Part shown: in pieces, positions 1 through 64,000 of the stretch
Layout of the letters: the number at the start of each line of letters is the position of its first letter
Position numbering within the stretch: the first letter of the stretch is position 1
NCBI RefSeq assembly: GCF_006345815.1
Contig: NZ_VCIG01000042.1
Coordinates: 124,001-188,000 of the forward strand
Length of the DNA: 64,000 nucleotides
Reading direction: 5' to 3'
DNA from: Ochrobactrum sp. CGA5
GTDB lineage: Bacteria > Pseudomonadota > Alphaproteobacteria > Rhizobiales > Rhizobiaceae
Notes under the pieces: generated by a model
Told to the model about the DNA's origin: nothing
Databases searched by the model: none
The model's input: the letters and a program-made list of their open reading frames with translations, nothing else
Position numbers and translations under genes: made by a program

Positions 1-17
1 TCTCGGAGCACGCTAAC

Positions 18-42
18 GGAACAATGTAAGGGTTCATTGGTT
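18..42 (+). promoter_or_regulatory. Candidate EcfG-type (general stress sigma) promoter
   Basis: GGAAC at 18-22 and GGTT at 39-42 are separated by 16 bases. This matches the alphaproteobacterial EcfG/RpoE2 consensus (GGAAC, 16-17 bases, CGTT). It sits about 30 bases before the first gene of the operon that ends in the UdgX gene. Assignment is by pattern only. Confidence 0.5.
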
Positions 43-74
43 GGGACAGTCCCTCAGAAACAAGGGAGCCAACG

Positions 75-392
75 ATGAAACGGTCTATTCGAAATCTCGC
101 AGGCGCAGCCTTCTTGCTGCTCGCACCAGCGGCGTTTGCCCAAACTACACCTACTGAAGAACCTCAGACTCCCGCAGTTACCACGCCCGGAGAGAAAAAT
201 CCGAAGGCACCGGTGCCTGGGCAGAACAGTTTTACCGAGGATCAGGCAAAGGAACGCCTGACCGAAGAGGGGTTCAGCAACATTATGAATCTTCAACTCG
301 GCGAAGATGGCATCTGGCGCGCCGAAGCCGCGCGTGACGGTCAGCCTGTCAAAGTTCTTCTCGACTTTCAGGGAAACATCACCACGCAGTGA
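75..392 (+). CDS. Small secreted protein, PepSY-like
   Basis: This encodes 105 residues with a clear N-terminal signal peptide ending at about residue 23 (AAFAQ), then a Pro/Thr-rich linker. The C-terminal 50 residues (ending DFQGNITTQ) resemble a single PepSY-type fold: a helix with Lys-Glu-Arg-Leu, then two strands with Trp-Arg-Ala and Val-Leu-Leu-Asp. The product is probably periplasmic. An AAGGGAG ribosome site precedes the ATG. It is the first gene of a four-gene run (75-1880) behind a candidate stress promoter. Its function is not known; the PepSY resemblance is by eye. Confidence 0.7.
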   Translation: MKRSIRNLAGAAFLLLAPAAFAQTTPTEEPQTPAVTTPGEKNPKAPVPGQNSFTEDQAKERLTEEGFSNIMNLQLGEDGIWRAEAARDGQPVKVLLDFQGNITTQ

Positions 393-427
393 CCGGTTGT
401 AGTCGCAACACCATAAAGGAGATGAAA

Positions 428-1033
428 ATGGCTTATATCACGGGTCTATTCGACAATCACGACGAAGCCGTCGATGCCGTTAGAGCGCTCGAAGAAGCCG
501 GGATTCCGGCTGAAAATATCAGCCTGATTTCGAATAACACAGATGGTCGATATGCAGGCGAGGCCCTGAAGGACGAAGAGAGCGCAGTCACAGGTGCTGA
601 AACCGGCGCCGGTCTTGGTGCAGTAGCAGGCGGTGGTGCCGGGCTGTTGACCGGGCTGGGCCTGCTATCCATACCGGGTGTCGGTCCGGTCGTGGCGGGC
701 GGTTGGCTCACCGCCACACTGGTCGGACTGGTCGGCGGAGCGACTGCCGGCGGCGTCGCAGGCGGTATTGTGGGCGCTCTCGTGGAAACCGGCGTGCCCG
801 AAGAAGAGGCGCAGGCCTATAGCGAAGCCATTCGCCGTGGCAGTACTCTGGTTGCCGTTCGTTGCGATGAGACGGAGCGAGAGAAGGTCGAAGCTATTCT
901 TGATGATTGGGCGCGGGTCAATATCGGCCAAAGACGCGATGCTTATATCGAAGAAGGATGGGAGAGCTTCAATGCGTCGGGCGCGCCCTACACTGCGGAC
1001 GAAATTGAACGCGAACGTCAGCGCTGGGGCTAG
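428..1033 (+). CDS. General stress protein 17M-like membrane protein
   Basis: The N-terminal 40 residues (AYITGLFDNHDEAVDAV, then GIPAENISLIS) match the start of the YflT/17M general-stress domain (PF11181). They are followed by a Gly/Ala-rich hydrophobic stretch at about residues 60-130 that resembles a glycine-zipper membrane segment, then an acidic C-terminal part. The start at 428 is chosen because AAAGGA lies 7 bases upstream; an in-frame ATG at 422 is nearly as good. The gene follows the secreted protein by 35 bases and precedes a small membrane gene by 11, so it is probably co-transcribed. The role is inferred as envelope stress protection. Confidence 0.75.
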   Translation: MAYITGLFDNHDEAVDAVRALEEAGIPAENISLISNNTDGRYAGEALKDEESAVTGAETGAGLGAVAGGGAGLLTGLGLLSIPGVGPVVAGGWLTATLVGLVGGATAGGVAGGIVGALVETGVPEEEAQAYSEAIRRGSTLVAVRCDETEREKVEAILDDWARVNIGQRRDAYIEEGWESFNASGAPYTADEIERERQRWG

Positions 1034-1044
1034 GCGGATTGACT

Positions 1045-1260
1045 ATGAAAGAAGTAGATCCGCGCAAGGCCCGTCAAGGTTTGAATGGACGGCGTATTCT
1101 AATGATACTCATTTCCAGCCTGATACTGGCCGTGATTGTCTGGGGCGCAGTCGAATTTTACGGGAAAATGCGCCCCGGTCGCGGTTTCATGGATGACAAT
1201 AGCAAGCCGCCTGCATCCACGGAATCACAGACGCCGCCTTCGGCAACAGGTCGGCGATGA
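1045..1260 (+). CDS. Small single-pass membrane protein
   Basis: This encodes 71 residues. A basic N-terminus (KEVDPRKARQGLNGRR) is followed by one hydrophobic helix at about residues 18-38 (ILMILISSLILAVIVWGAV) and a short Pro/Ser/Thr-rich tail, which suggests an N-in topology. The ATG at 1045 is preferred over the upstream TTG. The stop overlaps the next start (ATGA at 1257-1260), so it is translationally coupled to the UdgX gene. No family is recognised. Confidence 0.7.
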   Translation: MKEVDPRKARQGLNGRRILMILISSLILAVIVWGAVEFYGKMRPGRGFMDDNSKPPASTESQTPPSATGRR

Positions 1261-1880
1261 CAGTACCAGCAATCACCCGTCGCCAACAGAATCTTGAACA
1301 AGTCTGCGCGGAAGCGCGGACTTGTCGGCGTTGTGAGCTCTATCAAAATGCAACACAGACGGTTTTTGGCGAAGGGCGCACCGGCGCCCGAGTTTTCTTT
1401 GTTGCCGAACAACCTGGCGACAAGGAGGATATTGGAGGAAGGCCCTTGATTGGCCCTGCAGGTCGGCTCTTCGATGCCTGCCTAAACGAAGTCGGTATCA
1501 AACGCGAGCGATGCTATATTACCAATGCGGTAAAACACTTTCGACATACACAGCGCGGTAAAAGACGCATTCACCAGCGCCCGTCAACCAGCCACATTGA
1601 AGCTTGTCGCTGGTGGCTCCAGCAGGAAATTGAACTGGTTGAACCCCACATCATCGTTGCGCTGGGCGCAGTTGCCGCCCGTTCCCTTTTCGGAAAGCCG
1701 ATGAAAATCGCAGCGATACGCGGCATCCCTCTCGAGTTCGAGAACCACCTTATCCTTGTGACGATCCACCCATCCTACCTGCTACGCTTACGTGCCCAGA
1801 GCGGCTTTGATCGCGAACGGGCGATGTTTCTCAAAGAACTGGCCAAAGTCGCGGAGTTCGAGCGCGCCGCCGAAACGTGA
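1257..1880 (+). CDS. udgX: UdgX-type uracil-DNA glycosylase
   Basis: This is a 207-residue member of the family 4-like uracil-DNA glycosylases. Visible features are the CRRC cysteine pair (C23, C26) and later cysteines C86 and C117 suited to a 4Fe-4S cluster, motif A as EQPGDKED (51-58), and the motif HPSYLLR (from 171). A KRRIH insertion at 102-106 is diagnostic of UdgX. In the mycobacterial enzyme the histidine of this loop forms a covalent bond with the abasic sugar after uracil removal; H106 is the equivalent here. The product should act in cytoplasmic DNA repair. It is the last gene of a stress-type operon and overlaps the previous gene by 4 bases. Confidence 0.9.
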   Translation: MTVPAITRRQQNLEQVCAEARTCRRCELYQNATQTVFGEGRTGARVFFVAEQPGDKEDIGGRPLIGPAGRLFDACLNEVGIKRERCYITNAVKHFRHTQRGKRRIHQRPSTSHIEACRWWLQQEIELVEPHIIVALGAVAARSLFGKPMKIAAIRGIPLEFENHLILVTIHPSYLLRLRAQSGFDRERAMFLKELAKVAEFERAAET

Positions 1881-1902
1881 AGTTTATTACAGTCGTTTTC
1901 CC

Positions 1903-1927
1903 GGAACATCATTTGCTCTGTCTTGTT
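1903..1927 (+). promoter_or_regulatory. Candidate EcfG-type promoter
   Basis: GGAAC at 1903-1907, 16 bases, then TGTT at 1924-1927. It lies about 70 bases before the KGG-repeat gene at 1998. Confidence 0.5.
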
Positions 1928-1997
1928 AGGCTTATGTCACGCGCGACAAATTCCACTCCCAACAATCAATGGTCTAAAACCACTGAAAGGAAAGAGA

Positions 1998-2186
1998 ATG
2001 GCACAGAACCACACGCAAGGTGGCACACACGAACAACACGTGAAAGCCGGCCAGCAAAGCCACAAGAACGATGGCAAGCATGCGAGCAGCGGAGGCGGCG
2101 ACAAGCAACAGCAGCAGACGTCTTCCCGTGGGGGAACCCATGAGCAGCATGTAAAGGCAGGTCAACAGAGCCATAAGAATTCGTAA
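1998..2186 (+). CDS. KGG-repeat (stress-induced) small protein
   Basis: This encodes 62 residues, extremely hydrophilic and rich in Gly, His, Gln and Lys. A motif of about 15 residues, GGTHEQHVKAGQQSHKN, occurs twice, at the N- and C-terminal ends. It resembles the KGG stress-induced acidophilic repeat (PF10685) of plant and bacterial desiccation proteins. The ATG at 1998 follows GAAAGGAAAG. A candidate EcfG promoter lies just upstream and a hairpin terminator just downstream, so it is monocistronic. The protein is probably disordered; a protective role is inferred from the family. Confidence 0.8.
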   Translation: MAQNHTQGGTHEQHVKAGQQSHKNDGKHASSGGGDKQQQQTSSRGGTHEQHVKAGQQSHKNS

Positions 2187-2190
2187 TTCA

Positions 2191-2213
2191 AAGGGGCGGC
2201 CTTGTGCCGCCCC
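2191..2213 (+). terminator. Hairpin terminator after KGG gene
   Basis: A 7-bp perfect GC stem (GGGGCGG with CCGCCCC) with a short loop lies directly behind the stop codon. It has only a weak T-tract (ATTCT). Confidence 0.5.
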
Positions 2214-2252
2214 ATTCTCAAACCGGACTTTTGTTCGGAAAGGCTAAGACGA

Positions 2253-2755
2253 TGTCTTTCAAGCCAAATCCCGACTACATGCTGGAGCCAGAACATCTCG
2301 TTGAGATGATACCGGCTTTGCGCGCGTTTTCCCGCACATTTTACCGTCAGAAAGAAGATGCTGAGGATCTTGTTCAGGAAACATTGCTGAAAGCACTGGC
2401 CAATCGAGAAAAATACGTTCCCTATTCGCCCCTGAAATCCTGGCTTTTCACCATCATGCGCAACACGTTCTGCACGCGTATTCGCATCCAGAACCGTGAA
2501 GCACCGGGCGTGAGCGAGTGCGTTTCACCCATAGCTTCAGTCAAAGCATCGCAGGAGCTGACGCTCGAGGCGCACGACGTGCAAACAGCAATTGAAACCT
2601 TGCCTCACAAATATCGCCGCGTTTTGGCATTGGTAGTGTTGGAGGGCAAAAGCTATGAACGAACGGCCCAGCTTTGCGATTGCTCGATCGGAACGGTGAA
2701 AAGCCGCCTGCATCGCGCTCGTCATAAGCTCCACGATATCGTGGGACGCGCCTAG
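2253..2755 (+). CDS. ECF-type RNA polymerase sigma factor
   Basis: This encodes 166 residues with both ECF core regions. Sigma region 2 includes DAEDLVQETLLKAL and LKSWLFTIMRN; region 4 includes ALVVLEGKSYERTAQLCDCSIGTVKSRLHRARHKL with its helix-turn-helix. No C-terminal extension is seen. The start at 2253 is preferred over an earlier TTG-type start. It is closely related to the second sigma gene at 6835-7335 (shared VPY..LKSWLFTIM and FCTRI segments), so the two are paralogs. No anti-sigma gene is adjacent. It is followed directly by a receiver-domain gene. Confidence 0.9.
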
Positions 2756-2887
2756 ATGATGTTATCCAGGCATTTGCATTCGCAAAATCGCGTTGTGGTT
2801 CGTGATGTGAAATCAGCACGAGACATCTTGTCATTCGGTTTCAGACATGGCCAACTGTTTGTAATGATTAGATCTAGCGATGATACA

Positions 2888-3256
2888 ATGCGTTTATTCT
2901 CAGGAAAGCGCATTTTGGTTTTTGAAGATGGTTTTCTGCTTTCAGAGGAAGCAGGAGCCTGTCTGACGAAGGCTGGCGCTGTCGTTCTCGGTCCGGTAAA
3001 CACGGCTTATCAAGCACTGTATTATCTGGAACGTGGGAGGGTAGACGCTGTTGTTATGGATGTCACTCTGGAACCGGAAGCGGTGCTTCCGGTTGTCGCC
3101 GAACTGGAACAGAGCGCCATACCCTTCATATTCGCCCTATCAGACAACCCCATCCTGGACAGCCTGGGCTTCGCAGGATTTGTACTCAGCGCGCGCCACA
3201 GAGACCTATCCACAATAGCGGAAGCATTGTTTCTTCATCGTAACGTGGGACATTAA
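2888..3256 (+). CDS. Receiver-domain-like protein
   Basis: About 122 residues resemble a lone response-regulator receiver domain: a hydrophobic strand and acidic pair (RILVFEDGF), the likely phosphoacceptor Asp in VVMDVTLE, and alternating strands and helices to the end. The conserved C-terminal Lys-Pro is not evident (FVLSARHRDLS), so signalling may be non-canonical. The frame is open back to 2756, directly after the sigma stop codon, so a longer, translationally coupled product is possible. The family start is the reason for choosing 2888. Confidence 0.6.
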   Translation: MRLFSGKRILVFEDGFLLSEEAGACLTKAGAVVLGPVNTAYQALYYLERGRVDAVVMDVTLEPEAVLPVVAELEQSAIPFIFALSDNPILDSLGFAGFVLSARHRDLSTIAEALFLHRNVGH

Positions 3257-3311
3257 TAATCCTCCCAAATCGATTGATCACTGTTTCTCCTTCAAATGCT
3301 TCTGAACGCCT

Positions 3312-3336
3312 GGAACAAGCAGCGTATTTCGTTGTT
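3312..3336 (+). promoter_or_regulatory. Candidate EcfG-type promoter
   Basis: GGAAC at 3312-3316, 16 bases, TGTT at 3333-3336. It lies 35 bases before the SDR gene start. Confidence 0.5.
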
Positions 3337-3370
3337 AGGGCGACAGGGTGAAAAGGAAGGACAAGCCGAT

Positions 3371-4231
3371 ATGGAAAGCCAATATCCCAAGCCACCATTC
3401 GAAACAAAGCAGCAACCGATGCCGGGCATAACCAATAAGATGAATCCGAAACCGGATCACGGCGAAACAACCTATAGCGGTTCGGGGAAACTGAAGGGGT
3501 TGAGGGCAATCATTACTGGAGGAGACAGCGGCATTGGTCGTGCGGTTGCGATTGCATTTGCACGGGAAGGCGCGGATATCCTGATTGCTTATCTGGAAGA
3601 GGATGAGGATGCACTGGAAACCAAAGCGCTTATCGAGAAAGACGGTCGAAAAGCCGTCTTGATGAAATGCGATATCCAGCATGCCCAAACCTGTCGCGAC
3701 CTGATTGATCGTGCGGTAGGCGAACTAGGCGGAATCGATATTCTGGTGAACAACGCCGCTCATCAGGCAAGTTTCACCGAACTCGGTCATATCAGCGACG
3801 AAGAATGGGAGCTAACATTTCGCGTCAATATTCATGCGATGTTTTATCTGACAAAAGCGGCCCTTTCTCATATGAGACCCGGCGCTGCGATCATCAATAC
3901 GGCTTCCATCAATTCAGATATGCCGAATCCAACTCTTCTGGCCTATGCGACGACAAAGGGTGCGATCCAGAATTTTACCGCTGGGTTGGCCCAGCTTCTT
4001 GCAGAAAAGGGAATCCGTGCCAATGCGGTCGCGCCCGGCCCGGTTTGGACCCCACTCATACCGTCGACCCTTCCTGAGGAGGCGGTACGGAATTTTGGCA
4101 AACAGACGCCAATGAAAAGACCGGCCCAACCAGCGGAACTCGCTTCCGCATATGTCATGCTGGCAGACCCGCTATCGAGTTTCACGTCCGGCGCTACAAT
4201 AGCAGTCACTGGCGGCAAGCCGATTTTGTGA
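3371..4231 (+). CDS. SDR-family oxidoreductase (YghA/YdaD-like)
   Basis: This encodes 286 residues. After a polar N-terminal extension typical of the YghA/YdaD branch (QYPKPPFETKQQPMPG), the Rossmann signature TGGDSGIGRA binds NAD(P). The NNAA motif follows, then the catalytic Ser in NTASINS and the YxxxK pair in LAYATTKGA. The substrate is unknown; relatives are annotated as glucose or ribitol dehydrogenases and are often stress-induced. An AAGGAAGG ribosome site fixes the start at 3371. A candidate EcfG promoter immediately upstream fits stress control. Confidence 0.85.
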   Translation: MESQYPKPPFETKQQPMPGITNKMNPKPDHGETTYSGSGKLKGLRAIITGGDSGIGRAVAIAFAREGADILIAYLEEDEDALETKALIEKDGRKAVLMKCDIQHAQTCRDLIDRAVGELGGIDILVNNAAHQASFTELGHISDEEWELTFRVNIHAMFYLTKAALSHMRPGAAIINTASINSDMPNPTLLAYATTKGAIQNFTAGLAQLLAEKGIRANAVAPGPVWTPLIPSTLPEEAVRNFGKQTPMKRPAQPAELASAYVMLADPLSSFTSGATIAVTGGKPIL

Positions 4232-4272
4232 TGCGTACTCGTTCGCTTTGCGGCCATGGCTCCATTGCATTG

Positions 4273-4716
4273 TTATTTTCGTGGATCAATCAGCGCTATG
4301 CCGAATTCCGGTCGATAGGTCCGCTCCATAGTGCTGGTATTTTCCTTAATCATTACTTCGAGCGTCGGCCGCACCAAGGCTTCAATCAGGTGCCCGCCTT
4401 TCGCCTCACCGTTACGCATTCCCAAAACCACATGCAAATGAAGAATCGGACTGCCTTCTTCGCCCTGAGCGCAATCACCCAGCAAGCTGAGTACCTCGCA
4501 CTGCTCGTCAAGTTCGACCCGGTGATAGTCTTGTCGCTCAAGGTCGAAAAATCCAAGCGTAGCGCGTCGGAAAGCTCCAATCGCGGTCACCGAGGCTGCC
4601 GTTAAATCCCTTTTCTGGACAAATCGGGTAAGTGTCGCGACCACCGCTTCTTCCGGAGCGAGAATGACGACGAAGATCCGCTGCCCCGCTCCTTCTCCCA
4701 ACAATTTGAATTGCAT
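4273..4716 (-). CDS. PCC (DUF296) domain protein
   Basis: This encodes 147 residues that are almost entirely a plants-and-prokaryotes-conserved domain. The signature is GSPILHLHVVLGMRNGEAKGGHLIEALVRPTLEVMI at about residues 88-123, with clustered histidines that often bind metal. In plants the domain sits in AT-hook DNA-binding proteins; bacterial single-domain versions form trimers of unclear function. GGAGG lies 10 bases before the ATG. It is divergent from the Crp/Fnr gene at 4939, and their shared upstream region carries one of the three 14-bp palindromes. Confidence 0.8.
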   Translation of the reverse strand: MQFKLLGEGAGQRIFVVILAPEEAVVATLTRFVQKRDLTAASVTAIGAFRRATLGFFDLERQDYHRVELDEQCEVLSLLGDCAQGEEGSPILHLHVVLGMRNGEAKGGHLIEALVRPTLEVMIKENTSTMERTYRPEFGIALIDPRK

Positions 4717-4822
4717 TATCTGTGCCTCCTGTTTTCGGGTTTTGAAGATGCAACCAATAGCGGGACAAAAAGTTTCAGCTTGCCGTCAAAGGAAAATTCG
4801 GTCGCAACTCATTTCCAGATTT

Positions 4823-4836
4823 GTCCGCTACCGTAC
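4823..4836. promoter_or_regulatory. 14-bp palindromic operator candidate, copy A
   Basis: GTCCGCTACCGTAC (its complement reads GTACGGTAGCGGAC) lies in the divergent region between the PCC-domain gene and the first Crp/Fnr gene. Two related copies occur at 6464 and 7403. Confidence 0.45.
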
Positions 4837-4938
4837 CAAAAATCATTTGCCGGATCAGAGTGTTATAGAACCCCAACCGTCAAAGAGAGTTGGGGGGCAC
4901 AACGGCGAATAGCTGGTACTTTGCCCGAAGTAGCACAG

Positions 4939-5649
4939 ATGTACGACGAATCTAAACTGCACAACCGCCTGTTGAAGAGCCTGCCTCCAGATATTCTCAA
5001 TAGTATTTGTTCGTCCCTGGAACCTGTCACGCTTGAGCGTGGTCAAGTTATTGTCAGGGCCAATCAATCGATCGACTATCTATACTTTCTTTGCGGCGGG
5101 ATCAGTTCGGTCATCGCCGTATCGACCAGAGGTCAGCTGGCAGAGGCTGGCATGGTCGGACGCGAAGGGTTTTCACCAACGTCAGGAGCGGTTGGCGCTA
5201 CAACCAGCATTCATGAAATTATCATGCAAGTCAGCGGCTATGGTCATCGGATTGCCGTCAGTGCTGCACGAGAGGAAATTAATCGCAACAGCGTGTTTGC
5301 CAGTTTGTTGGCCCGTTACATTCAGACTTTTGCCTCACAGGTTTCTTATACTGTCTGGGCCAACGTAAACTTGCATGTTCACGAGCGGCTGGCGCGCTGG
5401 CTCTTGATGTCACATGATCGTGTTGACGGGGATGAAATTATCCTGACCCACGACTTCATCGCTCTCATGCTCGGTGTAAGACGCCCCAGCATTACGACAG
5501 GACTTCACCTACTGGAAGGCAAAAAACTGGTGCGATCAGAGCGAGGCCGCATCACAATACGTGACCGTAGGGGTCTCGAAGAATTTGCTGGCGAAGCCTA
5601 CGGAAAACCCGAAGAAGAATATAGCCAGCTCTTCGGCGCTCAAAACTAG
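4939..5649 (+). CDS. Crp/Fnr-family transcriptional regulator 1
   Basis: This encodes 236 residues. A cyclic-nucleotide-binding-like beta-barrel covers about residues 20-120 and a winged helix (LTHDFIALMLGVRRPSITTGLHLLEGKKLVRSERGRITI) covers about 165-205. The Cys residues of an Fe-S Fnr are absent, as is a clear cAMP-contact Arg-Ser motif, so the ligand is unknown. The ATG at 4939 fits the family start. It ends tail to tail with its paralog at 5646-6377 (4-base overlap of the stop ends). Their aligned middles (ERLARWLLM/QRLARWLLM) show an old duplication. Confidence 0.85.
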   Translation: MYDESKLHNRLLKSLPPDILNSICSSLEPVTLERGQVIVRANQSIDYLYFLCGGISSVIAVSTRGQLAEAGMVGREGFSPTSGAVGATTSIHEIIMQVSGYGHRIAVSAAREEINRNSVFASLLARYIQTFASQVSYTVWANVNLHVHERLARWLLMSHDRVDGDEIILTHDFIALMLGVRRPSITTGLHLLEGKKLVRSERGRITIRDRRGLEEFAGEAYGKPEEEYSQLFGAQN

Positions 5650-6377
5650 ACGTCACCGAGAGGTTCAAATCCCTGCATCAGCCGCACGTATTCCTTTTCC
5701 GGCCAGCCATAGGCATCTCGAGCATAGCGTTCCAGCCCGTGACGATTACGAACAAAGACAACTCCTCGTTCAGACTTGATCAAGCCCAATCCTTCAAGAA
5801 CATGAAGAGAATTCGTGACACTTGGCCGACGAACTGCAAGCATTATCGACAGGAACTCGTGAGTGATTGCTATTTCTTTGCCTAATATTCGGTCATCACA
5901 CATCAGCAACCATCGGGCCAATCGTTGCGTGACTTCATGAATGGCATTCGAGACGGCGGTATAGGCAAGCTGAACGGAAAACGCCTCGATAGAGCGGATC
6001 ATGATCCTGGAAAAACTGCGGCTTTCGTCCATCCACCGCCGAAACTTCTCATAAGGCATTTCATAACCTTGCGCAGCAACCTGAACCAGGACGTCATAAG
6101 AACTGTTTTCGACACCAGCGATTGCAGACGTTGGAATATACCCATCGAAGCCGAAAATTCCCGCTTCTGCACGTTTTCCTTCGGCGGTCGTCACAATAAC
6201 CGAGCCGATACCTGTCGTAAGAAAATAAACTTTCGCGATCGGTTTCCCCGTTTCTGCAAGCACCGTCCCACGCGGAAGTTCCACATAAGTAGTTTCCTGG
6301 ATAAGGGCTTCATAATCGGAGGGCGGAAGCAAAGCCAAAAGTTTGTTAGCAATGGCATTCTGTGGAGGAAACGGCAT
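5646..6377 (-). CDS. Crp/Fnr-family transcriptional regulator 2
   Basis: This encodes 243 residues, paralogous to the convergent gene at 4939-5649 along its whole length. It has a cNMP-binding-like barrel (about residues 25-130) and a C-terminal winged helix (ITHEFLSIMLAVRRPSVTNSLHVLEGLGLIKSERG). No Fe-S cysteines are seen. GAGG precedes the ATG. A candidate EcfG promoter lies 34-58 bases upstream and a copy of the 14-bp palindrome about 90 bases upstream, so stress induction and auto- or cross-regulation are both plausible. Confidence 0.85.
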   Translation of the reverse strand: MPFPPQNAIANKLLALLPPSDYEALIQETTYVELPRGTVLAETGKPIAKVYFLTTGIGSVIVTTAEGKRAEAGIFGFDGYIPTSAIAGVENSSYDVLVQVAAQGYEMPYEKFRRWMDESRSFSRIMIRSIEAFSVQLAYTAVSNAIHEVTQRLARWLLMCDDRILGKEIAITHEFLSIMLAVRRPSVTNSLHVLEGLGLIKSERGVVFVRNRHGLERYARDAYGWPEKEYVRLMQGFEPLGDV

Positions 6378-6410
6378 TTCGTGAACCTCATTCCATCATC
6401 ATGAAGTGGA

Positions 6411-6435
6411 AACACGCGGAAGGATGGTTGGTTCC
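6411..6435 (-). promoter_or_regulatory. Candidate EcfG-type promoter
   Basis: On the minus strand GGAAC (6435-6431), 16 bases, TGTT (6414-6411). It is directly upstream of the second Crp/Fnr gene. Confidence 0.5.
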
Positions 6436-6463
6436 GAGAAGCGATCGGTAAACGCTTTTTTCG

Positions 6464-6477
6464 GTACGCTACCGCAC
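6464..6477. promoter_or_regulatory. 14-bp palindromic operator candidate, copy B
   Basis: GTACGCTACCGCAC lies between the second Crp/Fnr gene (minus strand) and the small gene at 6561 (plus strand). It is related to copies A and C. Confidence 0.45.
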
Positions 6478-6560
6478 CAATGCGAAAGAACAGGTTTTAA
6501 GACTATCTAAGTCCGGTAAACGGCGTATCGTTGAAGCTTCGTTTCTTGATGGAGGCTGAC

Positions 6561-6833
6561 ATGCCGTTATTTAATGAAGCCAGCAGAATTTACTCATCAG
6601 CTGAAGTTAATTTCATGCGTAGTTGCTTTGCTCAATCTGCAATAATTCTCGAAGAAAGTGACCGTGCTTATTCGGCCACTGAGCTCGCAGAGTGCATAAT
6701 ACGACTATATGAAAGCGGCTTGCGTGATCTTAATTACATTTCAGAGCTAGCTGCAAGGCTCGCTCACTCACGATTTGAGATCCGGCATCACGATTTCGCG
6801 GCCAACACCAATCACTCGCAGAAATTCGTTTAA
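6561..6833 (+). CDS. Small conserved-looking hypothetical protein
   Basis: This encodes 90 residues with no recognised family. It is mostly helical by composition, mildly acidic in the first half, and ends in a His-rich tail (RHHDFAANTNHSQ). GGAGG lies 5 bases before the ATG at 6561, and this decides the start over an upstream ATG at 6549. It stops one base short of the converging sigma-factor gene and is divergent from the second Crp/Fnr gene, so it belongs to the same regulatory neighbourhood. Confidence 0.6.
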   Translation: MPLFNEASRIYSSAEVNFMRSCFAQSAIILEESDRAYSATELAECIIRLYESGLRDLNYISELAARLAHSRFEIRHHDFAANTNHSQKFV

Positions 6834-6834
6834 G

Positions 6835-7335
6835 CTATCGTTTCCGAAGACTCTTTTCAGCCGGATACAAGTCGCTTTCGAGTTGCGCTCTTGCTCTGTT
6901 AAGCCTGCTCTTGATCGTTCCGACCGTGCAGCCCGCCGCCATCGCAGCCTTTTCGTAACTCAGCCCGCGAAATATCACTAGGTCAAGAACGCTCTTATGT
7001 GCCGGCGACAGTTTACAGAAAGCCTCCCCGACATCCTGCAATTCCATGGCCCAATCCTGCGATGGGTTGATTGTTAGTCCCTCCCGATCCTCAATTGCAT
7101 CTTCGCGGCGGGATATCTTGATCCTGGTGCAGAAAATGTTCTTCATGATGGTGAACAGCCAGGATTTGAGCGATCCATAGGGGACGAACTTATCGCGATT
7201 GCACAGAGCTTTTAATAGCGTTTCCTGAACAAGGTCCTCTACGTCGGAACGCTGATGGTACATCGTTCTGGCGAACTGATGAAGCGCAGGTCCAAGTGCC
7301 AGCAACTCTTCTTCGAACTCGGATATCGAGGGCAT
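6835..7335 (-). CDS. ECF-type sigma factor, paralog
   Basis: This encodes 166 residues. Region 2 (DVEDLVQETLLKAL, LKSWLFTIMKNIFCTRIKI) and region 4 (LVIFRGLSYEKAAMAAGCTVGTIKSRLNRARAQL) are complete. The start at 7335 is fixed by GGAGGAGA 4-11 bases upstream; the open frame runs further but without a ribosome site. It is the same length and shares about half its residues, by eye, with the sigma factor at 2253-2755. Its promoter region has the most symmetric copy of the 14-bp palindrome (7403-7416). No anti-sigma factor is adjacent. Confidence 0.9.
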   Translation of the reverse strand: MPSISEFEEELLALGPALHQFARTMYHQRSDVEDLVQETLLKALCNRDKFVPYGSLKSWLFTIMKNIFCTRIKISRREDAIEDREGLTINPSQDWAMELQDVGEAFCKLSPAHKSVLDLVIFRGLSYEKAAMAAGCTVGTIKSRLNRARAQLESDLYPAEKSLRKR

Positions 7336-7402
7336 GTGTCTCCTCCTTCCCCAGGTAAAGTAAGGCCCAGTCAGCCAGTTAGTTCCTCCGCAAGGTCTGT
7401 CT

Positions 7403-7416
7403 GTACGATAGCGTAC
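7403..7416. promoter_or_regulatory. 14-bp palindromic operator candidate, copy C
   Basis: GTACGATAGCGTAC has perfect 5-bp outer arms (GTACG/CGTAC). It lies about 70 bases upstream of the minus-strand sigma gene. Confidence 0.45.
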
Positions 7417-7499
7417 GGTTGTGAAGCGGAGCGCGATGAGCGTGGGAACCAGCCGTATTCGGCTTCGCCTCGTCGCTGAAACCCCGGGAATTTCAATCT

Positions 7500-7524
7500 G
7501 GAACGAAAGCAATTCTGGCTGGTT
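7500..7524 (+). promoter_or_regulatory. Candidate EcfG-type promoter
   Basis: GGAAC at 7500-7504, 16 bases, GGTT at 7521-7524. It lies 27 bases before the gene at 7551. Confidence 0.5.
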
Positions 7525-7550
7525 CGGCATATTTGGCAGGAGTTTGGCAA

Positions 7551-7766
7551 ATGGCTATGGAAACCCAAGTCGTTTCGATGGAAGACGATGAAGCTTATTC
7601 GGTTCAGTTTTATGACGATGCAGGAACTGCCGTTTCTGTCTACTTCCAGAACCCGCAGCATGTTCACTTGTCAACAGCCGACGCGGTGAACGAAGCAACT
7701 GCGCGGATGTTGCGTCTGCTTGAGGGAGCCTGTGGGCAAATCGTCGTAGAAAGACTTGAAGAATAA
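7551..7766 (+). CDS. Small acidic hypothetical protein
   Basis: This encodes 71 residues, acidic, with no recognised domain. A short strand-rich N-terminal half (YSVQFYDDAGTAVSVYF) and a helical C-terminal half suggest a small folded protein. AGGAG lies 8 bases before the ATG at 7551; an ATG two codons later is possible. A candidate EcfG promoter lies upstream, and the isochorismatase-like gene starts 2 bases after its stop, so the two form one stress-type unit. Confidence 0.6.
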   Translation: MAMETQVVSMEDDEAYSVQFYDDAGTAVSVYFQNPQHVHLSTADAVNEATARMLRLLEGACGQIVVERLEE

Positions 7767-7767
7767 C

Positions 7768-8379
7768 ATGCCTCTGGAAACCGGGCTTCTACGCGGAGAT
7801 TTGCGAGGCGGCTGCATGCATCTTTGCATAGACATGCAGAATCTTTTCGGACCTGCTTCGCCTTGGCACGTGCCATGGATTGACGCGATCTTGCCCAATA
7901 TCGTGGATATCTGCTCCCAGCGCAGTGAAGAAACGATCTTTACCCGCTTTATACCTCCAAGGTCACCCGACGCTGCCCTGGGAGCATGGAGAGGTTATTA
8001 CCGCAAGTGGGAGACCCTTACTCTCAATCGTATCGATCCGTCATTCATGGACCTCGTCGACCCGTTGGGAGATTTTTCGCCGCCTGCTGTTGTACTCGAT
8101 AAGACTGTTTACTCCCCCTGGACCGAAGGCTTCCTCCAGCGATATCTGCACAAAAAGCGCGTTCATACTTTGATCATTAGCGGAGCGGAGACCGATCTTT
8201 GTGTTCTCGCAACACTATTGGGCGCCGTAGATCGCGGATATCGGGTGATCATTGTCCACGATGCAGTATGCAGCGTTTCCGATCAAACCCACGACGCAAT
8301 TATCTCTCTTTGTCACCAACGATTTAGTGAGCAATTGGAACTCGTCTGCACGGATGAGCTTATCGACTCCTGGCGATAA
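7768..8379 (+). CDS. Isochorismatase-family cysteine hydrolase
   Basis: This encodes 203 residues of the isochorismatase/nicotinamidase fold. The expected triad is visible: Asp in LCIDMQNLF, Lys in VLDKTVYSPW, and nucleophile Cys in ISGAETDLCVLAT. The family cleaves C-N or C-O bonds (ureides, nicotinamide, isochorismate); the substrate cannot be told. The ATG at 7768 begins 2 bases after the preceding stop, so translation is probably coupled. Both genes lie behind a candidate EcfG promoter at 7500. Confidence 0.85.
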   Translation: MPLETGLLRGDLRGGCMHLCIDMQNLFGPASPWHVPWIDAILPNIVDICSQRSEETIFTRFIPPRSPDAALGAWRGYYRKWETLTLNRIDPSFMDLVDPLGDFSPPAVVLDKTVYSPWTEGFLQRYLHKKRVHTLIISGAETDLCVLATLLGAVDRGYRVIIVHDAVCSVSDQTHDAIISLCHQRFSEQLELVCTDELIDSWR

Positions 8380-8458
8380 GACTTGGCAAACCACGGGACT
8401 TTCAAATTGATGAAGGTTTTGACCTGCTCCCCTTGTTGTCCGCGATTATAAGCTCGCC

Positions 8459-8818
8459 ATGGAACAGATACACCGGGATGACGCTGTGGTCATTAAAATT
8501 GCGGACGGCATCACGCAGACAGTGAGAACAGTAGCAGATGCCGAGAATATATTGCTGTCTCAATGGAATAGGTTCAAACTAGATAGTCTCAGCGTCGTTA
8601 TCACGGTCTGCCTTTTATGCACGCACGACATTGGGAGTACCGAAGACGCAAGACTTGCTTTCGAAATGCCGCTTCGATGTCAAGAATTCTGGCTTAACTC
8701 TTTGGCTGAGCATGACCTTTCAGAATCCATCTCAAAGCGACCTAAACACGTCAGATACCCATCTGTCAGCCGTTTAATAAAGCTCATGACGCGGGGGACT
8801 AGAATTAAGCATTCCTGA
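8459..8818 (+). CDS. DUF982-like protein
   Basis: This encodes 119 residues. The pattern of a beta-rich start (VVIKIADGITQTVRTVADAENILLSQW) followed by an A-R-L-A-F-like segment (EDARLAFEMPLRC) matches DUF982, a small family common in multiple copies in Rhizobiales. Function is unknown. No convincing ribosome site precedes the ATG, so the exact start is uncertain. Confidence 0.55.
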   Translation: MEQIHRDDAVVIKIADGITQTVRTVADAENILLSQWNRFKLDSLSVVITVCLLCTHDIGSTEDARLAFEMPLRCQEFWLNSLAEHDLSESISKRPKHVRYPSVSRLIKLMTRGTRIKHS

Positions 8819-8823
8819 GCCAA

Positions 8824-9909
8824 CTAAGTAGAGTCAAAAAGACGACCTTCACCCTGCAACTGGCGAAGAGGGGCAGAGAATTTCGCAACAAACCCTTCGG
8901 TTCCATAGTCAGCGTCAACCTCACCGGCGCCTAACAGTCCCATTTTTATGAGCTTGGAACCAAACCCGGTCTTAGTTGGCGCGATAACAGGTGGCCCGCC
9001 AAATTCAGCCCAACGCAACGAGAAAACTGCATCATCCTGTTTTTTTGACACAGCTACTTCCAACAGCACATGACCCTCATTGTTTGAAAGAGCGCCATAT
9101 TTGATCGCATTGGTGGTCAGTTCGTGAATTAGAAGCGACAGCGTTGAAGCTCCTTTAGGGCCGATCAGCACATCCGGTCCGCTTATCTGTACGCGATCCG
9201 CCACCGCCAGCGCGTTTGTTATTCCGCTCACAATCTGACGAAGCGAACCTTCGGAGCTTTTGCCCAATCGTAACACATCGTGTGCATTTCCGAGTGCAAA
9301 CAGGCGTCTGGTAAAGGTGTTGATCACTTCTTCATCAGCATTGTTATTGAAAGTCTGACCAGCAATCGCCGCTACTATGCTAAAGGTATTTTTGATCCGA
9401 TGAGCGAGTTCGGCATTCAGTATGCGAGCATGTTTTTCCGCTTCAACCTTTGTCGTGGTCTCGATGACAGTATCCATCATGCCGGCTATTTGTCCCCGTT
9501 CATTATAAATCGGGCTATAGCAGAAGGTAAAATAACATTGCTCGGGGTATCCGTGCCGATCGATGACCAAGGGAAAGTCTTCAATGAAGATGGCTTCACC
9601 CGCATAGGCCTTCTGGACCATCGGTTGAATTTCATCCCAAGCCTCGGCCCAAATATCGCGGAATGAAGCTCCCATGCAGTTCTCTTTCTCACCGAGAATC
9701 TGTCGGAAGGCATCGTTATAAATCGTGGTGAATTCCGGTCCCCAGATAATGGCCTTTGGGAAATGCGAAGCCAGGCATCATCTGAACCGCGGTTATCAGA
9801 GAGGTGGGCCAGTTTCTGGCTTTCCGATTGGATTGCTGTTCCAATCCAACATCCGGATTTCATCGGCCGACTGTCCACGCGCATGCAAGAAAAGCACTGC
9901 ACTATCCAT
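8824..9909 (-). pseudogene. HWE-family histidine kinase with PAS domain, two frameshifts
   Basis: The reading frame from 9909 (GQSADEIRMLDWNSNPIGKPET) stops early at about 9800. It resumes in the same frame near 9770 (LASHFPKAIIWGPEFTTIYNDAFRQ...) and continues to 8824. Between them the family-typical WPTSLITAVQMM is readable one frame off. The simplest account is one missing base near 9810 and one extra base near 9774, which compensate. The intact part has a PAS/PAC region and an HWE kinase domain (His in ELAHRIKNTF, then HELTTNAIKYGALSN and a WAEFGGPPV box). HWE kinases feed the EcfG stress pathway in this order. It could be a recent pseudogene or sequencing error. An ATG at 9921 is also possible. 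Confidence 0.75.
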
Positions 9910-10015
9910 AAATTTTTCCATACCGGTATGCGGAAGATTCAAAGGCGACCAAGGAAAAACATATTGGATTCAAAGCGTAAATGCCAGGCGAATGTTACTC
10001 ATGAGACTTCGCAAC

Positions 10016-10043
10016 AAAAAGGCGACCTCGTGGACCGCCTTTT
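10016..10043 (-). terminator. Rho-independent terminator of the porin gene
   Basis: On the minus strand AAGGCG pairs with CGCCTT around a 12-base loop and is followed by TTTTT. It lies 22 bases beyond the Omp stop. Confidence 0.65.
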
Positions 10044-10065
10044 CATATCTCTGAGATAATGCTTG

Positions 10066-10752
10066 TCAAAACTTGTAAGCTACACCTAAACGAACGTCAT
10101 GTGTTTTGAACTTGTCTTCGACACTTACATCCGTGCCAAAATCAAAGTCCTTCTTACCATAATCAGTGTAGCGATATTCAAGGCGCAGAATGAGGTTGTC
10201 AGTAGCAGCGTAGTCCACACCCGCACCGGCCGTCCAGCCAGTATAGGTTTTGCTTTGCGATACGCTGATTTCATCCACACCGTCCGTTGCTGAAAGCGTG
10301 TTTTTCACACTACCGAATGCAACACCGCCCGCGATATAGGGCATGAAGCGATCAAATGCGACACCGGCCCGTGCGCGAACAGCACCCGACCACCGCAACT
10401 TGCTCTCAAGGTCACCAGCAATATCTCCGTCAGTAGCGCTGTAGTTGTCCTTTAGATTATTATAGGTGATATCGCCGTCGACACCGAGAATGAAGTTATT
10501 GCCGACATCAAAGTTATAACCGGCATAAAGACCACCGAGAAAACCGTCCGGTTTCACACGGAAAGCATCTTCGAATTCCGATTTTCCCCACCCGTAGCCG
10601 ATCTGCCCACCAATATAAGCGCCAGTCCAGCTAAAAATAGGTTCAGCAACGATTACCGGCGCAGGCTCCTCAACGATAGCGTCAGCAGCTTTCGCACCCG
10701 TTGTAGCAATAAGAGCAACAGTTGACGCCAAAAGAAGAGACTTAATTTTCAT
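10066..10752 (-). CDS. Omp25/Omp31-family outer-membrane porin
   Basis: This encodes 228 residues with a signal peptide cleaved after about residue 22 (TTGAKA|ADAI). An eight-stranded beta-barrel of the Omp25/Omp31 type follows: FSWTGAYIGGQIGYGWG near the start, GGLYAGYNF, VRARAGVAFDRFMPYIAGGVAFG, and the terminal LRLEYRYTDYG ... VRLGVAYKF ending in Phe, as outer-membrane proteins require. This family is abundant in Brucella and its relatives and supports the taxonomic call. GGAGA precedes the ATG and a terminator follows the stop, so it is monocistronic. Confidence 0.92.
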   Translation of the reverse strand: MKIKSLLLASTVALIATTGAKAADAIVEEPAPVIVAEPIFSWTGAYIGGQIGYGWGKSEFEDAFRVKPDGFLGGLYAGYNFDVGNNFILGVDGDITYNNLKDNYSATDGDIAGDLESKLRWSGAVRARAGVAFDRFMPYIAGGVAFGSVKNTLSATDGVDEISVSQSKTYTGWTAGAGVDYAATDNLILRLEYRYTDYGKKDFDFGTDVSVEDKFKTHDVRLGVAYKF

Positions 10753-11023
10753 GGCATTTCTCCGTGACCTAATAAGCCTAAGGTTATTTCGTTATTTAAA
10801 AGATAACTCATGAATGAAATATGTCTGTAGTATTAATGTCACAACCAGATCGAGAGCCGACATTTCGCCACCTACTGTTAAAAGCAGTTAATTAAGTCTT
10901 TCCGCTAACCTAAAACATGTTGATCGAGCCATCATGATGACCAATGGCGTTCTGTGCCTGCCAATCCATAACCGCATCGTGCCGCGAGATCGCGGACCGT
11001 CAACAGCCATCGTCATCCGTTGG

Positions 11024-12085
11024 TCAGCTCTTTTCCGCATCGATGAAAAGTAGCCATTTCAAAGTGCGACGCTCGGCATCGCTAAGTTCGGGCGCAACTA
11101 GCCGGATAGCTCCAGCGGCATCGATCTGCGAGCCAAGTTTTCCGGCCAGCCAGTGTTCGGGGATGGCAGGATGTATGTAAGACTGCCGGCATACCGTTCT
11201 TGTATTGCCGAGCATGTGCGCAACCTTATCGATTGCGCTATTAAGCCTTTGCTTTTGCGCCCTGTCACTGTCAGGCAAATCGAGACAGCGTAGCAACTCA
11301 AGGGCAGTTGCCGTTGCAGCCCAAGTTCGAAAATGCTTCGACGTGAAATCGGACCGCATAGTCACTCGCAGATAGTCATTTATATCCTGAGAGGAGACGG
11401 GACAGCGATCACCCGCCCCGTCAATATATTGAAATAACTGCTGCCCAGGCAGTTCCTGTATGGAGCGTATGATACGCGCAATTCGTTTATCGGCAAGCTT
11501 GAGACTCCACATTTTGCCCGATTTGCCAGTAAATGCGAGCCGCAATCCGCCACGCTCATCCCGCAAATGCCGATTGCGAAGCGTAGTGACCCCAAAGCTC
11601 TTGTTGTCGCGTGCATAATCTGGATTTCCGACCCGCAGCAATAGTCGATCCATTAGCCAGATGACGGTCGCAACGACCTTTTCACGACAGAGCGAGCGTC
11701 GCCGCATATCGATATCGACCACTTTGCGCAGTCGGCTGAGTGCACCGGCGAAATCTGGCAGACTTGAAAATTTGGTTTCCTCCTGCATCGCCATCCACGC
11801 GGAGTGATAACGATATTGCTTTCTTCCGCGCGTATCACGCCCGGTTGCCTGTATATGTCCGCGCTGATCGCAACATATCCAGACATCGTTCCAAGCAGGC
11901 GGAATGGCAAGCTTAGCAATCCTGTTTCGATCCGCGACTGAAATCGCCTTTTTGTCAAACCGAACATAACGAAACCCGGCTCCACAACGCAGGCGCCTAA
12001 TTCCCGGCGCGGTGTCGCTGACATGGACCAACCCATGAGCAGCATTGTTTTGTAGCAGCGGAACAGCGGAAAACTTTTTAAGCAA
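11024..12085 (-). CDS. DNA topoisomerase IB (poxvirus/eukaryote type)
   Basis: About 353 residues. The N-terminal domain starts at VHVSDTAPGIRRLRCG. The catalytic domain carries RVGNPDYARDNKSFGVTTLRNRH, the KHFRTWAATATALE box with its active-site Arg, and the tyrosine nucleophile in CRQSYIHP. It relaxes supercoils through a 3'-phosphotyrosine bond. The frame is open to an ATG at 12136, but a GGAAC/GGTT promoter candidate (12119-12144) overlaps that start. A TTG at 12085 with GGGG just upstream is therefore preferred. It is divergent from the Ku gene. Confidence 0.85.
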   Translation of the reverse strand: MLKKFSAVPLLQNNAAHGLVHVSDTAPGIRRLRCGAGFRYVRFDKKAISVADRNRIAKLAIPPAWNDVWICCDQRGHIQATGRDTRGRKQYRYHSAWMAMQEETKFSSLPDFAGALSRLRKVVDIDMRRRSLCREKVVATVIWLMDRLLLRVGNPDYARDNKSFGVTTLRNRHLRDERGGLRLAFTGKSGKMWSLKLADKRIARIIRSIQELPGQQLFQYIDGAGDRCPVSSQDINDYLRVTMRSDFTSKHFRTWAATATALELLRCLDLPDSDRAQKQRLNSAIDKVAHMLGNTRTVCRQSYIHPAIPEHWLAGKLGSQIDAAGAIRLVAPELSDAERRTLKWLLFIDAEKS

Positions 12086-12118
12086 TTTGCAACCCCAGTC
12101 GTACTTTCCTTGCCGAAT

Positions 12119-12144
12119 AACCACTACAAACCACAACAGGTTCC
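12119..12144 (-). promoter_or_regulatory. Candidate EcfG-type promoter for topoisomerase IB
   Basis: On the minus strand GGAAC (12144-12140), 17 bases, GGTT (12122-12119). It is back to back with the Ku promoter candidate. Confidence 0.45.
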
Positions 12145-12165
12145 CAGACGGAAAAAATCTAATCG

Positions 12166-12190
12166 GGAACTATCGGGCTTCAAACAGGTT
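12166..12190 (+). promoter_or_regulatory. Candidate EcfG-type promoter for Ku
   Basis: GGAAC at 12166-12170, 16 bases, GGTT at 12187-12190. It lies 27 bases before the Ku GTG start. Confidence 0.5.
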
Positions 12191-12216
12191 ATCCTGTTCT
12201 TCCGGAGGATCAGTTC

Positions 12217-13017
12217 GTGCCCCACGCTTTCTGGAAAGGCTATCTCAAACTCTCGCTCGTCACCTGTGCAGTGGAGCTGACACCTGCGACCAGCGAAAGC
12301 GAGAAAGTGCGCTTCCAAACCCTGAATGTTGAGACCGGCAACCGAGTGATCAGCCGATACGTGGATTCGGTTACGCACAAGCCAGTGCGGGATGATGACG
12401 AGGTCAAAGGGTTCGATAAAGGTGACGGAAGTTATGTCATTCTTGAAGAGGATGAGCTGGAGGCTGTGGCGCTTGAGAGCACAAGAACTATAGACATCGA
12501 CAAGTTCGTACCGCGGGACAGTATCGGCTGGATCTGGTACGACAAGCCGCATTATCTCGCGCCTTCCGACAAGGTGGGCCAAGAAGCCTTTTCCGTCATC
12601 CGGGAGGCAATGGTTAAAAGCGCAGTCTTCGGTCTGGCCCGGCTTGTCATGTACCGACGCGAAAGAGCAGTGCTTCTCGAACCGCGCGGTCGCGGAATTG
12701 TTTTGTGGACGTTGCGTTTCGGCGATGAAGTGCGGAATGCCACCGACTACTTTTCCACTATTGAAGATAGCAAACCCGACAAGAAGCTTCTTTCCATGGT
12801 CCGCAGGCTCATCAAGGGCAAGACAGAAGATTGGAAACCCGATTTTCTTCAGGACCCAATGCAGAAGAACCTTCAGTCGATGATTGCTGCAAAGAAAAAA
12901 AAGAAAACGGCATCGGTATCGAAGCCGCGCAAGACGGCACCTGAAACCGAAGGCAATGTTATCAACATCATGGATGCCCTACGAAAAAGCCTTGCCGGTG
13001 AAAATACAAAAAGCTGA
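12217..13017 (+). CDS. ku: Ku protein, non-homologous end joining
   Basis: This encodes 266 residues of the bacterial Ku family. It starts with FWKGYLKLSLVTCAVELTPA and contains VRFQTLNVETGNRVISRYVD, then YLAPSDKVGQEAFSVIREAM. A Lys-rich tail (KKKKKTASVSKPRKTA) ends in a short conserved NIMDALRKSL. Ku rings load on double-strand ends and recruit LigD. The GTG start at 12217 has GGAGG 9 bases upstream. The gene ends 15 bases from the converging ligD. A second, diverged Ku lies at 15540-16397, so heterodimers are possible. Confidence 0.92.
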   Translation: MPHAFWKGYLKLSLVTCAVELTPATSESEKVRFQTLNVETGNRVISRYVDSVTHKPVRDDDEVKGFDKGDGSYVILEEDELEAVALESTRTIDIDKFVPRDSIGWIWYDKPHYLAPSDKVGQEAFSVIREAMVKSAVFGLARLVMYRRERAVLLEPRGRGIVLWTLRFGDEVRNATDYFSTIEDSKPDKKLLSMVRRLIKGKTEDWKPDFLQDPMQKNLQSMIAAKKKKKTASVSKPRKTAPETEGNVINIMDALRKSLAGENTKS

Positions 13018-13032
13018 TGCGAAGAGTTCTGC

Positions 13033-15537
13033 CTATTTCTTCAGCTTAGGCAGCGGCGTTTCCGCGTTGCGAAAATCCTGCCAGGGATCGCTATTCAATG
13101 CGGCCAGCCGGTTCGGCGTGTTGACAATAGTAAAATGGGCGGGGCCTATTGCTGACGTCACTTCGTCCCACCCAAGCGGCATGGAAACTGCAGCACCAGG
13201 ACGTGCCCGCGGCGAATAGGGTGCTACAGCAGTCATGCCGCGCTGATTGCGCAGATAATCAATAAGAATTTTGCCTTTGCGCTTGGCCTTGGAAATCGTC
13301 GAAACATAGCGATCAGGACTGTCTGCAGCCATCTGGTCGGCAATAGCCTTTGTAAAGCTCTTGAGGGCGTCCCAGTCGACCTTCGGCTTCAATGGCGCGA
13401 CCACATGTAGTCCCTTGCCACCGGACGTTTTAACAAACGTCTTCAATCCGAGTTTTTCCAGACGTTCCTTGGTCTCGATTGCGGCTTCGATCACGCGCGA
13501 CCATGGAACGCCCTCACCCGGATCGAGATCCATTGTCAACGTATCCGGTAGCTCCCAATTTTTGAGCGTAGAACCCCAGGGGTGAATTTCCAGCGTCGCG
13601 GCTTGCACCAGACCGATCAGCCCGTTGAAGTCCCGAATGCTGATATAAGGCTCCTCTTCCTTGTTCTCTGGATCTTGAACTTCGATAATATGTTCATTCA
13701 ACCCCTTCCACGCGTGCCTTTGAAAGAAGTGTTCTCCGTCAATTCCGGTTGGGCAGCGTAACAATGCCAGGGGGCGGTTGACGATGAAAGGTTCGATGCT
13801 GGACCAGATAGCGGAATAATAATCTGCGAGACCCTGTTTTGTGACACCTTCGCCCGGCCAGTAAACCCGGTCGGGATGTGTGAGCTTCACGTCGATCTCC
13901 TCGGGGCCTTTACTGGAAATACGGGGTGACATGGTTTGCTTCTCCCATATGACGTCCTTGGCAGCCTTATCGTCTCGTACCCCCCTGAAGGACGCGTGAC
14001 GCAATCGCTTATCGGCAGTCCAGGCACGAAATTCGATTTCCGCTACCAGCAGCGGTGTAACGAACTTGGCTCCGCGCCTTTCATCTGCCGTCAGCGGCAC
14101 GGCGAATGGGCTCCCTCCCTGCCGCATGGCTTGCAGCCGTTTGTAAAGTTCTTTTGCAATCCTGACCGAAAAGCCTGTTCCCACCCGGCCTACGGGAACC
14201 AGCCCCTTCTTATCCTGTACACCCAAAAGGAGCGAACCGATTGCCGCTCGCGTTACCGTCGACGGAACATAGCCTGCAATGACGAATTCCTGTCGTCCAA
14301 TGCATTTCGACTTACGCCAATCGTTGCTGCGACCGCTTCTATAAGATGCCTCCCTGAGCTTCGACACAATGCCCTCAAGGCCAAGTCCGCAGGCATTCTT
14401 CAGTACCGCAGCCCCATCGGCATCAAAGGCCTCGCTGAAGCGAAGTGTTGACGATGATGCAGAAATTAATTTTTCGAGCAGCGTTTTGCGCTCAACCAGA
14501 GGCGTCTGGCGAAGGTCTTTGCCATCAACATGCAGTAGATCGAAAAGGTAATAAACGAATCGATCAGAACGTCCCTCCCTTAGATCCTCTTGCAAAGCTG
14601 AAAAGTCAGACAGTCCCGACTGGCTTTCGACAACGATCTCCCCATCAAATATGGCTTCGTTCACGCTCGTACCAACAAGATCTCTGGCAATCTGCTGGCC
14701 AAATTTTTCAGTCCAATCCAGTCCCCCACGCGAATAAAGGGCGACCTTGCCCCCCGCAATATGAGCCTGGATGCGATAACCGTCGAACTTGATCTCGTGA
14801 AGCCAGCGGTTTCCATCTGGAGCAACTGATACGAGCGTAGCGAGCTCAGGTTTGACGAAACTCGGCATCGGTCGCTTCTTCGCATTTTTGATATTTGCGC
14901 GCCCACCATCCCCTTGAGCGTTCGACTTTTTGTTGATCGAACCAGTTTTCGATGACCATCCTGGCGCTTCGTGTTCGACATCGGCGATGGCGCGGCCGGT
15001 TTTTACCGATTTCGGCATCTCTACAAGAATGTCAGGTTCATCAGGATTTCTGGAAAATTCGTCCTCCCCCTTGATGAGGAGCCAATTCTCTCGCTTCTCG
15101 TCTGGCTTTCCGTGCATCCGGATCAAATGCCAGCGACCTTTGAGTTTTTCCCCTGTGAGCTCGAACTCAAGATGCCCTTTCTTGTATTGCTGATGTGCAT
15201 CAGCAGTGGATTTCCAACGCCCTGTATCCCAGACGATAACTGTACCACCACCGTACTTGCCTTTAGGGATCGTGCCTTCGAAGTCCGCATATTCAAGCGG
15301 ATGGTCCTCCACATGCACGGCCAGTCGCTTTTCGCCAGGAACAAGGCTTGGACCTCGCGTCACAGCCCAACTTTTCAGCACGCCATCCATCTCAAGGCGA
15401 AAATCATAATGCAGTCTGCGAGCATCATGTTTTTGCACGACAAAGAGCTCGCGTTTTGTGCGCGAAGACTTACCGCGCGGCTCGTTAGTCAGGGTAAAAT
15501 CGCGTTTCCTGCGATAGGTTTCGAGTGACTGTCCCAT
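13033..15537 (-). CDS. ligD: ATP-dependent DNA ligase LigD
   Basis: This encodes 834 residues with three domains in the order phosphoesterase, ligase, polymerase. The 3'-phosphoesterase (about 30-180) shows HDARRLHYDFRLE and HVEDHP. The ligase has the nucleotidyl Lys at K250 in EIKFDGYR and an OB-fold after about 400. The primase-like polymerase (from about 545) has VYWPGEGVTKQGLADYY and the metal-binding LTMDLDPGEG. It repairs broken ends with Ku, including end trimming, fill-in and ligation. It starts 2 bases after the Ku stop, so the two are co-translated. Confidence 0.95.
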   Translation of the reverse strand: MGQSLETYRRKRDFTLTNEPRGKSSRTKRELFVVQKHDARRLHYDFRLEMDGVLKSWAVTRGPSLVPGEKRLAVHVEDHPLEYADFEGTIPKGKYGGGTVIVWDTGRWKSTADAHQQYKKGHLEFELTGEKLKGRWHLIRMHGKPDEKRENWLLIKGEDEFSRNPDEPDILVEMPKSVKTGRAIADVEHEAPGWSSKTGSINKKSNAQGDGGRANIKNAKKRPMPSFVKPELATLVSVAPDGNRWLHEIKFDGYRIQAHIAGGKVALYSRGGLDWTEKFGQQIARDLVGTSVNEAIFDGEIVVESQSGLSDFSALQEDLREGRSDRFVYYLFDLLHVDGKDLRQTPLVERKTLLEKLISASSSTLRFSEAFDADGAAVLKNACGLGLEGIVSKLREASYRSGRSNDWRKSKCIGRQEFVIAGYVPSTVTRAAIGSLLLGVQDKKGLVPVGRVGTGFSVRIAKELYKRLQAMRQGGSPFAVPLTADERRGAKFVTPLLVAEIEFRAWTADKRLRHASFRGVRDDKAAKDVIWEKQTMSPRISSKGPEEIDVKLTHPDRVYWPGEGVTKQGLADYYSAIWSSIEPFIVNRPLALLRCPTGIDGEHFFQRHAWKGLNEHIIEVQDPENKEEEPYISIRDFNGLIGLVQAATLEIHPWGSTLKNWELPDTLTMDLDPGEGVPWSRVIEAAIETKERLEKLGLKTFVKTSGGKGLHVVAPLKPKVDWDALKSFTKAIADQMAADSPDRYVSTISKAKRKGKILIDYLRNQRGMTAVAPYSPRARPGAAVSMPLGWDEVTSAIGPAHFTIVNTPNRLAALNSDPWQDFRNAETPLPKLKK

Positions 15538-15539
15538 GA

Positions 15540-16397
15540 TCAGCCGGCCTTTTTTCTAGACTTTGTTCCAGATGCCGCCCCGGACTTGGCTTTGCCTTTT
15601 ATTGCTTTGGTCGCCGCCTGCCCGACCCGACCTAGGTTTGCACTCTTGCGAAGAGCCTCCTTGAGATCGATAACCTCGGCAGTCTTCGGCGCAGCCGGCT
15701 TCTTGAGCGGCTTCCCCTCAATCTTCGCCTTTATCAAATCTGCCAGTGCTGCATCGTACCGGTCATCGAAGCCTGCGGGGTCGAAACTGCCCATCTTGGT
15801 GTCGATAATATGCTGCGCCAGGTCGAGCATTTCTTGATCGAACTTGAAAATGCCCAAGTCGGCAAATGCCTCCGCTGCCGCTCGTACCTCATATTCGAAA
15901 TTGAGCGTCGTGGCTATCAGACCATCATCGTCGGCACGGATCAGAACTTGTCGCGCGCGGCGGAAAAGGACAGTCTCGGCAATTGCGGCTACATTTTCAG
16001 ATTTCATACCCTCGCGAACGAGTACGAAACCATCGCTGTCGCCGACTGGGGTAAGATAATATGGCCGGTCGAGATAGACATCGTCGATTTCGTCGCATTT
16101 GACAAATCGGGTGACATTCAGCGTCTTGTCGCTTTCGGGAATGGCCGCGGCGATTTCCGCTTCGTCGAAACTCAAATAGGTGCCCGACGACACTTCATAG
16201 CCCTTGACCTGATTTTCCCGCGGCACCGATTTGCCCGTGTCACCGTCAACAAATTCCCGGTTGAGGCGGTTTCCGGTCTTGCGATTTATCAGATTGAATG
16301 ACACACGATCAGACGTTGATGCCGCTGTGAAAAGTGCAACGGGGCACAAAAGCTGATCAATTTTCAACTGCCCTTTCCAGTTTGCACGGCGTGCCAT
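15540..16397 (-). CDS. ku: Ku protein, second copy
   Basis: This encodes 285 residues. The Ku core (NWKGQLKIDQLLCPVALFTAAS, VSFNLINRKTGNRLNREFVD, YLDRPYYLTPVGDSDGFVLVREGM) is followed by a C-terminal tail rich in Lys, Ala and Ser with VIDLKEALRKSANL, the likely LigD-contact segment. It is clearly diverged from the Ku at 12217. The ATG at 16397 is chosen because the preceding in-frame ATG has no ribosome site. It is the middle gene of a unit: small membrane protein, Ku, LigD. Confidence 0.92.
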   Translation of the reverse strand: MARRANWKGQLKIDQLLCPVALFTAASTSDRVSFNLINRKTGNRLNREFVDGDTGKSVPRENQVKGYEVSSGTYLSFDEAEIAAAIPESDKTLNVTRFVKCDEIDDVYLDRPYYLTPVGDSDGFVLVREGMKSENVAAIAETVLFRRARQVLIRADDDGLIATTLNFEYEVRAAAEAFADLGIFKFDQEMLDLAQHIIDTKMGSFDPAGFDDRYDAALADLIKAKIEGKPLKKPAAPKTAEVIDLKEALRKSANLGRVGQAATKAIKGKAKSGAASGTKSRKKAG

Positions 16398-16416
16398 CGA
16401 TTTAGCCCTTCTTCCG

Positions 16417-16539
16417 CTAAGCGCCATCTTCGCCTGGCTTGGTACCACCAGTACGCTTCAGATAGTGTGCATATGCGAAGCCGCTTACGAGAAGCACTGG
16501 CAGTCCCACCAGAACAATCCAAAACAACAACTCACCCAT
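16417..16539 (-). CDS. Small membrane protein upstream of ku-ligD
   Basis: A 40-residue frame starts MGELLFWIVLVGLPVL, has one hydrophobic helix (about residues 5-24) and ends in a polar tail (HYLKRTGGTKPGEDGA). GGGGAGAG lies just before the ATG. It stops 19 bases before the second Ku, and a candidate EcfG promoter lies about 55 bases upstream, so it leads the ku-ligD unit. The role is unknown; short size and good ribosome site support it being real. Confidence 0.6.
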   Translation of the reverse strand: MGELLFWIVLVGLPVLLVSGFAYAHYLKRTGGTKPGEDGA

Positions 16540-16590
16540 CTCACTCTCCCCCTATGTTCGTTGAAGACATAGATTTTGCTGCGTGAGACA

Positions 16591-16616
16591 AACTCGGAGA
16601 ACGCCGCAATTGTTCC
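16591..16616 (-). promoter_or_regulatory. Candidate EcfG-type promoter for the Ku-LigD unit
   Basis: On the minus strand GGAAC (16616-16612), 17 bases, AGTT (16594-16591). It lies upstream of the small membrane gene. Confidence 0.4.
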
Positions 16617-16788
16617 GATATTGCTTAGCGACGCGTAATTATAAATATTCTATCTATAATGATAATTGAAGAATCTATGATGTTATCAGAGTTATCTAGA
16701 AAAAGCTCGATCACATCTAGCTTTTCAAAAGGGATGAAATCGATCCTTTTGGCAGATACTGAAAGAGCAAAGCCTTCAACAAATTACA

Positions 16789-16820
16789 ACATATGGCAAA
16801 ATCACGTTTTCGCCATATGT
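16789..16820. repeat. Left 32-bp recombinase-like core site
   Basis: Two 13-bp inverted arms (ACATATGGCAAAA and TTTCGCCATATGT, one mismatch in symmetry) flank a 6-bp spacer TCACGT. A near-identical site with spacer TTCCCC lies at 34971-35002. The 13-6-13 layout resembles tyrosine-recombinase core sites. The two copies bracket the putative mobile element. No function has been shown. Confidence 0.6.
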
Positions 16821-16915
16821 TAGCAACCCATGAATTTCCAGCTCAGTGACGCTGGAAATTGCTCGATAATCCATTCGATATTTATCGTCCGACGGCACGC
16901 TATCGGAAGATTAAC

Positions 16916-17773
16916 TTAAATGATACCAGCGAGTAACCTCAACCGTTCCTGACGTTTATTCTCAGCTGTCTTTAGTTTCCGTTTCACCTGGTAGGCTGCA
17001 TTTTTGAGAATTTCATTGCCTTCTCCCCGACCAACCAAAAGGTCGTCAATATATGTGTCCCAAAGTATGTTATGCAGTTCAGCGGCTTGACCAGGGCGAA
17101 GCTCTGCTTTCTGAATTTTGAAGCGTCCGTTTCTGTTCGGAGCGATCGAGTATTGCTTCAACGGTGCCTTACACGCATACCAAACACGCTTCAGAATGGC
17201 TTCTAGTTGATGCTCGACGCAATAGGCGGCTGATAAGCCCAATGGCATTTTATCGGCATTTTGAAGATTTATTTCTTGTATTTTCTTAGCCAACTCAGCC
17301 GTTTGAATACCCGATCTAACCCATATAAATAAATGGGCGTGCCAGGACACCGTTTTCTTTCCTGTGCCGTTGAACCCGCCTCTTGGAAAGTAACCAGGCT
17401 CAATCAATCCCCAATAGTCAAACTCAATGAACCTAAATAAACACCGCTTTAAACACCTTAGTGCATTGAGGTGATCTCCATTTAGGGAGGTAATTGCTGT
17501 ATTGGGAGCAATGGTTACCCAGAAAGCACGAAACTCGGGGTTACGCCCGAGATAGCTACTGAATTCTTCATGCATTGTCTCCGCAAACGCAATTCGCGCT
17601 TCAACATTTGTCGCTTTAAGCGACAAAGCATTACATTGCTTCAAATTCTTCGTAGCTTCGCTGTGTAGGGCATCCCAACCGGTAATTGTCAGGATGAGTT
17701 TACGCAGCTTGCTGCGCTGCTTGTTGTGGGCATTAACAAATGCTTCTTTGTCCAGTATCGCCGGCATCGTCAT
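16916..17773 (-). CDS. HUH-type replication initiator-like protein
   Basis: This encodes 285 residues with no close family named. Two features of rolling-circle Rep/relaxase (HUH) proteins can be seen: WHAHLFIW (H145, H147), a His-hydrophobic-His metal motif, and a downstream WYACKAPLKQY (Y199, K202) fitting the YxxK catalytic motif. The spacing is reasonable for a small Rep. A perfect 13-6-13 palindrome lies 46 bases upstream and could be an origin or operator. It follows the AlpA-like and unknown genes on the same strand. Confidence 0.55.
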   Translation of the reverse strand: MTMPAILDKEAFVNAHNKQRSKLRKLILTITGWDALHSEATKNLKQCNALSLKATNVEARIAFAETMHEEFSSYLGRNPEFRAFWVTIAPNTAITSLNGDHLNALRCLKRCLFRFIEFDYWGLIEPGYFPRGGFNGTGKKTVSWHAHLFIWVRSGIQTAELAKKIQEINLQNADKMPLGLSAAYCVEHQLEAILKRVWYACKAPLKQYSIAPNRNGRFKIQKAELRPGQAAELHNILWDTYIDDLLVGRGEGNEILKNAAYQVKRKLKTAENKRQERLRLLAGII

Positions 17774-17818
17774 GGTAAGACACCCTTATTGGTTAATATC
17801 GATGTTTAGGCTAGTAAT

Positions 17819-17850
17819 ATAATCGGTATAATGTTGGTTATACCGATTAT
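17819..17850. repeat. Perfect 13-6-13 palindrome upstream of Rep gene
   Basis: ATAATCGGTATAA, spacer TGTTGG, then the exact inverse arm. It lies between the unknown gene at 17869 and the HUH Rep gene. It could be a double-strand origin hairpin, an operator or an attenuator. There is no T-run typical of a terminator. Confidence 0.6.
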
Positions 17851-17868
17851 TAAAGGGCTATTTGTGTG

Positions 17869-18534
17869 TTACAAGGGCGATATATCTGTGCCAATACGTG
17901 TTATTTTTGTAGAATTCTCATTCTTTTTCTTGACTGATACATGTGATGTTATTATAAATTCACCCTCACACCCCATTTCAGCCAGCCTTTTAATGTAAGC
18001 GGGCGATTTCTGATAAATAATGATCGGTTGACCAGTCTCCGAATTGCCGACTCCTCTCTTTTTGGCATTTTTTCGCGCAAGCGTTTCGATACCTTCATTC
18101 TTAAGCATTTCAGCAACAACATCTGGCGCTAGATCTTCCGCAAATGCTGCCGCTAAAGCGCGATTGTATTTGCTCAGCGTTTGTCGCTCCTTTGCTGAGC
18201 CATCAAAGAGGTACGCAAAAAAGAAACGCAGCGCCTCTTCTGGCTTATGCGATTTTGGTTTTTGTTTTCTGGATCTAAAAAATTCTTCCCTGCAAAAATC
18301 TTGCCAAGAATCATTGTCATTTTTACATGCACGAGCTAATCCATAAACTCGAGTAATTATACTGTATGTCTTTTCTCGCGTGCGTAATTCTAGATTATTT
18401 CTTTCCTCTTTAAGATCATTCAATTCTTTTATCAAATCCATCTTAATATCCTTCTTCTTATTTATATTCTGAAGGGCCGTACTTATTTTTTCTTTGGTTG
18501 CATCGCTAAGATCGATTTTCGCTCTCTTGTTCAT
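17869..18534 (-). CDS. Unknown protein of the replication module
   Basis: This encodes 221 residues, strongly charged and Lys-rich. A helical, probably coiled-coil N-terminal part (about 20-55: KKDIKMDLIKELNDLKEERNNLE) is followed by a central aromatic segment (EEALRFFFAYLFDG) and a basic C-terminal half. No domain is recognised. The ATG at 18534 is preferred because GGAGG lies 5-6 bases upstream, inside an earlier in-frame ATG at 18546. The DNA is clearly more AT-rich than the flanks. It lies between the AlpA-like and Rep genes and may serve replication or its control. Confidence 0.55.
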   Translation of the reverse strand: MNKRAKIDLSDATKEKISTALQNINKKKDIKMDLIKELNDLKEERNNLELRTREKTYSIITRVYGLARACKNDNDSWQDFCREEFFRSRKQKPKSHKPEEALRFFFAYLFDGSAKERQTLSKYNRALAAAFAEDLAPDVVAEMLKNEGIETLARKNAKKRGVGNSETGQPIIIYQKSPAYIKRLAEMGCEGEFIITSHVSVKKKNENSTKITRIGTDISPL

Positions 18535-18554
18535 TTCTGCCTCCATGCTTTGAA

Positions 18555-18911
18555 CTAATACTGGGAAGTGTTTTCGTGTTTGCGCGCTTCGATGAAGGTC
18601 AGCAAATCGCCGTACTGATATCGAACAGCGCCGCCGATCCGACGAAAGGGCAGCTTCTCAACGCCCTGTACGCGCCAATTGGCGAGCGTTTTTGAGCGAA
18701 GCCCTAGGATCGCTGCCGCTTGTTCCGAAGTTAAAAGATGTTCAGGCTGATAAGTAATGGGCGGCGGCGAGATAGCCTTCGCCATTCGCGGCTTTCGTTT
18801 AACCGACTTTGCGAAAACGCCAAGAGAAAGCCCATACTGACGAACGAGATGTTCGGTCAGTTCAAGATATGAATTTTCAAGAGAAGAAAGCTGCCTTCTT
18901 TTCTCGACCAT
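18555..18911 (-). CDS. AlpA/excisionase-like helix-turn-helix protein
   Basis: This encodes 118 residues. The C-terminal half is a MerR-like winged helix of the excisionase group: LLTSEQAAAILGLRSKTLANWRVQG, then LPFRRIGGAVRYQYGDLLTFIEARK. Such proteins act as directionality factors or regulators of integrated elements. The first 45 residues are a polar extension. It is first in a three-gene minus-strand run (AlpA-like, unknown, Rep), which supports a replication and excision module. Confidence 0.75.
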   Translation of the reverse strand: MVEKRRQLSSLENSYLELTEHLVRQYGLSLGVFAKSVKRKPRMAKAISPPPITYQPEHLLTSEQAAAILGLRSKTLANWRVQGVEKLPFRRIGGAVRYQYGDLLTFIEARKHENTSQY

Positions 18912-19277
18912 GACAGTGCTCCCGACAAAGGCGGAAGACGAGGTCTTTGAATGCAGAGCTCTGAATCTCGAGTCAGCTCAAAGACGTCATCACCCGCAGT
19001 TAAAAAACCACGTTCAACTTAGTCTTTTCGCCAACTCTGCTTTTTCTTGTGCGGATGCATGAACAACTGCATCCAAAAAAGCGAAGCGTCGGATATACCG
19101 GCTTCTATTGAAACACTTACATTTAGCCTTCACTAAACGGGTACACCGATCTGTCTGATAAACTTAATTATCTAGATCGTTTGCGTTCAGCAGCTTGTTC
19201 AAGGCTGCAGAATTTTTGTAAGTTGCAATACTATTTCATTCTCGTCAAGAGAGATCGCAAGCGATATAAAGAAATCT
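18912..19277. other. Intergenic region, no gene seen
   Basis: Some 366 bases without a supported reading frame. AT-rich stretches around 19100-19260 are consistent with promoter DNA for the minus-strand AlpA-like unit. No strong repeat or RNA gene was recognised. Confidence 0.4.
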
Positions 19278-19898
19278 TTATACGTCTATACGCAATGCGA
19301 ACTCTAGCAAAATAATCGAACCCGGCTGAACGTGAGTACGACGCCGCTTCGGATCGATGAATCCTGCTGGCTGAAACGCTGATATGGCTAAGTGCGATTG
19401 GCGGTCGCTGTCAAAAAGATGCGCGCGCTGCTCGTCGAGTTGCTTAATGACGCACCAGTGATTGAGCGTTCCATACACCGCGGCCAGCACCGCAGTATTG
19501 GATTGCGCAAGGTGATCGCTGATTGTATTCACCGACTCCATTGCTTCTAAGGGCCTTCTGAGTGCAAACGGTCGGCGCATCACAACCCCGATGTTGTGAT
19601 ATTCACGCATGTGATCTTGTGCAACATGCGTCAAGGCGATCATGCCGTATAATGACAAGCCATCGTTCACCAGCTCAAGGTGACCGCGGCTTTTAATGGC
19701 GTGATCAGTCAGTTTTCGAAACAGCTCTTCCCAATGCTCGCCTTTGGCCGATACCAATTCATTTCGTAAGGCCCAGCGAATACCGTTGATCAGGGCATAT
19801 ACACCGCAAAGTGAATCGAGGTTGCCCTGGAGATAAGGCCTGAGCTTTGGCCGGTGATTATCCGCCATGATTGCGATTGCCAGTTGCTCAATATTCAT
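19278..19898 (-). CDS. Papain-like cysteine-peptidase-fold protein
   Basis: This encodes 206 residues. The segment LQGNLDSLCGVYALINGIRWAL (Q24, C31) looks like the oxyanion-hole Gln and nucleophile Cys at a helix start. LNHWCVIKQLD (H147) and LFDSDRQ (D163 or D165) supply a His and Asp in the order Gln-Cys-His-Asp of papain-like folds such as C39 or C58 peptidases. No signal peptide is seen, so it is probably cytoplasmic. It overlaps the DUF3768 gene by 11 bases and follows a tyrosine recombinase. The substrate is unknown; a deamidase or effector-like role is equally possible. Confidence 0.55.
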   Translation of the reverse strand: MNIEQLAIAIMADNHRPKLRPYLQGNLDSLCGVYALINGIRWALRNELVSAKGEHWEELFRKLTDHAIKSRGHLELVNDGLSLYGMIALTHVAQDHMREYHNIGVVMRRPFALRRPLEAMESVNTISDHLAQSNTAVLAAVYGTLNHWCVIKQLDEQRAHLFDSDRQSHLAISAFQPAGFIDPKRRRTHVQPGSIILLEFALRIDV

Positions 19899-20244
19899 CA
19901 GCGAGCATGATGGTCATAACCCGCACGGTCACATTGGGATCTGCCTTGTCAGGTGAATGCATCGACAAGCTCTCATCGTAATAGTCGATTTTCCAAAAAA
20001 CCGAATGCTGGGCGATTTGAACGAAGCCAAAGTCATGCTCGGTATGGGGATCGTTTTCCTCGGTGAAACTATCAAAGCTGCGAATGGCCTGAACAATGTC
20101 GTGTATCTCTGATTGCTGAAGTGCCGCGATCCGTTGTGTCATCATAATGCGACCGCCGATCCCGTATTTGCGCAAGCGATCATTGAGCGCCGCGATGATT
20201 TGAGATTGCAATATGTTCTTGCTTTGTTCTAGGCCGTTGGTCAT
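19888..20244 (-). CDS. DUF3768 family protein
   Basis: This encodes 118 residues. The signature FDSFTEENDPHTEHDFGFVQI, then VFWKIDYYDESLSMHSPDKADPNVTVRVMTIMLADEY, matches DUF3768, a small domain common on Rhizobiales plasmids and integrative elements. Function is unknown. AGGAGAA lies 7 bases before the ATG. The 3' end overlaps the protease-fold gene by 11 bases, which implies coupled translation. Confidence 0.8.
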   Translation of the reverse strand: MTNGLEQSKNILQSQIIAALNDRLRKYGIGGRIMMTQRIAALQQSEIHDIVQAIRSFDSFTEENDPHTEHDFGFVQIAQHSVFWKIDYYDESLSMHSPDKADPNVTVRVMTIMLADEY

Positions 20245-20314
20245 GCGAGGTTCTCCTCTGTTCAGGATCTAGGCTCATTTCATTGTTGTTGGAGTTAGGT
20301 AACTGAACGCTGGC

Positions 20315-20956
20315 TCAGATCAATCGAACGAGCTTGCGCTGGGCATCGCTGTCGCCATCGATATAGGATTGGGTGGTGGTGATCGATCGATGACCGGCGA
20401 GAAGCTGCACATCGCGCAGTGATCCACCGGCTTTGTGAACAAGCCTAGCGGCCTGCGTAACAAATGTCCGGCGGCCTGAGTGCGATGAGCATCCTTCCAA
20501 ACCGGCGAGCGTATAAATATGCTTAAACCAGTTGACGATGGATTTTGCTGACATTGCCCTGCCCCGCTCACTTACGATGACAGGGCCATTCAAATTGCCC
20601 CTACCCTTTGCAAGCTTTTGCAAAGCTTTTCGAAGATCGGGGTGTATCGGCACACGCCGAGGATGAGCATTTTTCGTAATACGACCCGGCAGGTTGATGG
20701 ACGTGCCGAGTTTGTTGTTGGCGTCGAGCAGCATTGACCATTCGATCTTGGCGATTTCGCCTGCACGAAGTCCAGCCTTGAAGCTTAAAAGCAACATGGC
20801 GGCATTGCGGTCAGGATGTCGGAGGGTATTTGCTGTTCGAAGCGCTTGTTTTATCTGGGTTGTATTCACCGTGCGGGCTTGCCGGTGCTGCGCCATTTTG
20901 GGCCTCGACTTGACAAACGATGTCGGCATTAAAGCCGAAAGTTCATCGCTTGTCAA
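20315..20956 (-). CDS. Short tyrosine recombinase
   Basis: Up to 213 residues make the catalytic domain only. The five key residues are present: Arg in GLRAGEIAKIEW, a Lys near RITKNAHPRRVPI, HSGRR (His-x-x-Arg), GHRS and the nucleophile in TQSYID. The usual N-terminal core-binding domain is missing or reduced. The open frame starts with TTG; ATG codons at 20929 and 20896 are alternatives. It leads the DUF3768/protease pair. It is the only complete recombinase between the two 32-bp sites, so it is the best candidate to act on them. Confidence 0.8.
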   Translation of the reverse strand: MTSDELSALMPTSFVKSRPKMAQHRQARTVNTTQIKQALRTANTLRHPDRNAAMLLLSFKAGLRAGEIAKIEWSMLLDANNKLGTSINLPGRITKNAHPRRVPIHPDLRKALQKLAKGRGNLNGPVIVSERGRAMSAKSIVNWFKHIYTLAGLEGCSSHSGRRTFVTQAARLVHKAGGSLRDVQLLAGHRSITTTQSYIDGDSDAQRKLVRLI

Positions 20957-21134
20957 GATGCAGCCATAATTATAGAAGCAATATCAATATCTTAGTAGTA
21001 TCCACTTCATTTTTCTCGTTGGAGACACTGCTTATTCTTCGAGGAAGAGTATGAACAAAATGACGCGTGCTTTCACACGGTTTTGCCAAATGCGTGTCAT
21101 GCCATTTGACAAAGCATACCCAAACCCAACCACA

Positions 21135-23184
21135 TCAAAACGGAATGTTTGTCGCCTTTGTTACACCAGTCTCCTGGCACATACGCACCGCCGTATTACC
21201 GATAATAACAAAATCGAAGCTCTTCTTTTGTTCGTTATAGATGCCCCAAAAGGGAGCATATCCAGAATAAGCGCCAAACTGGTTCTTACCGTTCACTGAA
21301 CCACAAACGGAATAACTGCCATCAAAGATCCTCGCCGCAGCGATATCATCCCGGAAACGTGCCGACGTCTCATCCCGAAGCTGCTGCCCGACTTGGCTCT
21401 TCACAACAGCGATATCGTCATGATCCAGTTGAACGGGCTTACCAGGGCCGTAGTTTACGATGCCAAACATGTAATACATGAGTGGGCTATCTTTCTTCAT
21501 CTGCATTTGCTGCTGTTCATCGAGGACGGATTGGCCGGTAGGAGAATTGACAATAAATGCACCCGGGTCTGTGTTTTGCGAGCAAAGTTTGCTCTGACTG
21601 CACGCTCCCCGGAGCAGACGGCATTTTTTCGACGTGGCTGACGGCTTCGATCCATTTTCGCTCTTCATTGAAATTGCCTTCAATCCGGCATTCATTGTCC
21701 ATTTGGCAGATTTTGAAGATTTCTTGGCCGACATTAGATTGGGTCAGGAAACCGTAGGAATTCCCGCCGTCACTCCCCGTGATTTCGAACGCACTGTCGG
21801 TCGAACCGACGACAATTCGCCCCGTCATGCTTTTTTGGACGACACTTTCTCCGGGAAATTGTTGGTCGCCCCCTCGCTGGCGCTCGCCAATTTTCCAGGC
21901 ACATATCGTTGCTGTTGTGCTTTTCCAGCAAGCTCCGTCCTGCTGCATATAACCAATAGCAATATCGGGCTGACTGTAACTACCTTTGCCAGCGTTCCAG
22001 TATCCGCTATGAACGGTCGAGACATGGTCGACATTCACAGCAGCCGAGTACTTGCCCGAATAAACAGAGAAGCTGCCACTTTTATCGGCTCGCCACTGGC
22101 ACGCGCCATCAGCATATGTTTCGCCGCCGACCGCAATGAGACAATCAATGGCGGAAAGATTGGGTGTTGAATTTGCAGTTTCTGTTGAATGCGGGCCGTT
22201 TTCATCATCGGCTTCAATCTTTGATCGAGCATACTCGGCGATCTCTTCAGTCGTCGGCAATGCGTAGAATGGCGAGGTGACCCCAGCAGCTTGCGGCAGG
22301 GTTTTAGGGTTACACCGGTTTAGCGCTGTCAATTGGTCGCCGTACTTGAATGAAAACCTCGTCGCGCTTTGGATCGTATAGATATCTTCGGTCGTCTCGA
22401 CGTCATCGAGATTGCGCCCGCAGGTTTGCTTCACACTATATTGCGACTGGCTTATTTTCTCGACATTCTCAAAACGGCAAGCGGAACTTGGCCAGTTCAG
22501 CGATTTGCTATCGGTATAAATGACGTTAGGCCCTAAACCGTCAGAACAATTGCCGTCAGCAATGGCGTAAAATCCCGATTGTATTGGCAAGCTGAAGCTC
22601 GAAGCCCCCATACGGCCTTCGGCGCAGGACCAAAGCATATCGAGTGCGTTGCTCGAGCCCTTGAGCGAAATGCTAAAGGTTTCATTGTTGAAGGTTATAC
22701 GAACCTTAGCTGCAGCACGGATACGGCTTTCAAGGCTGTCTTCTCCCGCCCCTGATGGCACGACAACTGTGTTTTGTGACGACGCTCTCACCGTCGTCGC
22801 TATTGACCGGTCGCTATCGAATGCAATCGCCCCCTTCCACTCCGTTCCTTGTTCAAGGCGCCAATCAGCTGACGTCAAACCAATCTGGAAAGTCTCATTG
22901 TTGTTTACATATATAATGGCGTGCACATTGTTCTTGATGTGACGCCCCATGACGCAGCCTTTTTCCGGGTCTTTTTGCTTTGGAAAAGCGATCCAGCCGT
23001 TTTCCTGGAAGATAATTTGCGGTTCGTTGGCGTAGCTCACTGAAGGCACTAGGACGCTCGCAGCAAAACTCAGCGATGCAATGAATGAACTGAGTAAAAA
23101 AACCTGACCAAGAACGAACTTTAAAGTGTTCGAACTTTGTGCGAGCTCAAGCGCTGGCGCTGAATGATTCTGCTCCATGATCAT
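21135..23184 (-). pseudogene. Large exported protein with one frameshift
   Basis: The frame from 23184 runs about 540 residues, then goes out of frame at the run gcaaaacac near 21570. The other frame continues from DPGAFIVNSPTGQSVLDEQQQ to a stop at 21135. Dropping one A joins them as LLANTDPGAFIVN. The joined protein would be about 680 residues, with an N-terminal hydrophobic signal or anchor (about 22-50) and a long Ser/Thr/Cys-rich extracytoplasmic region. No family is recognised. It begins 3 bases after the stop of the superinfection-immunity-like gene, so it is third in that operon. A sequencing error is possible. Confidence 0.65.
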
Positions 23185-23187
23185 ATT

Positions 23188-23769
23188 TTACCCCGTCTTG
23201 TGAATGTAGCGTTTGAGGATAGGTGCCTTAAGTGCTGTAAATTCTTCAGCCGAAATCGCTCCGCTTTCGAACAGCGTCTTCAAACGCTGCAACGCATTCA
23301 CGGTCTCAGCATCCGAATGGTCCTTCGATGGATTTGGGTTGCTTGTCGGGCTAACCGGCAAAGCGATCTTCTGATCCTCGTTCATACTGGGATCGACGCG
23401 AACATTAACAGGGTCATTGACGAAGAGATTGATGCCGCTTTCTCCGCCATTGCTGCCGTCTTCGCTAATGTGCACATAATGCAATGCCCAAACCAACGCG
23501 GCTACCCAACCGACAACCGTGCCGCCGAAGGCAAAATTGACGACGAATATGAGCCACCGGTTCGGATGTTGTCGACGAAACGCAACGATGGTTGGGATGA
23601 ATATTACAGCCATGATAACGATGATGGCAGCAATGAATGCAAACGCCAGAAGCGATGATCGCGCATCACCCTGCCCTGCCCAGGCATGTTCTGATAACGC
23701 TAAGGTCATCGTTGATGATAGGCCAAGCAGCGGCAAACGCCGCCGCTTTGATAGAAAATGCTCCCCCAT
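23188..23769 (-). CDS. Superinfection-immunity-like membrane protein with SHOCT tail
   Basis: This encodes 193 residues. Two hydrophobic helices surround IFIPTIVAFRRQHPNRWLIFVVNFAFGGTVVGWVAALVWAL (about 55-100), which matches the phage superinfection immunity family (Imm_superinfect, PF14373), known for blocking phage DNA entry. The C-terminal 30 residues (ALQRLKTLFESGAISAEEFTALKAPIL) form a SHOCT domain. It is the second of three co-directional genes. The fusion of the two domains is common in bacteria; actual phage exclusion here is inferred. Confidence 0.75.
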   Translation of the reverse strand: MGEHFLSKRRRLPLLGLSSTMTLALSEHAWAGQGDARSSLLAFAFIAAIIVIMAVIFIPTIVAFRRQHPNRWLIFVVNFAFGGTVVGWVAALVWALHYVHISEDGSNGGESGINLFVNDPVNVRVDPSMNEDQKIALPVSPTSNPNPSKDHSDAETVNALQRLKTLFESGAISAEEFTALKAPILKRYIHKTG

Positions 23770-23778
23770 GGCCCCACC

Positions 23779-24300
23779 TCACCTGGACGAGCGGGGCAGC
23801 ACATTGGCTTTCAATTGCTGGAATTCATCTTCGTCGATCGCTCCAGAGGAGCGCAACGATGCGATTTTTTCCAACTGATCGAGAGAGTCCCCCGAAGCTG
23901 GAGTCGCAGGCTTGGATCCAGCAAATCGTTCATCCGGTTCGGATCCCGGTGCGAGGTCAAATCGGTTTCGGCCTGGCGCCGATGGCAGGCACATGAAAAT
24001 CAGCACGGCGAGCTGACCAATCAGCGGCACGAACACCGCCAACAACCACCAAACTGATCTGTCGGTATCATGCAGGCGACGAACGCCAACAGCGATCGAC
24101 GGAACCAGGTGGGCCAAATACACCAAGCCGGTAATTACCCCCGCAGGCTCATCAGTGGTCGTATCGCCAAAAACCTGATCCATCATCAAGGCAATGATCA
24201 ACATTCCGAACAATACCAGGCTGAACAGCCAATACTGCGACCGCGTCGCGCGCCCCGAAAACACAGCATACTGCCGCATGGCATTCACATAATGATGCAT
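23779..24300 (-). CDS. DUF805 membrane protein with SHOCT tail
   Basis: This encodes 173 residues. The DUF805 region (AVFSGRATRSQYWLFSLVLFG, then PSIAVGVRRLHDTDRSVWWLL) has three or four membrane helices. The tail SLDQLEKIASLRSSGAIDEDEFQQLKANVL is a SHOCT domain, similar to that of the next gene. GGGGGAG lies 6 bases before the ATG at 24300, which overrides the longer frame. It leads the three-gene membrane cassette 24300-21135 and is divergent from the Xre gene at 24441. Confidence 0.8.
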   Translation of the reverse strand: MHHYVNAMRQYAVFSGRATRSQYWLFSLVLFGMLIIALMMDQVFGDTTTDEPAGVITGLVYLAHLVPSIAVGVRRLHDTDRSVWWLLAVFVPLIGQLAVLIFMCLPSAPGRNRFDLAPGSEPDERFAGSKPATPASGDSLDQLEKIASLRSSGAIDEDEFQQLKANVLPRSSR

Positions 24301-24440
24301 GTTTACTCCCCCAAGATGGTGTCCAAATGTACGAAACGGCACGCCTTCAGCTGTGCGTAAGTGCCGAAGGGTGCCGCCTATGATTAATATGTCGAATATA
24401 TACGATGGATTAATAAGGATCAAGGTGGTCGCGTTCGGGC

Positions 24441-24707
24441 ATGAACGCACGCACCCGAATTGCTTGGAATTTAAGGCAAATACGCTCAAACCAGGGCATT
24501 ACGCAGGAGAACCTTGCGGTCGATGCAAATGTTGATCGCACCGCAATCAGCGGCATCGAAACGGGTGACTACAACCCCACTATCGATTTGCTCGAGCGAC
24601 TGGCTGAAGCGTTGTCGATAGACATTGTGGATTTAGTTTCAAAAGTGCCTGACGGAGCTCAAGCGCCTCGGCCCATGCGTGCGGGCCGAAAACCGAAGCG
24701 CAGTTAG
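24441..24707 (+). CDS. Xre-family regulator 1
   Basis: This encodes 88 residues. The helix-turn-helix RIAWNLRQIRSNQGITQENLAVDANVDRTAISGIETGDYNPTIDLLERLAEAL is followed by a short basic tail (RAGRKPKRS). It is likely a DNA-binding repressor. It is divergent from the DUF805/SHOCT operon with 140 bases between, so it may regulate that cassette. It is related in layout to the Xre gene at 24861. Confidence 0.85.
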   Translation: MNARTRIAWNLRQIRSNQGITQENLAVDANVDRTAISGIETGDYNPTIDLLERLAEALSIDIVDLVSKVPDGAQAPRPMRAGRKPKRS

Positions 24708-24803
24708 CGCGTTAAACGCATCGCAACTATTACCTCACGTGATCGAGTCCCTCCTCGCAGCACACGCCGCGACAGCATAGCGTCCGCGCTGCCATCTGAT
24801 GTC

Positions 24804-24846
24804 CACTTTACATACTATAGTTGATAAACTTATAGTATGTAAAGTG
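24804..24846. promoter_or_regulatory. Large palindromic operator with embedded promoter
   Basis: Two perfect 16-bp inverted arms (CACTTTACATACTATA and its inverse) flank an 11-base spacer. TTTACA in the left arm and TTATAG, 17 bases later at the right arm, form a fair sigma-70-type promoter. The Xre gene at 24861 starts 14 bases beyond, so autorepression is likely. Confidence 0.65.
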
Positions 24847-24860
24847 CCAACAATCCACGC

Positions 24861-25085
24861 ATGGATGTGCGAAAAATCGTTGGCGATAATTTTGCCCGGA
24901 TACGAAGAGAAAAGGGCCTGACCCAAGAACAAGTGGCGGAGCGTTCAGGCTTCAGCCAGCAGTATCTGAGCAGCCTTGAAAGGGGACAGCGCAACCCGAC
25001 AATCATAACGATTTACGAGCTTTCATTGGCGCTTGGAACAACTTATTCCAACCTCATTTTGCCTGAAAATACCCAAGCTAGGTAA
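24861..25085 (+). CDS. Xre-family regulator 2
   Basis: This encodes 74 residues that are almost entirely a helix-turn-helix: NFARIRREKGLTQEQVAERSGFSQQYLSSLERGQRNPTIITIYELSLALGT. No sensor domain is present. There is no clear ribosome site, and the embedded promoter at 24804-24846 would give a very short leader. The strong palindrome directly upstream is its probable operator. It stands between the SHOCT cassette and the HExxH/STAND locus, transcribed away from the former. Confidence 0.85.
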   Translation: MDVRKIVGDNFARIRREKGLTQEQVAERSGFSQQYLSSLERGQRNPTIITIYELSLALGTTYSNLILPENTQAR

Positions 25086-25191
25086 TATCGTTGAAGGTCT
25101 ATAGCCTCCGACTGAACGCGGTTTCGGTAGCCTCTAAGCTGCCAGTCCGCTTTGCGCCTTCATTTCAGCCATTGGCCTACCATTAGGGAGT

Positions 25192-25266
25192 CCCAAAAGC
25201 GGCCGTTCTGCTTAGGTTATTACAAACGTCGGTGACGGGGTGGTTTCCTGACTGACCGCTTTTGGG
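25192..25266. repeat. 11-bp inverted repeat pair
   Basis: CCCAAAAGCGG (25192-25202) and its exact inverse (25256-25266) are 53 bases apart in the intergenic region before the HExxH gene. It could be a small decayed element or a long hairpin. The rest of 25086-25327 shows no gene. Confidence 0.35.
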
Positions 25267-25327
25267 GTGCCAGGATTAGGAAACAACCCGTCAGGCATCC
25301 GCTGCATTTTGATTGGAATGTACAAAC

Positions 25328-26977
25328 TCACTGGACTATCTCAAAATCATTCAAATGCACGCCGTAAACCTGCTTGAAGGTGTCATTTGCCCACTCTTCT
25401 ACACCAGCTTGATCGTAGTTCTCTGCCAACCAGCGGAAGTCATTGACGAATGCTCCATCATGCAAAATCCACTGTCGTGTTAGATCGTAGAGAGCCATGT
25501 TCCCGTAGAACTTCTCAAACATGTCCATGATCGCTTCGTCAGACTTATCTGGCCGCTTTCGTGGGTACACCCCCTGCTTGTCGCCACGATCACTAAACAG
25601 CGATAGATGGCGTAGCCAAAGTTCCCCAGCTTCTTTCTGATGCCGCTGACCAGTCAAATAGATGCCCGGCCAGCAGAAAAACTCTGGATGGGCAAGTTTG
25701 TCCCTGTAGAAAGCAATAAAGTGGGAGACAAATACCCGGATCGGCACGTTCATCGGATTGTATTCAAATGTCCGATATTCCTCCATGAGTTGTTGCAGTT
25801 CGGGTGCGCTTTTGAGCCAATTAATCACAGCGCTGATGCCCTCAATCGGATCATCATAGCCAGCTGCTCTAGTTAATTCACTCGCGATTGTGACATATTC
25901 GTCTCTCGAATAATCGATGACCGCATTTTTTAGGTGAGGCATCTCTTTGACCACAAGGCATAATAACGTGAAGCGACTACCAGCATCTACGTCCAGAAGG
26001 AAATCTTTGTATGATTCAATTTTGAGGGGGATACCTCTCGTTGGATTTATTGAGAGGTCACAGATAAGCAAAAAAAGCCCAACGGTGGGAGAATCGATGG
26101 CATCAGGCCACTCACTCTCGGTCAGTCTTAGAAACGCTTCAAATGCCTCCAAATAGATACCAAAAAGTGATCCGTTATCCTTCATGCTGGCAAGCGACGG
26201 AGGATCGGACACTAAGGCGTGGCTCAATTGAAGTTGGATGAAGCGCGCTTGCCCCTCATAGATTGCCTTCATCCCTACGGCAGGTAGTCGAATGGGTGAG
26301 CCATGATAAAAGCCCTCAATCTTTTGAGATTTCATACGCTCGAGTGAAGACTCAATGGTTTCCATTTCATCAAAGAGTGAAATACCCACGCCCGCCACGG
26401 ACTCGATCAACCCCATAACCTGAGCGTAGGTGATCAGATAGTCGTGCCCCGCCGCTTCAAAATGCGTCTGTTGCTGTAGCCATTCGGCTTTTTCTCGTGG
26501 CTCAAGGGCAAGTAGCTTGTAATGCTCAATATCTAGGGCGTTATTGACGACAGTATTGGCTCTAGCAAGCTTAGCTTGGGCAGCTTCACCCTCCCGTTGG
26601 AGTATTTGATCTGTATACCCTTTAAGCGGCTTCTTACATCCTAGTGTTGCGATAATACCTTTAAGATCATTCAAATTCGAATGGCTTTGCGCTAAATAAC
26701 TGAGGCTTAATACGAGGCCAGAAGTCGACCCGACGTGCTGCCACCAATGCACAGTTTCATGCAGGTATATAGAAAATGCTTCGATCAACTCCGGCGACAA
26801 ATCGGCGAATCGTATCGGGTGATCGTCTAGTTTCTCAATTAAAGCATGATTTACCGGACTGAGCCGAAGAACAAAACGCATCGTCTCATACATACCATGC
26901 TGATTAAGGCAGGCTTGAAAGATCGGATCGGATTCCGAGGTATCGCCAATTAATCTCACACCTTCGACCAAAGTCAT
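25328..26977 (-). CDS. HExxH putative metallopeptidase, unknown family
   Basis: This encodes 549 residues, mostly helical, with no signal peptide. An HExxH zinc motif is seen at H73-E74-T75-V76-H77 (IYLHETVHWWQHVGS). A conserved-looking YEGQARF (E241) could give the third ligand. The remainder is not recognised. It lies on the same strand about 490 bases downstream of the 1816-residue STAND NTPase. In other defence loci a protease is paired with an NTPase sensor, so a partner or effector role is conceivable but not shown. The ribosome site is weak. Confidence 0.5.
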   Translation of the reverse strand: MTLVEGVRLIGDTSESDPIFQACLNQHGMYETMRFVLRLSPVNHALIEKLDDHPIRFADLSPELIEAFSIYLHETVHWWQHVGSTSGLVLSLSYLAQSHSNLNDLKGIIATLGCKKPLKGYTDQILQREGEAAQAKLARANTVVNNALDIEHYKLLALEPREKAEWLQQQTHFEAAGHDYLITYAQVMGLIESVAGVGISLFDEMETIESSLERMKSQKIEGFYHGSPIRLPAVGMKAIYEGQARFIQLQLSHALVSDPPSLASMKDNGSLFGIYLEAFEAFLRLTESEWPDAIDSPTVGLFLLICDLSINPTRGIPLKIESYKDFLLDVDAGSRFTLLCLVVKEMPHLKNAVIDYSRDEYVTIASELTRAAGYDDPIEGISAVINWLKSAPELQQLMEEYRTFEYNPMNVPIRVFVSHFIAFYRDKLAHPEFFCWPGIYLTGQRHQKEAGELWLRHLSLFSDRGDKQGVYPRKRPDKSDEAIMDMFEKFYGNMALYDLTRQWILHDGAFVNDFRWLAENYDQAGVEEWANDTFKQVYGVHLNDFEIVQ

Positions 26978-27465
26978 TTTTCGCTCACTGCCCCTTTTTG
27001 CACGGCCGAGAATTTGTCATCAGGCAGCGAATATTGCAACCAAGGCTCTTCTTTCACGCGACTATTTGTCGGTAGCTTTATTTGTCTGATTAAAAGCCAT
27101 ACTAAAGGGACTGTTGTCTGCTGGCACTTAATCGGAAGCGGACTGTAAGCAGTCGGCCCCGATCTGGTCATATTCATCCGTTGCACGAAGAGCTGCTTTC
27201 GAGGATCCGGAGAATGTCCGCGATCGTCTGCAATGAGGTCGGTAGCTGCCGGACCGTAACGCGCCTTCATCTCAGTCGTTCGAAGCCGATCTTGAACACC
27301 TGAAAAGCGGACATTCGCTCGATCTGACGCGCATGTCGGAGCGGAGGATGAGGTCCGTCGGAAGCCGCATTGCATCAGACCCGACTGCGCGCGCACCAAC
27401 GCATGCGATTTTGCTTGCCCCTCACATCCCATTCTAAGGGCAGGGTTGCATCTGCAACCCACCTA
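26978..27465. other. Spacer between HExxH and STAND genes
   Basis: Contains an open minus-strand frame (27462-26974) with GTG start and no recognisable protein character. It also contains a hairpin GGGTTGCA/TGCAACCC at 27443-27460 just after the STAND stop codon, and text resembling decayed intergenic repeats (AAGCGGACATTCGCTCG near 27300). No gene is called. Confidence 0.45.
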
Positions 27466-30400
27466 TCACTGGGCGGCATCAGTGAAAGGCATGTCTCTCT
27501 TGATGTTTTTGAACGTCTCGCTCAGCTGAAGTGCAGCGCTGCGGCGGTCGCCCATATCGACCAGAAAATCCAGAATCCGTAACATCTTCTGTGCTAGGCT
27601 GATATCGAGAGATTGCCTCTTCTCAGACAGGTTTTGTACCATGACCGCGATACGAGCGGGCAACATGGTGTTGGTCCAGCCCGCTCTGGTCAGGTCTTCC
27701 ATCTCGAAAATTGCGATCACCTGATCGGAAAACCGCTCAGGCGGGTAGTGTTCCGCAGCTCTTTCCACAAGTGTAAGGTAGTCTTCTGCCACAGAGGGCA
27801 CCCAACCCGCCGTTTTGATGAACTTGTCGACGAGCGGCATCACCACTTCAATCTCTGACCAGTCGCCGTTTGCAAACCGTGCGGCCATGTCGGCCTTGGG
27901 GACATGGACGAACATGAATGACGGAATGAGACGAGGAAGGTCATAGCCGTAGACTTCGCCTTCCCGATACGAACGCCGTTCGAAGGTTCTGTCTTGAAGG
28001 ACGCGGGTCAACGCGGAATCAAGAATGGCAATCGCATCAGGCGACACTTCATCGGCGTCCAGCACTGTCAGGCAAATGAAAATATCGACAAAGCCGGAGA
28101 GGAGCGACAGGCTTTGCTCGTCGTCGAGCTGATAGATTTTTGACAGATATCGAGTGGTCGCGTCCTCTTCACTGAGGTGGGTACAGACATAGGCAAGTGT
28201 GTTCGACAATTGACCGATCCATTGAAGAAGGTCGGTATGCCTATCGTCACGTCCGTGCGGGTCGTCCTCTCGCCAGCTAGGGTTCATTCGCTCCAACGTC
28301 CAATCCAGCAGGCTATCGGCCAGCGTGAGGAACTTCGTACGCAATTCAGCATCAACCATGAGCTTGCCGACTGGAATGAACGTAAGAACTTCTCTAGCTG
28401 AATCCCAATCCCAGTAGCGACGAGGATCCTGCCAGACCATTTCGGCGTCATCGTCCTCCTGGTCAATGCCGTCGCCTTCTTCAGCGAACCAGTTCATTCG
28501 TTCTTGCGGGGCCAACTCCCACGCTGCTGGAGGGGTGATCAGTTCAGGGTAGCCAGAAGACGCGAGGTATGCCTCGATCGAACTTTGCGCGACGTCCAGT
28601 CGCTCGGTTTGTTCACGCTGAGCATCAAACGAACGCCCCCCACTTCCGCGCGGTGGCCGTTGCCGAATGCAGAGGCGTAATCCGAGATCGAGACCGGTCC
28701 ATGCAAGTCGCCGGTCGCTGTCCCAGCATGCAAGGCACTGCTTGGTCGCCTCACGGCTTACCTGATCTAACGGATGCACCGTCAGGGCCAAAAGTCGTTC
28801 CGCTGCTTCGTGATGTTCGGACTCTTGCGAAACTTGGCTTGCCAGAGCCTTGGCAACAAACAGCAGCGGGTGCCACGGGATAATCGAGCCAGCGAACCAG
28901 TCTTCGTCGGGTTCAGGAGTTCGGAACGCACGGTCCAATACATCCCTGGCCCACGACCGAAAATCGTCGCTGCTCTCATCCGGAAAGCAGAAGGCGACGG
29001 CTGCCGCTCCCGCTACCGCGCCGCGCGTCATATCGCTAATGTCCCCGCTGTCTCGCTGGGTAAACATTTGCGCGTGGTCGATACCCTTTGCCGTTTCCCA
29101 CGCCTCGCCGATAGTCATCCGTGCAGATATGGTACCGTTCTGAAATGTATCGGTGACCCAATTAAACAGCGCCATTTCGCGCATGGTTTGTTCGTGACGC
29201 TGCGCAGCCTCTACCGATTTAGGCTCTTCGCTCTTGGGGTTCTCCAGGTAGACGAGCTGCTTGCCTGGCTCGTCCGGGAGCTTTTGGCTGCGGTAGTTTT
29301 CCAACTTGCCCCACTCGGCCCAATTGTCTGCGGTTTCCCGCAATTGCTGAGCATGGACATCGTTTTTTCGTTGCTCTTCGTATTCGAACGGCAGGTCGTT
29401 GGGGAAGTTTTGTATCGCTATCTGTGCTGCTTCGCGAAGCGCATCGTTGCCACAAAGCACAAAGAGCTGCGCCAATTGCCGCAGCTCCATTTTTCGGCAT
29501 GGCCGTTCAAAGTCCTTTTGAACGGCCTCGATATGGGGTCGGTCGCTGCGCTTCCCCCTGAACCCGATCAACATCGACTGTGAGCTGCCGTGTTCGTTGA
29601 CCCAGCGTTGGACATCAGCGTGCCACAAACGCTGGTTGGTCACGAGCGGCAGCGTCGCTTCAGAAACGCGCTTTGTTTCGAGAGCGATGCAAACGGCGAT
29701 GGCGAGCGGTGTGACGCTTTCATGGCCTTCGACGATGCGCCGGATTACTTCGTCCGGTTCGGCGCCTGCCTCAATTTGCTCGAAGGCCCACGAATCCACT
29801 GCATGAAGAGCGCATTTGATGGCTTGAGGACCCCACCAACCCCGGCCCCAAAGGTATTCTCTGGTGCCACCCCACATTATTTGCGTGCCCCAGGGAAAAG
29901 CGAACTCCGATGAAATGAGTGTACCGCGTCGATCGTAATCGAGGCGATGCAATTGACGCCAGGCGGTGATGGCGTGGTTGCAAAGCCGGCGCGTGAGGCG
30001 CAGTGCGGTTTCAGCGCTGTGTTGGAACAATGACCGAAATGGTTCTCTAAGCGGTGAAGCGGGAAAATAGGTACCCCTGCTGTCGTCGATCGCCAGATGA
30101 TCCCAGTCCCAGTGAGAGACGCCGCCAATCAGGCCAAGGGACGGTGGGCTGTCCAACATGCGCTGTTCGAGTTGTGTCAGTTCACTTTCCGGTTTGGCAC
30201 GTAGTCGCTCCCTTTCTTCGGCGTGTTCCTGTGCCTCGCGGCGCAGGCGATTTTGCGTATCTTCCGGCAACTCCTTTATGAGTTGCGCCTCCGCAAACGC
30301 CGCTAGCTCCTCGGCATGGGTTTGCGCCAGCGTGGCTGAGAATCCAATAATGTCCTGATAGACGTCGAAATGGATACGCTCCTGGGTCGAAAACCTAGCC

Positions 30401-32916
30401 AGATAGTCACTGACCACGTTCGGGTATGACTCCGCAGACAAAATCACAAGGGAACGAAGCTTGGATGCCAGCCCTGAAAGGGCTTCACGTCGGCCGACAT
30501 CACCCCATTCCCCCAAATCCGTTGAAAAGCGGCGAGGATACTCAACGGCCTCGATGCTTGTAAGCCATGCGAACGCTTGAGAGACGATCCGCTCCGAGAT
30601 GACATTTGGAATTCCGCGAAGAGCGTTCTGCCAGACCTCAAACACCGGCAAAATTTGCGGTACGAGCGTCTTCGGAAGAGCATCTAGCCTGGCAAAGATC
30701 CAGCCCAGCATTTGCTGCCACATCGTGAAGTCGGATGGCCATCCGAGCGCGTCGGCATATCGAATGATCTCACTTCGATCGAGGTCCTTGGTCGCCGCGT
30801 TGTGCGATAGGATGTAGTCGTTTGGGCGCGTCCGTTCCGCCTGAAACCAAACCAACACTTTTTCCAGCAATCGGTAGTTGTCAGCGTCGACAACCCGGTC
30901 AAACACTTCCACGTGTTCGTTGAAATCTGTCGCGCTGAGTGGACCCAGTAGCCATGCGCGCATCCACTGACTTCTCAGGTTTGAGGCCTCGATACGCGCT
31001 AGGTTTGATTGCCAATTCTCTTCGTTGGCAAATTCCAACTGTGACAGCAATTCAACGACACGACCGAGTACCGGAGGTTCGCCAACTGCGCTGATTGCCC
31101 CAATCCAATCGTCTTCGTCCTTAAGCGAGTGAAGAAATGACCATTCAAAAAAAATGTCGTGAGAGAATTTTGCGCTGTGGCCTTCCTCAACTTCCTCAAT
31201 GATGCCGTCCGCAATCAGCGCCTGAAGCGTATCGATCGTTGCATGCTTGAGCCGGGAAAGCGCAAAAGGCCGTCCCAACTGACGGCAGGCAGCGCGCGCA
31301 AGGTCAATGATCGCGCGTTGTCGCAGCAAGACCTCGGAAGAGGAGGCGTTATAGCCGCCGCCTCGCCACCAGCGTTGTGTCAGGTCGATTTCCGATCGCG
31401 GTGCCGAAATTGTATCGCCAGAGGACAGCTCTCGGGCCAACACCGATGCAAAGAACGGACGACGAGCGATCTGCTGCACCTGAGGTGTAGAAAACAGCAG
31501 GGGACGCAAACCAGGCAGGTCGTCCGCAAGCGCGGTGGCTTCATTGTCATCGAATGGCCTGACTTCCACCATGCCGATACCCTGCATGGCAAAAAGCTCA
31601 GCGGGGAGCCAGTTGCGCAGCGGCTCAATCCCGATGTCACGAGCGGTGACAACGACGCGCCAGTCGCTCAGCGCCTCGGAGTGCAGGATCGGTTGAAGCA
31701 GGTCAGTGACAATGTTGCGTTGCGCCGACTCAATGCGATCGATGCCGTCTATGAACAGATAGGGCGTCCCTAGCGCCCCGATTTCCGCGAGCAGGGTCTT
31801 CGGGTCATGGCAGGACAATCCGATGGACTGCGCGAAGGCCTGCCAACTGTTCCCCGCCAAGCGGTCGGGAGTCAGAAACAGAATCGGGCCCGCGGCCAGA
31901 CAGTTCAGGGCAAGATGTTTCAGTGCGGCGGTTTTGCCTGTACCTGGCAACCCGTGGACTTGAACGAACCGATGATTTTTTGCGGCTTCGTCCAGCGCTT
32001 CATGTAGTTTCGGGCGTGGAACCGCCACACCGCCAATCCGAACTTCAATGGATTGCGGCCAGTCCGTGGCAATGGTCTTTACAAGCTCAATATCGTTCCG
32101 CAATACACTGCTACCGCGAAATTGGAATCGTCCCTTAAGTGCCAACAAGAGGTTAGGACGTTCAAGGGAAGCTGCCCGTCCTCGGCTCTCGCTGGCGAGG
32201 CGCAGCAGGGCTTCCCAGAAGTCCTGACCGCGTCCTGACTTGGAATCGGCGAGAACACTTTGGAGCTGCTGAACTAACAGGGGTGAGGTGGCTTCGCCCT
32301 CATGCAAGGCATCCATCTGAATGGCCACGAAATGCCTGAGAAACCGATGCGATTGAGCTTCATCGAGTTTCGCGCCTGTGTACTCGGCCAGAATGCTCTC
32401 TATTGCATTCTTTATTTGGCGGTGCGTTGCGCTTGCGGGGCCGTCTGTTGCGAAACGTTTGGCAAAGTGTGTTGCATCGGCGCTGGCGCGTGCCCAGTCA
32501 CAAACATTTCGTAGCGCGCGAAGACGATCGGCCGAGATGGTGTCCACCACACAGCCATATCGATCGATGCCCTCCCGAAAATCGGGCTTGGCCAACGTAT
32601 CCCAACTGGCTGTGATGACGCTTCGAAAGTCGGTATTGGTCGTTCCCGCCCCAATTCGAAGCGATCTCTTAACTTGAAGGCTTAGTTGCGCGGCGGAGCC
32701 ATCGTTGGCATTCGCATCTACGATAAGATCGTCGAGTGGGTGACCGAAGGACGACTGTTGGAACGACACCCTCGCAACGACATATGCGTCAAGGCTCGGT
32801 GCACCGGTTTCTGCGAGCAGGCTCGCCAAATAGACGCCAGCAACCCTATCCTCATAGGTGAATCCGCTGCCGGCGGTAAGCTCGGCGGACTGTGTATGCT
32901 CGGTCGACTCGCTCAT
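27466..32916 (-). CDS. STAND/NACHT-like NTPase with N-terminal nuclease-like domain
   Basis: This encodes 1816 residues. The first 120 look like a PD-(D/E)xK-type nuclease: E22 in FTYEDRV, D62-D63 in HPLDDLIVD, and Q81-V82-K83 in LSLQVKRS. A P-loop NTPase follows, with Walker A GLPGTGKT (322-329), Walker B YLFIDGID (386-393) and a sensor-like VVVTARD near 420. The C-terminal 1100 residues are helical and tryptophan-rich, as in repeat-type ligand-sensing regions. This layout matches NLR-like anti-phage proteins such as Avs, which sense phage proteins and cleave DNA. Its membership in any named family is not established. A zinc-ribbon gene lies just upstream. Confidence 0.7.
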   Translation of the reverse strand: MSESTEHTQSAELTAGSGFTYEDRVAGVYLASLLAETGAPSLDAYVVARVSFQQSSFGHPLDDLIVDANANDGSAAQLSLQVKRSLRIGAGTTNTDFRSVITASWDTLAKPDFREGIDRYGCVVDTISADRLRALRNVCDWARASADATHFAKRFATDGPASATHRQIKNAIESILAEYTGAKLDEAQSHRFLRHFVAIQMDALHEGEATSPLLVQQLQSVLADSKSGRGQDFWEALLRLASESRGRAASLERPNLLLALKGRFQFRGSSVLRNDIELVKTIATDWPQSIEVRIGGVAVPRPKLHEALDEAAKNHRFVQVHGLPGTGKTAALKHLALNCLAAGPILFLTPDRLAGNSWQAFAQSIGLSCHDPKTLLAEIGALGTPYLFIDGIDRIESAQRNIVTDLLQPILHSEALSDWRVVVTARDIGIEPLRNWLPAELFAMQGIGMVEVRPFDDNEATALADDLPGLRPLLFSTPQVQQIARRPFFASVLARELSSGDTISAPRSEIDLTQRWWRGGGYNASSSEVLLRQRAIIDLARAACRQLGRPFALSRLKHATIDTLQALIADGIIEEVEEGHSAKFSHDIFFEWSFLHSLKDEDDWIGAISAVGEPPVLGRVVELLSQLEFANEENWQSNLARIEASNLRSQWMRAWLLGPLSATDFNEHVEVFDRVVDADNYRLLEKVLVWFQAERTRPNDYILSHNAATKDLDRSEIIRYADALGWPSDFTMWQQMLGWIFARLDALPKTLVPQILPVFEVWQNALRGIPNVISERIVSQAFAWLTSIEAVEYPRRFSTDLGEWGDVGRREALSGLASKLRSLVILSAESYPNVVSDYLARFSTQERIHFDVYQDIIGFSATLAQTHAEELAAFAEAQLIKELPEDTQNRLRREAQEHAEERERLRAKPESELTQLEQRMLDSPPSLGLIGGVSHWDWDHLAIDDSRGTYFPASPLREPFRSLFQHSAETALRLTRRLCNHAITAWRQLHRLDYDRRGTLISSEFAFPWGTQIMWGGTREYLWGRGWWGPQAIKCALHAVDSWAFEQIEAGAEPDEVIRRIVEGHESVTPLAIAVCIALETKRVSEATLPLVTNQRLWHADVQRWVNEHGSSQSMLIGFRGKRSDRPHIEAVQKDFERPCRKMELRQLAQLFVLCGNDALREAAQIAIQNFPNDLPFEYEEQRKNDVHAQQLRETADNWAEWGKLENYRSQKLPDEPGKQLVYLENPKSEEPKSVEAAQRHEQTMREMALFNWVTDTFQNGTISARMTIGEAWETAKGIDHAQMFTQRDSGDISDMTRGAVAGAAAVAFCFPDESSDDFRSWARDVLDRAFRTPEPDEDWFAGSIIPWHPLLFVAKALASQVSQESEHHEAAERLLALTVHPLDQVSREATKQCLACWDSDRRLAWTGLDLGLRLCIRQRPPRGSGGRSFDAQREQTERLDVAQSSIEAYLASSGYPELITPPAAWELAPQERMNWFAEEGDGIDQEDDDAEMVWQDPRRYWDWDSAREVLTFIPVGKLMVDAELRTKFLTLADSLLDWTLERMNPSWREDDPHGRDDRHTDLLQWIGQLSNTLAYVCTHLSEEDATTRYLSKIYQLDDEQSLSLLSGFVDIFICLTVLDADEVSPDAIAILDSALTRVLQDRTFERRSYREGEVYGYDLPRLIPSFMFVHVPKADMAARFANGDWSEIEVVMPLVDKFIKTAGWVPSVAEDYLTLVERAAEHYPPERFSDQVIAIFEMEDLTRAGWTNTMLPARIAVMVQNLSEKRQSLDISLAQKMLRILDFLVDMGDRRSAALQLSETFKNIKRDMPFTDAAQ

Positions 32917-32991
32917 GTCCGGTATATTATCGTCCTTGGCGTCTACAGCATAGCTTTCGTTCTCGTTCTGTCCTCCGCACCACCCAGCGAT

Positions 32992-34056
32992 CTAAATATC
33001 GAACAAATCGAGGTCGACTTTCGAGAGCAACCAGCCAAACGGAAAATGTTGATTTGTCAGGCATCCATCGCACTCGATGCTCTCAGCGATAAATAGCCTC
33101 GGCGCTTCCGACTTCTTGATGCGAAGCTGCGCGTTGCACACCGGACACTGCATGAATTCCCCGAAGTTCGAATTCACGAAGTTGGTAATACGGGATCGAT
33201 CCTTGGTGAAAAGAGCTTCGTACGTTCCCAGCGAAGTGAATAGCATCCAGTTTTGATACTTCTTACTGGACTCCCGCATGCGCCCATAAAGCTCGATCTG
33301 CATGACGTGCAAAAACAAAAGCAGCATGGCCAGCTGCGAGTACGTGCCACCTGAATAGATGTCATCATCCAGTGGATTCTTGAAAATGAAGTTCAGGTTG
33401 TAGTCTTCTGTCTGGTTTCGCCGAAACTCGGTGACCAAATGGGTAGCCTTGTCGAAGAGTCCTGCAAATCCCGCTTCGTTCTGGAAGTTGAAGGCTGCAT
33501 CGTAGACAGCATCGGGATTTGTGAAACTGGAGCCCTTCGTGGCGGTCATCGCTGCTTCAAGGAGGCTCTTGATACCAGCTTCGTCGAGTTCGGTTCTGCG
33601 CAGGAGGTTTTTGGCATCCGTTTTCAGTTTGTCGAAGAATGCTCTTTCGTCCGCACACATTTGCGCCGCGATCAGCAGGCTTTCCTTGAGTGGTTTTCTG
33701 AGCAGCGAAAACGCGACCGTGAATTTTCTTTTTTCCAAGGAGCGAAGTGCTTCGTAGATAAAGTGAAGCATGTCCGCAAAGAGCGCATTGCAGACGTGGT
33801 TCACCACCGCACGACGCTCCAATTCCCCTCTGCCAGTTTTTTCTAGGAAGTCCAGGATATGGACTCCGCTCTCAAGCAGACGCTTATCGTCCTCCGATTC
33901 GATCTCGAAATGGATATGTCCCGCTTTCTGGATTTCCATCTGCACTAGCAGGCCAGCCATGAGGTCGTGGAGATGGAAACAAAACTCGTGCTGAGCTTGG
34001 GATTTTTTCGGAATGTTCCGCAAACGCTCAGAGTCGATGATTCCTATCGGCTTCAT
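32992..34056 (-). CDS. Unknown protein with C-terminal zinc ribbon
   Basis: About 354 residues, mainly helical. A C-terminal CPVC ... CDGC pair (about 302-335) forms a likely zinc ribbon. The N-terminal part is His/Glu-rich and helical (HEFCFHLHDLMAGLLVQ). No catalytic motif is recognised. The ATG at 34056 has a G-rich site 9 bases upstream; the open frame extends to 34113. It precedes the STAND gene by 75 bases on the same strand and is probably co-transcribed with it. Confidence 0.6.
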   Translation of the reverse strand: MKPIGIIDSERLRNIPKKSQAQHEFCFHLHDLMAGLLVQMEIQKAGHIHFEIESEDDKRLLESGVHILDFLEKTGRGELERRAVVNHVCNALFADMLHFIYEALRSLEKRKFTVAFSLLRKPLKESLLIAAQMCADERAFFDKLKTDAKNLLRRTELDEAGIKSLLEAAMTATKGSSFTNPDAVYDAAFNFQNEAGFAGLFDKATHLVTEFRRNQTEDYNLNFIFKNPLDDDIYSGGTYSQLAMLLLFLHVMQIELYGRMRESSKKYQNWMLFTSLGTYEALFTKDRSRITNFVNSNFGEFMQCPVCNAQLRIKKSEAPRLFIAESIECDGCLTNQHFPFGWLLSKVDLDLFDI

Positions 34057-34362
34057 GTCAGTGCGTCCCCCTGCGGTTCGAAAGCGAGCGAACCGAATTC
34101 GTCGTCTCCGCATTCATTGGCATTGTCCGTTATGTTTAGCCGCCTCGTCGACGGTTAGCATTCGAAGAACGACTTATCGAACAGCGTCTCCGGACCCATC
34201 AATAACCTCGTGCACTATTAGTTAGCAACCGATGCGGCACCAATTCTTAAGTCAATGTAAAGTTTACTATTTCCAATGTCGCAAAGCTCGCAGTCTCTTT
34301 CAACCCGCTGCAATCGAAATCACTTCATCGTCTGCTAGAAGATCAGGTCGGGCCGAACTCCC

Positions 34363-34721
34363 TTGAAATCCAAATATTCGTTTTTAAAATTACACTCGTC
34401 CGACACCCCAGTCCCCCTACAAAGGGAAAGTGTTCAACATACAGGGTCTGACTTGGAGCTTTTTCTATTCGAGCGCTCACATAGCCTATCTGCAACTATT
34501 AATGAGCTGAAATGGAAAGCCAAACTTCTTCGCCGTGAAGAGGGTATTCCTGGAACCAGGCGCTAACTCGCATTGCCAATCAAGAAGGTTATGCAAGCTC
34601 GGGTTTATTGATCCGTGATTATGAAGCCCATAAACCCAAACCAACGGCTTTGCCCAAAACCGGCTATCTCATTGAGACCCTTCCGGTCGATTTAGAGTAT
34701 CGAGGGCAGGCAATCGATTGA
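34363..34721 (+). pseudogene. Relic of an LK-x-AK-type (glyoxalase-superfamily-like) protein
   Basis: The frame from a TTG at 34363 reads SLSATINELKWKAKLLRREEGIPGT and then stops. One base off, it continues ALTRIANQEGYASSGLLIRDYEAHKP to a TGA at 34719-34721. The join (GIPGT-QALTRIANQEGY) resembles the helical domain found in proteins named glyoxalase superfamily in Rhizobiales plasmids and islands. One missing base near 34559 explains the break. There is no ATG. It lies between the cargo and the right 32-bp site. Confidence 0.5.
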
Positions 34722-34951
34722 CAACTACCACTTTTGAGAACGTGATGCGTCGGATAGAACCTGACAAACCTGAAGGGACGAGATCGCTTTGGGGTGCGGC
34801 AGAATATATCGACCGTCACCACCTGAGCGCGGACATGCTGCCGATCGACAGCGAATATGACTACAATCGGGTTGGATGCCGAATGTCTGCTTCTTCGGAT
34901 TTTCGGCGAGAACCGGACAGTCCGCAGTCGGCCCCTTTCCGGTCAATATGA
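34718..34951 (+). other. Doubtful short reading frame beside right core site
   Basis: The frame starts with TTG overlapping the preceding TGA. Its first 50 codons (FENVMRRIEPDKPEGTRSLWGAAEYIDRHHL) look protein-like, but the rest merges with repetitive intergenic text. It may be a gene fragment. Confidence 0.25.
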
Positions 34952-34970
34952 ACGCTAGTTTGACGCGACT

Positions 34971-35002
34971 ACATATGGCAAAATTCCCCTTTTGCCATAT
35001 GT
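34971..35002. repeat. Right 32-bp recombinase-like core site
   Basis: Perfect 13-bp inverted arms (ACATATGGCAAAA and TTTTGCCATATGT) flank the 6-bp spacer TTCCCC. It differs from the site at 16789-16820 almost only in the spacer. A partial extra copy of one arm (CTTTTGCCATGTC) lies at 35036-35047. Confidence 0.6.
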
Positions 35003-35113
35003 CATACACTTCACTGTACCTGTGCACTACCGGCACTTTTGCCATGTCTTTTACAGAGGATCTTTCCACAGCCGTTCGTATAGTTAGGTCTAACCTTTAA
35101 TCCCGGCACAATA

Positions 35114-35176
35114 CCGCGCTCGAAATGCGGCATGGGAGTAACTCCACCGTGGGTTCGAATCCCATCCTCTCCGCCA
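35114..35176 (+). other. 3' fragment of tRNA-Ser(CGA), attachment-site scar
   Basis: Reads as the anticodon arm (CCGCG, loop CTCGAAA with anticodon CGA, TGCGG), long variable arm, T-arm (GTGGGTTCGAATCCCAT) and acceptor 3' strand CCTCTCC-G-CCA. The 5' acceptor and D-arm are absent. Such 3' halves are left by integrases that recombine in the anticodon region. The gene is not functional here. Confidence 0.75.
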
Positions 35177-35218
35177 TATGCTTCTTTAAGTTTCTGATTT
35201 TAAGTGTTTTCTTGCTGG

Positions 35219-35332
35219 TCATCTTCTTGGCCCATCATTCAGCCCATACTGTTCAATTGGATCTTCTCGGTGTAATTTTTTCACGTCAGCGTGTTTCGCC
35301 ATGAGAATATTCTGATACGCATAAAAGCACAT
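35219..35332 (-). other. Doubtful 37-residue reading frame next to tRNA scar
   Basis: An ATG-started frame ends KKLHREDPIEQYGLNDGPRR. It is protein-like in composition and could be a C-terminal remnant of a lost gene, for example an integrase. There is no clear ribosome site. Confidence 0.25.
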
Positions 35333-35395
35333 CCGGTGAAATAGTCCTTAATAGTGCAACATATTTGGGCCTAACTGGACCACCCAAACAGCGCT

Positions 35396-35671
35396 CTATT
35401 TTCGCCCGCGCTGGCGCTCAACGCAGGTCTTCGCATCCTTTCCCGGTGCGCATTCGTCTTCCTCTTTTTTCACGCGGTCCTGCTTCTGTGGCTCGGAATT
35501 TAGCGGAACGTGAACCGCATCTGGGTCAGACGGCGGCTGATTAGGAGACGATGGCGGATTGCCTGGCACCTCCGGTTCTTGCGTGCCTGACTGTGTCGGC
35601 ATACCTGATTCCTGTGCAACTGCTATATTCGGGGCGATCAGTAGTAGCGCAAATATGACTAAGTTTTTCAT
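35396..35671 (-). CDS. Small secreted Pro-rich protein
   Basis: This encodes 91 residues. The signal peptide is MKNLVIFALLLIAPNIAVAQ. The mature part is rich in Pro, Ser and Gln (PGNPPSSPNQPPSDPD), then charged, with two cysteines (CAPGKDAKTC) near the end that could form a disulfide. There is no known family. It follows the small membrane gene at 35740 on the same strand and probably shares its stress-type promoter. Confidence 0.6.
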   Translation of the reverse strand: MKNLVIFALLLIAPNIAVAQESGMPTQSGTQEPEVPGNPPSSPNQPPSDPDAVHVPLNSEPQKQDRVKKEEDECAPGKDAKTCVERQRGRK

Positions 35672-35739
35672 TTTCCTACTCCGAGTTTAAATCATGGAAC
35701 TGCCTTACATCTTCACTCCGCATCTTACGAAAGAAGGGC

Positions 35740-35868
35740 CTATTGAACCTCAGAAGAGCCTTGTTCGCCGCTGTTCTGAGGAGACACCCCATAATAATAA
35801 GGTGTTGCGAAGATAAATCCCAAGATTACAGCAACGGCTAAAATTAAGAACAATATCGACTTACGCAT
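35740..35868 (-). CDS. Small single-helix membrane protein
   Basis: A 42-residue frame, MRKSILFLILAVAVILGF, forms one membrane helix with a polar tail (PQNSGEQGSSEVQ). AGGAG lies 9 bases before the ATG. A perfect consensus EcfG promoter candidate lies at 35895-35919. The secreted Pro-rich gene follows. The size and layout recall the small membrane gene ahead of ku-ligD. Confidence 0.6.
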   Translation of the reverse strand: MRKSILFLILAVAVILGFIFATPYYYGVSPQNSGEQGSSEVQ

Positions 35869-35894
35869 TCATTTCTCCTGTCCAAGACAGACTA

Positions 35895-35919
35895 AACGAA
35901 CCGCCACCATTCGGGTTCC
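35895..35919 (-). promoter_or_regulatory. Candidate EcfG-type promoter, consensus match
   Basis: On the minus strand GGAAC (35919-35915), 16 bases, CGTT (35898-35895). It is directly upstream of the small membrane gene. Confidence 0.6.
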
Positions 35920-35982
35920 GTCCTATCGACAAACATCTGAAGCGCACTATTTGCCGAAAGCGAAAATAGTCAGGGGATCAGG

Positions 35983-36792
35983 ATGTCCAGTTCGGAAGAG
36001 ACGGAGCCGACGGCAGACGGGCTGAAGGAAAGACTTCCATCGAAGTCAGCCGCCATCCACGAGCTAATCCGACGTGATGGTGAGAAGGAAATCAACCGAG
36101 ATGCAATGGCGCTTTTCTGGTCAGCCATTGCAGGCGGAATTTCTATGAGCACATCCATGATCGCTCGGGGAATTTTGGAGACTTACCTTCCAGACAGCGA
36201 TCTTTTCTTCCTTGTGAGCTCCGCAGGATACACGGTCGGGTTCATCATCGTCATCATCGCCAATCAGCAGCTATTCACGGAGAATACGATCACTCCTGTC
36301 TTGCCTTTTATGACAGAGCCGACGCTGTCTCATTTCGTGAAAATGATCAGGTTGTGGACCATTGTTCTCTTCGGGAACTTGATTGGCGGTGCAATTGCAG
36401 CCTTCGTTATGGTTAGTATGCCGATTTTCTCGGACGAAGTGACCAATACGTTTGTTGACATGGGTAAGCACCTTATAGCCAACGGCAGCAATGAACTATT
36501 CAGTAAGGGAATAATGTCAGGCTGGCTTATTGCTACGTTGGTCTGGATGCTTCACAGTACAAAGCAGGGGCACCTAGCATTAATCTTTCTCATCACATAC
36601 CTCATAGCTATCGGCGATTTAACACACATCGTAGTGGGTTCAATTGAGGTGCTATTTTTACTTATGATTGGAGAAGTCACCCCGTTTGATAGCATCTTTA
36701 AATTCGGGCTCCCAACTTTGTTCGGGAACGTCGTTGGAGGAACTTTCATCTTCGGATTAATTTCGCACGCACAGGTGCGTGCCGACGAATAG
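35983..36792 (+). CDS. Formate/nitrite transporter (FNT) family protein
   Basis: This encodes 269 residues with six hydrophobic helices from about residue 42. The FNT pattern is present in FWSAIAGGISMSTSMIARG, NQQLFTENTITPVL, FGNLIGGAIAAF, and GLPTLFGNVVGGTFIFGLISHAQ. The polar 40-residue N-terminal extension and sequence resemble the YfdC subgroup, whose substrate is unknown, rather than FocA or NirC. It is in the inner membrane. It stands alone, divergent from the small stress genes. Confidence 0.85.
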   Translation: MSSSEETEPTADGLKERLPSKSAAIHELIRRDGEKEINRDAMALFWSAIAGGISMSTSMIARGILETYLPDSDLFFLVSSAGYTVGFIIVIIANQQLFTENTITPVLPFMTEPTLSHFVKMIRLWTIVLFGNLIGGAIAAFVMVSMPIFSDEVTNTFVDMGKHLIANGSNELFSKGIMSGWLIATLVWMLHSTKQGHLALIFLITYLIAIGDLTHIVVGSIEVLFLLMIGEVTPFDSIFKFGLPTLFGNVVGGTFIFGLISHAQVRADE

Positions 36793-37561
36793 TCAGGCGG
36801 TTCAGTCATTCTGCGCAGCAAGCAGCGCCTTTGTTTTCGGTGAAAGGTGCGCTCAAGCAATCCATAGACATTCTTCAAATTCAGTTCTGGGAATTCCAGG
36901 CGGAAGCGAATGGGCAGATAGCCATTCTAGCGCGTTTGATAATCACCACAATTAATTTGCTACGCCGACCTCATTGAGCGTCGGCGATGACAATTCAGGC
37001 CCCTCCACATCAAGGCGTCATCAGACCAGGGCTCTTGCTCTACGAAATGCAGCAGAGATTGATGCTTGGCAGAAACCAGCCCCGGCGATGTTACCGCCGC
37101 CAGCGGCTCTACGCTTTCGCGCGCCACTGGGATCATCAACCCAGTACAATAATCCTGAAGGGTTCAGCCCTATCAACATACCCGATTACTTCGATCAGCG
37201 CCTCCAAAAGCGCCTCGAACACACTTTCTTGTCTATTGTAAGTCTTATCCATGTCGACCATCTACGCACGTGGTACATACCGTAGCTGACGTGACGACGT
37301 GACGTCCTCTTGCTGCAAGCGATAGGCACACAACGGATGCCGCGGTCAGTTGTCGCGCACGTAAGCGTTGCCCGCGGGATGTCTCGTAGAGTTTGCGGTA
37401 GACTACGGCTTCCGTGCTACGGCTGTTTGGTCTGGACGTGCTTGCCTTCGCACTGTTGATCAAGAGTCAATTGCTCTTTAATTCGTTGCAAGTATCGGGA
37501 TCAAACCTTGGCCCCCAGTCAAGTGCGCCACCGGGCGGTCAGCACCAAGAAATCTTCGTTT
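36793..37561. other. Intergenic region, decayed
   Basis: About 770 bases without a convincing gene. Overlapping open frames at 36974-37285 and 36987-37241 lack ribosome sites and protein-like character. A short tandem duplication GACGTGAC lies near 37286-37305. The region probably contains remnants left by insertions. Confidence 0.4.
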
Positions 37562-37586
37562 GGAACAGTTATAGTTTCGATGCGTT
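37562..37586 (+). promoter_or_regulatory. Candidate EcfG-type promoter, consensus match
   Basis: GGAAC at 37562-37566, 16 bases, CGTT at 37583-37586. It lies about 30 bases before the Cys-rich gene start. Confidence 0.6.
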
Positions 37587-37617
37587 CCTTAGGAAGGAAC
37601 AGTAGGGAGGAGGAACG

Positions 37618-37944
37618 ATGAACAATAACGAGATGAAAGCCTGCATTGATGCATGTTTAGCTTGTTATCAGACATGCATCGGAATGGCGTCCACACACTG
37701 CCTCGAAGAAGGTGGGGAACATGTCGAACCCACACACTTTCGAACCATGCTTACTTGCGCCGAAATATGCAGGAGCTGTGCCCATATCATGCTCTTGCGG
37801 ACGCCTTTGCACCAAGCGGTATGTCGAGCCTGTGCTGAAATATGCGAGGCCTGCTCCAAGAGCTGCGAGGCACTCGACGGGATGGACGAATGTGTCGCCG
37901 CTTGTGATCTATGTGCCGCGACTTGCCGGGAAATGGCCGCTTAA
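37618..37944 (+). CDS. Four-helix-bundle copper-binding protein (Csp-like, DUF326)
   Basis: This encodes 108 residues with 15 cysteines at helical spacings: ACIDACLACYQTCIGMA, TCAEICRSCAHIM, AVCRACAEICEACSKSCEAL, ECVAACDLCAATC. This matches the copper storage protein family, which binds many Cu(I) ions inside a four-helix bundle. No signal peptide is seen, so it is cytoplasmic. GGGAGGAGG lies 6 bases before the ATG and a consensus EcfG promoter lies just upstream. Metal buffering under stress is the likely role. Confidence 0.85.
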   Translation: MNNNEMKACIDACLACYQTCIGMASTHCLEEGGEHVEPTHFRTMLTCAEICRSCAHIMLLRTPLHQAVCRACAEICEACSKSCEALDGMDECVAACDLCAATCREMAA

Positions 37945-38024
37945 TGGCCAGGCATAATATGCAAAAACTCGAACAATTCCTTACTGTTCGCCGTTTCGGT
38001 CCGATAATTTAAAAGGAGAATCTT

Positions 38025-38316
38025 ATGGCATGGCACCCCGAAAGCATGCTTTCCGAACAGATCTACGCACGCGCAGAGAGGACAGCAGCCTATCTTTCCG
38101 CCTGTCAGATCATCTCAGCAATTTATCCAGCGCGACTGATGACGCGCTCGCATCAACGAAAGACGCTGTAAATGTTCTCGCCGAAGATGCACGTGAACGT
38201 GGCCAACATGTCGTACAATACGCACGAGAAGTCCCAGGCACCGCTCCGCGTGGGTTTCTGTTGGTCTGGTGGCCTTAATGGCCTACATGCTCATGAAGGG
38301 CAGACGCAGCCGTTGA
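38025..38316 (+). pseudogene. Frameshifted small membrane-anchored protein
   Basis: AAAGGAG precedes an ATG at 38025 (MAWHPESMLSEQIYARAERTAAYLS). The protein-like text then moves to a second frame (DHLSNLSSATDDALASTKDAVNVLAEDARERGQHVVQYAREVPGT). It then moves to a third frame (VGLVALMAYMLMKGRRSR, stop at 38314-38316). The pieces form a plausible membrane-anchored helical protein resembling ElaB/DUF883-type layouts. At least two indels break it. Confidence 0.55.
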
Positions 38317-38756
38317 CGGTACAATCGGCGGGCAGCCTACCGCAATAGGCCTAACCGCCGAAACAGCAGCCGGAGGAGAAACCGCGCTAGGGAAGTTACT
38401 CCGGTCGTGAACGAGGCATAGAACGCCCAGTAAAAAGGCCTGCGCACGGCGTTCCAATTAGTATATGCCTTATTCACCCCGGTGGTGACTTGAATGCGCG
38501 TTACCGACAATCAGGCTGTTTCTTATTGTTTGTCAAATATGTCCCCATAAAGCCTTCAAGAACAGTCAGGACACGACAAACAAGGGCCTTTTTCTGAAAT
38601 CTCGGCGGCCCGGCTAGAATGCCCATCTTGCTCGCCAATTCCACCTAACGTCTGCCCAAGGGAGCAGCATCTTCAACCCGGTCTAGCAGCGCGCCCAAGG
38701 CCGAACTAATGCCTGCTAGAACAGGTATACCCGCTGGCCAGTTGTCATAAATTAGG
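38317..38756. other. Intergenic region, no gene seen
   Basis: About 440 bases between the frameshifted gene and the integrase 3' end. No supported reading frame, RNA or repeat was found. Confidence 0.4.
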
Positions 38757-40019
38757 CTATTTCGCGTCGTTAGACGTCACGTTCAACAGCCCTTTGATAT
38801 GCTCGCTGACGTCCTCCGCAGCCGCAAGCAACGCGCTGTCCGGACGATGTATATAGCGAGAAGTAACGCCTCTTCCCTTGTGCCCTAACAGTCCAGCTAT
38901 TGTGCCATCAGAATACCCACACCCCGAAGCAAAAGACGCATACGTATGCCGGAGAGTATGGCAAGTGACATTATCCAATTCCGCTGTTTGAAATATTCGG
39001 GCAGCCTCACGTTTCGTTCCTTGATACGGGCCGTCTCCCCTTGCTCCAGGGAATACCCAGTCTGAACCAGACAGTTTATCGATGTTCGATAAGATTTTCG
39101 TTGCTGCGCTACCAATTGCTCTGAGACTTTGCCCCGTCTTCGTGTCCCCGAGACGCAAACATCGCTGAGATAAATCGACTTCAGACCATCTCAAAGAAGC
39201 AATTTCGTTTAGTCTGCATCCCGTCAACACAAGTAGATGAACGACTGTCAGAGCATAACGCTGAATTGCTTTTTCATTACAATCGCGTCCGGCAGATAGC
39301 ACCTTTCCCAGTTGTTTCAGTTCTACTTCTGATAGGAATCTTTGCCGTGGCTGTCCTCGGTATCTGCGAACTCTGTGAACAGGATTGTCGCGGATCAAGC
39401 CTTCATCGACTGCCCATGTCATAATCCCTGACAGCAAATCCGCGACGCGAGCAGCAGAACCTGCACCCCCAGTTACAATTGCTCTGCCGCGGGTCCCAGT
39501 TTTGATACTCGTAGCTGTTTTTCCCACCGTGATATCGTGGATCAGACGCTTGACAACTTTAGAATCCACCTCGATCACATGCTTCTTTCCGATAAGTGGC
39601 TTAATGTGTCGCTCAATGCGACCCACATCAATCTGAAGCGTCGACTCCTTCTTAGGTCGGTGAAAGCGAGTTAAAATGGCACCTGCACGGGCAGCTTTCA
39701 TATAATCGTCGCAGAGTTCCGCGACAGTCAACGGACCTTCAGCAGATCGTTGTTCGTCTCTCGCGGCCGCCGGGTCGCCACCTGATGCTACCAAGCCTAG
39801 AAGGCGTTTTGCCTCGAGACGAGCTGTTTCAACGGTCCATGGTGATCCATACTTTCCAATAGACATCCATCGCGAACGCCCTCGAACGCTATACTTGAGA
39901 ATAAACACTCGAGCGACGCGCTGCCGCCTCACCCCAAAACCTGCCACGCTACCCCTGCCGTCATCCCACAAAATTGTGTCGGGTGTCAGGCCGTCTACGT
40001 CGTTTTTCGTAATTGGCAT
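38757..40019 (-). CDS. P4-type tyrosine integrase
   Basis: This encodes 420 residues. An N-terminal arm-binding DUF4102 domain is present (FGVRRQRVARVFILKYSVRGRSRWMSIGKYG, with ARLEAKRLLGLVASGGDPA). The catalytic domain shows GCRLNEIASLRWSEV (Arg), HTLRHTYAS, LLGHKG and TSRYIH (Tyr). The ATG at 40019 fits the family start. It lies about 145 bases from the 3' half of tRNA-Val(GAC) at 40165-40211, the classic position of an island integrase next to its attachment site. Confidence 0.92.
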   Translation of the reverse strand: MPITKNDVDGLTPDTILWDDGRGSVAGFGVRRQRVARVFILKYSVRGRSRWMSIGKYGSPWTVETARLEAKRLLGLVASGGDPAAARDEQRSAEGPLTVAELCDDYMKAARAGAILTRFHRPKKESTLQIDVGRIERHIKPLIGKKHVIEVDSKVVKRLIHDITVGKTATSIKTGTRGRAIVTGGAGSAARVADLLSGIMTWAVDEGLIRDNPVHRVRRYRGQPRQRFLSEVELKQLGKVLSAGRDCNEKAIQRYALTVVHLLVLTGCRLNEIASLRWSEVDLSQRCLRLGDTKTGQSLRAIGSAATKILSNIDKLSGSDWVFPGARGDGPYQGTKREAARIFQTAELDNVTCHTLRHTYASFASGCGYSDGTIAGLLGHKGRGVTSRYIHRPDSALLAAAEDVSEHIKGLLNVTSNDAK

Positions 40020-40164
40020 ATCAAATCCTAGCAACAGATTAGCAACTTTCAGCACATGATTTGAACAGAATATTCGGGAAGATCAAGGATGCGCATAAAA
40101 TTTTTATTCATTAAATACAGTAAGTTAGTGAAATTCCGGGAAGTATCGGGAAATAGCAAGCCGC

Positions 40165-40211
40165 CGTTGACATCGTAGGGGTCACAGGTTCAATCCCTGT
40201 CACGCCCACCA
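40165..40211 (+). other. 3' half of tRNA-Val(GAC), attachment site
   Basis: From the anticodon loop (TTGACAT, anticodon GAC) through CGTAG, the T-arm (ACAGGTTCAATCCCTGT) and acceptor strand CACGCCC-A-CCA. The 5' stem of the anticodon arm does not pair beyond two bases, so homology starts at the loop, where P4-type integrases cross over. No intact copy is in the window. Confidence 0.75.
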
Positions 40212-40601
40212 TTCGTTCTCATTGAAATTATTGCGATATTCGAGTTAAGATGACAGCAAGCATCTGTTGAGCGATGGTGCGCACTTGCGCTGCGCTGGTT
40301 GGCTTCCTCAGCCTGGCACCGACGTTGCACCGGTTGCGATACGACATTACTTCGCCCAGGAATCCGTTCGCCTTTTAGCGCCACAACGTTGTGGCATCTT
40401 TCTTCCTGCGCCGTTAAGCCAAGGCAATCTGCCAACTGACAGACTCGGCATTCTTGAATAGATTGAGGCGCTTTCAACGCAAGAAATCACGGACAAGTTT
40501 GCGGTTATGTCCAGTATGGCTTATAATTTGCCAGATTTAGCGTGTACCAACCACGCCCTTCTCTCGGTGAAGAACCCAGAGCGCTGAGCGATGCCAGCTG
40601 G
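40212..40601. other. Intergenic region after the tRNA-Val scar
   Basis: No gene is seen. A perfect 16-bp palindrome GCCACAACGTTGTGGC lies at 40380-40395. Confidence 0.4.
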
Positions 40602-42932
40602 TTATGCTTTCAGCATGATTGTACGTATGGTTGCAGCCTCCACAGCCTTTTGGGAATAGACCAGCGGACAATGGAAGCCATTATGCCAGCGGGCAAGAAG
40701 ATCCTTATAATGGGGTGAACTCGGCACGCCGGACTGTCCGGGATTGTTGACAAACAGGCTGTTGTCCCATTCCCCCACATCGATCACCATCCGTACCGAT
40801 GGTCCAGCCAAAACCGAAAAATCGGCGAGCCGGTAATTGGCGTAATTGAGGGTGGAGCTGCTGCCGCCCAACTCCAAAGTCTCGGGCGACCAAGCCTCAT
40901 CCGTCAGGGATTGCAAGGGGTGAGAAAGCTTAAGTTGATGAACACGGCCCCACGACCATTCCTCCGGTTTCTCTCCCATCAATGACGTGCATTCTGCCCA
41001 GGCATCATCAAGACTTTGCGCAATATCTTTATTGGCTTCGCGGTTAGGCGCCGCCTCTTCCAGCCATTCCACGATACTTGGAGGATCGAACGGCGCAAGC
41101 ATCGGAATGACGTAGGGCTCTGCACCTTCTCTACGCGCGACAAACGGGCCGAGATGCTTGCTGAACCAGACCTCGAATAGAGCGGCGGGCGCTGAGCTTG
41201 CCGCCAGATCGCCATCCCAGTTCCGAAGCAATCGCCACGCTGGTGTCTTGCCGGTCAAGCCCATCGATTTCAAGCAGTTCAGTGCGCGTGCGGCAATTGG
41301 CGAAAATGTCGAACATTGCAATTGCACGCAATCCTCAAGAGAAATCAGCGTATCACGCGACAGTTCCCGATGCAGCGTGTCATGCCTGCTGCTATCGAGC
41401 CATTCAAAACCAATGGCCGGGCTGGTAGAAGCCCAGTCATTCGGTAGGTTCATCGCATTGGCTGTAGCGATGAAACCACGCGCTGGATTGACCTCAGTCG
41501 GCCCTGCTTGCGGTGCAAGATAGCCGTTCCATTCATAGCGTCCATCACCTGGCACAGGTAACAAGCCATCCCAATTCTCACGAAGAGGCGTCGCACCCGA
41601 GGGTTTCCATGCAATCTTGTTGGTCCTATCCGCGTAAATATGATTGACGGATGGACAACCCCAGCCATTCAACGCTTCGGCGTATTCCTCATAACTCTTC
41701 GCCTTCACAACGGAGAGGCTGGCCATATAAGGCGCCATACCTGCATCCATCCAGACGGTTCGCAAACCAAAAGCCCGATTATTCTTAGCGTCGCGATAAA
41801 TGACGGGGCCATGACGGGTAAACTCGAGCGTCACCGACTGGTCTGGATAGCCTTTCACTGGAATGGTTTCCGTGATGGTCGCGACTTTTTCCCAACCATC
41901 CTGATAGGCATATTGTTCAGGATCATCTTCACGGGTCCGATAGACATAGATGTCTTCCTGATCCGCGCCGAAAATAGTAAGCCCAAAAGCAGCAACCCCG
42001 TTATGGCCCATCGATATACCCGGCACCATCGGTTCACCGGCGCCAATCACATCAAGGCCAGGCATCGATAGATGCACCACGTAACGGATAGATGGCAGGA
42101 CATGTGTCCGATGCGGGTCAAGCGCCAGTATCGGGCGTCCTGTGCTAGTCTTCTCAGCTGAGATCGCCCAATTGTTTGAGCCTTCTTCGAAGGAAGCCCT
42201 GACAATCTCACCCGATGGCATAACGGTCGTCCAGAGAGCCGCCTCCTCAAGCGTGGCCGCAAGCCTGCTCCGGGAGAACGTTACCGGACTGACAGCAAGA
42301 TTGAAATCACGCAAAACACGATCCGTCATGATCGCCGGATCAAACCCATCGGCCGGCTTCGGCACGACACCATGAGACAACTGCTTGCGCAATCCATCAA
42401 GCCTTGCGCCAAGTTCGTTTCCTGCTGCGGCCATCACCTTTGATCGTACCAACTCGGAAGATGCATTGCGTGTCAGCGAGTGGGTTCGCACACGAACCAC
42501 GTCTTCTGCCTTCCATCGGTCTGGACGATGGCCCAGCAATCCAAATTCCGGCGGAAGTGGTATCGAACCCGCATCGCAGGCATCGATATAGGCATTGATC
42601 CCATTGGCGAATGCGAAGCAGATTTCTTCCGACTCCGAACCATAGGCTTTCCATTCGGGTGCCATATCACCGCGATAGAGAAATAGCCGCGCCGCCCTAT
42701 CCTGTTCGAGATAGCCAGCACCGAAATCGCGCGCCAGCAAGCCGAGACCGCGCTTGCGCGCAATATCGATCTGCCAGAGACGATCACGTGCAGCATTCCA
42801 GCCTTGTGCAAAGAAGAGATCATGAGAATTGTTCGCCCGAATGTGGGCAACACCCCACTGGTCGACCCTGATCGTGACATCTTCCTTCAGCCCCGGAACC
42901 TCATGGGCTATAAGTCGCTTCTCATCGCGCAT
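40602..42932 (-). CDS. Penicillin-acylase-family (S45) N-terminal nucleophile hydrolase
   Basis: This encodes 776 residues. The family start (IRVDQWGVAHIRANNSHDLFFAQGW) is present. The autocatalytic site is G251-S252-N253-N254-W255; Ser252 would become the N-terminal nucleophile of the beta chain after self-cleavage. Later motifs include LDPHRTHVLPSIRYVVHLSMPGLDVIG and MGHNGVAAFGLTIFGADQED. No signal peptide is seen, so unlike periplasmic penicillin G acylase it is probably cytoplasmic. The substrate is an N-acyl amide (acyl-peptide, beta-lactam side chain or acyl-homoserine lactone). It is last in a seven-gene import and hydrolysis operon. Confidence 0.88.
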   Translation of the reverse strand: MRDEKRLIAHEVPGLKEDVTIRVDQWGVAHIRANNSHDLFFAQGWNAARDRLWQIDIARKRGLGLLARDFGAGYLEQDRAARLFLYRGDMAPEWKAYGSESEEICFAFANGINAYIDACDAGSIPLPPEFGLLGHRPDRWKAEDVVRVRTHSLTRNASSELVRSKVMAAAGNELGARLDGLRKQLSHGVVPKPADGFDPAIMTDRVLRDFNLAVSPVTFSRSRLAATLEEAALWTTVMPSGEIVRASFEEGSNNWAISAEKTSTGRPILALDPHRTHVLPSIRYVVHLSMPGLDVIGAGEPMVPGISMGHNGVAAFGLTIFGADQEDIYVYRTREDDPEQYAYQDGWEKVATITETIPVKGYPDQSVTLEFTRHGPVIYRDAKNNRAFGLRTVWMDAGMAPYMASLSVVKAKSYEEYAEALNGWGCPSVNHIYADRTNKIAWKPSGATPLRENWDGLLPVPGDGRYEWNGYLAPQAGPTEVNPARGFIATANAMNLPNDWASTSPAIGFEWLDSSRHDTLHRELSRDTLISLEDCVQLQCSTFSPIAARALNCLKSMGLTGKTPAWRLLRNWDGDLAASSAPAALFEVWFSKHLGPFVARREGAEPYVIPMLAPFDPPSIVEWLEEAAPNREANKDIAQSLDDAWAECTSLMGEKPEEWSWGRVHQLKLSHPLQSLTDEAWSPETLELGGSSSTLNYANYRLADFSVLAGPSVRMVIDVGEWDNSLFVNNPGQSGVPSSPHYKDLLARWHNGFHCPLVYSQKAVEAATIRTIMLKA

Positions 42933-42949
42933 GGCTGTGCCCGCTTTGT

Positions 42950-44083
42950 TTAGCTGAGCCGCAGAAACAGGCCCGCATGGAGACGCGCCCTTTCTATCAG
43001 GCTGTCTTCGAAGATATGCTCACCCAAGGTGTGAAGACCTTCCCCTCGAACGCCGATAGAATCGAGCGTTGGCACACCAAGTGCGCCTGTAAAATTGCCG
43101 TCAGAACCACCGCCTGAACTCTGGGCTGTCATCGTGAACCCAATCTCCTTCGCTATATCATTGGCGAAATTGAAGAGCTTCATATCCTGCGGTTGTCCGT
43201 GTTCCCAGACCGGGCGTGTGACGCCACGCGTGACGATGAATTCCACATCGTCTTTTACGCCAGCAAGCGCCATAATGCGAGAAACACCGTCTTCCAGATC
43301 CTGCTGGGTCTTCGCCATGCTGAGCGCTTCGGCCTTGCAGCTAGAAGAAACGCAATTGACCCATTGTCCGGCATGAATGACGCCAACCGAGAAAGTGCAG
43401 TCATCCGTCGTGAGAGCTTCGATCTCCAGGATCTTTTCCGCCATGCGGCGGATTGCAGAGCGTCCTTCCTTAAGCAGCCAGCCTGCATGGCTCGGACGTC
43501 CTACCGTTTCGAGATTATAGCGGGCAATCGCATAACGTCCCACGACGGCACCGCCGTCACGACGCGCCGGCTCGGGAACCAAAACATATTTGTTTTTGAG
43601 TGCTTCCTGTTCAATCAGATCGCGTGTGGAAGGCGTTCCCACCTCCTCGTCGGGCGTCAGCAGGAATGTCACCGGCAGCTTTGCCGCCAGTCCCGAACGG
43701 ACGATCTGGCGCATTGCCTCAAGAGCCACGAAATTGCCGCCCTTCATATCCTGAATGCCCGGACCGTAAATCTTGCCATCCTCGCGGCGATAGGGGTTCA
43801 CATCGATGACGCCGAGCGGATGGACAGTATCGAGATGGCCGGAAACCAGAATGCCTGGACTCCCCTGATCCGCATGTGGAAAACGGGCGCGCAACGATCC
43901 ACCAAAGCCCATACGTCCGGGAATGAATTCGACGCTCGCACCGGCAGCGGCAAAATCATAGGCGGCGGCGTCAACCATGCGATTCACGGCCGTTGCATCG
44001 AAGGTCGGGCTTTCTGTTTCGATCCATGGGCGCAGGCGGGCTATCATGTCATCGAGATCAAACGGCAATTCACGCGCACTCAT
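42950..44083 (-). CDS. M20-family peptidase, glutamate carboxypeptidase-like
   Basis: This encodes 377 residues of the M20 co-catalytic zinc peptidases. Visible are SGHLDTVHPLG (metal His and Asp), YGPGIQDMKGG (bridging Asp), TPDEEVGTPS (catalytic Glu pair), and a late GLHTLGEH (His ligand). It is closest in look to carboxypeptidase G2, which removes C-terminal Glu from folates and peptides. It is cytoplasmic. It overlaps the preceding HipO-like gene by 4 bases, so the two are coupled. Confidence 0.88.
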   Translation of the reverse strand: MSARELPFDLDDMIARLRPWIETESPTFDATAVNRMVDAAAYDFAAAGASVEFIPGRMGFGGSLRARFPHADQGSPGILVSGHLDTVHPLGVIDVNPYRREDGKIYGPGIQDMKGGNFVALEAMRQIVRSGLAAKLPVTFLLTPDEEVGTPSTRDLIEQEALKNKYVLVPEPARRDGGAVVGRYAIARYNLETVGRPSHAGWLLKEGRSAIRRMAEKILEIEALTTDDCTFSVGVIHAGQWVNCVSSSCKAEALSMAKTQQDLEDGVSRIMALAGVKDDVEFIVTRGVTRPVWEHGQPQDMKLFNFANDIAKEIGFTMTAQSSGGGSDGNFTGALGVPTLDSIGVRGEGLHTLGEHIFEDSLIERARLHAGLFLRLS

Positions 44084-45261
44084 GCGGAAAGTTCCTTATT
44101 TACTGGCAGACGAGTTTCCACGATCCGGGCATAGATCGATGATCCGATAGGCAATGTCGCGGGATCGAGCGTAAAGGCAGGGTTGTGAAGGGCAGCTTTG
44201 CCACCATGCATCACATTGATATAAGCGCCCGGCACACGGGCGAGCATGTCCGCGAAATCCTCGCTGCCCATGAAGGCAGGGCAGTCATCGGTCACGTTTT
44301 CTTCGCCCAGCACATCGCGCGCTGCCGCGATATAGGCGTCGGTCAATTCATGATCGTTGCGCAGAACATCAAACACATTGCGGATATCGACATCGACAGT
44401 GACGCCGTAACCTGTTGCCACGCCGGCACAGATTTCTCGCAGGCGGCTTTCGGCGAGATCGCAGACCCGCTGTTCGAAGTAACGGATTGTGCCGGTGATC
44501 GTGGCGACTTCCGGCACGATGTTATAGGCGCTGCCAGTATGGAATTGCGTACAGGAAACGACACAGGCTTCCGTAGCTGGAATGTTGCGGGACACGATGG
44601 TCTGCAACTGGCCGACAAGATCGGCGCCGATCACCAGTACGTCACGCGCATTATGCGGCTGGGCCGCATGGCTGCCTTTGCCAGTCAGCTTGATGTCGAA
44701 GAAGCTGGCCCCAGCCATAGCTGCGCCTTTTCGGATCGCAGCTTTGCCGAGTGTACCCAGAGGCTGATTGTGCATTCCGTAGATTTCGTCACAGGGAAAT
44801 CGCTCGAAAAGCCCTTCCGAAATCATGCGGCGCGCTCCGCCGAGACCTTCTTCTGCGGGCTGGAATACGAATACCGCGCTGCCTTCGAAGTCGCGCGTTG
44901 CCGCCAGATATTGTGCCGCGCCGAGCAGCATCGTCGTGTGTCCATCGTGACCGCAGGCGTGCATGCGTCCGGGATTTTGTGAGCTGTAGGGAACGCCGGA
45001 AGTTTCATCGATAGGCAGCGCATCCATATCGGCACGCAGGCCGATGCGGCGATTGCCACCGTTGCGCCCCGTCAGTATCCCGACGACACCGGTTCCGGCG
45101 ATACCGGTATGGACTTCATCGAAGCCCCATTTTTCCAGAAGACCAGCCACAACGCCTGAAGCGTGTTTCTCCTCGAAACCAATTTCGGGATGGCGATGAA
45201 GATCCTCGAAAACCGCGCGCATTTCGCCGGCTTTCTCGTGAATAAACGGTATGATGGGCAT
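44080..45261 (-). CDS. M20D amidohydrolase, hippurate-hydrolase-like
   Basis: This encodes 393 residues. Motifs of the HipO/amidohydrolase branch are present: LHRHPEIGFEEKHAS, LRADMDALPIDE, HACGHDGHTTMLLGAA, QPAEEGLGGA, and a MGSEDFADML near the end. These enzymes release acyl or aminoacyl groups from N-acyl amino acids. The ATG at 45261 is chosen for AGGAA upstream. It lies 59 bases after the ABC ATPase gene and overlaps the next peptidase gene. Confidence 0.9.
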   Translation of the reverse strand: MPIIPFIHEKAGEMRAVFEDLHRHPEIGFEEKHASGVVAGLLEKWGFDEVHTGIAGTGVVGILTGRNGGNRRIGLRADMDALPIDETSGVPYSSQNPGRMHACGHDGHTTMLLGAAQYLAATRDFEGSAVFVFQPAEEGLGGARRMISEGLFERFPCDEIYGMHNQPLGTLGKAAIRKGAAMAGASFFDIKLTGKGSHAAQPHNARDVLVIGADLVGQLQTIVSRNIPATEACVVSCTQFHTGSAYNIVPEVATITGTIRYFEQRVCDLAESRLREICAGVATGYGVTVDVDIRNVFDVLRNDHELTDAYIAAARDVLGEENVTDDCPAFMGSEDFADMLARVPGAYINVMHGGKAALHNPAFTLDPATLPIGSSIYARIVETRLPVNKELSA

Positions 45262-45320
45262 GATTTCATTCCTGTTTGAAACTTTAAAGAAGATCGGGGC
45301 TGCCATCGGCAGCCCTTCGA

Positions 45321-46967
45321 TCAGGCTGCGGGACGTCCCGCAGCGAAATCCCAGAAACGGCCCGGGGCGGCTTCGATCAACGAGCGTGTATAGTCATGGG
45401 AAGGTTTACCCAGCACGTCAGCGGCGTTGCCCTGTTCCACAACCTGTCCGCGTTTCATCACCAGCACCTCATCGCAAATCTGTGCTGCAACACGCAGGTC
45501 ATGCGTGATGAAAATAATTGCGATGCCGGTATCCCTCTGCAATTCCGCCAGAAGATCAAGAACTTGCGCCTGCACCGACACATCGAGCGCAGACACGGCT
45601 TCATCGGCAACCAGAATATCTGGACGAAGAGCGACAGCACGCGCAATCGCGATGCGCTGACGCTGCCCGCCCGAGAACTGGTGCGGATATCGCTTAAGGG
45701 CATCTTCCGGCAATGACACGATCTTGAGCAGACGCTTGGCTTCGGTAACTGCGTTCTCATAGGAGACACCATAGTTCAGCGGCCCTTCAGTCAGGCTCTG
45801 TTCGATGGTCCAGCGAGGGTTGAGCGAGCGGAATGGATCCTGAAACACAACCTGAAGCTTTTTGCGAAACGGCTTCATCTCCCGTTTTCCGAGATGGGCA
45901 ATATCGCGCCCACCCACGATAATTTCGCCTTCCGTCGGCTCTATCAGGCGCATGATTGAACGCGCCACGGTGGTCTTACCTGAACCGGATTCGCCGACAA
46001 TGCCGAGTGTTCGCCCTGGCTGGAGATCGAAGCTGACCTCACGCGACGCCTTGACGCCAGGCTTTCTGCTGAAAAGACCGCCGCTTCGATAAGTCATACC
46101 GAGATCACGCACCCGAATGACAGCATCGAGCGCTTGTCGCTCGCGCGAAGAGCGCGGAATGAGGCTTGGTACGGAACCAAGCAGATCCTTCGTGTACTGC
46201 TGCTTTGGTTCAGACAGAACCTGACGAATGGTGCCACGCTCCACGATTTCGCCACTGCGCATCACGCAGACCCGGTCCGCGATCTCAGCAACCACGCCCA
46301 TATCATGCGTAATGAACAGAACGGCTGTTCCGTGCTTTTCCTGTAGTTCCGCGATCAGTGACAGAATCTGCTTCTGCGTCGTTACGTCGAGCGCCGTGGT
46401 CGGCTCATCTGCAATCAGAACCGCAGGCTCCAGAATGAGCGCCATGGCGATCATGATACGCTGGCGCTGGCCACCCGACAACTGATGCGGATAGCTTTGA
46501 TAGATGCGCTCCACGTCCGGCAGATGAACCTGCTCCATGATATTGATTACTTTGGCACGCTTGGCGGCTGCCGAAAGTCCGGTATGTATATCCAGAACTT
46601 CCGTGATCTGCTCTCCAACCCGCATCACAGGATTGAGCGCAGTCATCGGCTCCTGAAAGATCATCGAGATGCGCGTGGCACGCATCTTCTTCATATCAGC
46701 TGGTGAAAATTGCACCAGGTCCTGCCCGTCGAGGCGGATTGCACCGCCCGTCACCCGCAATGCATTTTGCGGCAAAAGACCCATGGCAGTGAGGGAAGTG
46801 ACGGATTTTCCAGATCCCGATTCCCCAACGAGACAGACTGTTTCGCCTTTCCGAATATCGAAGCTCACGCCACGAAGTACGGGGGTGCCAGCGGGAAGCG
46901 CCACGGCGAGATCATCCACTTCCAAGACGACAGGCTCTGCCGAAAAGTCACGATTTCTCAGTTCCAT
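45321..46967 (-). CDS. Dipeptide-type ABC transporter ATPase, DppD-DppF fusion
   Basis: This encodes 548 residues with two complete ATPase domains. The first has Walker A GESGSGKSVT and LSGGQRQRIMIAMAL with ADEPTTALD; the second has GESGSGKTT, FSGGQRQRIAIARAV and ADEAVSALD. Each is followed by the short C-terminal oligopeptide-transporter segment. It drives import with the two permeases just upstream. GGGAGGG precedes the ATG, with 1 base between genes. Confidence 0.93.
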   Translation of the reverse strand: MELRNRDFSAEPVVLEVDDLAVALPAGTPVLRGVSFDIRKGETVCLVGESGSGKSVTSLTAMGLLPQNALRVTGGAIRLDGQDLVQFSPADMKKMRATRISMIFQEPMTALNPVMRVGEQITEVLDIHTGLSAAAKRAKVINIMEQVHLPDVERIYQSYPHQLSGGQRQRIMIAMALILEPAVLIADEPTTALDVTTQKQILSLIAELQEKHGTAVLFITHDMGVVAEIADRVCVMRSGEIVERGTIRQVLSEPKQQYTKDLLGSVPSLIPRSSRERQALDAVIRVRDLGMTYRSGGLFSRKPGVKASREVSFDLQPGRTLGIVGESGSGKTTVARSIMRLIEPTEGEIIVGGRDIAHLGKREMKPFRKKLQVVFQDPFRSLNPRWTIEQSLTEGPLNYGVSYENAVTEAKRLLKIVSLPEDALKRYPHQFSGGQRQRIAIARAVALRPDILVADEAVSALDVSVQAQVLDLLAELQRDTGIAIIFITHDLRVAAQICDEVLVMKRGQVVEQGNAADVLGKPSHDYTRSLIEAAPGRFWDFAAGRPAA

Positions 46968-46968
46968 G

Positions 46969-47850
46969 TCAGCCCTCCCGCTTTTTCAGGCGCGGATCGA
47001 GCGTATCGCGTGCCGCATCGCCCAGAAGGTTGATAGAGAGGACGCAGAGCGTCAGCAAAAGTCCCGGCCAAAGCACGATCGACGGTTTGATGCGGAAGAA
47101 TTGACGCCCTTCCGCCATGATGTTCCCCCAAGTCGGTATCTCGGTGCTGATGCCAGCCCCGAGGAAGGAAAGGATCGCTTCAGTGAGGATCGCCGATGCA
47201 ACGATGTATGTGCCCTGCACAATCAGCGGTGCCATCGTGTTCGGCAAAAGATGGCGGAACAGGATTTTTGGCGTGCTGGACCCGAGCGCTAAGGCGGCCT
47301 CGACATAAGGTTCCTCTCTGGCACTTAGAATGACCGAACGGACCAGCCTTACCACACGAGGGATTTCTGGGATGGTAATTGCAACAATCACCGAGCCGAT
47401 CGACGGTCCATTGAGCGCGACCAGTGCAATGGCGATCAGGATCGAAGGCATCGCCATCAATGCGTCCATCATGCGCATGATTATCGCATCAGCAGTTCGG
47501 AAGAATCCTGCTATAAGACCGATGAGTACGCCGGCCGCGATAGAAGAAGCCGCGGCAAGAAGCCCTATCAGAAGCGAAATACGCCCTCCGAGGATCATGC
47601 GCGAGAAAAGGTCCCGACCGTAATTGTCCGTGCCAAGCAGATATTGGTCTGATGGCGGCTTGAGACGCATCATCGGGTTCATGGCCAACGGATCATGGGG
47701 AGCGATCCACGGAGAGATAAGAGTTAGAAGAATGATTGCGGCGAGAAGCACGGCAGCAATCAGCGGTCCGATGCCAACGCGGGCGACGCGCGGCAACGAG
47801 AACAGGCGAAGCATCGAGTGCATGCCGGCCGATGTCGATTCTGTGCGCAT
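46969..47850 (-). CDS. Dipeptide-type ABC permease, DppC-like
   Basis: This encodes 293 residues. Six membrane helices include the DppC start LISPWIAPHDPLAMNPMMRLKPPSDQYLLGTDNYGRDLFSRMILGGRISL and the EAA loop EPYVEAALALGSSTPKILFRHLLPN. The start at 47850 overlaps the stop of the partner permease by 1 base. A longer open frame to 48429 is only the partner gene read in another frame. Confidence 0.93.
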   Translation of the reverse strand: MRTESTSAGMHSMLRLFSLPRVARVGIGPLIAAVLLAAIILLTLISPWIAPHDPLAMNPMMRLKPPSDQYLLGTDNYGRDLFSRMILGGRISLLIGLLAAASSIAAGVLIGLIAGFFRTADAIIMRMMDALMAMPSILIAIALVALNGPSIGSVIVAITIPEIPRVVRLVRSVILSAREEPYVEAALALGSSTPKILFRHLLPNTMAPLIVQGTYIVASAILTEAILSFLGAGISTEIPTWGNIMAEGRQFFRIKPSIVLWPGLLLTLCVLSINLLGDAARDTLDPRLKKREG

Positions 47851-48791
47851 CAATAACGAATCCTCGGGTCGAACAATGTATATGAAAGATCGATCAACAG
47901 ATTGACGAACACATAGAGTCCGCTCGTCAGCAGGATCATGGCTTGGATTACCGGATAATCGCGGGCAAGCACTGCGTCGACCGTCAGGCGGCCGATGCCG
48001 GGTATGTTGAAGATGCTTTCTGTGACCACGACGCCAGAGATCAGGAGCGCGAAGCCCGTCCCGACAATGGTGACGACCGGCACAGCCGCATTCTTTAAAG
48101 CATGGACAAATAGAAGACGGCGATCGCTGACGCCTTTGGCTCGCGCGGTGCGGATGTAATCTTCGCCCAGAACGTCCAGCATCGCCGCACGGGTCATGCG
48201 TGCAATAAGTGCGATATAGATGGAAGCCAGCGTCAGCGCAGGCAAGATTGCCCGCTCCAAGAAGGCGCCGAGACCCGCGGAGATCGGTTTGAACCCCTGT
48301 ACCGGCAACCAGCCCAGATTGACCGAAAAGAGCAGCAACAGCACATAACCGACCAGAAAAACGGGAACGGAGAAGCCCAGAACGGAAAAGCTCATCACCA
48401 GATAGTCGATCCAAGAGCGGTGCCGCCAAGCAGCAATTACACCCATCGGTATGGCTACAAGGACCGCGATAATGATGGTCAGGACAGCGATCGAAATCGT
48501 CGGGCCGATGCGCTGCGAAACCATATCCATGACGGGCACGCCCGAAATCAGCGAAACACCAAGGTCGCCCTGGAATATCTTCCCCATCCAGGTGAGATAT
48601 TGCGTCAGGATCGGTTCATTGAGGCCCATTGCCTCACGAATACGCTCCAGTTGTTCCGTCGTCGCTGCGTCGCCCGCGAGAATTGCAGCCGGATCGCCCG
48701 GCGTCAGTCTCAGGAGGAGGAAGACGAAAATCGATACCAGCAACAGCACCGGCACCAGCGCAAAAATGCGTTTTACGAGATAGACAGCCAT
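47850..48791 (-). CDS. Dipeptide-type ABC permease, DppB-like
   Basis: This encodes 313 residues. Six helices, the typical LVPVLLLVSIFVFLLLRLTPGDPAAILAGDAAT opening, and the EAA loop EDYIRTARAKGVSDRRLLFVHALKNAAVPVV are present. The ATG at 48791 is preferred over a GTG two codons earlier. It is translationally coupled to DppC (TGATG). It pairs with the substrate-binding protein at 48895. Confidence 0.93.
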   Translation of the reverse strand: MAVYLVKRIFALVPVLLLVSIFVFLLLRLTPGDPAAILAGDAATTEQLERIREAMGLNEPILTQYLTWMGKIFQGDLGVSLISGVPVMDMVSQRIGPTISIAVLTIIIAVLVAIPMGVIAAWRHRSWIDYLVMSFSVLGFSVPVFLVGYVLLLLFSVNLGWLPVQGFKPISAGLGAFLERAILPALTLASIYIALIARMTRAAMLDVLGEDYIRTARAKGVSDRRLLFVHALKNAAVPVVTIVGTGFALLISGVVVTESIFNIPGIGRLTVDAVLARDYPVIQAMILLTSGLYVFVNLLIDLSYTLFDPRIRY

Positions 48792-48894
48792 ATGCACGCC
48801 CCGCGTGATGCGGAACCGACAAGAAAAGCCGGCTCCGCGGTGGACTGGGAGTTATCACGCCCGAAACGGATGAGAACGATAACGGCGGGCAAAG

Positions 48895-50502
48895 TTACTC
48901 TTCGGTCTTCTTCACATTCCAGAAGACCGGCACTGGCGAACCAAGCATGTCAACGATATTGGTGCGACGCCCCTGCGGGGGGTTGTATTCGCCAAGCGGG
49001 ATGTAAAGTACATTCTCCAGGGTGTGTGCCTGAATCTTCTCGATCACGGCTTTCTGGTCTTCAGGTGTCTGGGCCGAAATGTACTCCTTCTTCAACGCTT
49101 CGATCTTGTCATCCTGCGGCCAGCCGAACCAGCCCTGATCGCCGCGACCATTCAACATGACTGAATTCAGTGGCGTCCAGACTTCCGGTATCTGCCAGTT
49201 GGTGAAGAAGATGTTCCATCCACCCTTCGACGGTTCGTCCTTGGACGCACGGCGGCCGACCAGCGTTTGCCAATCCATCGGCTGCATGTCGACGTTGAAC
49301 CCGGCTGCTCGCAACTGTTGTGCGGCCACGACAGGCTGTGGAGACAGGCTGCTCACATCCGTCGGCTGCATCAGCACAACCGGCTTGCCGTCATAGCCCG
49401 CCTTCTGTAACAGCGCCTTTGCCTCTTCGATATTGCCCTGGCCTGTAATGCTCTCTGAACCGACATTGGTCGCATTGGGCGTTCCGCAACCAAAGATCGC
49501 GCCACAAACCTTGTAATAGTTCGGGTCAGCCATGAGAGCGGCAAGCACCGGTTCCTGTGACATGGCTAGGAAAGCCGCACGACGTATATCGGGGTTGTCG
49601 AAAGGCGGATGCTTGAAGTTGAGACGACCCATCGTCTGGTATCCCAGAGGATCTCGTTGCTCCAGAACAACACCGTCGTCACCTTCCAGCAATGGAACAA
49701 GATCCACCGGAATCTGCTCGATGTAGTCAATCTCGCCGCTAGTCAGGGCATTCACCGCTGTCTGAGCATCGGTCATCGTGACCCAGCGCACCTTATCGAC
49801 ATTGACGACCTTGCCGCCAGCCATCCAGTTTGCTGGTTCCTGGCGCGGAACATAATCCTCATTCTTGACATAGCTCACGCCGACACCGGGTTGGAACTCG
49901 CCCGGCACGAATTTGAACGGCCCGGAACCGATATGTTCGGTGATTGCCGTGTCGGCCGGCGTCGCCGCGATACGCGCAGGCATGATGAAAGGAGGCAGAG
50001 CGGCCTGCTTGGCGAGCGTATCGAGGAAGGGCGAAAACGGCTCCTTCAGGGTCCAGACAAGGGTTTTATCGTCGGTCGCCTTGAGCGAATCCGTGATGTC
50101 CATGATAAGCTGGCCGCCAGCATCGCGTTTAGCCCAGCGTTCGAGTGAAGCCACGGCATCAGCGGCAGTCACAGGTGCTCCATCGTGGAATTTCAGGCCG
50201 TTACGCAGCGTGAAAGTATAGACCTTCTTGTCGTCTGACACGGTCCAGTCGGCCATCTGCGGCTGCGGCTTGAAGTTCTCATCCACGGCGATCAGCACGT
50301 CATAGATCATATAGGCATGATCGCGCGTGATATGCGCCGTTGTGATAATCGGATCAAGGATACGCAAATCCGAATGCATCACTGCAGTGAGCGTGGTTTC
50401 CGCCCACGCGTTTCCAGCGCCTAGAGCAATCAAGGAAGCGGCAAGACCATACTTCAGCCTGCGAAGAACAGGACCAGGTTCAGGAGATTTGACAAACAGC
50501 AT
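48895..50502 (-). CDS. Peptide-type ABC substrate-binding protein (SBP_bac_5)
   Basis: This encodes 535 residues. A twin-helix-like signal region ends at GAGNAWA|ETTL (about residue 34). Hallmarks of the DppA/OppA family follow: LRILDPIITTAHITRDHAYMIYDVL, YTFTLRNGLKFHDGAPVTAADAVAS, and IGSGPFKFV. It is a periplasmic receptor that sets substrate range. AGAGGAA precedes the ATG at 50502. It lies 31 bases after the M81 peptidase gene, in one operon with permeases and ATPase. Confidence 0.92.
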   Translation of the reverse strand: MLFVKSPEPGPVLRRLKYGLAASLIALGAGNAWAETTLTAVMHSDLRILDPIITTAHITRDHAYMIYDVLIAVDENFKPQPQMADWTVSDDKKVYTFTLRNGLKFHDGAPVTAADAVASLERWAKRDAGGQLIMDITDSLKATDDKTLVWTLKEPFSPFLDTLAKQAALPPFIMPARIAATPADTAITEHIGSGPFKFVPGEFQPGVGVSYVKNEDYVPRQEPANWMAGGKVVNVDKVRWVTMTDAQTAVNALTSGEIDYIEQIPVDLVPLLEGDDGVVLEQRDPLGYQTMGRLNFKHPPFDNPDIRRAAFLAMSQEPVLAALMADPNYYKVCGAIFGCGTPNATNVGSESITGQGNIEEAKALLQKAGYDGKPVVLMQPTDVSSLSPQPVVAAQQLRAAGFNVDMQPMDWQTLVGRRASKDEPSKGGWNIFFTNWQIPEVWTPLNSVMLNGRGDQGWFGWPQDDKIEALKKEYISAQTPEDQKAVIEKIQAHTLENVLYIPLGEYNPPQGRRTNIVDMLGSPVPVFWNVKKTEE

Positions 50503-50533
50503 CTGCGTGGTTCCTCTGAAGGTTGTTTTGTTT

Positions 50534-52033
50534 TTATTTGAATTCCGGTCCAAGCGGCTCCAGCCGTATGCCCGAACGCAATTTTTTCCATGACAGTTTG
50601 GTTGGGCTGAGCGGCATCGCACCCGGTGCGGTGCAGACCAGAAGTTGTTCGGCTATGGGTGCAAAGTCTGCACGAAAATGTACCGAGCTCTTGTTGACGA
50701 GAATGGCTTCCTTCTCTGGCTCGATACCCACCATGCGATAAAGCGCACGATCGGCCATCTGGGCGAGATTGGTGGTGACGACGATCCGTGTGCCGCCCAG
50801 ACGCAGACAGGCTGACGGTCCCATGTTCAGCCAGGTTCCACCATAGTAGGGTCCTGTCGCATGAGCCTTGCCGTCGGAAAGCTTTTCAACGGTGAACCAT
50901 GCCTTAAATGGCGCGTCGCCCTCTATCCCGGACTTGCCGCCGAGCGCGATTTGCACTGTCGCTCCCTCGCCTGCTTGATGAGCAATCCTTGCAGCTTCTG
51001 GATCGTGAATGCAGCCGATGGAAGCCCGCTCTGCGCGGCAGGCAACGAGTGCGCGAAGCATCCCGGTTGTATCGGAACTACCACCTGCTCCCGGATTATC
51101 CTGGGTATCCGCGATGATGATCGGTCGGCGCGCGTACCGCGCCAGTTCAATAGCCTTCGTCACCCCCTCTTCCGGCTGGTAAGCCGTGCCGGCAAAGGAA
51201 GGTTCAGCAGCGGCCAGCGCGGCAATGAGCTCATCTGCACAAGCCTCAACGGCCTCTCGATTCCAGCCATAAGCGAAAGCCGATGAACCGCATTCGGCAA
51301 AGTCTGCCGCCGGAAAGCCCATGAACAAGGATGCCGTCAGCACATTCTCAGGCAGCTCCGCCGTCATGGCATAAAGGCCTTTGGCCGGCTCCTCATCCGT
51401 ACATTGCCAGGCAATCGGGATCAGGTAATTCCCTTGTCGCATTGCCTTGTGCCAGCCTTCCGGCTTGTCCATCAGAGCTTGTAATGCCCGTGCCGCCCGA
51501 TAGCCGGTTTCGGCCATATCGACGTGAGGATAGGTGCGGAACCCCACCATCACGTCGGTGTTTTCGAACATTTTTTGCGTGATGTTTCCGTGGAGATCGA
51601 GGGCGACAGATATCGGCTCGTTCGGACGAACCGCCCGGACACGCTCAAGAAGCTCTCCTTCACCGTCGTCGACATGTTCGGCGACCATAGCGCCATGCAG
51701 GTCAATGAAAATCCCGTCGAGCGCGCCGCAACCCTTAAGCCCTTCGACGATTTCTGAAGCGATGGCTTCATAGGCATCCCGCTTGACCGGGGCGGATGGT
51801 ATGGCACCGGCCCACAAGATAGGCACGACCTCCCAACCAGCCTCGCGAGCGAAATCCAGCGCACCGGCGATGCCGAGATTTACATTCCGCGCATTTTGCA
51901 AGACCGCTTCGCCGCGAGAAAGCGGAATATATCCACCCCCCTGAATAAACGCTGCCATATCGGCTGACGCCGAGGCAAAAGTGTTCGTTTCATGCAAGAA
52001 GCCAGCCACAGCCACGCGCTTGAGCACGAGCAT
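50534..52033 (-). CDS. M81-family metallopeptidase (MlrC-like)
   Basis: This encodes 499 residues. The N-terminal RVAVAGFLHETNTFAS with its metal-binding HETNTF and GIFIDLHGAMVAE and ISVALDLHGNI (metal His and Asp residues) match MlrC, the last enzyme of microcystin breakdown, and its many relatives in peptide operons. DTQDNPGAGGSSDTTGMLRAL begins the C-terminal domain. The ATG at 52033 has GGGAG unusually close; a GTG at 52027 has better spacing. It is the first gene of the operon and divergent from the IclR regulator. Confidence 0.88.
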   Translation of the reverse strand: MLVLKRVAVAGFLHETNTFASASADMAAFIQGGGYIPLSRGEAVLQNARNVNLGIAGALDFAREAGWEVVPILWAGAIPSAPVKRDAYEAIASEIVEGLKGCGALDGIFIDLHGAMVAEHVDDGEGELLERVRAVRPNEPISVALDLHGNITQKMFENTDVMVGFRTYPHVDMAETGYRAARALQALMDKPEGWHKAMRQGNYLIPIAWQCTDEEPAKGLYAMTAELPENVLTASLFMGFPAADFAECGSSAFAYGWNREAVEACADELIAALAAAEPSFAGTAYQPEEGVTKAIELARYARRPIIIADTQDNPGAGGSSDTTGMLRALVACRAERASIGCIHDPEAARIAHQAGEGATVQIALGGKSGIEGDAPFKAWFTVEKLSDGKAHATGPYYGGTWLNMGPSACLRLGGTRIVVTTNLAQMADRALYRMVGIEPEKEAILVNKSSVHFRADFAPIAEQLLVCTAPGAMPLSPTKLSWKKLRSGIRLEPLGPEFK

Positions 52034-52162
52034 ACTCCCATTTACCGATTTATCCCCAGGACGAAACTGTGTATCTGTCAGCGATACATCTATATTGTTT
52101 TTTATGATAGGAATCAATTTTGCTGCTTGTCAATCCGTGAATCACGATTAAAGCTTGTTCCC

Positions 52163-53017
52163 ATGAACCAATTTCGTGACCTGACTGGACTGTCCACTTT
52201 CGATCCTGACGAAGCGGACGAATTTAAAGATGACCCGTTGTTTCTACGTTCGGTTGCGCGCACGGTCGCTGTACTGTCAGCCTTCCAGAGCGCTCGACAT
52301 CCGCTATCCCTGACACAGATCGCGACCGCGTCTGGGCTTGATCGCAGTGCGACGCAGCGTATCGTTAACTCGCTTATGAAACTCGGCATGGTTGCGCGTG
52401 ACCCGGAAGATCGCGGCTATCTACCAGGCTTGCGAATTCTCGATATGACGCATGATTTTTTGCGGCTGAACCCAATGCTGCAGCGGGCCAATCCAGTTAT
52501 GCTGGAACTGCGCCGACGGGTGCGCGAGCGCGTAGATCTATCGCTTTTCGATGATATACGCGTGGTCTATGCTTTGCGTATGCCGTCAAAACATGAAGTT
52601 TTCAGCGCCACTATCGTCGGCAATGCGGTTCCGACCTATTGCACGGCCGGCGGCATTGCCGTCTTATCGCGTCTGCCGGATGACCGGATTGCCGATATCG
52701 TAAATCGTTCCGACCTTACCCCGTTCACGCCCTATACGATTACCGATCTTGCCGGAGTAATGGAACAAGTCAATGCTACGCGCAGACGGGGACACTCCGT
52801 TCTCTGCCGTCAGCTTCTGCCCCACGAGATAGCAATCGGCGCGTCGATCACAGATGCAAACGGTATACCCATCGGGGCGATCCATGTCGCCGGAAATTTG
52901 CAGGAATGGTCGGCAGAACGATTCAGCGACAGCTTCGGCCCACTCATCGAAAATGCTGCACGCACAGTTTCCGAGCGTCCCAGGCCTTTCGACGCCAGAA
53001 ACGGGCCCGTTGTTTAA
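52163..53017 (+). CDS. IclR-family transcriptional regulator
   Basis: This encodes 284 residues. The N-terminal winged helix (SVARTVAVLSAFQSARHPLSLTQIATASGLDRSATQRIVNSLMKLGMV, about 30-80) is followed by an IclR effector-binding domain (RVDLSLFDDIRVVYALRM, TAGGIAVLSRL, AIGASITDANGIPIGAIHVAG). The ATG at 52163 gives the family length. It is divergent from the M81 peptidase gene with 130 bases between, so it most likely regulates the first peptide operon. Confidence 0.9.
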   Translation: MNQFRDLTGLSTFDPDEADEFKDDPLFLRSVARTVAVLSAFQSARHPLSLTQIATASGLDRSATQRIVNSLMKLGMVARDPEDRGYLPGLRILDMTHDFLRLNPMLQRANPVMLELRRRVRERVDLSLFDDIRVVYALRMPSKHEVFSATIVGNAVPTYCTAGGIAVLSRLPDDRIADIVNRSDLTPFTPYTITDLAGVMEQVNATRRRGHSVLCRQLLPHEIAIGASITDANGIPIGAIHVAGNLQEWSAERFSDSFGPLIENAARTVSERPRPFDARNGPVV

Positions 53018-53435
53018 TCTGGCTGGCTGATGTGCTGGAGGCAGCGCGGCTCAGGCCCACCCTGCTGACATCACTCGCCTTCATAGCCAAGGTGTAGAAG
53101 GAACCGCACACTGCTACAGAAACCGCAACAACGGGCTAAGCAGTCCAGCTATCTGTGATGCAAGGACAGCACGCGCGTCATCGGGTGGCGAAATGATACA
53201 GGGTCCAGACCCAGTGTTAGAGCGATTCCGGTTAGAACGGAGTTGTTGGAACTGCTCTATCCATCTATTCTACAATCATCTTTTCCGAAAGCCGCTTTGC
53301 ACTTTGGGGATGCGCTATAGAATATCGAACTGCGTCTGCGTAGATGTACCCAATGCAGCCCAAAGCGCCGGCAACAAGCTCGCAGACTGTTAAGGTAGGA
53401 GATAAAAAAGAACTATATGCCTGACCTTCTTCTCC
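53018..53435. other. Intergenic region between the two operons
   Basis: About 418 bases with no supported gene. No clear terminator hairpin with T-run was recognised for the convergent ends of the IclR gene and the second operon. Confidence 0.4.
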
Positions 53436-54062
53436 TCAAAGCTTGCAATGACGCGCCATCATTTCGGCGACATCATCCCGCCCCTCTTCGCGCAGCTTTT
53501 TGATCGCAGCGCTCATATCTGCCGATCGCTCGTCCTGCCCAAGCTTGAATTTGATTTCCATCTTTTCAATCGGCATTTCGTATCCAACGATGTTGGGCAG
53601 ACGCCGCTCAAGACCGCCGGGGCCAAGTTCCTTCATCTGCCAAGGCTTGTCCCTGCCCTTTTCCATGTGCCTGACCAGATCATGGAGATGCTTGGCGCTC
53701 GCTGCTTGCGACAATATTTTTGGTATTCCATGAATGTGGACAACCATGAAACTCCATGTCGGCGCACTGTCTCTTTCCGGGTAACCAGGATACCAGGACG
53801 AAGACACGTAATGACCGATATCCATCAAAATCGCGATTGATGGCAAGCCGCGTTTCAGAAACGCAGCGTGATCGTTGGATGCCGCAACATGCGAGACCAG
53901 CGTGCCGCTTTCTCCCCTCGTCCGATCAATCATGAAAACCGGATGGGAAATTGCAACTCCATCCTCATGGCTGGTGATCAAAGTGCCGAGCACCGTTCTG
54001 TCAACAAGATCGAAAACTTCGCTGACATCGGACGGCTGGAAATAGGGCTTTGTATAAAGCAT
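53436..54062 (-). CDS. FMN-binding PaiB-like regulator/flavin protein
   Basis: This encodes 208 residues. It matches the PaiB family (FMN-binding negative transcriptional regulator): YTKPYFQPSDVSEVFDLVDRTVLGTLITSHEDG at the start, HVAASNDHAAFLKRGLPSIAILMDIGHYVSSSWYP in the core, and LPNIVGYEMPIEKMEIKFKLGQDERSADMSAAI near the end. The split-barrel flavin fold suggests a small oxidoreductase or regulator. The start at 54062 is chosen by family length. It is last in the second operon, 16 bases after the amidase. Confidence 0.85.
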   Translation of the reverse strand: MLYTKPYFQPSDVSEVFDLVDRTVLGTLITSHEDGVAISHPVFMIDRTRGESGTLVSHVAASNDHAAFLKRGLPSIAILMDIGHYVSSSWYPGYPERDSAPTWSFMVVHIHGIPKILSQAASAKHLHDLVRHMEKGRDKPWQMKELGPGGLERRLPNIVGYEMPIEKMEIKFKLGQDERSADMSAAIKKLREEGRDDVAEMMARHCKL

Positions 54063-54078
54063 CGCTTGTCTCTTGATT

Positions 54079-55512
54079 TCAGGCGTGAATTGCAGGCAAC
54101 CGATCAGACCATGGACACATGGCTTCCAACTGCCCTGCAAGTTCAAACAACAGATTTTCTGCCCCATAAGGAGCAATGAACTGGCTGCCAACAGGGAAGC
54201 CATCAGATGTCTCGTGCAGCGGAACGCTCATCGCAGGCAGTCCTGCGGCATTGACCGGATGGGTAAAAGTCGTGAGTTGCAGAAACTGCCGGACAAAATC
54301 TTCCCAGTCAGGTGAACGCACGTCGAGCATTCCAAGCGGAAATGATGCAACCGGCATCACGGGACTTAAAACCACATCGCATTGTTCAAACAAGCGACCG
54401 AAACTGCGAGCCGTACTGTTTGCGATCAGGCGCGCCCGAATAACATCTGTTGCGGACAAACCGTCACCATAAGCAGCCAACCCCAGATTGGACGGCTCGA
54501 AATAGAGATCATTGGCAGGCTTGCCAGTTGTCGCAGCAACATCGGAAACTTCAATTGCAGTGTAAACAGCTATCAGTTTTTGCACGGCATCTGCCAATTG
54601 CTCGCCGTCAAAATCTGGCTGCACGAGAACGACTGTATGGCCGAGCCGTTCACACAACGCGATTGTCGCTTCGAGTGCGGCAACCACCTGATCATCAAGA
54701 TGCTCACTAAAAACGGGCTCCTGCCAAACACCGATGCGCAGCTTACGCGGGATGGTTTTGGCACTGTTGACAAAAAGATCCGTTTTAGCTGGCGCGGCAT
54801 AAAGCGAACCCGGCTCAAGTGCATCTGTCAGATCGAGCATCATCGCGGAATCGCGAACCGAACGCGTCAGCACGTGATGGCTAACCATGCCACCCCAGTT
54901 CTCCGTCGAGACTGGACCGCAGGGTACACGCCCGCGCGATGGACGCAGCCCGAAAAGTCCGCCGCAGGATGCAGGAATCCGGATCGATCCCGCTCCATCA
55001 TTGCCATAAGCCATGGGAACCATACGCGCTGCAACCGCTGCTGCCGCACCACCGGATGAACCACCAATACTGCGCTTCACGTCCCAAGGATTGAGGGCCG
55101 GACCATGCAAAGAGGATTCCGTTGCAATATTGCAGGAAAACTCGGGCAGGTTGGTTTTTCCTACAACGACCAGACCAGCGGCCTTATAGCGTTTGACCAG
55201 CTCATGATCGCGTTGCGAGATATTACCTTCAGCCGCCCGACAACCAAAAGACATTGCGGCACCATCATAAGACGGACAATCATCCTTCAACAAAACCGGG
55301 ACACCACTAAGCGCCCCCTCCGGCAATGTTTTAAGCTGCTCTTCTGCCTGATTACGCATCTCAAGGATGACAGCATTGAGCTCAGGGTTACACCGATCAA
55401 TCGCTGCAAATGCTTCCTGAACAGCCTCGCGTGGCGAGAGAATTTTAGCTCGAATAGCCTCTCCCAGACCAATCGCGTCGGTCCGGGTATAATCAAAGGA
55501 TGTGGACGTCAT
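54079..55512 (-). CDS. Amidase-signature-family hydrolase
   Basis: This encodes 477 residues. The Ser-cisSer-Lys triad can be placed: K76 in PVLLKDDCP, Ser152 in SIGGSSGGAAAAVAA and nucleophile S176 in GAGSIRIPASCGGLFGLRPSRGRV. The family cleaves amides in catabolism, plant auxin precursors or tRNA amidotransfer. There is no gatB-like partner nearby, so a catabolic amidase is likely. It is in the second operon after the substrate-binding protein. Confidence 0.92.
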   Translation of the reverse strand: MTSTSFDYTRTDAIGLGEAIRAKILSPREAVQEAFAAIDRCNPELNAVILEMRNQAEEQLKTLPEGALSGVPVLLKDDCPSYDGAAMSFGCRAAEGNISQRDHELVKRYKAAGLVVVGKTNLPEFSCNIATESSLHGPALNPWDVKRSIGGSSGGAAAAVAARMVPMAYGNDGAGSIRIPASCGGLFGLRPSRGRVPCGPVSTENWGGMVSHHVLTRSVRDSAMMLDLTDALEPGSLYAAPAKTDLFVNSAKTIPRKLRIGVWQEPVFSEHLDDQVVAALEATIALCERLGHTVVLVQPDFDGEQLADAVQKLIAVYTAIEVSDVAATTGKPANDLYFEPSNLGLAAYGDGLSATDVIRARLIANSTARSFGRLFEQCDVVLSPVMPVASFPLGMLDVRSPDWEDFVRQFLQLTTFTHPVNAAGLPAMSVPLHETSDGFPVGSQFIAPYGAENLLFELAGQLEAMCPWSDRLPAIHA

Positions 55513-55550
55513 GGAAATATCCAGATGCTAAACTGTCGAAAAGGAGCGTT

Positions 55551-57113
55551 TTACTGTGCCTTGCTAATCATCCAGAAACGATCTGTATCGCCAGCCCACC
55601 CCTTGTAATCATTCACTTTTGGACCTGTCGCCGTAATGGATGGCAAATTTACCAAACCAAGGATCGGCACTTGCTCGGCCATCAGCTTGTTGAGTTCGTT
55701 GAAGAGCTTTTTGCGCTCCTCGACATCACTTGTCGCTGACACCTGCTTGAGAAGCTCTTCCGCCTTTGCATCATCCCATTGGCGCGCGGCATCGACTTTC
55801 TTGTCACCAATCATTGACTGGAACGACAGTAACGGATCGAGACGGGCAGAGTAGGCAAAGACCGCTAGTTCATATGCACCACGGCGATACTGGTCGAGCT
55901 GGGTTGCCCAATCGCGCACTTCAAGCTGCGCATTGATGCCTGATGCTGCAAGGAAAGCCTGAATGATAGTCGCAACCTGTACGCGGTTCTGGCGGTTGGC
56001 AACCAGAAGACTGATCGGCTCGCCCTTGTATCCTGTCTTACTCAGCAGCTCTTGCGCCTTGGCTGGATCATAAGCGGGCCAGGCGGCCGCCTGATTGTCT
56101 GAATAAACCGTGTTTGGTGCAATGACCGACGGGTTCGGCGTATACATACCCTCGCCAATTGCCACAGCCAACTGATTGAGATCGATAGCATGAGCAATCG
56201 CCTGTCGCATCTGCGGATCTTTCAGCTTGTCCGAAGCCGACTGAATTTGCAGCACCATCCATGCAGGCGTCTGCTGCACATTGACCTTCATGCCCTTCGC
56301 TTCCAGATCCTTGACCCCGGTCGGTTCAACTTCATCGATGAAATCGATCTCGCCCGATAAAAGACCATTGGTGCGCGTGCTTGAATCAGGAACCGTCATA
56401 AACTGGATCGTTTTCACATGACCCTTTTTGTTACCGGCCAAACCATCAACAATTCCTGATAGCGCCACGTAATCGTCAAAACGAGTGAGGTCCAGAAAGC
56501 GACCGCGTTCCCACTTGGAAAAAGCATAGGGACCAGTGCCAATCGGCTTTACGAACTTACCATCAGCGTCAACAGATTCAGGGCTTAATATCCATGGTGT
56601 GCATTGAATAGTCGCCATGGTGATAACGAAATTTGGCGCTGGCGCTGCAAAACTGAAACGTACGGTGCTGTCGTCAACAGCCTCGACCGACGTCAATTCT
56701 GAGTCCACTTTACCATTATAACGATTAACGCACTGGAAGCCGGTTTCCGGCTTGAGATACCGTTCGAAGTTCCACACAACATCTTTGGCGCTCAGCTCTT
56801 TACCGTTCTGGAATTTGACGCCTTGGCGGAGCTTAAAATCATAAACGGTAGAATCAGCGTTTGAAGTCCAGCTTTCCGCCAACATTGGCTTAATCGCCAG
56901 ATCGTCGCCATAAGCGACCAGACCTTCAGCGATGTGTGCTACAACCATATCGGCATTGGCATCACGATTGACGCCGGGATTGATGCTGGCAACATCGGAG
57001 TGAATTGCGACACGCAAGGTTTCATCATCCGCAGCCTGTGCCTGGAAGCATGTGGTGCTGAAACCAAGAAGCGCGATGCCAAATGCAGAGCGTAGTGAAA
57101 TTGGTTTGAACAT
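55551..57113 (-). CDS. Peptide-type ABC substrate-binding protein 2 (SBP_bac_5)
   Basis: This encodes 520 residues. The signal peptide ends at about residue 27 (TCFQAQA|ADDE). Family marks are RVAIHSDVASINPGVNRDANADMVVAHIAEGLVAY, YDFKLRQGVKFQNGKELSAKDVVWNFERYL and IGTGPYAFSKWERG. It is the periplasmic receptor of the second importer. It differs from the receptor at 48895 throughout, so the two importers likely take different ligands. Confidence 0.92.
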   Translation of the reverse strand: MFKPISLRSAFGIALLGFSTTCFQAQAADDETLRVAIHSDVASINPGVNRDANADMVVAHIAEGLVAYGDDLAIKPMLAESWTSNADSTVYDFKLRQGVKFQNGKELSAKDVVWNFERYLKPETGFQCVNRYNGKVDSELTSVEAVDDSTVRFSFAAPAPNFVITMATIQCTPWILSPESVDADGKFVKPIGTGPYAFSKWERGRFLDLTRFDDYVALSGIVDGLAGNKKGHVKTIQFMTVPDSSTRTNGLLSGEIDFIDEVEPTGVKDLEAKGMKVNVQQTPAWMVLQIQSASDKLKDPQMRQAIAHAIDLNQLAVAIGEGMYTPNPSVIAPNTVYSDNQAAAWPAYDPAKAQELLSKTGYKGEPISLLVANRQNRVQVATIIQAFLAASGINAQLEVRDWATQLDQYRRGAYELAVFAYSARLDPLLSFQSMIGDKKVDAARQWDDAKAEELLKQVSATSDVEERKKLFNELNKLMAEQVPILGLVNLPSITATGPKVNDYKGWAGDTDRFWMISKAQ

Positions 57114-57149
57114 TCTACTTTCCCCTTTATTTTTGACTTTGCGGTATGG

Positions 57150-58016
57150 TCAGCCGTGTGATCTGAGAACATCGGCAAAAAACGCTTCCACCGGCTCAAG
57201 CACTTTGAAGGGCTCGTGCGCCACGCCGCAAACCCGATCTCTGCGAACTGGTATGCCATGCTTCTCGAACGATCTTGCGAGGGTCTCAATGCGCTCGATT
57301 CGGCAATTTCCCTGCAAATCGGCACCATGCATCCAGAAGGCACTGTCACGCGGAATAGCAATTTCCCAGGTAGCGGTGTCTTCTTCGCCAATAACCGTTT
57401 GAACCGTCACCGCTTTCATCGCTTCAATATCAATGCGACAGCCAAAGCGGGCTTCAACGTCGCGTACACCGACCCACCAGTCATAATCGCTATTGAGCAA
57501 AGTCACGACACCGGGCGCGCCAATAGAAACGGCTTTGAGCCGTTGCGGGTGCAGCATGAAAAAGCGCTGGCAGAACTGCCCACCACCCGAAAAGCCATAC
57601 ATGATCACGCGATTGCTCTTGAGACGATATTTGGCCGCCACTTCATCGATCATCGACAACAGAACATGATCAAAACGAATACCGTGGAACGCGATCCGTT
57701 TGTAATTGGCGAGATCGCCCTGCACGACAATGCCTGCGGGAAACAACGGTGCCAGCACAATGCAACGGTTCTTTTGCGCAAAATTTGCAAAATGATCGCG
57801 ATATTGTGCAGCGGTGCGTCCAGTGCCGTGAATGATAACGATCAGCTCATGTGTTTCTGTGCCATCTTCGTCGTAATCTTCAGGCACGTAAAGGCAGTAG
57901 CTGAACCGCTGGTCGAACTGGCTCGCGAAAAAAGTGGTTGCTCCGAAGTCATAGAAGCTGAGTTTTTTGCCATGACCCTGACGTTTGGTTGCTGGCTTTT
58001 CTTCAATGATGGACAT
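57150..58016 (-). CDS. Alpha/beta hydrolase, esterase/depolymerase-like
   Basis: This encodes 288 residues. The oxyanion segment IVIIHGTGRTAAQYRDHF and nucleophile elbow MYGFSGGGQFCQRFF (Gly-Phe-Ser-Gly-Gly) are seen. A late His is present in CGVAHEPFKVLEPVEAF, and VIGEEDTATWE may give the acidic residue. The layout resembles polyhydroxybutyrate-depolymerase/feruloyl-esterase-type hydrolases. No signal peptide is seen. The start at 58016 overlaps the ATPase gene by 14 bases. Confidence 0.82.
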   Translation of the reverse strand: MSIIEEKPATKRQGHGKKLSFYDFGATTFFASQFDQRFSYCLYVPEDYDEDGTETHELIVIIHGTGRTAAQYRDHFANFAQKNRCIVLAPLFPAGIVVQGDLANYKRIAFHGIRFDHVLLSMIDEVAAKYRLKSNRVIMYGFSGGGQFCQRFFMLHPQRLKAVSIGAPGVVTLLNSDYDWWVGVRDVEARFGCRIDIEAMKAVTVQTVIGEEDTATWEIAIPRDSAFWMHGADLQGNCRIERIETLARSFEKHGIPVRRDRVCGVAHEPFKVLEPVEAFFADVLRSHG

Positions 58017-59679
58017 GACCGCCCTCCTCGCCAGATTTTGTATTTGCACCGTCACCACGCCATTTCAGTTTGACGCCGCCCTCGCCCGTTAATTCGAGCA
58101 TCGGAATGGCCGACAGAAGGCGGCGGGTATAGTCATTTTGCGGCGCATCGAAGATTTCATCGCGCGTTCCCTGCTCGATGATGCGTCCCTCATTCATGAC
58201 GACCACACGATCAGCAATTTGCTCCACCACGCCCAGATCATGGGTGATGAACAGACAGCCAAAGCCATAGCTCTGCTGAAGTTTGGCAAAGAGATCGAGA
58301 ACCTGTGCCCGCACCGTGACATCGAGCGCCGAGACGGCTTCATCGGCAATCACAAAGGCCGGACGGCGCACAAGAGCACGCGCAATCGCCACGCGCTGGC
58401 GCTGACCGCCCGACATTTCATGCGCATAACGATTGGCGTAATCGCCACCCAGACCGACATCATCGAGCGTCTCACGGACCCGCTCGGACTTTTGGCTCGA
58501 AGACAGTTCTTTTGAGAACCGCAGTGCCTCACTGACCAGCGCACCCACTTTCATACGCGGATCAAGCGATGAATAAGGGTCCTGAAACACCATTTGCGTG
58601 TGAAAACGGTAGTCTTGATAATGGGCTGAACGCTTTGTAACCGGCTGCCCTTTGAAGAGTAACTTGCCTTCACTCGGTTGGATCAAGCCGGCCATAACGC
58701 GCGCGGCAGTGGTCTTGCCCGAACCTGAACCACCAACAACAGCAACAACCTCATTCGGCAAAACATCAATCGTCACGCCATGCAGAGCACGCTTGCCGCC
58801 AGCTTTTTTAAACCAGCCGCCGCGCCCTTCAAAATCGACAACCAGATCGCGAACGCTGATCAACGGTTCTGCCTGTGGCACCACACGCGCAGGGCCACGA
58901 ACCGGCAATGTTGAAAGCAGCTTGCGGGTATAATCATGTCGCGGTTTGGCGAGAACATCAGCGGTATCACCTGTCTCAACCACCTCCCCATGTCGCATGA
59001 CGACAACCCGATTGGAATATCTCGCGATCATTGGAAGGTCGTGGCTGATGAGCAAAACTGTCGTGCCACGTTCACGCGTGAGATCAACCAGAAGCTCCAT
59101 GACTTCCCGCTGGATAACCGCATCAAGTGCGGTCGTAGGCTCGTCCGCAATCAGCAAATCAGGCTGCATGAGCATGGCGCAAGCGATCATGATACGCTGG
59201 CGCATTCCTCCTGAAAACTCATGTGGAAACGCCTGTATCGCCCGATCGGGATCGGTAATACCAACACGCAGCAACATGGCTCTGATCCATTCGGCATGTT
59301 GCGCTTTTTCCGCCGGGAAATGGAGCTCCAGCCCTTCGTCGAGCTGACGCCCGATAGTCAACGACGGAGTGAGCGACGTCATAGGCTCCTGAAAGATCAT
59401 TGCGATGCCATCGCCACGAAGGCCGCGCAATGCAACTGGCGACATGGTGGAAACGTTCTGGCCTTTGAAACGGATTGCACCATGACTTGTTTTAATGGAT
59501 GCCGGAACCAGCCCCATGATTGCGCGTGCAAGCATCGTCTTGCCAGAACCGGATTCACCAACAATGCCGAGAATTTCACCGGGGCTTATAGAGAAGGAGG
59601 CACGCTTGACTATTTCCAGCGTACTGTCACCAACTCGCAAGCTGACATCATCGATTTCAAGCAGGGGTGCGGAAGTCAT
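58003..59679 (-). CDS. Dipeptide-type ABC transporter ATPase, DppD-DppF fusion 2
   Basis: This encodes 558 residues with two ATPase domains. The first has GESGSGKTMLA, FSGGMRQRIMIACAM and ADEPTTALDAV; the second has GGSGSGKTTAA, MSGGQRQRVAIARAL and ADEAVSALDV. The second Walker A begins GGSG instead of GESG, which is within family variation. Its start overlaps the DppC stop by 4 bases. Confidence 0.93.
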   Translation of the reverse strand: MTSAPLLEIDDVSLRVGDSTLEIVKRASFSISPGEILGIVGESGSGKTMLARAIMGLVPASIKTSHGAIRFKGQNVSTMSPVALRGLRGDGIAMIFQEPMTSLTPSLTIGRQLDEGLELHFPAEKAQHAEWIRAMLLRVGITDPDRAIQAFPHEFSGGMRQRIMIACAMLMQPDLLIADEPTTALDAVIQREVMELLVDLTRERGTTVLLISHDLPMIARYSNRVVVMRHGEVVETGDTADVLAKPRHDYTRKLLSTLPVRGPARVVPQAEPLISVRDLVVDFEGRGGWFKKAGGKRALHGVTIDVLPNEVVAVVGGSGSGKTTAARVMAGLIQPSEGKLLFKGQPVTKRSAHYQDYRFHTQMVFQDPYSSLDPRMKVGALVSEALRFSKELSSSQKSERVRETLDDVGLGGDYANRYAHEMSGGQRQRVAIARALVRRPAFVIADEAVSALDVTVRAQVLDLFAKLQQSYGFGCLFITHDLGVVEQIADRVVVMNEGRIIEQGTRDEIFDAPQNDYTRRLLSAIPMLELTGEGGVKLKWRGDGANTKSGEEGGHVHH

Positions 59680-60494
59680 GAGCGCTTCCTCATGCGTGGG
59701 TCGAGGCGATCGCGTAACGCATCACCAAGAAGATTAATGCCAAGCAGTGACAGTGAGATTGCAAGGCCCGGAAAGATACCGAGCCAAATAGCCTGGTCTA
59801 TGAAGTTGCGGCTTCCGGCCAGCATATTTCCCCATGTTGGCGCTGGTGGCGGCACGCCCAAACCCAGAAAGCTGAGCGAGCTTTCTGCAAGGATTGCCCA
59901 ACCGCACATCGACGTTGCCATCACCAGAACAGGGGCCAGGCAATTGGGCAGAATATGCCGTACCATCGTATAGATTTCCGAGTTTCCCATAACGCGGGAA
60001 GCCTCAACGAACTCCCGTTCCCGCAAGCTCAAGACTGTGCCACGCACCACGCGGATGACCGACGACATATAAGCCAGAGCGAGCGCGAGAATGATGCCGT
60101 TCTTGTTCGCACCAAAAACAGCCAACAGTCCAAGAGCCATCAATATGCCGGGAAATGCAAGAAGCGCATCATTGACCATCATCAGCAACCGGTCGAACCA
60201 GCCACGCAGAAAGCCACTGATCGCTCCTATTAGTATTCCGCCCAATGTAGCGATCAAGACAGTTAACACGCTGATGGAAACACTGGCCGATGCGCCTTTC
60301 ATAAGGCGGCTTAGCTGGTCGCGTCCGAATTCATCCGTGCCCAGCCAATGTGCAGCACTTGGCGATGCAAGACGCGCAGTAAAGTCGAGCGTCAAGGGAT
60401 TATAAGGCGTCCAGAACGAACCGACGATAGCTACCGTGAGGAGCGTTGCGCTCAGGGTTCCGCCGATCAGCGCATTGAGAGAGATGTTTTTCAT
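59676..60494 (-). CDS. Dipeptide-type ABC permease, DppC-like 2
   Basis: This encodes 272 residues. DppC marks are FWTPYNPLTLDFTARLASPSAAHWLGTDEFGRDQLSRLMKGASASVSI and the EAA loop REFVEASRVMGNSEIYTMVRHILPN. It has six membrane helices. The ATG at 60494 overlaps the DppB stop by 4 bases, so all three importer genes are coupled. Confidence 0.93.
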   Translation of the reverse strand: MKNISLNALIGGTLSATLLTVAIVGSFWTPYNPLTLDFTARLASPSAAHWLGTDEFGRDQLSRLMKGASASVSISVLTVLIATLGGILIGAISGFLRGWFDRLLMMVNDALLAFPGILMALGLLAVFGANKNGIILALALAYMSSVIRVVRGTVLSLREREFVEASRVMGNSEIYTMVRHILPNCLAPVLVMATSMCGWAILAESSLSFLGLGVPPPAPTWGNMLAGSRNFIDQAIWLGIFPGLAISLSLLGINLLGDALRDRLDPRMRKRS

Positions 60495-61435
60495 TTCGCC
60501 GTCACCTTCGGGTCGAAGAACGGATAAAGAAGGTCCACGATCAGATTGACCAACACATAGACACAGGCCGTGAACAGCAAGCAACCCTGAATAACCGGGT
60601 AGTCGCGGGCAAAAATCGCATCAACAAGAAGCCGACCGAGACCCGGAATAGTGAAAACCGTTTCCACAACAGCAATGCCACCAAGCAGATTACCAAGGAT
60701 CAGGCCCAACAATGTCCATGTCGGACCAAATGCGTTGCGAAAAGCGTGGCGCCACATCACGGTTGCTTCCGACAGTCCCTTGGCCCGTGCATGAGTAATA
60801 TAATCAAGGTTAAGCACTTCGAGCGTCGATGCGCGCGCCATACGCAGGATCACACCAATTTCGTGCAGAAACAGCGTCATCACCGGCAAAACCAGATAGA
60901 GAAATGCCTTCCATGGGTTCTCACTGAAGCTGACATAGCCAACAATCGGCAACCACCCGAGCTTCAGACCAAATGCCAGCAGCAACAACAGGCCCATCCA
61001 GAACGCTGGAATCGAAAGCAGCAAAGTGGCGCAGGTCACGAGCGTCAGATCGGTCAGGCTGTTCTGCTTCCAGGCCGCGATCATTCCAAGCGGAACCGCC
61101 ACAAGCGTCGAAAGCGCCACTGCGGACAGGACTATACGTCCACTCACCGAAAACCGCTCCAGAACCAGTGAAAGCACCGGTTGCTGGTTGGCTATGGAAA
61201 CACCGAGATCGCCATGTAAAACATTGCCGCCCCAGATCAGGAACTGGGTAAGGATGCTGTGATTGAGGCCAAGCTGTTCGCGCAGCGCAGCCAGCGTCGC
61301 AGCATCTGCAGAATCGCCCAGCATCAGAGCCGCAGGATCGCCCGGTATCAACCGAACAATCACAAACACAGCCACTGCCACAATCAGCAATGTCGGAATG
61401 GCCATTCCTATTCTGGAGAGCGCAAAGCGCAACAT
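60491..61435 (-). CDS. Dipeptide-type ABC permease, DppB-like 2
   Basis: This encodes 314 residues. The opening IGMAIPTLLIVAVAVFVIVRLIPGDPAALMLGDSADAATLAAL and EAA loop LDYITHARAKGLSEATVMWRHAFRNAFGP are typical. The ATG at 61435 gives the family length; it lies 4 bases after the C45 hydrolase stop. Confidence 0.93.
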   Translation of the reverse strand: MLRFALSRIGMAIPTLLIVAVAVFVIVRLIPGDPAALMLGDSADAATLAALREQLGLNHSILTQFLIWGGNVLHGDLGVSIANQQPVLSLVLERFSVSGRIVLSAVALSTLVAVPLGMIAAWKQNSLTDLTLVTCATLLLSIPAFWMGLLLLLAFGLKLGWLPIVGYVSFSENPWKAFLYLVLPVMTLFLHEIGVILRMARASTLEVLNLDYITHARAKGLSEATVMWRHAFRNAFGPTWTLLGLILGNLLGGIAVVETVFTIPGLGRLLVDAIFARDYPVIQGCLLFTACVYVLVNLIVDLLYPFFDPKVTAK

Positions 61436-61439
61436 GTCT

Positions 61440-62606
61440 TTAGCCTTCGATAAAGAGGGATTTCGCACGCGGTGCGGCATCAGACGGTAGCGGCGTGTAG
61501 TCTTGCAGACAGTAGGTTGCAAACTGGCGGTTCAAGGCGGGCAGCGGCGCGATTTCCATCATGCCCAGCGCTGCTTCCATCACCACCATGGCAACTGTAG
61601 CCGTTATATTGTCGTGATTGCCGGGACGCGGCGGACGACACACGGCATAAGGCGTAAGAAAGTCATCAAACAACGCTTCTTTAAGCTCCTTGCGACCAAT
61701 TTTTCCGTCATGGCCTTCAAGGCACTGACGCACGCGCCAGTCGCGATAGAAGCTTTCCGGTACAAATGGGATACCGATATCACGCAGCTTGGTAAGCGCG
61801 ACCGGACTTACCCAATGATTGGCATGAACGATAAGATCATTCTCCGGCAGGATCGGAAAGGATTCATCCGGTGCACATTCAAAATCAATGCCGAAACCAG
61901 CACTGGTCGCAATCATGATATTGTTGGAGCAGGACTTCGGCGTCGATGCTACAGCCTTGATGGCCTTCGCAAAATGCTCTTGCTCCAACACTTTGCGACG
62001 CACAAGACCAAGCGGCACGCCAAGCGTTTTATAGTCACGTTCACATTCAAGATAATTGGCGGTGATCGAGATACCAGCTTCATTGAAGCCACTGCGCGCC
62101 AAACCGCCTGCCTCGACAAAAGTAACGAAATCCGGACCATTATTATTGCGTACACGCAGAACGATACCGGTCTCAACACATTCTGAACGCCAGTCCCAGT
62201 TCTGACCATGAACCAGATTACCCGAAGCACTCTTTGCAGGCATGATGAGAGCGCCGGTACAGCCGTCATCCTGCTCTTCCGGATCAGGCGAACCCGTTTC
62301 TGCACGCGCCATTGCGACGACTTCAGTACGCGCGTTGATCATGACGATCTGCTCAAACGCGACATCTGCCCCCTTGGCAATTCCGCGCATTTCCTCAACA
62401 TAGGAAGCGTCAAATTCTTCGATACGGCCAGCAAACTCCTCAATCAGTTTCTGCTTACGCTCAGCCGAAAGGCCGAATGCGTCCAGCGTGCCGGAATATA
62501 GGCCAGCACTACGCCGAATACGCTCCGCAGCCAAAACCCCATATTGACGCCCACGCTCTTCCGGTGCACCCGAAACTGTAATGAATGGAAATGGGGTAAC
62601 TGACAT
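61440..62606 (-). CDS. C45-family acyltransferase/hydrolase (penicillin acyltransferase-like)
   Basis: This encodes 388 residues. It matches the acyl-CoA:6-APA acyltransferase (C45) N-terminal nucleophile family: VSGAPEERGRQYGVLAAERIR at the start, then the self-cleavage site Gly115-Cys116 in EQDDGCTGALI, GQNWDW, and AGGLARSGFNEAGISITANYL. Cys116 would be the beta-chain nucleophile. Bacterial members usually hydrolyse N-acyl substrates rather than make penicillin. It is first in the second operon and divergent from the GntR-type regulator. Confidence 0.9.
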   Translation of the reverse strand: MSVTPFPFITVSGAPEERGRQYGVLAAERIRRSAGLYSGTLDAFGLSAERKQKLIEEFAGRIEEFDASYVEEMRGIAKGADVAFEQIVMINARTEVVAMARAETGSPDPEEQDDGCTGALIMPAKSASGNLVHGQNWDWRSECVETGIVLRVRNNNGPDFVTFVEAGGLARSGFNEAGISITANYLECERDYKTLGVPLGLVRRKVLEQEHFAKAIKAVASTPKSCSNNIMIATSAGFGIDFECAPDESFPILPENDLIVHANHWVSPVALTKLRDIGIPFVPESFYRDWRVRQCLEGHDGKIGRKELKEALFDDFLTPYAVCRPPRPGNHDNITATVAMVVMEAALGMMEIAPLPALNRQFATYCLQDYTPLPSDAAPRAKSLFIEG

Positions 62607-62847
62607 ACTTGATCCACATTCGCTTTTTTGTATTTTGCATCTCTTTAATACAATTCACACTCAATCATTGCGGAGTCAACAGTTTTTTATTAGAATATTG
62701 AACAATTTGGTTTATACCCTCCTACAAGAACTCGGCCTGTCATTCCAATGGGATAGGCCATACGAGAAAGAAATGGCCTATTGCGAAATATCCCGTATTC
62801 TTTGAGCATGGTTTCATGGGAGAACGCACAATCAGGAGACGCTGCGC

Positions 62848-63759
62848 GTGAATGTGAACGTTAAAAGATCAACGGAAAGCGAATCCGGTCTGAGCAGTCT
62901 GCAGGCGGAAGTCGCACATAAAATGGTCTTGCTCATATCCGCTGCACGCTGGAATGTCGGCGACAGACTGTCAGATGCGGCCATCGCCAAAGAGCTTCGC
63001 GTTTCGCGTTCGCCCGTGCGTCAGGTGCTCAACCTTCTGGTGCAGCACGGTATTGTCAGTCAGACGCCAAATCGCGGATATCAACTGCATCGCCTTCCGC
63101 AACCGGATGAGCTGAACGACAAGCTTCTTCCCCCTTCAGAAGCTGAAGAGCTTTATCGGCGCCTGATGAGTTCGCGTGCCTCTGGAATTGTCGGCGATGA
63201 AGTGTCCGAAGCCGAGCTTGCTGACCAACTGGGTGCAACACGTGGCGCAGTACGCCGGGTGTTGATGCGCTTTGCAACGGAGGGTCTGGCAGAACGCCTC
63301 CCCGGCCATGGATGGCGATTTGCTGAGTCACTCGACAATGAACGTGCCGTCAATGAAAGCTACGCTTTCCGTCTGGTGATCGAATGTGGAGCACTGGCCC
63401 AATCGGACTATACGCCTGACCCAAGCCAGCTTGCCGCACTCCAACGCGAGCAAAATGAGATACTGGCCTTGCCGCTCCAAAGTCTCACACGCGATCTCTG
63501 GTTCAACGCCAATGCGAACTTCCATGAAACCATCGTTTCATGGGCAAATAATCGGTTTTTCACGCAATCTGTTCGCTGGCAAAACCATTTGCGTCGCATG
63601 ACGGAATATTCCGACTTCGACCGGTTGGGCGAACTGCGCATTCGTAAGGCTTGCAGCGATCACTTAGGCATTCTCGAAGCAATCGCGAACAAGGATTTCG
63701 AATTTGCTGCGGCCTTGCTAAAACGCCATATAAGCCGCTCGGGTGCCGAAGACGTTTAA
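62848..63759 (+). CDS. GntR-type regulator with two winged helices
   Basis: This encodes 303 residues. A GntR-like winged helix (LLISAARWNVGDRLSDAAIAKELRVSRSPVRQVLNLLVQHGIV, about 30-75) is followed by a second, similar winged helix (VSEAELADQLGATRGAVRRVLMRFATEGLAERLPGHGWRF, about 115-155). A helical effector domain of the FCD type follows (YAFRLVIECGAL, DHLGILEAIANKDFEFAAALLKRHI). The GTG start at 62848 has AGGAG 10 bases upstream. It is divergent from the C45 gene, so it probably controls the second operon. Confidence 0.85.
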   Translation: MNVNVKRSTESESGLSSLQAEVAHKMVLLISAARWNVGDRLSDAAIAKELRVSRSPVRQVLNLLVQHGIVSQTPNRGYQLHRLPQPDELNDKLLPPSEAEELYRRLMSSRASGIVGDEVSEAELADQLGATRGAVRRVLMRFATEGLAERLPGHGWRFAESLDNERAVNESYAFRLVIECGALAQSDYTPDPSQLAALQREQNEILALPLQSLTRDLWFNANANFHETIVSWANNRFFTQSVRWQNHLRRMTEYSDFDRLGELRIRKACSDHLGILEAIANKDFEFAAALLKRHISRSGAEDV

Positions 63760-63762
63760 TAC

Positions 63763-63793
63763 GGTAATCCCCCGTTAAAGAGGGGGGATTACC
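63763..63793. terminator. Inverted repeat after the GntR-type gene
   Basis: Perfect 11-bp arms (GGTAATCCCCC and GGGGGATTACC) surround a 9-base loop, starting 4 bases after the stop codon. It could end transcription from both sides. The T-tract is poor. Confidence 0.55.
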
Positions 63794-63827
63794 TACCAAC
63801 TCGGCGCTATTCAGGGAACACCGCAGT

Positions 63828-64000
63828 TCAGGTCAACATCGATAGAAATTTTTCTCGAGATCCGTCAAAAGCAATTCGACCATCTTCTATGAAAATAACC
63901 CGGTCAACTAAGTGAAGCATATTTGACCGTCCAGTAAAGAGCAGCAATGTTGTAGACGGCTGGAGTCTTTCCGACATAATTGAACAGAATTGTTTCTCTA
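63828..64000 (-). CDS. Type I secretion-like ABC transporter ATPase, 3' end
   Basis: A partial gene entering from the right edge. The last 57 codons read SERLQPSTTLLLFTGRSN, then MLHLVDRVIFIEDGRIAFDGSREKFLSML. This is the end of an ABC ATPase domain: the H-loop region (here TGRS where a His is usual), the LVDRVIFIEDGRI segment and a short tail, as in LapB/HlyB-type exporters. The replacement of the switch His by Gly-Arg should be checked once the whole gene is seen. Confidence 0.65.
   Translation of the reverse strand, partial: EKQFCSIMSERLQPSTTLLLFTGRSNMLHLVDRVIFIEDGRIAFDGSREKFLSMLT

What the first reader, a model, noticed from the sequence alone, without database searches (positions are those of the whole stretch)
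16789..35002. An 18-kb element bounded by two near-identical 32-bp recombinase-type core sites
Seen: 13-bp inverted arms ACATATGGCAAAA with 6-bp spacers TCACGT (left) and TTCCCC (right), only differing otherwise by one arm base. Between them lie a short tyrosine recombinase, an AlpA-like protein, an HUH Rep-like protein and defence-like cargo; outside are stress genes with EcfG promoters. Known: tyrosine recombinase cores have 11-13 bp arms around 6-8 bp, and Tn916-like elements tolerate spacer mismatch. Inferred: this is an integrative element with its own Rep, not inserted in a tRNA.
Basis: partly seen in the sequence, partly recalled or inferred. Interest (0 to 1): 0.75.

Follow-up and report, generated by a model that had tools for sequence, protein, structure and literature searches.

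The report
Mobile gene modules with palindromic junctions
The 18-kb stretch is bounded by a 32-base recombination site that also marks the ends of other exchangeable gene blocks (defence genes, metabolic operons) in Brucella/Ochrobactrum relatives, apparently served by a very small recombinase; this suggests a little-known way for these bacteria to shuffle gene blocks.

Summary
The two 32-bp sites are real (16789-16820, 34971-35002) and the only ones in the genome at up to 3 mismatches. They belong to a family: palindromic 13-bp arms, highly variable 6-nt spacer, in 17 of 35 genus genomes (30 places; reversed-pattern control 0) and in Pseudochrobactrum. They behave as recombination junctions. 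Of 28 site pairs sharing any flank, 23 share only one; when the comparison point is moved 600-1200 bp away, none do. B. tritici matches the window to the last base of the left site, then diverges. One locus carries the site without cargo in two genomes, with identical arms but different spacers. A 12.2-kb catabolic block, without recombinase, has different neighbours in different genomes. A catalytic-domain-only tyrosine recombinase, with DUF3768 and AlpA-like genes, lies between paired sites here, in B. tritici (across a contig break) and in two Pseudochrobactrum elements. Cargo differs: NACHT/Avs-like here, Gabija-like in B. tritici. Best reading: a module-shuffling system with symmetric sites and spacer tolerance, resembling pdif modules and Tn916-type exchange but failing a defining feature of each. 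Unproven: the acting enzyme (14 of 17 site-bearing genomes lack a close homologue), circle formation, and whether the 18 kb moves as one unit.

The parts
16789..16820 (.). Left 32-bp recombination site, spacer TCACGT, one arm base off (TTTCGCC)
   Evidence: identity with B. tritici LMG 18957 ends at base 16820
34971..35002 (.). Right 32-bp recombination site, perfect arms, spacer TTCCCC
   Evidence: same site in B. tritici C90:14618
16916..17773 (-). HUH-Rep-like protein (WHAHLFIW, later WYACK)
   Evidence: motifs read by eye in an alignment with three relatives at 16-24% identity; no Pfam hit
17869..18546 (-). 225-aa protein of unknown function
   Evidence: ORF; no family; weak match in two Paracoccus plasmids
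18555..18911 (-). AlpA-like HTH_17 protein, candidate directionality factor
   Evidence: PHROG 66, excisionase and transcriptional regulator
19278..19898 (-). 206-aa protein found near the recombinase in relatives
   Evidence: 7 of 13 compared loci; no family
19888..20244 (-). DUF3768 protein, usual neighbour of the recombinase
   Evidence: 9 of 13 compared loci
20315..20956 (-). Tyrosine recombinase, catalytic domain only (213-aa ORF; conserved start at M21, about 193 aa)
21135..23184 (-). Overlapping ORFs of 555 and 199 aa; B. tritici has a single 682-aa ORF here
23188..23769 (-). Imm_superinfect + SHOCT protein
23779..24489 (-). DUF805 + SHOCT membrane protein
24441..24707 (+). HTH_3 repressor-like protein
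24985..25081 (.). 98-bp stretch 82% identical to DNA about 217 bp from a site in B. tritici; possible old inner end of the core
25328..26977 (-). Cargo: 549-aa protein, unknown
   Evidence: no family
27466..32916 (-). Cargo: 1816-aa NACHT protein with DUF626-type N-terminus and an Avs4-like part
32992..34113 (-). Cargo: 373-aa protein, unknown
   Evidence: no family
34929..34970 (.). Inner terminal DNA next to the right site, shared with B. tritici, and in G400 and G405 joined to other DNA
35113..35184 (+). tRNA-Ser 3' fragment just outside the right site (probably another event, not part of the element)

Best explanation
The 32-bp palindromes are core sites for a tyrosine recombinase. The same enzyme binds both inverted 13-bp arms, two sites pair, and strands are exchanged at the two edges of the 6-nt spacer. 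Product sites are hybrids: each arm stays with its own flank and the spacer comes from one parent. Because unlike spacers recombine or are replaced, any site can receive any module, which over time gives loci with an empty site, with one module, or with an array. The window holds an autonomous module type, coding for the short recombinase, an AlpA-like candidate directionality factor, an HUH-like Rep that may copy an excised circle, and defence cargo. Modules without such a recombinase (carbohydrate catabolism, ABC transport, amide use, defence) carry the same sites and would be moved in trans. Shown: the sites, breakpoints concentrated at the sites, unlike spacers at one orthologous locus, recombinase between paired sites. 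Inferred: that this recombinase acts on them, circle formation, Rep function, movement in trans.
For: 23 of 28 site pairs sharing a flank share only one; moving the comparison point by 300 bp leaves 1 and 3, by 600-1200 bp none, while pairs sharing both rise from 5 to 8-13. Window vs B. tritici: identical to base 16820, then unrelated. A 12.2-kb catabolic module, 98.5-99.8% identical between most pairs of four genomes (two of them B. tritici; 97.3% over a longer stretch for G400/G420), starts at the site with different outer neighbours; its arm variant ...CATATGA stays with it in 4 of 4 places, while in G400 the spacer is TTCCC, one base short of the window's TTCCCC. Locus X without cargo in G424 and G427: same arms, spacers ACCCCA vs GGTGAA. 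Recombinase between two sites in the window, G362 C2 and G362 C19 and, across a contig break, B. tritici. The 3 genus genomes with a close recombinase (one copy broken) all have sites. A 50% relative on a Paracoccus plasmid lies 3.8 kb from one similar palindrome. Catalytic residues invariant in 10 relatives.
Against: 14 of the 17 site-bearing genus genomes have no close recombinase homologue and one (G418) has a copy with two stops: 2 of 17 intact. Other tyrosine recombinases lie near two sites: G399 (1.3 kb) and a full-length one in G284 C21 (2.4 kb). Of 11 more distant genomes or records with a homologue, one (a Paracoccus plasmid) has a clear site, G356 a weak one 9.9 kb away, G221 and W03 only remote 3-mismatch hits, 7 none (limited to that pattern). 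The right-hand homology of the catabolic module ends about 170-315 bp short of the site. The G362 C1 element has both sites on one side and a tRNA-Thr gene on the other. Some spacers differ by one or two bases, so part of their diversity may be drift. No circle and no empty window site was seen. Flank pairs are not phylogenetically independent (without G421, a near-copy of G422: 3 both, 19 one).
Confidence: 0.68

Rival explanations
1. The sites are real recombination sites, but the 18-kb interval is a composite left by several events and no longer moves as one unit.
For: B. tritici has the same outer flanks and both sites but a different Rep end and different cargo (Gabija-like) around a 97% identical core; in G400 the terminal DNA of the window element joins the catabolic module; a 98-bp stretch like DNA near a B. 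tritici site lies inside at 24985-25081; the two spacers differ at 4 of 6 positions.
Against: The compact 8.9-kb G362 C19 element has a similar gene order between two sites with unlike spacers, so whole-unit movement remains plausible.
Confidence: 0.3
2. Another recombinase, not the window's short one, acts on the sites.
For: Most site-bearing genomes lack a close homologue; other tyrosine recombinases lie near sites in G399 and G284 C21.
Against: All five intact close copies found (window, B. tritici, three in G362) are in elements with sites; site and close recombinase are both rare in the family sample (5 of 394 genomes with a site, and the 2 with a close recombinase among them).
Confidence: 0.2
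3. The host XerC/XerD enzymes act on the sites, as for pdif modules.
For: 6-nt spacer, modules without recombinase, shuffling, as in dif modules (PMC13141974, passages).
Against: Arms are 13 bp and inverted copies of each other, not distinct 11-bp XerC and XerD boxes such as ATTTCGTATAA and TTATGTTAATT. Unlike spacers exchange. The site is confined to few genomes: 5 of 394 in the family sample.
Confidence: 0.08
4. The palindromes are passive short repeats; RecA-dependent or illegitimate recombination between them gives the mosaics.
For: Any dispersed repeat can seed rearrangement.
Against: Only 26 conserved bases interrupted by unlike spacers; 1-4 copies per site-bearing genus genome; locus X keeps arms and flanks while the spacer differs; a recombinase sits between paired sites in four elements.
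Confidence: 0.08
5. The palindrome is a target hotspot for an IS or transposon, which brought the modules in.
For: Transposase genes lie close to several sites: 375 bp in G284 C21, 280 and 540 bp outside the G362 C19 sites, and by eye in G362 C2, G284 C14, G426, G050 and the B. tritici C71 contig end. IS1202-family elements are reported to target pdif sites (PMC10132070, abstract start).
Against: The transposases are of different types; breakpoints coincide with the 32-bp site itself; no shared terminal repeat or target duplication was noticed, though none was searched for systematically.
Confidence: 0.07
6. The sites are ordinary operators or terminators.
For: A look-alike hairpin with a near-constant centre occurs elsewhere in G000, G418 and G419.
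Against: Spacers and flanks are unrelated between most places and breakpoints fall on the site; only 2 copies in the own genome.
Confidence: 0.01

Closest known systems
pdif (XerC-XerD) dif modules of Acinetobacter plasmids (PMC13141974, passages read)
   Same: Modules bounded by short sites with a variable 6-nt spacer; modules without recombinase; extensive shuffling
   Different: There 28-bp sites of two distinct 11-bp boxes, host XerCD, and identical or nearly identical spacers in the recombinations described; here 13-6-13 symmetric sites, mostly on large contigs (up to 2.8 Mb, probably chromosomal), unlike spacers exchange, and some modules code for their own short recombinase
Tn916-type coupling sequences, and SE / Tn554 elements with a 6-bp footprint (PMC10214605, passages read; Tn916 details partly recalled)
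   Same: 6-nt overlap differs between the two ends and is replaced at the target
   Different: SEs have two integrases (intA, intB), two further conserved genes and no HUH endonuclease; here one catalytic-only recombinase, both arms alike at the sites, and an HUH-like Rep
GInt islands (PMC5385486, abstract start; three integrases as stated in the passages of PMC10214605)
   Same: Non-conjugative islands moved by tyrosine recombinases
   Different: GInts carry three integrases; here one was found
Catalytic-domain-only recombinases such as FimB/FimE (size and role recalled)
   Same: About 200 aa without a core-binding domain; NCBIfam's tyrosine-type DNA invertase model matches weakly (E 6e-5)
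   Different: The best-scoring named models are XerC and XerA; it sits in a mobile element with paired sites

Membership tests
dif/pdif modules | 28-bp site of distinct 11-bp XerC and XerD boxes around 6 bp | tested here: not met
   Site is 13-6-13 with inverted-copy arms; pdif boxes quoted
dif/pdif modules | Recombining sites share identical or nearly identical spacers | tested here: not met
   Locus X spacers ACCCCA vs GGTGAA; 17 of 23 one-flank pairs have unlike spacers, 3 of them by one base and 5 by length
dif/pdif modules | Modules without a recombinase | tested here: met
   No recombinase family among 10 ORFs of the catabolic module, 5 of the 5.8-kb module and 5 of the amide module or 6 of the G428 defence module. 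The family profile gave none there, except a marginal hit (E 0.025) overlapping the outer edge of the 5.8-kb module in G405
dif/pdif modules | Catalysis by host XerC/XerD | not testable with these tools
   Needs an in vitro or genetic assay
Tn916/CTnDOT-type elements | Integrase with core-binding and arm-binding domains | tested here: not met
   213 aa; aligns to XerD residues 100-286 and to XerC model positions 105-278 of 295
Tn916/CTnDOT-type elements | Variable 6-nt coupling sequences exchanged between element and target | tested here: met
   Unlike spacers at locus X and at the module junction in G400; exchange itself is inferred from comparison
Tn916/CTnDOT-type elements | Conjugation genes | tested here: not met
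   No relaxase or secretion-system Pfam family among 14 main ORFs of the interval (10, 4); smaller ORFs were not scanned; the MobT model matches only a helix-turn-helix part
SE / Tn554 | Two tyrosine recombinases in a conserved operon | tested here: not met
   One Phage_integrase protein among the 14 scanned ORFs and one family-profile hit in the window
GInt | Three integrases | tested here: not met
tRNA-integrated island | Boundary in a tRNA 3' end | tested here: not met
   No tRNA gene in the window; a tRNA-Ser 3' fragment lies 110 bp outside the right site
Rolling-circle HUH replicon | HUH motif plus a YxxK motif in the Rep | tested here: inconclusive
   HxH in 3 of 4 and YxxK in 4 of 4 sequences, by eye; no significant family hit; model unusable

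The most novel reading that the evidence does not exclude
A module-shuffling system of Brucellaceae chromosomes in which a minimal catalytic-only recombinase, supplied by autonomous HUH-Rep/AlpA/DUF3768 elements, acts on symmetric 13-6-13 sites without needing matching spacers, so that recombinase-less operons and defence cassettes are captured, exchanged and stacked in trans across species.
Probability: 0.4. Interest if true: 0.78.

Novelty: new variant of a known kind. Interest (0 to 1): 0.62.

Why it matters
If right, part of the accessory genome of Brucella/Ochrobactrum and Pseudochrobactrum is exchanged through one 32-bp site, which gives a sequence tag for module ends and empty sites. 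It would extend the dif-module idea from plasmids to large replicons and from host XerCD to a dedicated small recombinase, with symmetric sites that work despite unlike spacers, a point that can be tested directly. The cargo slots (NACHT/Avs-like, Gabija-like, SMC-type ATPase, methyltransferase/Vsr/helicase block) are places to look for further defence genes.

Tried and rejected
Operators or terminators: rejected by the breakpoint control and low copy number. tRNA insertion of this element: no tRNA gene in the window, though a tRNA-Ser fragment is near. XerCD: arms do not fit. DNA relatives of the left end in the plasmid collection: none. Viral contigs with the site: none. The right end matched only short parts of plasmids, in the listed rows mostly the tRNA fragment (20 of 29 records listed). 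Palindrome pairs around recombinases of 47-62% identity in G363, G221, G151, G356, G312, Bradyrhizobium, Paracoccus and Piscirickettsia: no convincing pair (the Piscirickettsia and P. albus records entered only in 59 and 61). In one search the reversed-pattern control had 1 hit, in G362. Structure of the Rep-like protein: 2-sequence alignment, mean pLDDT 39.7; no fold search was run on it. A site-free ancestor of locus X could not be settled: two distant genomes with the left gene show no site or half-site (L094, L095) and G397 has a decayed one. My recombinase profile did not report the G284 C21 integrase that Pfam recognises, so it shows only close relatives.

Left out of the 42-place site set: the two chance-like scan hits (Massilia, a Clostridia MAG; arms decay outside the pattern), the decayed G397 site, the weak G356 site and the Paracoccus site. 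That set was chosen by similarity to the arms (up to 4 mismatches), so arm conservation in it is partly by construction; spacer and flanks were not selected. G421 and G422 are near-copies and both were counted there; one search gives counts without G421. The shift control did not mirror reversed pairs; one search does and is the one cited. Handles G421 to G431 are taken as the same genomes as G409, G419, G403, G411, G397, G418, G417, G398, G362, G284 and G050, because contig numbers and site coordinates agree. After re-checking I raised the IS-hotspot rival from 0.06 to 0.07 and added the other-recombinase rival, because several transposases and two other recombinases near sites had been left out.
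Full report
What is there. The two sites exist exactly as described and are not chance: 2 matches at up to 3 mismatches in the window, none in 100 shuffles, and no third copy in the 4.6-Mb genome. Its genus group holds a genome (G419) whose contig numbers and coordinates match those of B. tritici LMG 18957, so the genus is Brucella in the wide sense, with former Ochrobactrum.

How far the site reaches. In a sample of 394 family genomes 5 carry it. In the genus, 17 of 35 genomes carry it at 30 places, the reversed pattern at none. A scan of the GTDB contig collection for its 20-base core gave 19 stretches: 17 in Brucella, Ochrobactrum, Pseudochrobactrum or an unclassified Rhizobiales genome, and 2 elsewhere whose arms decay outside the searched core. 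Viral contigs gave none. Among 42 collected places, chosen by arm similarity, the inner arm bases ATGGCAAAA are kept in 76 to 84 of 84 arms per position, while the unselected spacer has 24 forms, counting reverse complements as one. Some spacers differ by one or two bases, so drift contributes. Two places have a 5-nt spacer.

Why they are recombination junctions. First, all 861 pairs of places were compared in both orientations: 5 share both 150-bp flanks and 23 share only one. If the comparison point is moved 300 bp off the site, 1 and 3 one-flank pairs remain; at 600, 900 and 1200 bp on either side, none. The pairs are not independent; without the near-copy G421 the counts are 3 and 19. Second, B. 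tritici LMG 18957 is 99% identical to window 3607-16820 and the identity stops at the last base of the left site. Third, a 12.2-kb module is 98.5% or more identical between G421, G422 and either of G400 and G420 (97.3% over 13.2 kb between G400 and G420), begins at the site, and has different outer neighbours in G400, in G420 and in the two B. tritici genomes. Its other end is less clean: homology with B. tritici stops about 170-315 bp before the site. Its terminal arm variant stays with it in 4 of 4 places, while in G400 the spacer is TTCCC, close to the TTCCCC of the window-type right end to which it is joined there. Fourth, at locus X, G424 and G427 align over 12.9 kb at 96% across one site, with identical arms but spacers ACCCCA and GGTGAA; G397 has a decayed version; G423 shares only the left flank and G428 only a short right flank. 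Unlike spacers between otherwise matching sites are what Tn916-type exchange leaves, and differ from pdif recombination, where spacers are described as identical or nearly so.

The modules. The 12.2-kb module codes for two short-chain dehydrogenases, an FGGY carbohydrate kinase, E1 alpha and beta type dehydrogenase subunits with a lipoyl-domain protein, a sugar-type ABC transporter and a sugar-binding regulator. A 5.8-kb module (G405 and G426, 88%) codes for an ABC transporter, an inositol-monophosphatase-like protein and a DeoR regulator; next to it in G426 lies an amide/urea-type module with a formamidase. G428 has a block with a C5 methyltransferase, a 1957-aa helicase, Vsr and an HNH protein. 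G423 and G428 share a block of amino-acid-type transport and catabolic genes read by eye. None of the 26 scanned ORFs is a recombinase. A profile of the window recombinase found strong matches only in the window, B. tritici and three G362 elements, a weaker one near a site in G399, and a marginal one in G405. Pfam confirms the G399 protein and a full-length integrase near the G284 C21 site as tyrosine recombinases, so other enzymes are possible.

The recombinase element. The window enzyme aligns only to the catalytic half of XerD and XerC, and the catalytic residues are invariant in the 10 sequences aligned. DUF3768 lies with the recombinase in 9 of 13 compared loci (G151, G221, G312, G356, G363, G362 C19, three Paracoccus plasmids; not in G418 C49, Bradyrhizobium or two Piscirickettsia plasmids), the 206-aa protein in 7 of 13, and both lie with it in the other two G362 elements. 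In G362 C19 a compact 8.9-kb element lies between two sites of variant arms: DUF927 (primase/helicase-like), HUH-like Rep, AlpA-like, 206-aa protein, DUF3768, recombinase, then an SMC-type ATPase and a partner. G362 C2 has another, its recombinase between sites at 4595 (4 mismatches) and 31296. On the 41.7-kb Paracoccus marcusii plasmid a relative at 50% identity lies 3.8 kb from a single palindrome of similar sequence, the arrangement expected of a circle with one site.

The interval itself. In B. tritici the same two sites and outer flanks enclose a 97% identical core (window 19354-25157), a different Rep (23-24% identity), an AlpA-like protein at 73%, and a Gabija-like pair (OLD-type TOPRIM ATPase plus UvrD helicase) where the window has a NACHT/Avs4-like protein and two unknown genes. 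The B. tritici interval spans a contig break (C71 end, C90 start), so its continuity is inferred. Exchange has therefore gone on inside the interval, and whether it still moves as one unit is open.

What speaks against the enzyme assignment. Of 17 site-bearing genus genomes 2 have an intact close recombinase, one a copy with two stops and 14 none. The gene may be lost after use or act from outside, or another enzyme may be responsible. Of 11 more distant genomes or records with a homologue, 1 has a clear site, 1 a weak one within 10 kb, 2 only remote 3-mismatch hits and 7 none, with the pattern used. In G362 C1 and G428 element genes reach to within about 300 bp of a tRNA-Thr gene on the side away from the sites, and in G405 a tRNA-Thr lies farther out, so tRNA-type integration is mixed in. 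Transposase genes near several sites keep an IS-hotspot reading alive.

Novelty. In the held open-access library the listed results (8 of 8; 14 of 14; 10 of 85; 10 of 20; 5 of 5) show no title describing this system; DUF3768 with integrase gave 0 papers, and any four of tyrosine recombinase, rolling circle, integrative, DUF927, AlpA gave 0. For PMC13141974, PMC8138268 and PMC10214605 passages were read; of the others only listings with abstract starts. I class it as a new variant of a known kind: it works like pdif modules crossed with Tn916-type exchange, but fails a defining feature of each.

Noticed in passing
window 35113-35184: 3' part of a tRNA-Ser gene (89% over 71 nt to the tRNA-Ser(cga) gene on contig C30; 30 nt identical to tRNA-Ser(gct)), probably the boundary of a separate integration event.
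   Followed up: partly
L016 12750-12825, L076 15601-15676, L134 18285-18360; G423: tRNA-Thr(cgt) genes lie beyond the element side away from the sites in G362 C1, G428 and G405; in G423 a tRNA 3' remnant followed by an integrase-like reading frame was seen by eye.
   Followed up: partly
window 19278-19898: The 206-aa recombinase neighbour has a Cys...His...Asp pattern (DSLCGVYA, NHWCVI, LFDSD) reminiscent of papain-like proteases (by eye); no family hit.
   Followed up: no
window 24804-24846: Perfect 16-bp inverted repeat with an 11-nt gap near the HTH gene, possibly its operator.
   Followed up: no
window 21135-23184: Two overlapping ORFs (555 and 199 aa) where B. tritici has one of 682 aa, so the gene looks interrupted in the window.
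   Followed up: no
L069 10361-13502: Gabija-like pair (OLD-TOPRIM ATPase and UvrD helicase) in B. tritici in the slot that holds the NACHT gene in the window.
   Followed up: partly
G050 C41:18404 and window 16821-16897: Transposase remnant (IS5-like by eye) directly beside the site; possible IS targeting of the site as reported for pdif.
   Followed up: no
G000 C48:212783-212810: Look-alike palindrome TCATGGCAAAGGCGAGGCTTTGCCATGA with a near-constant centre in three genomes, more like a terminator hairpin than a site.
   Followed up: partly
phages collection: Recombinases at about 37% identity occur in large Caulobacter phages (CcrRogue, phiCbK types).
   Followed up: no
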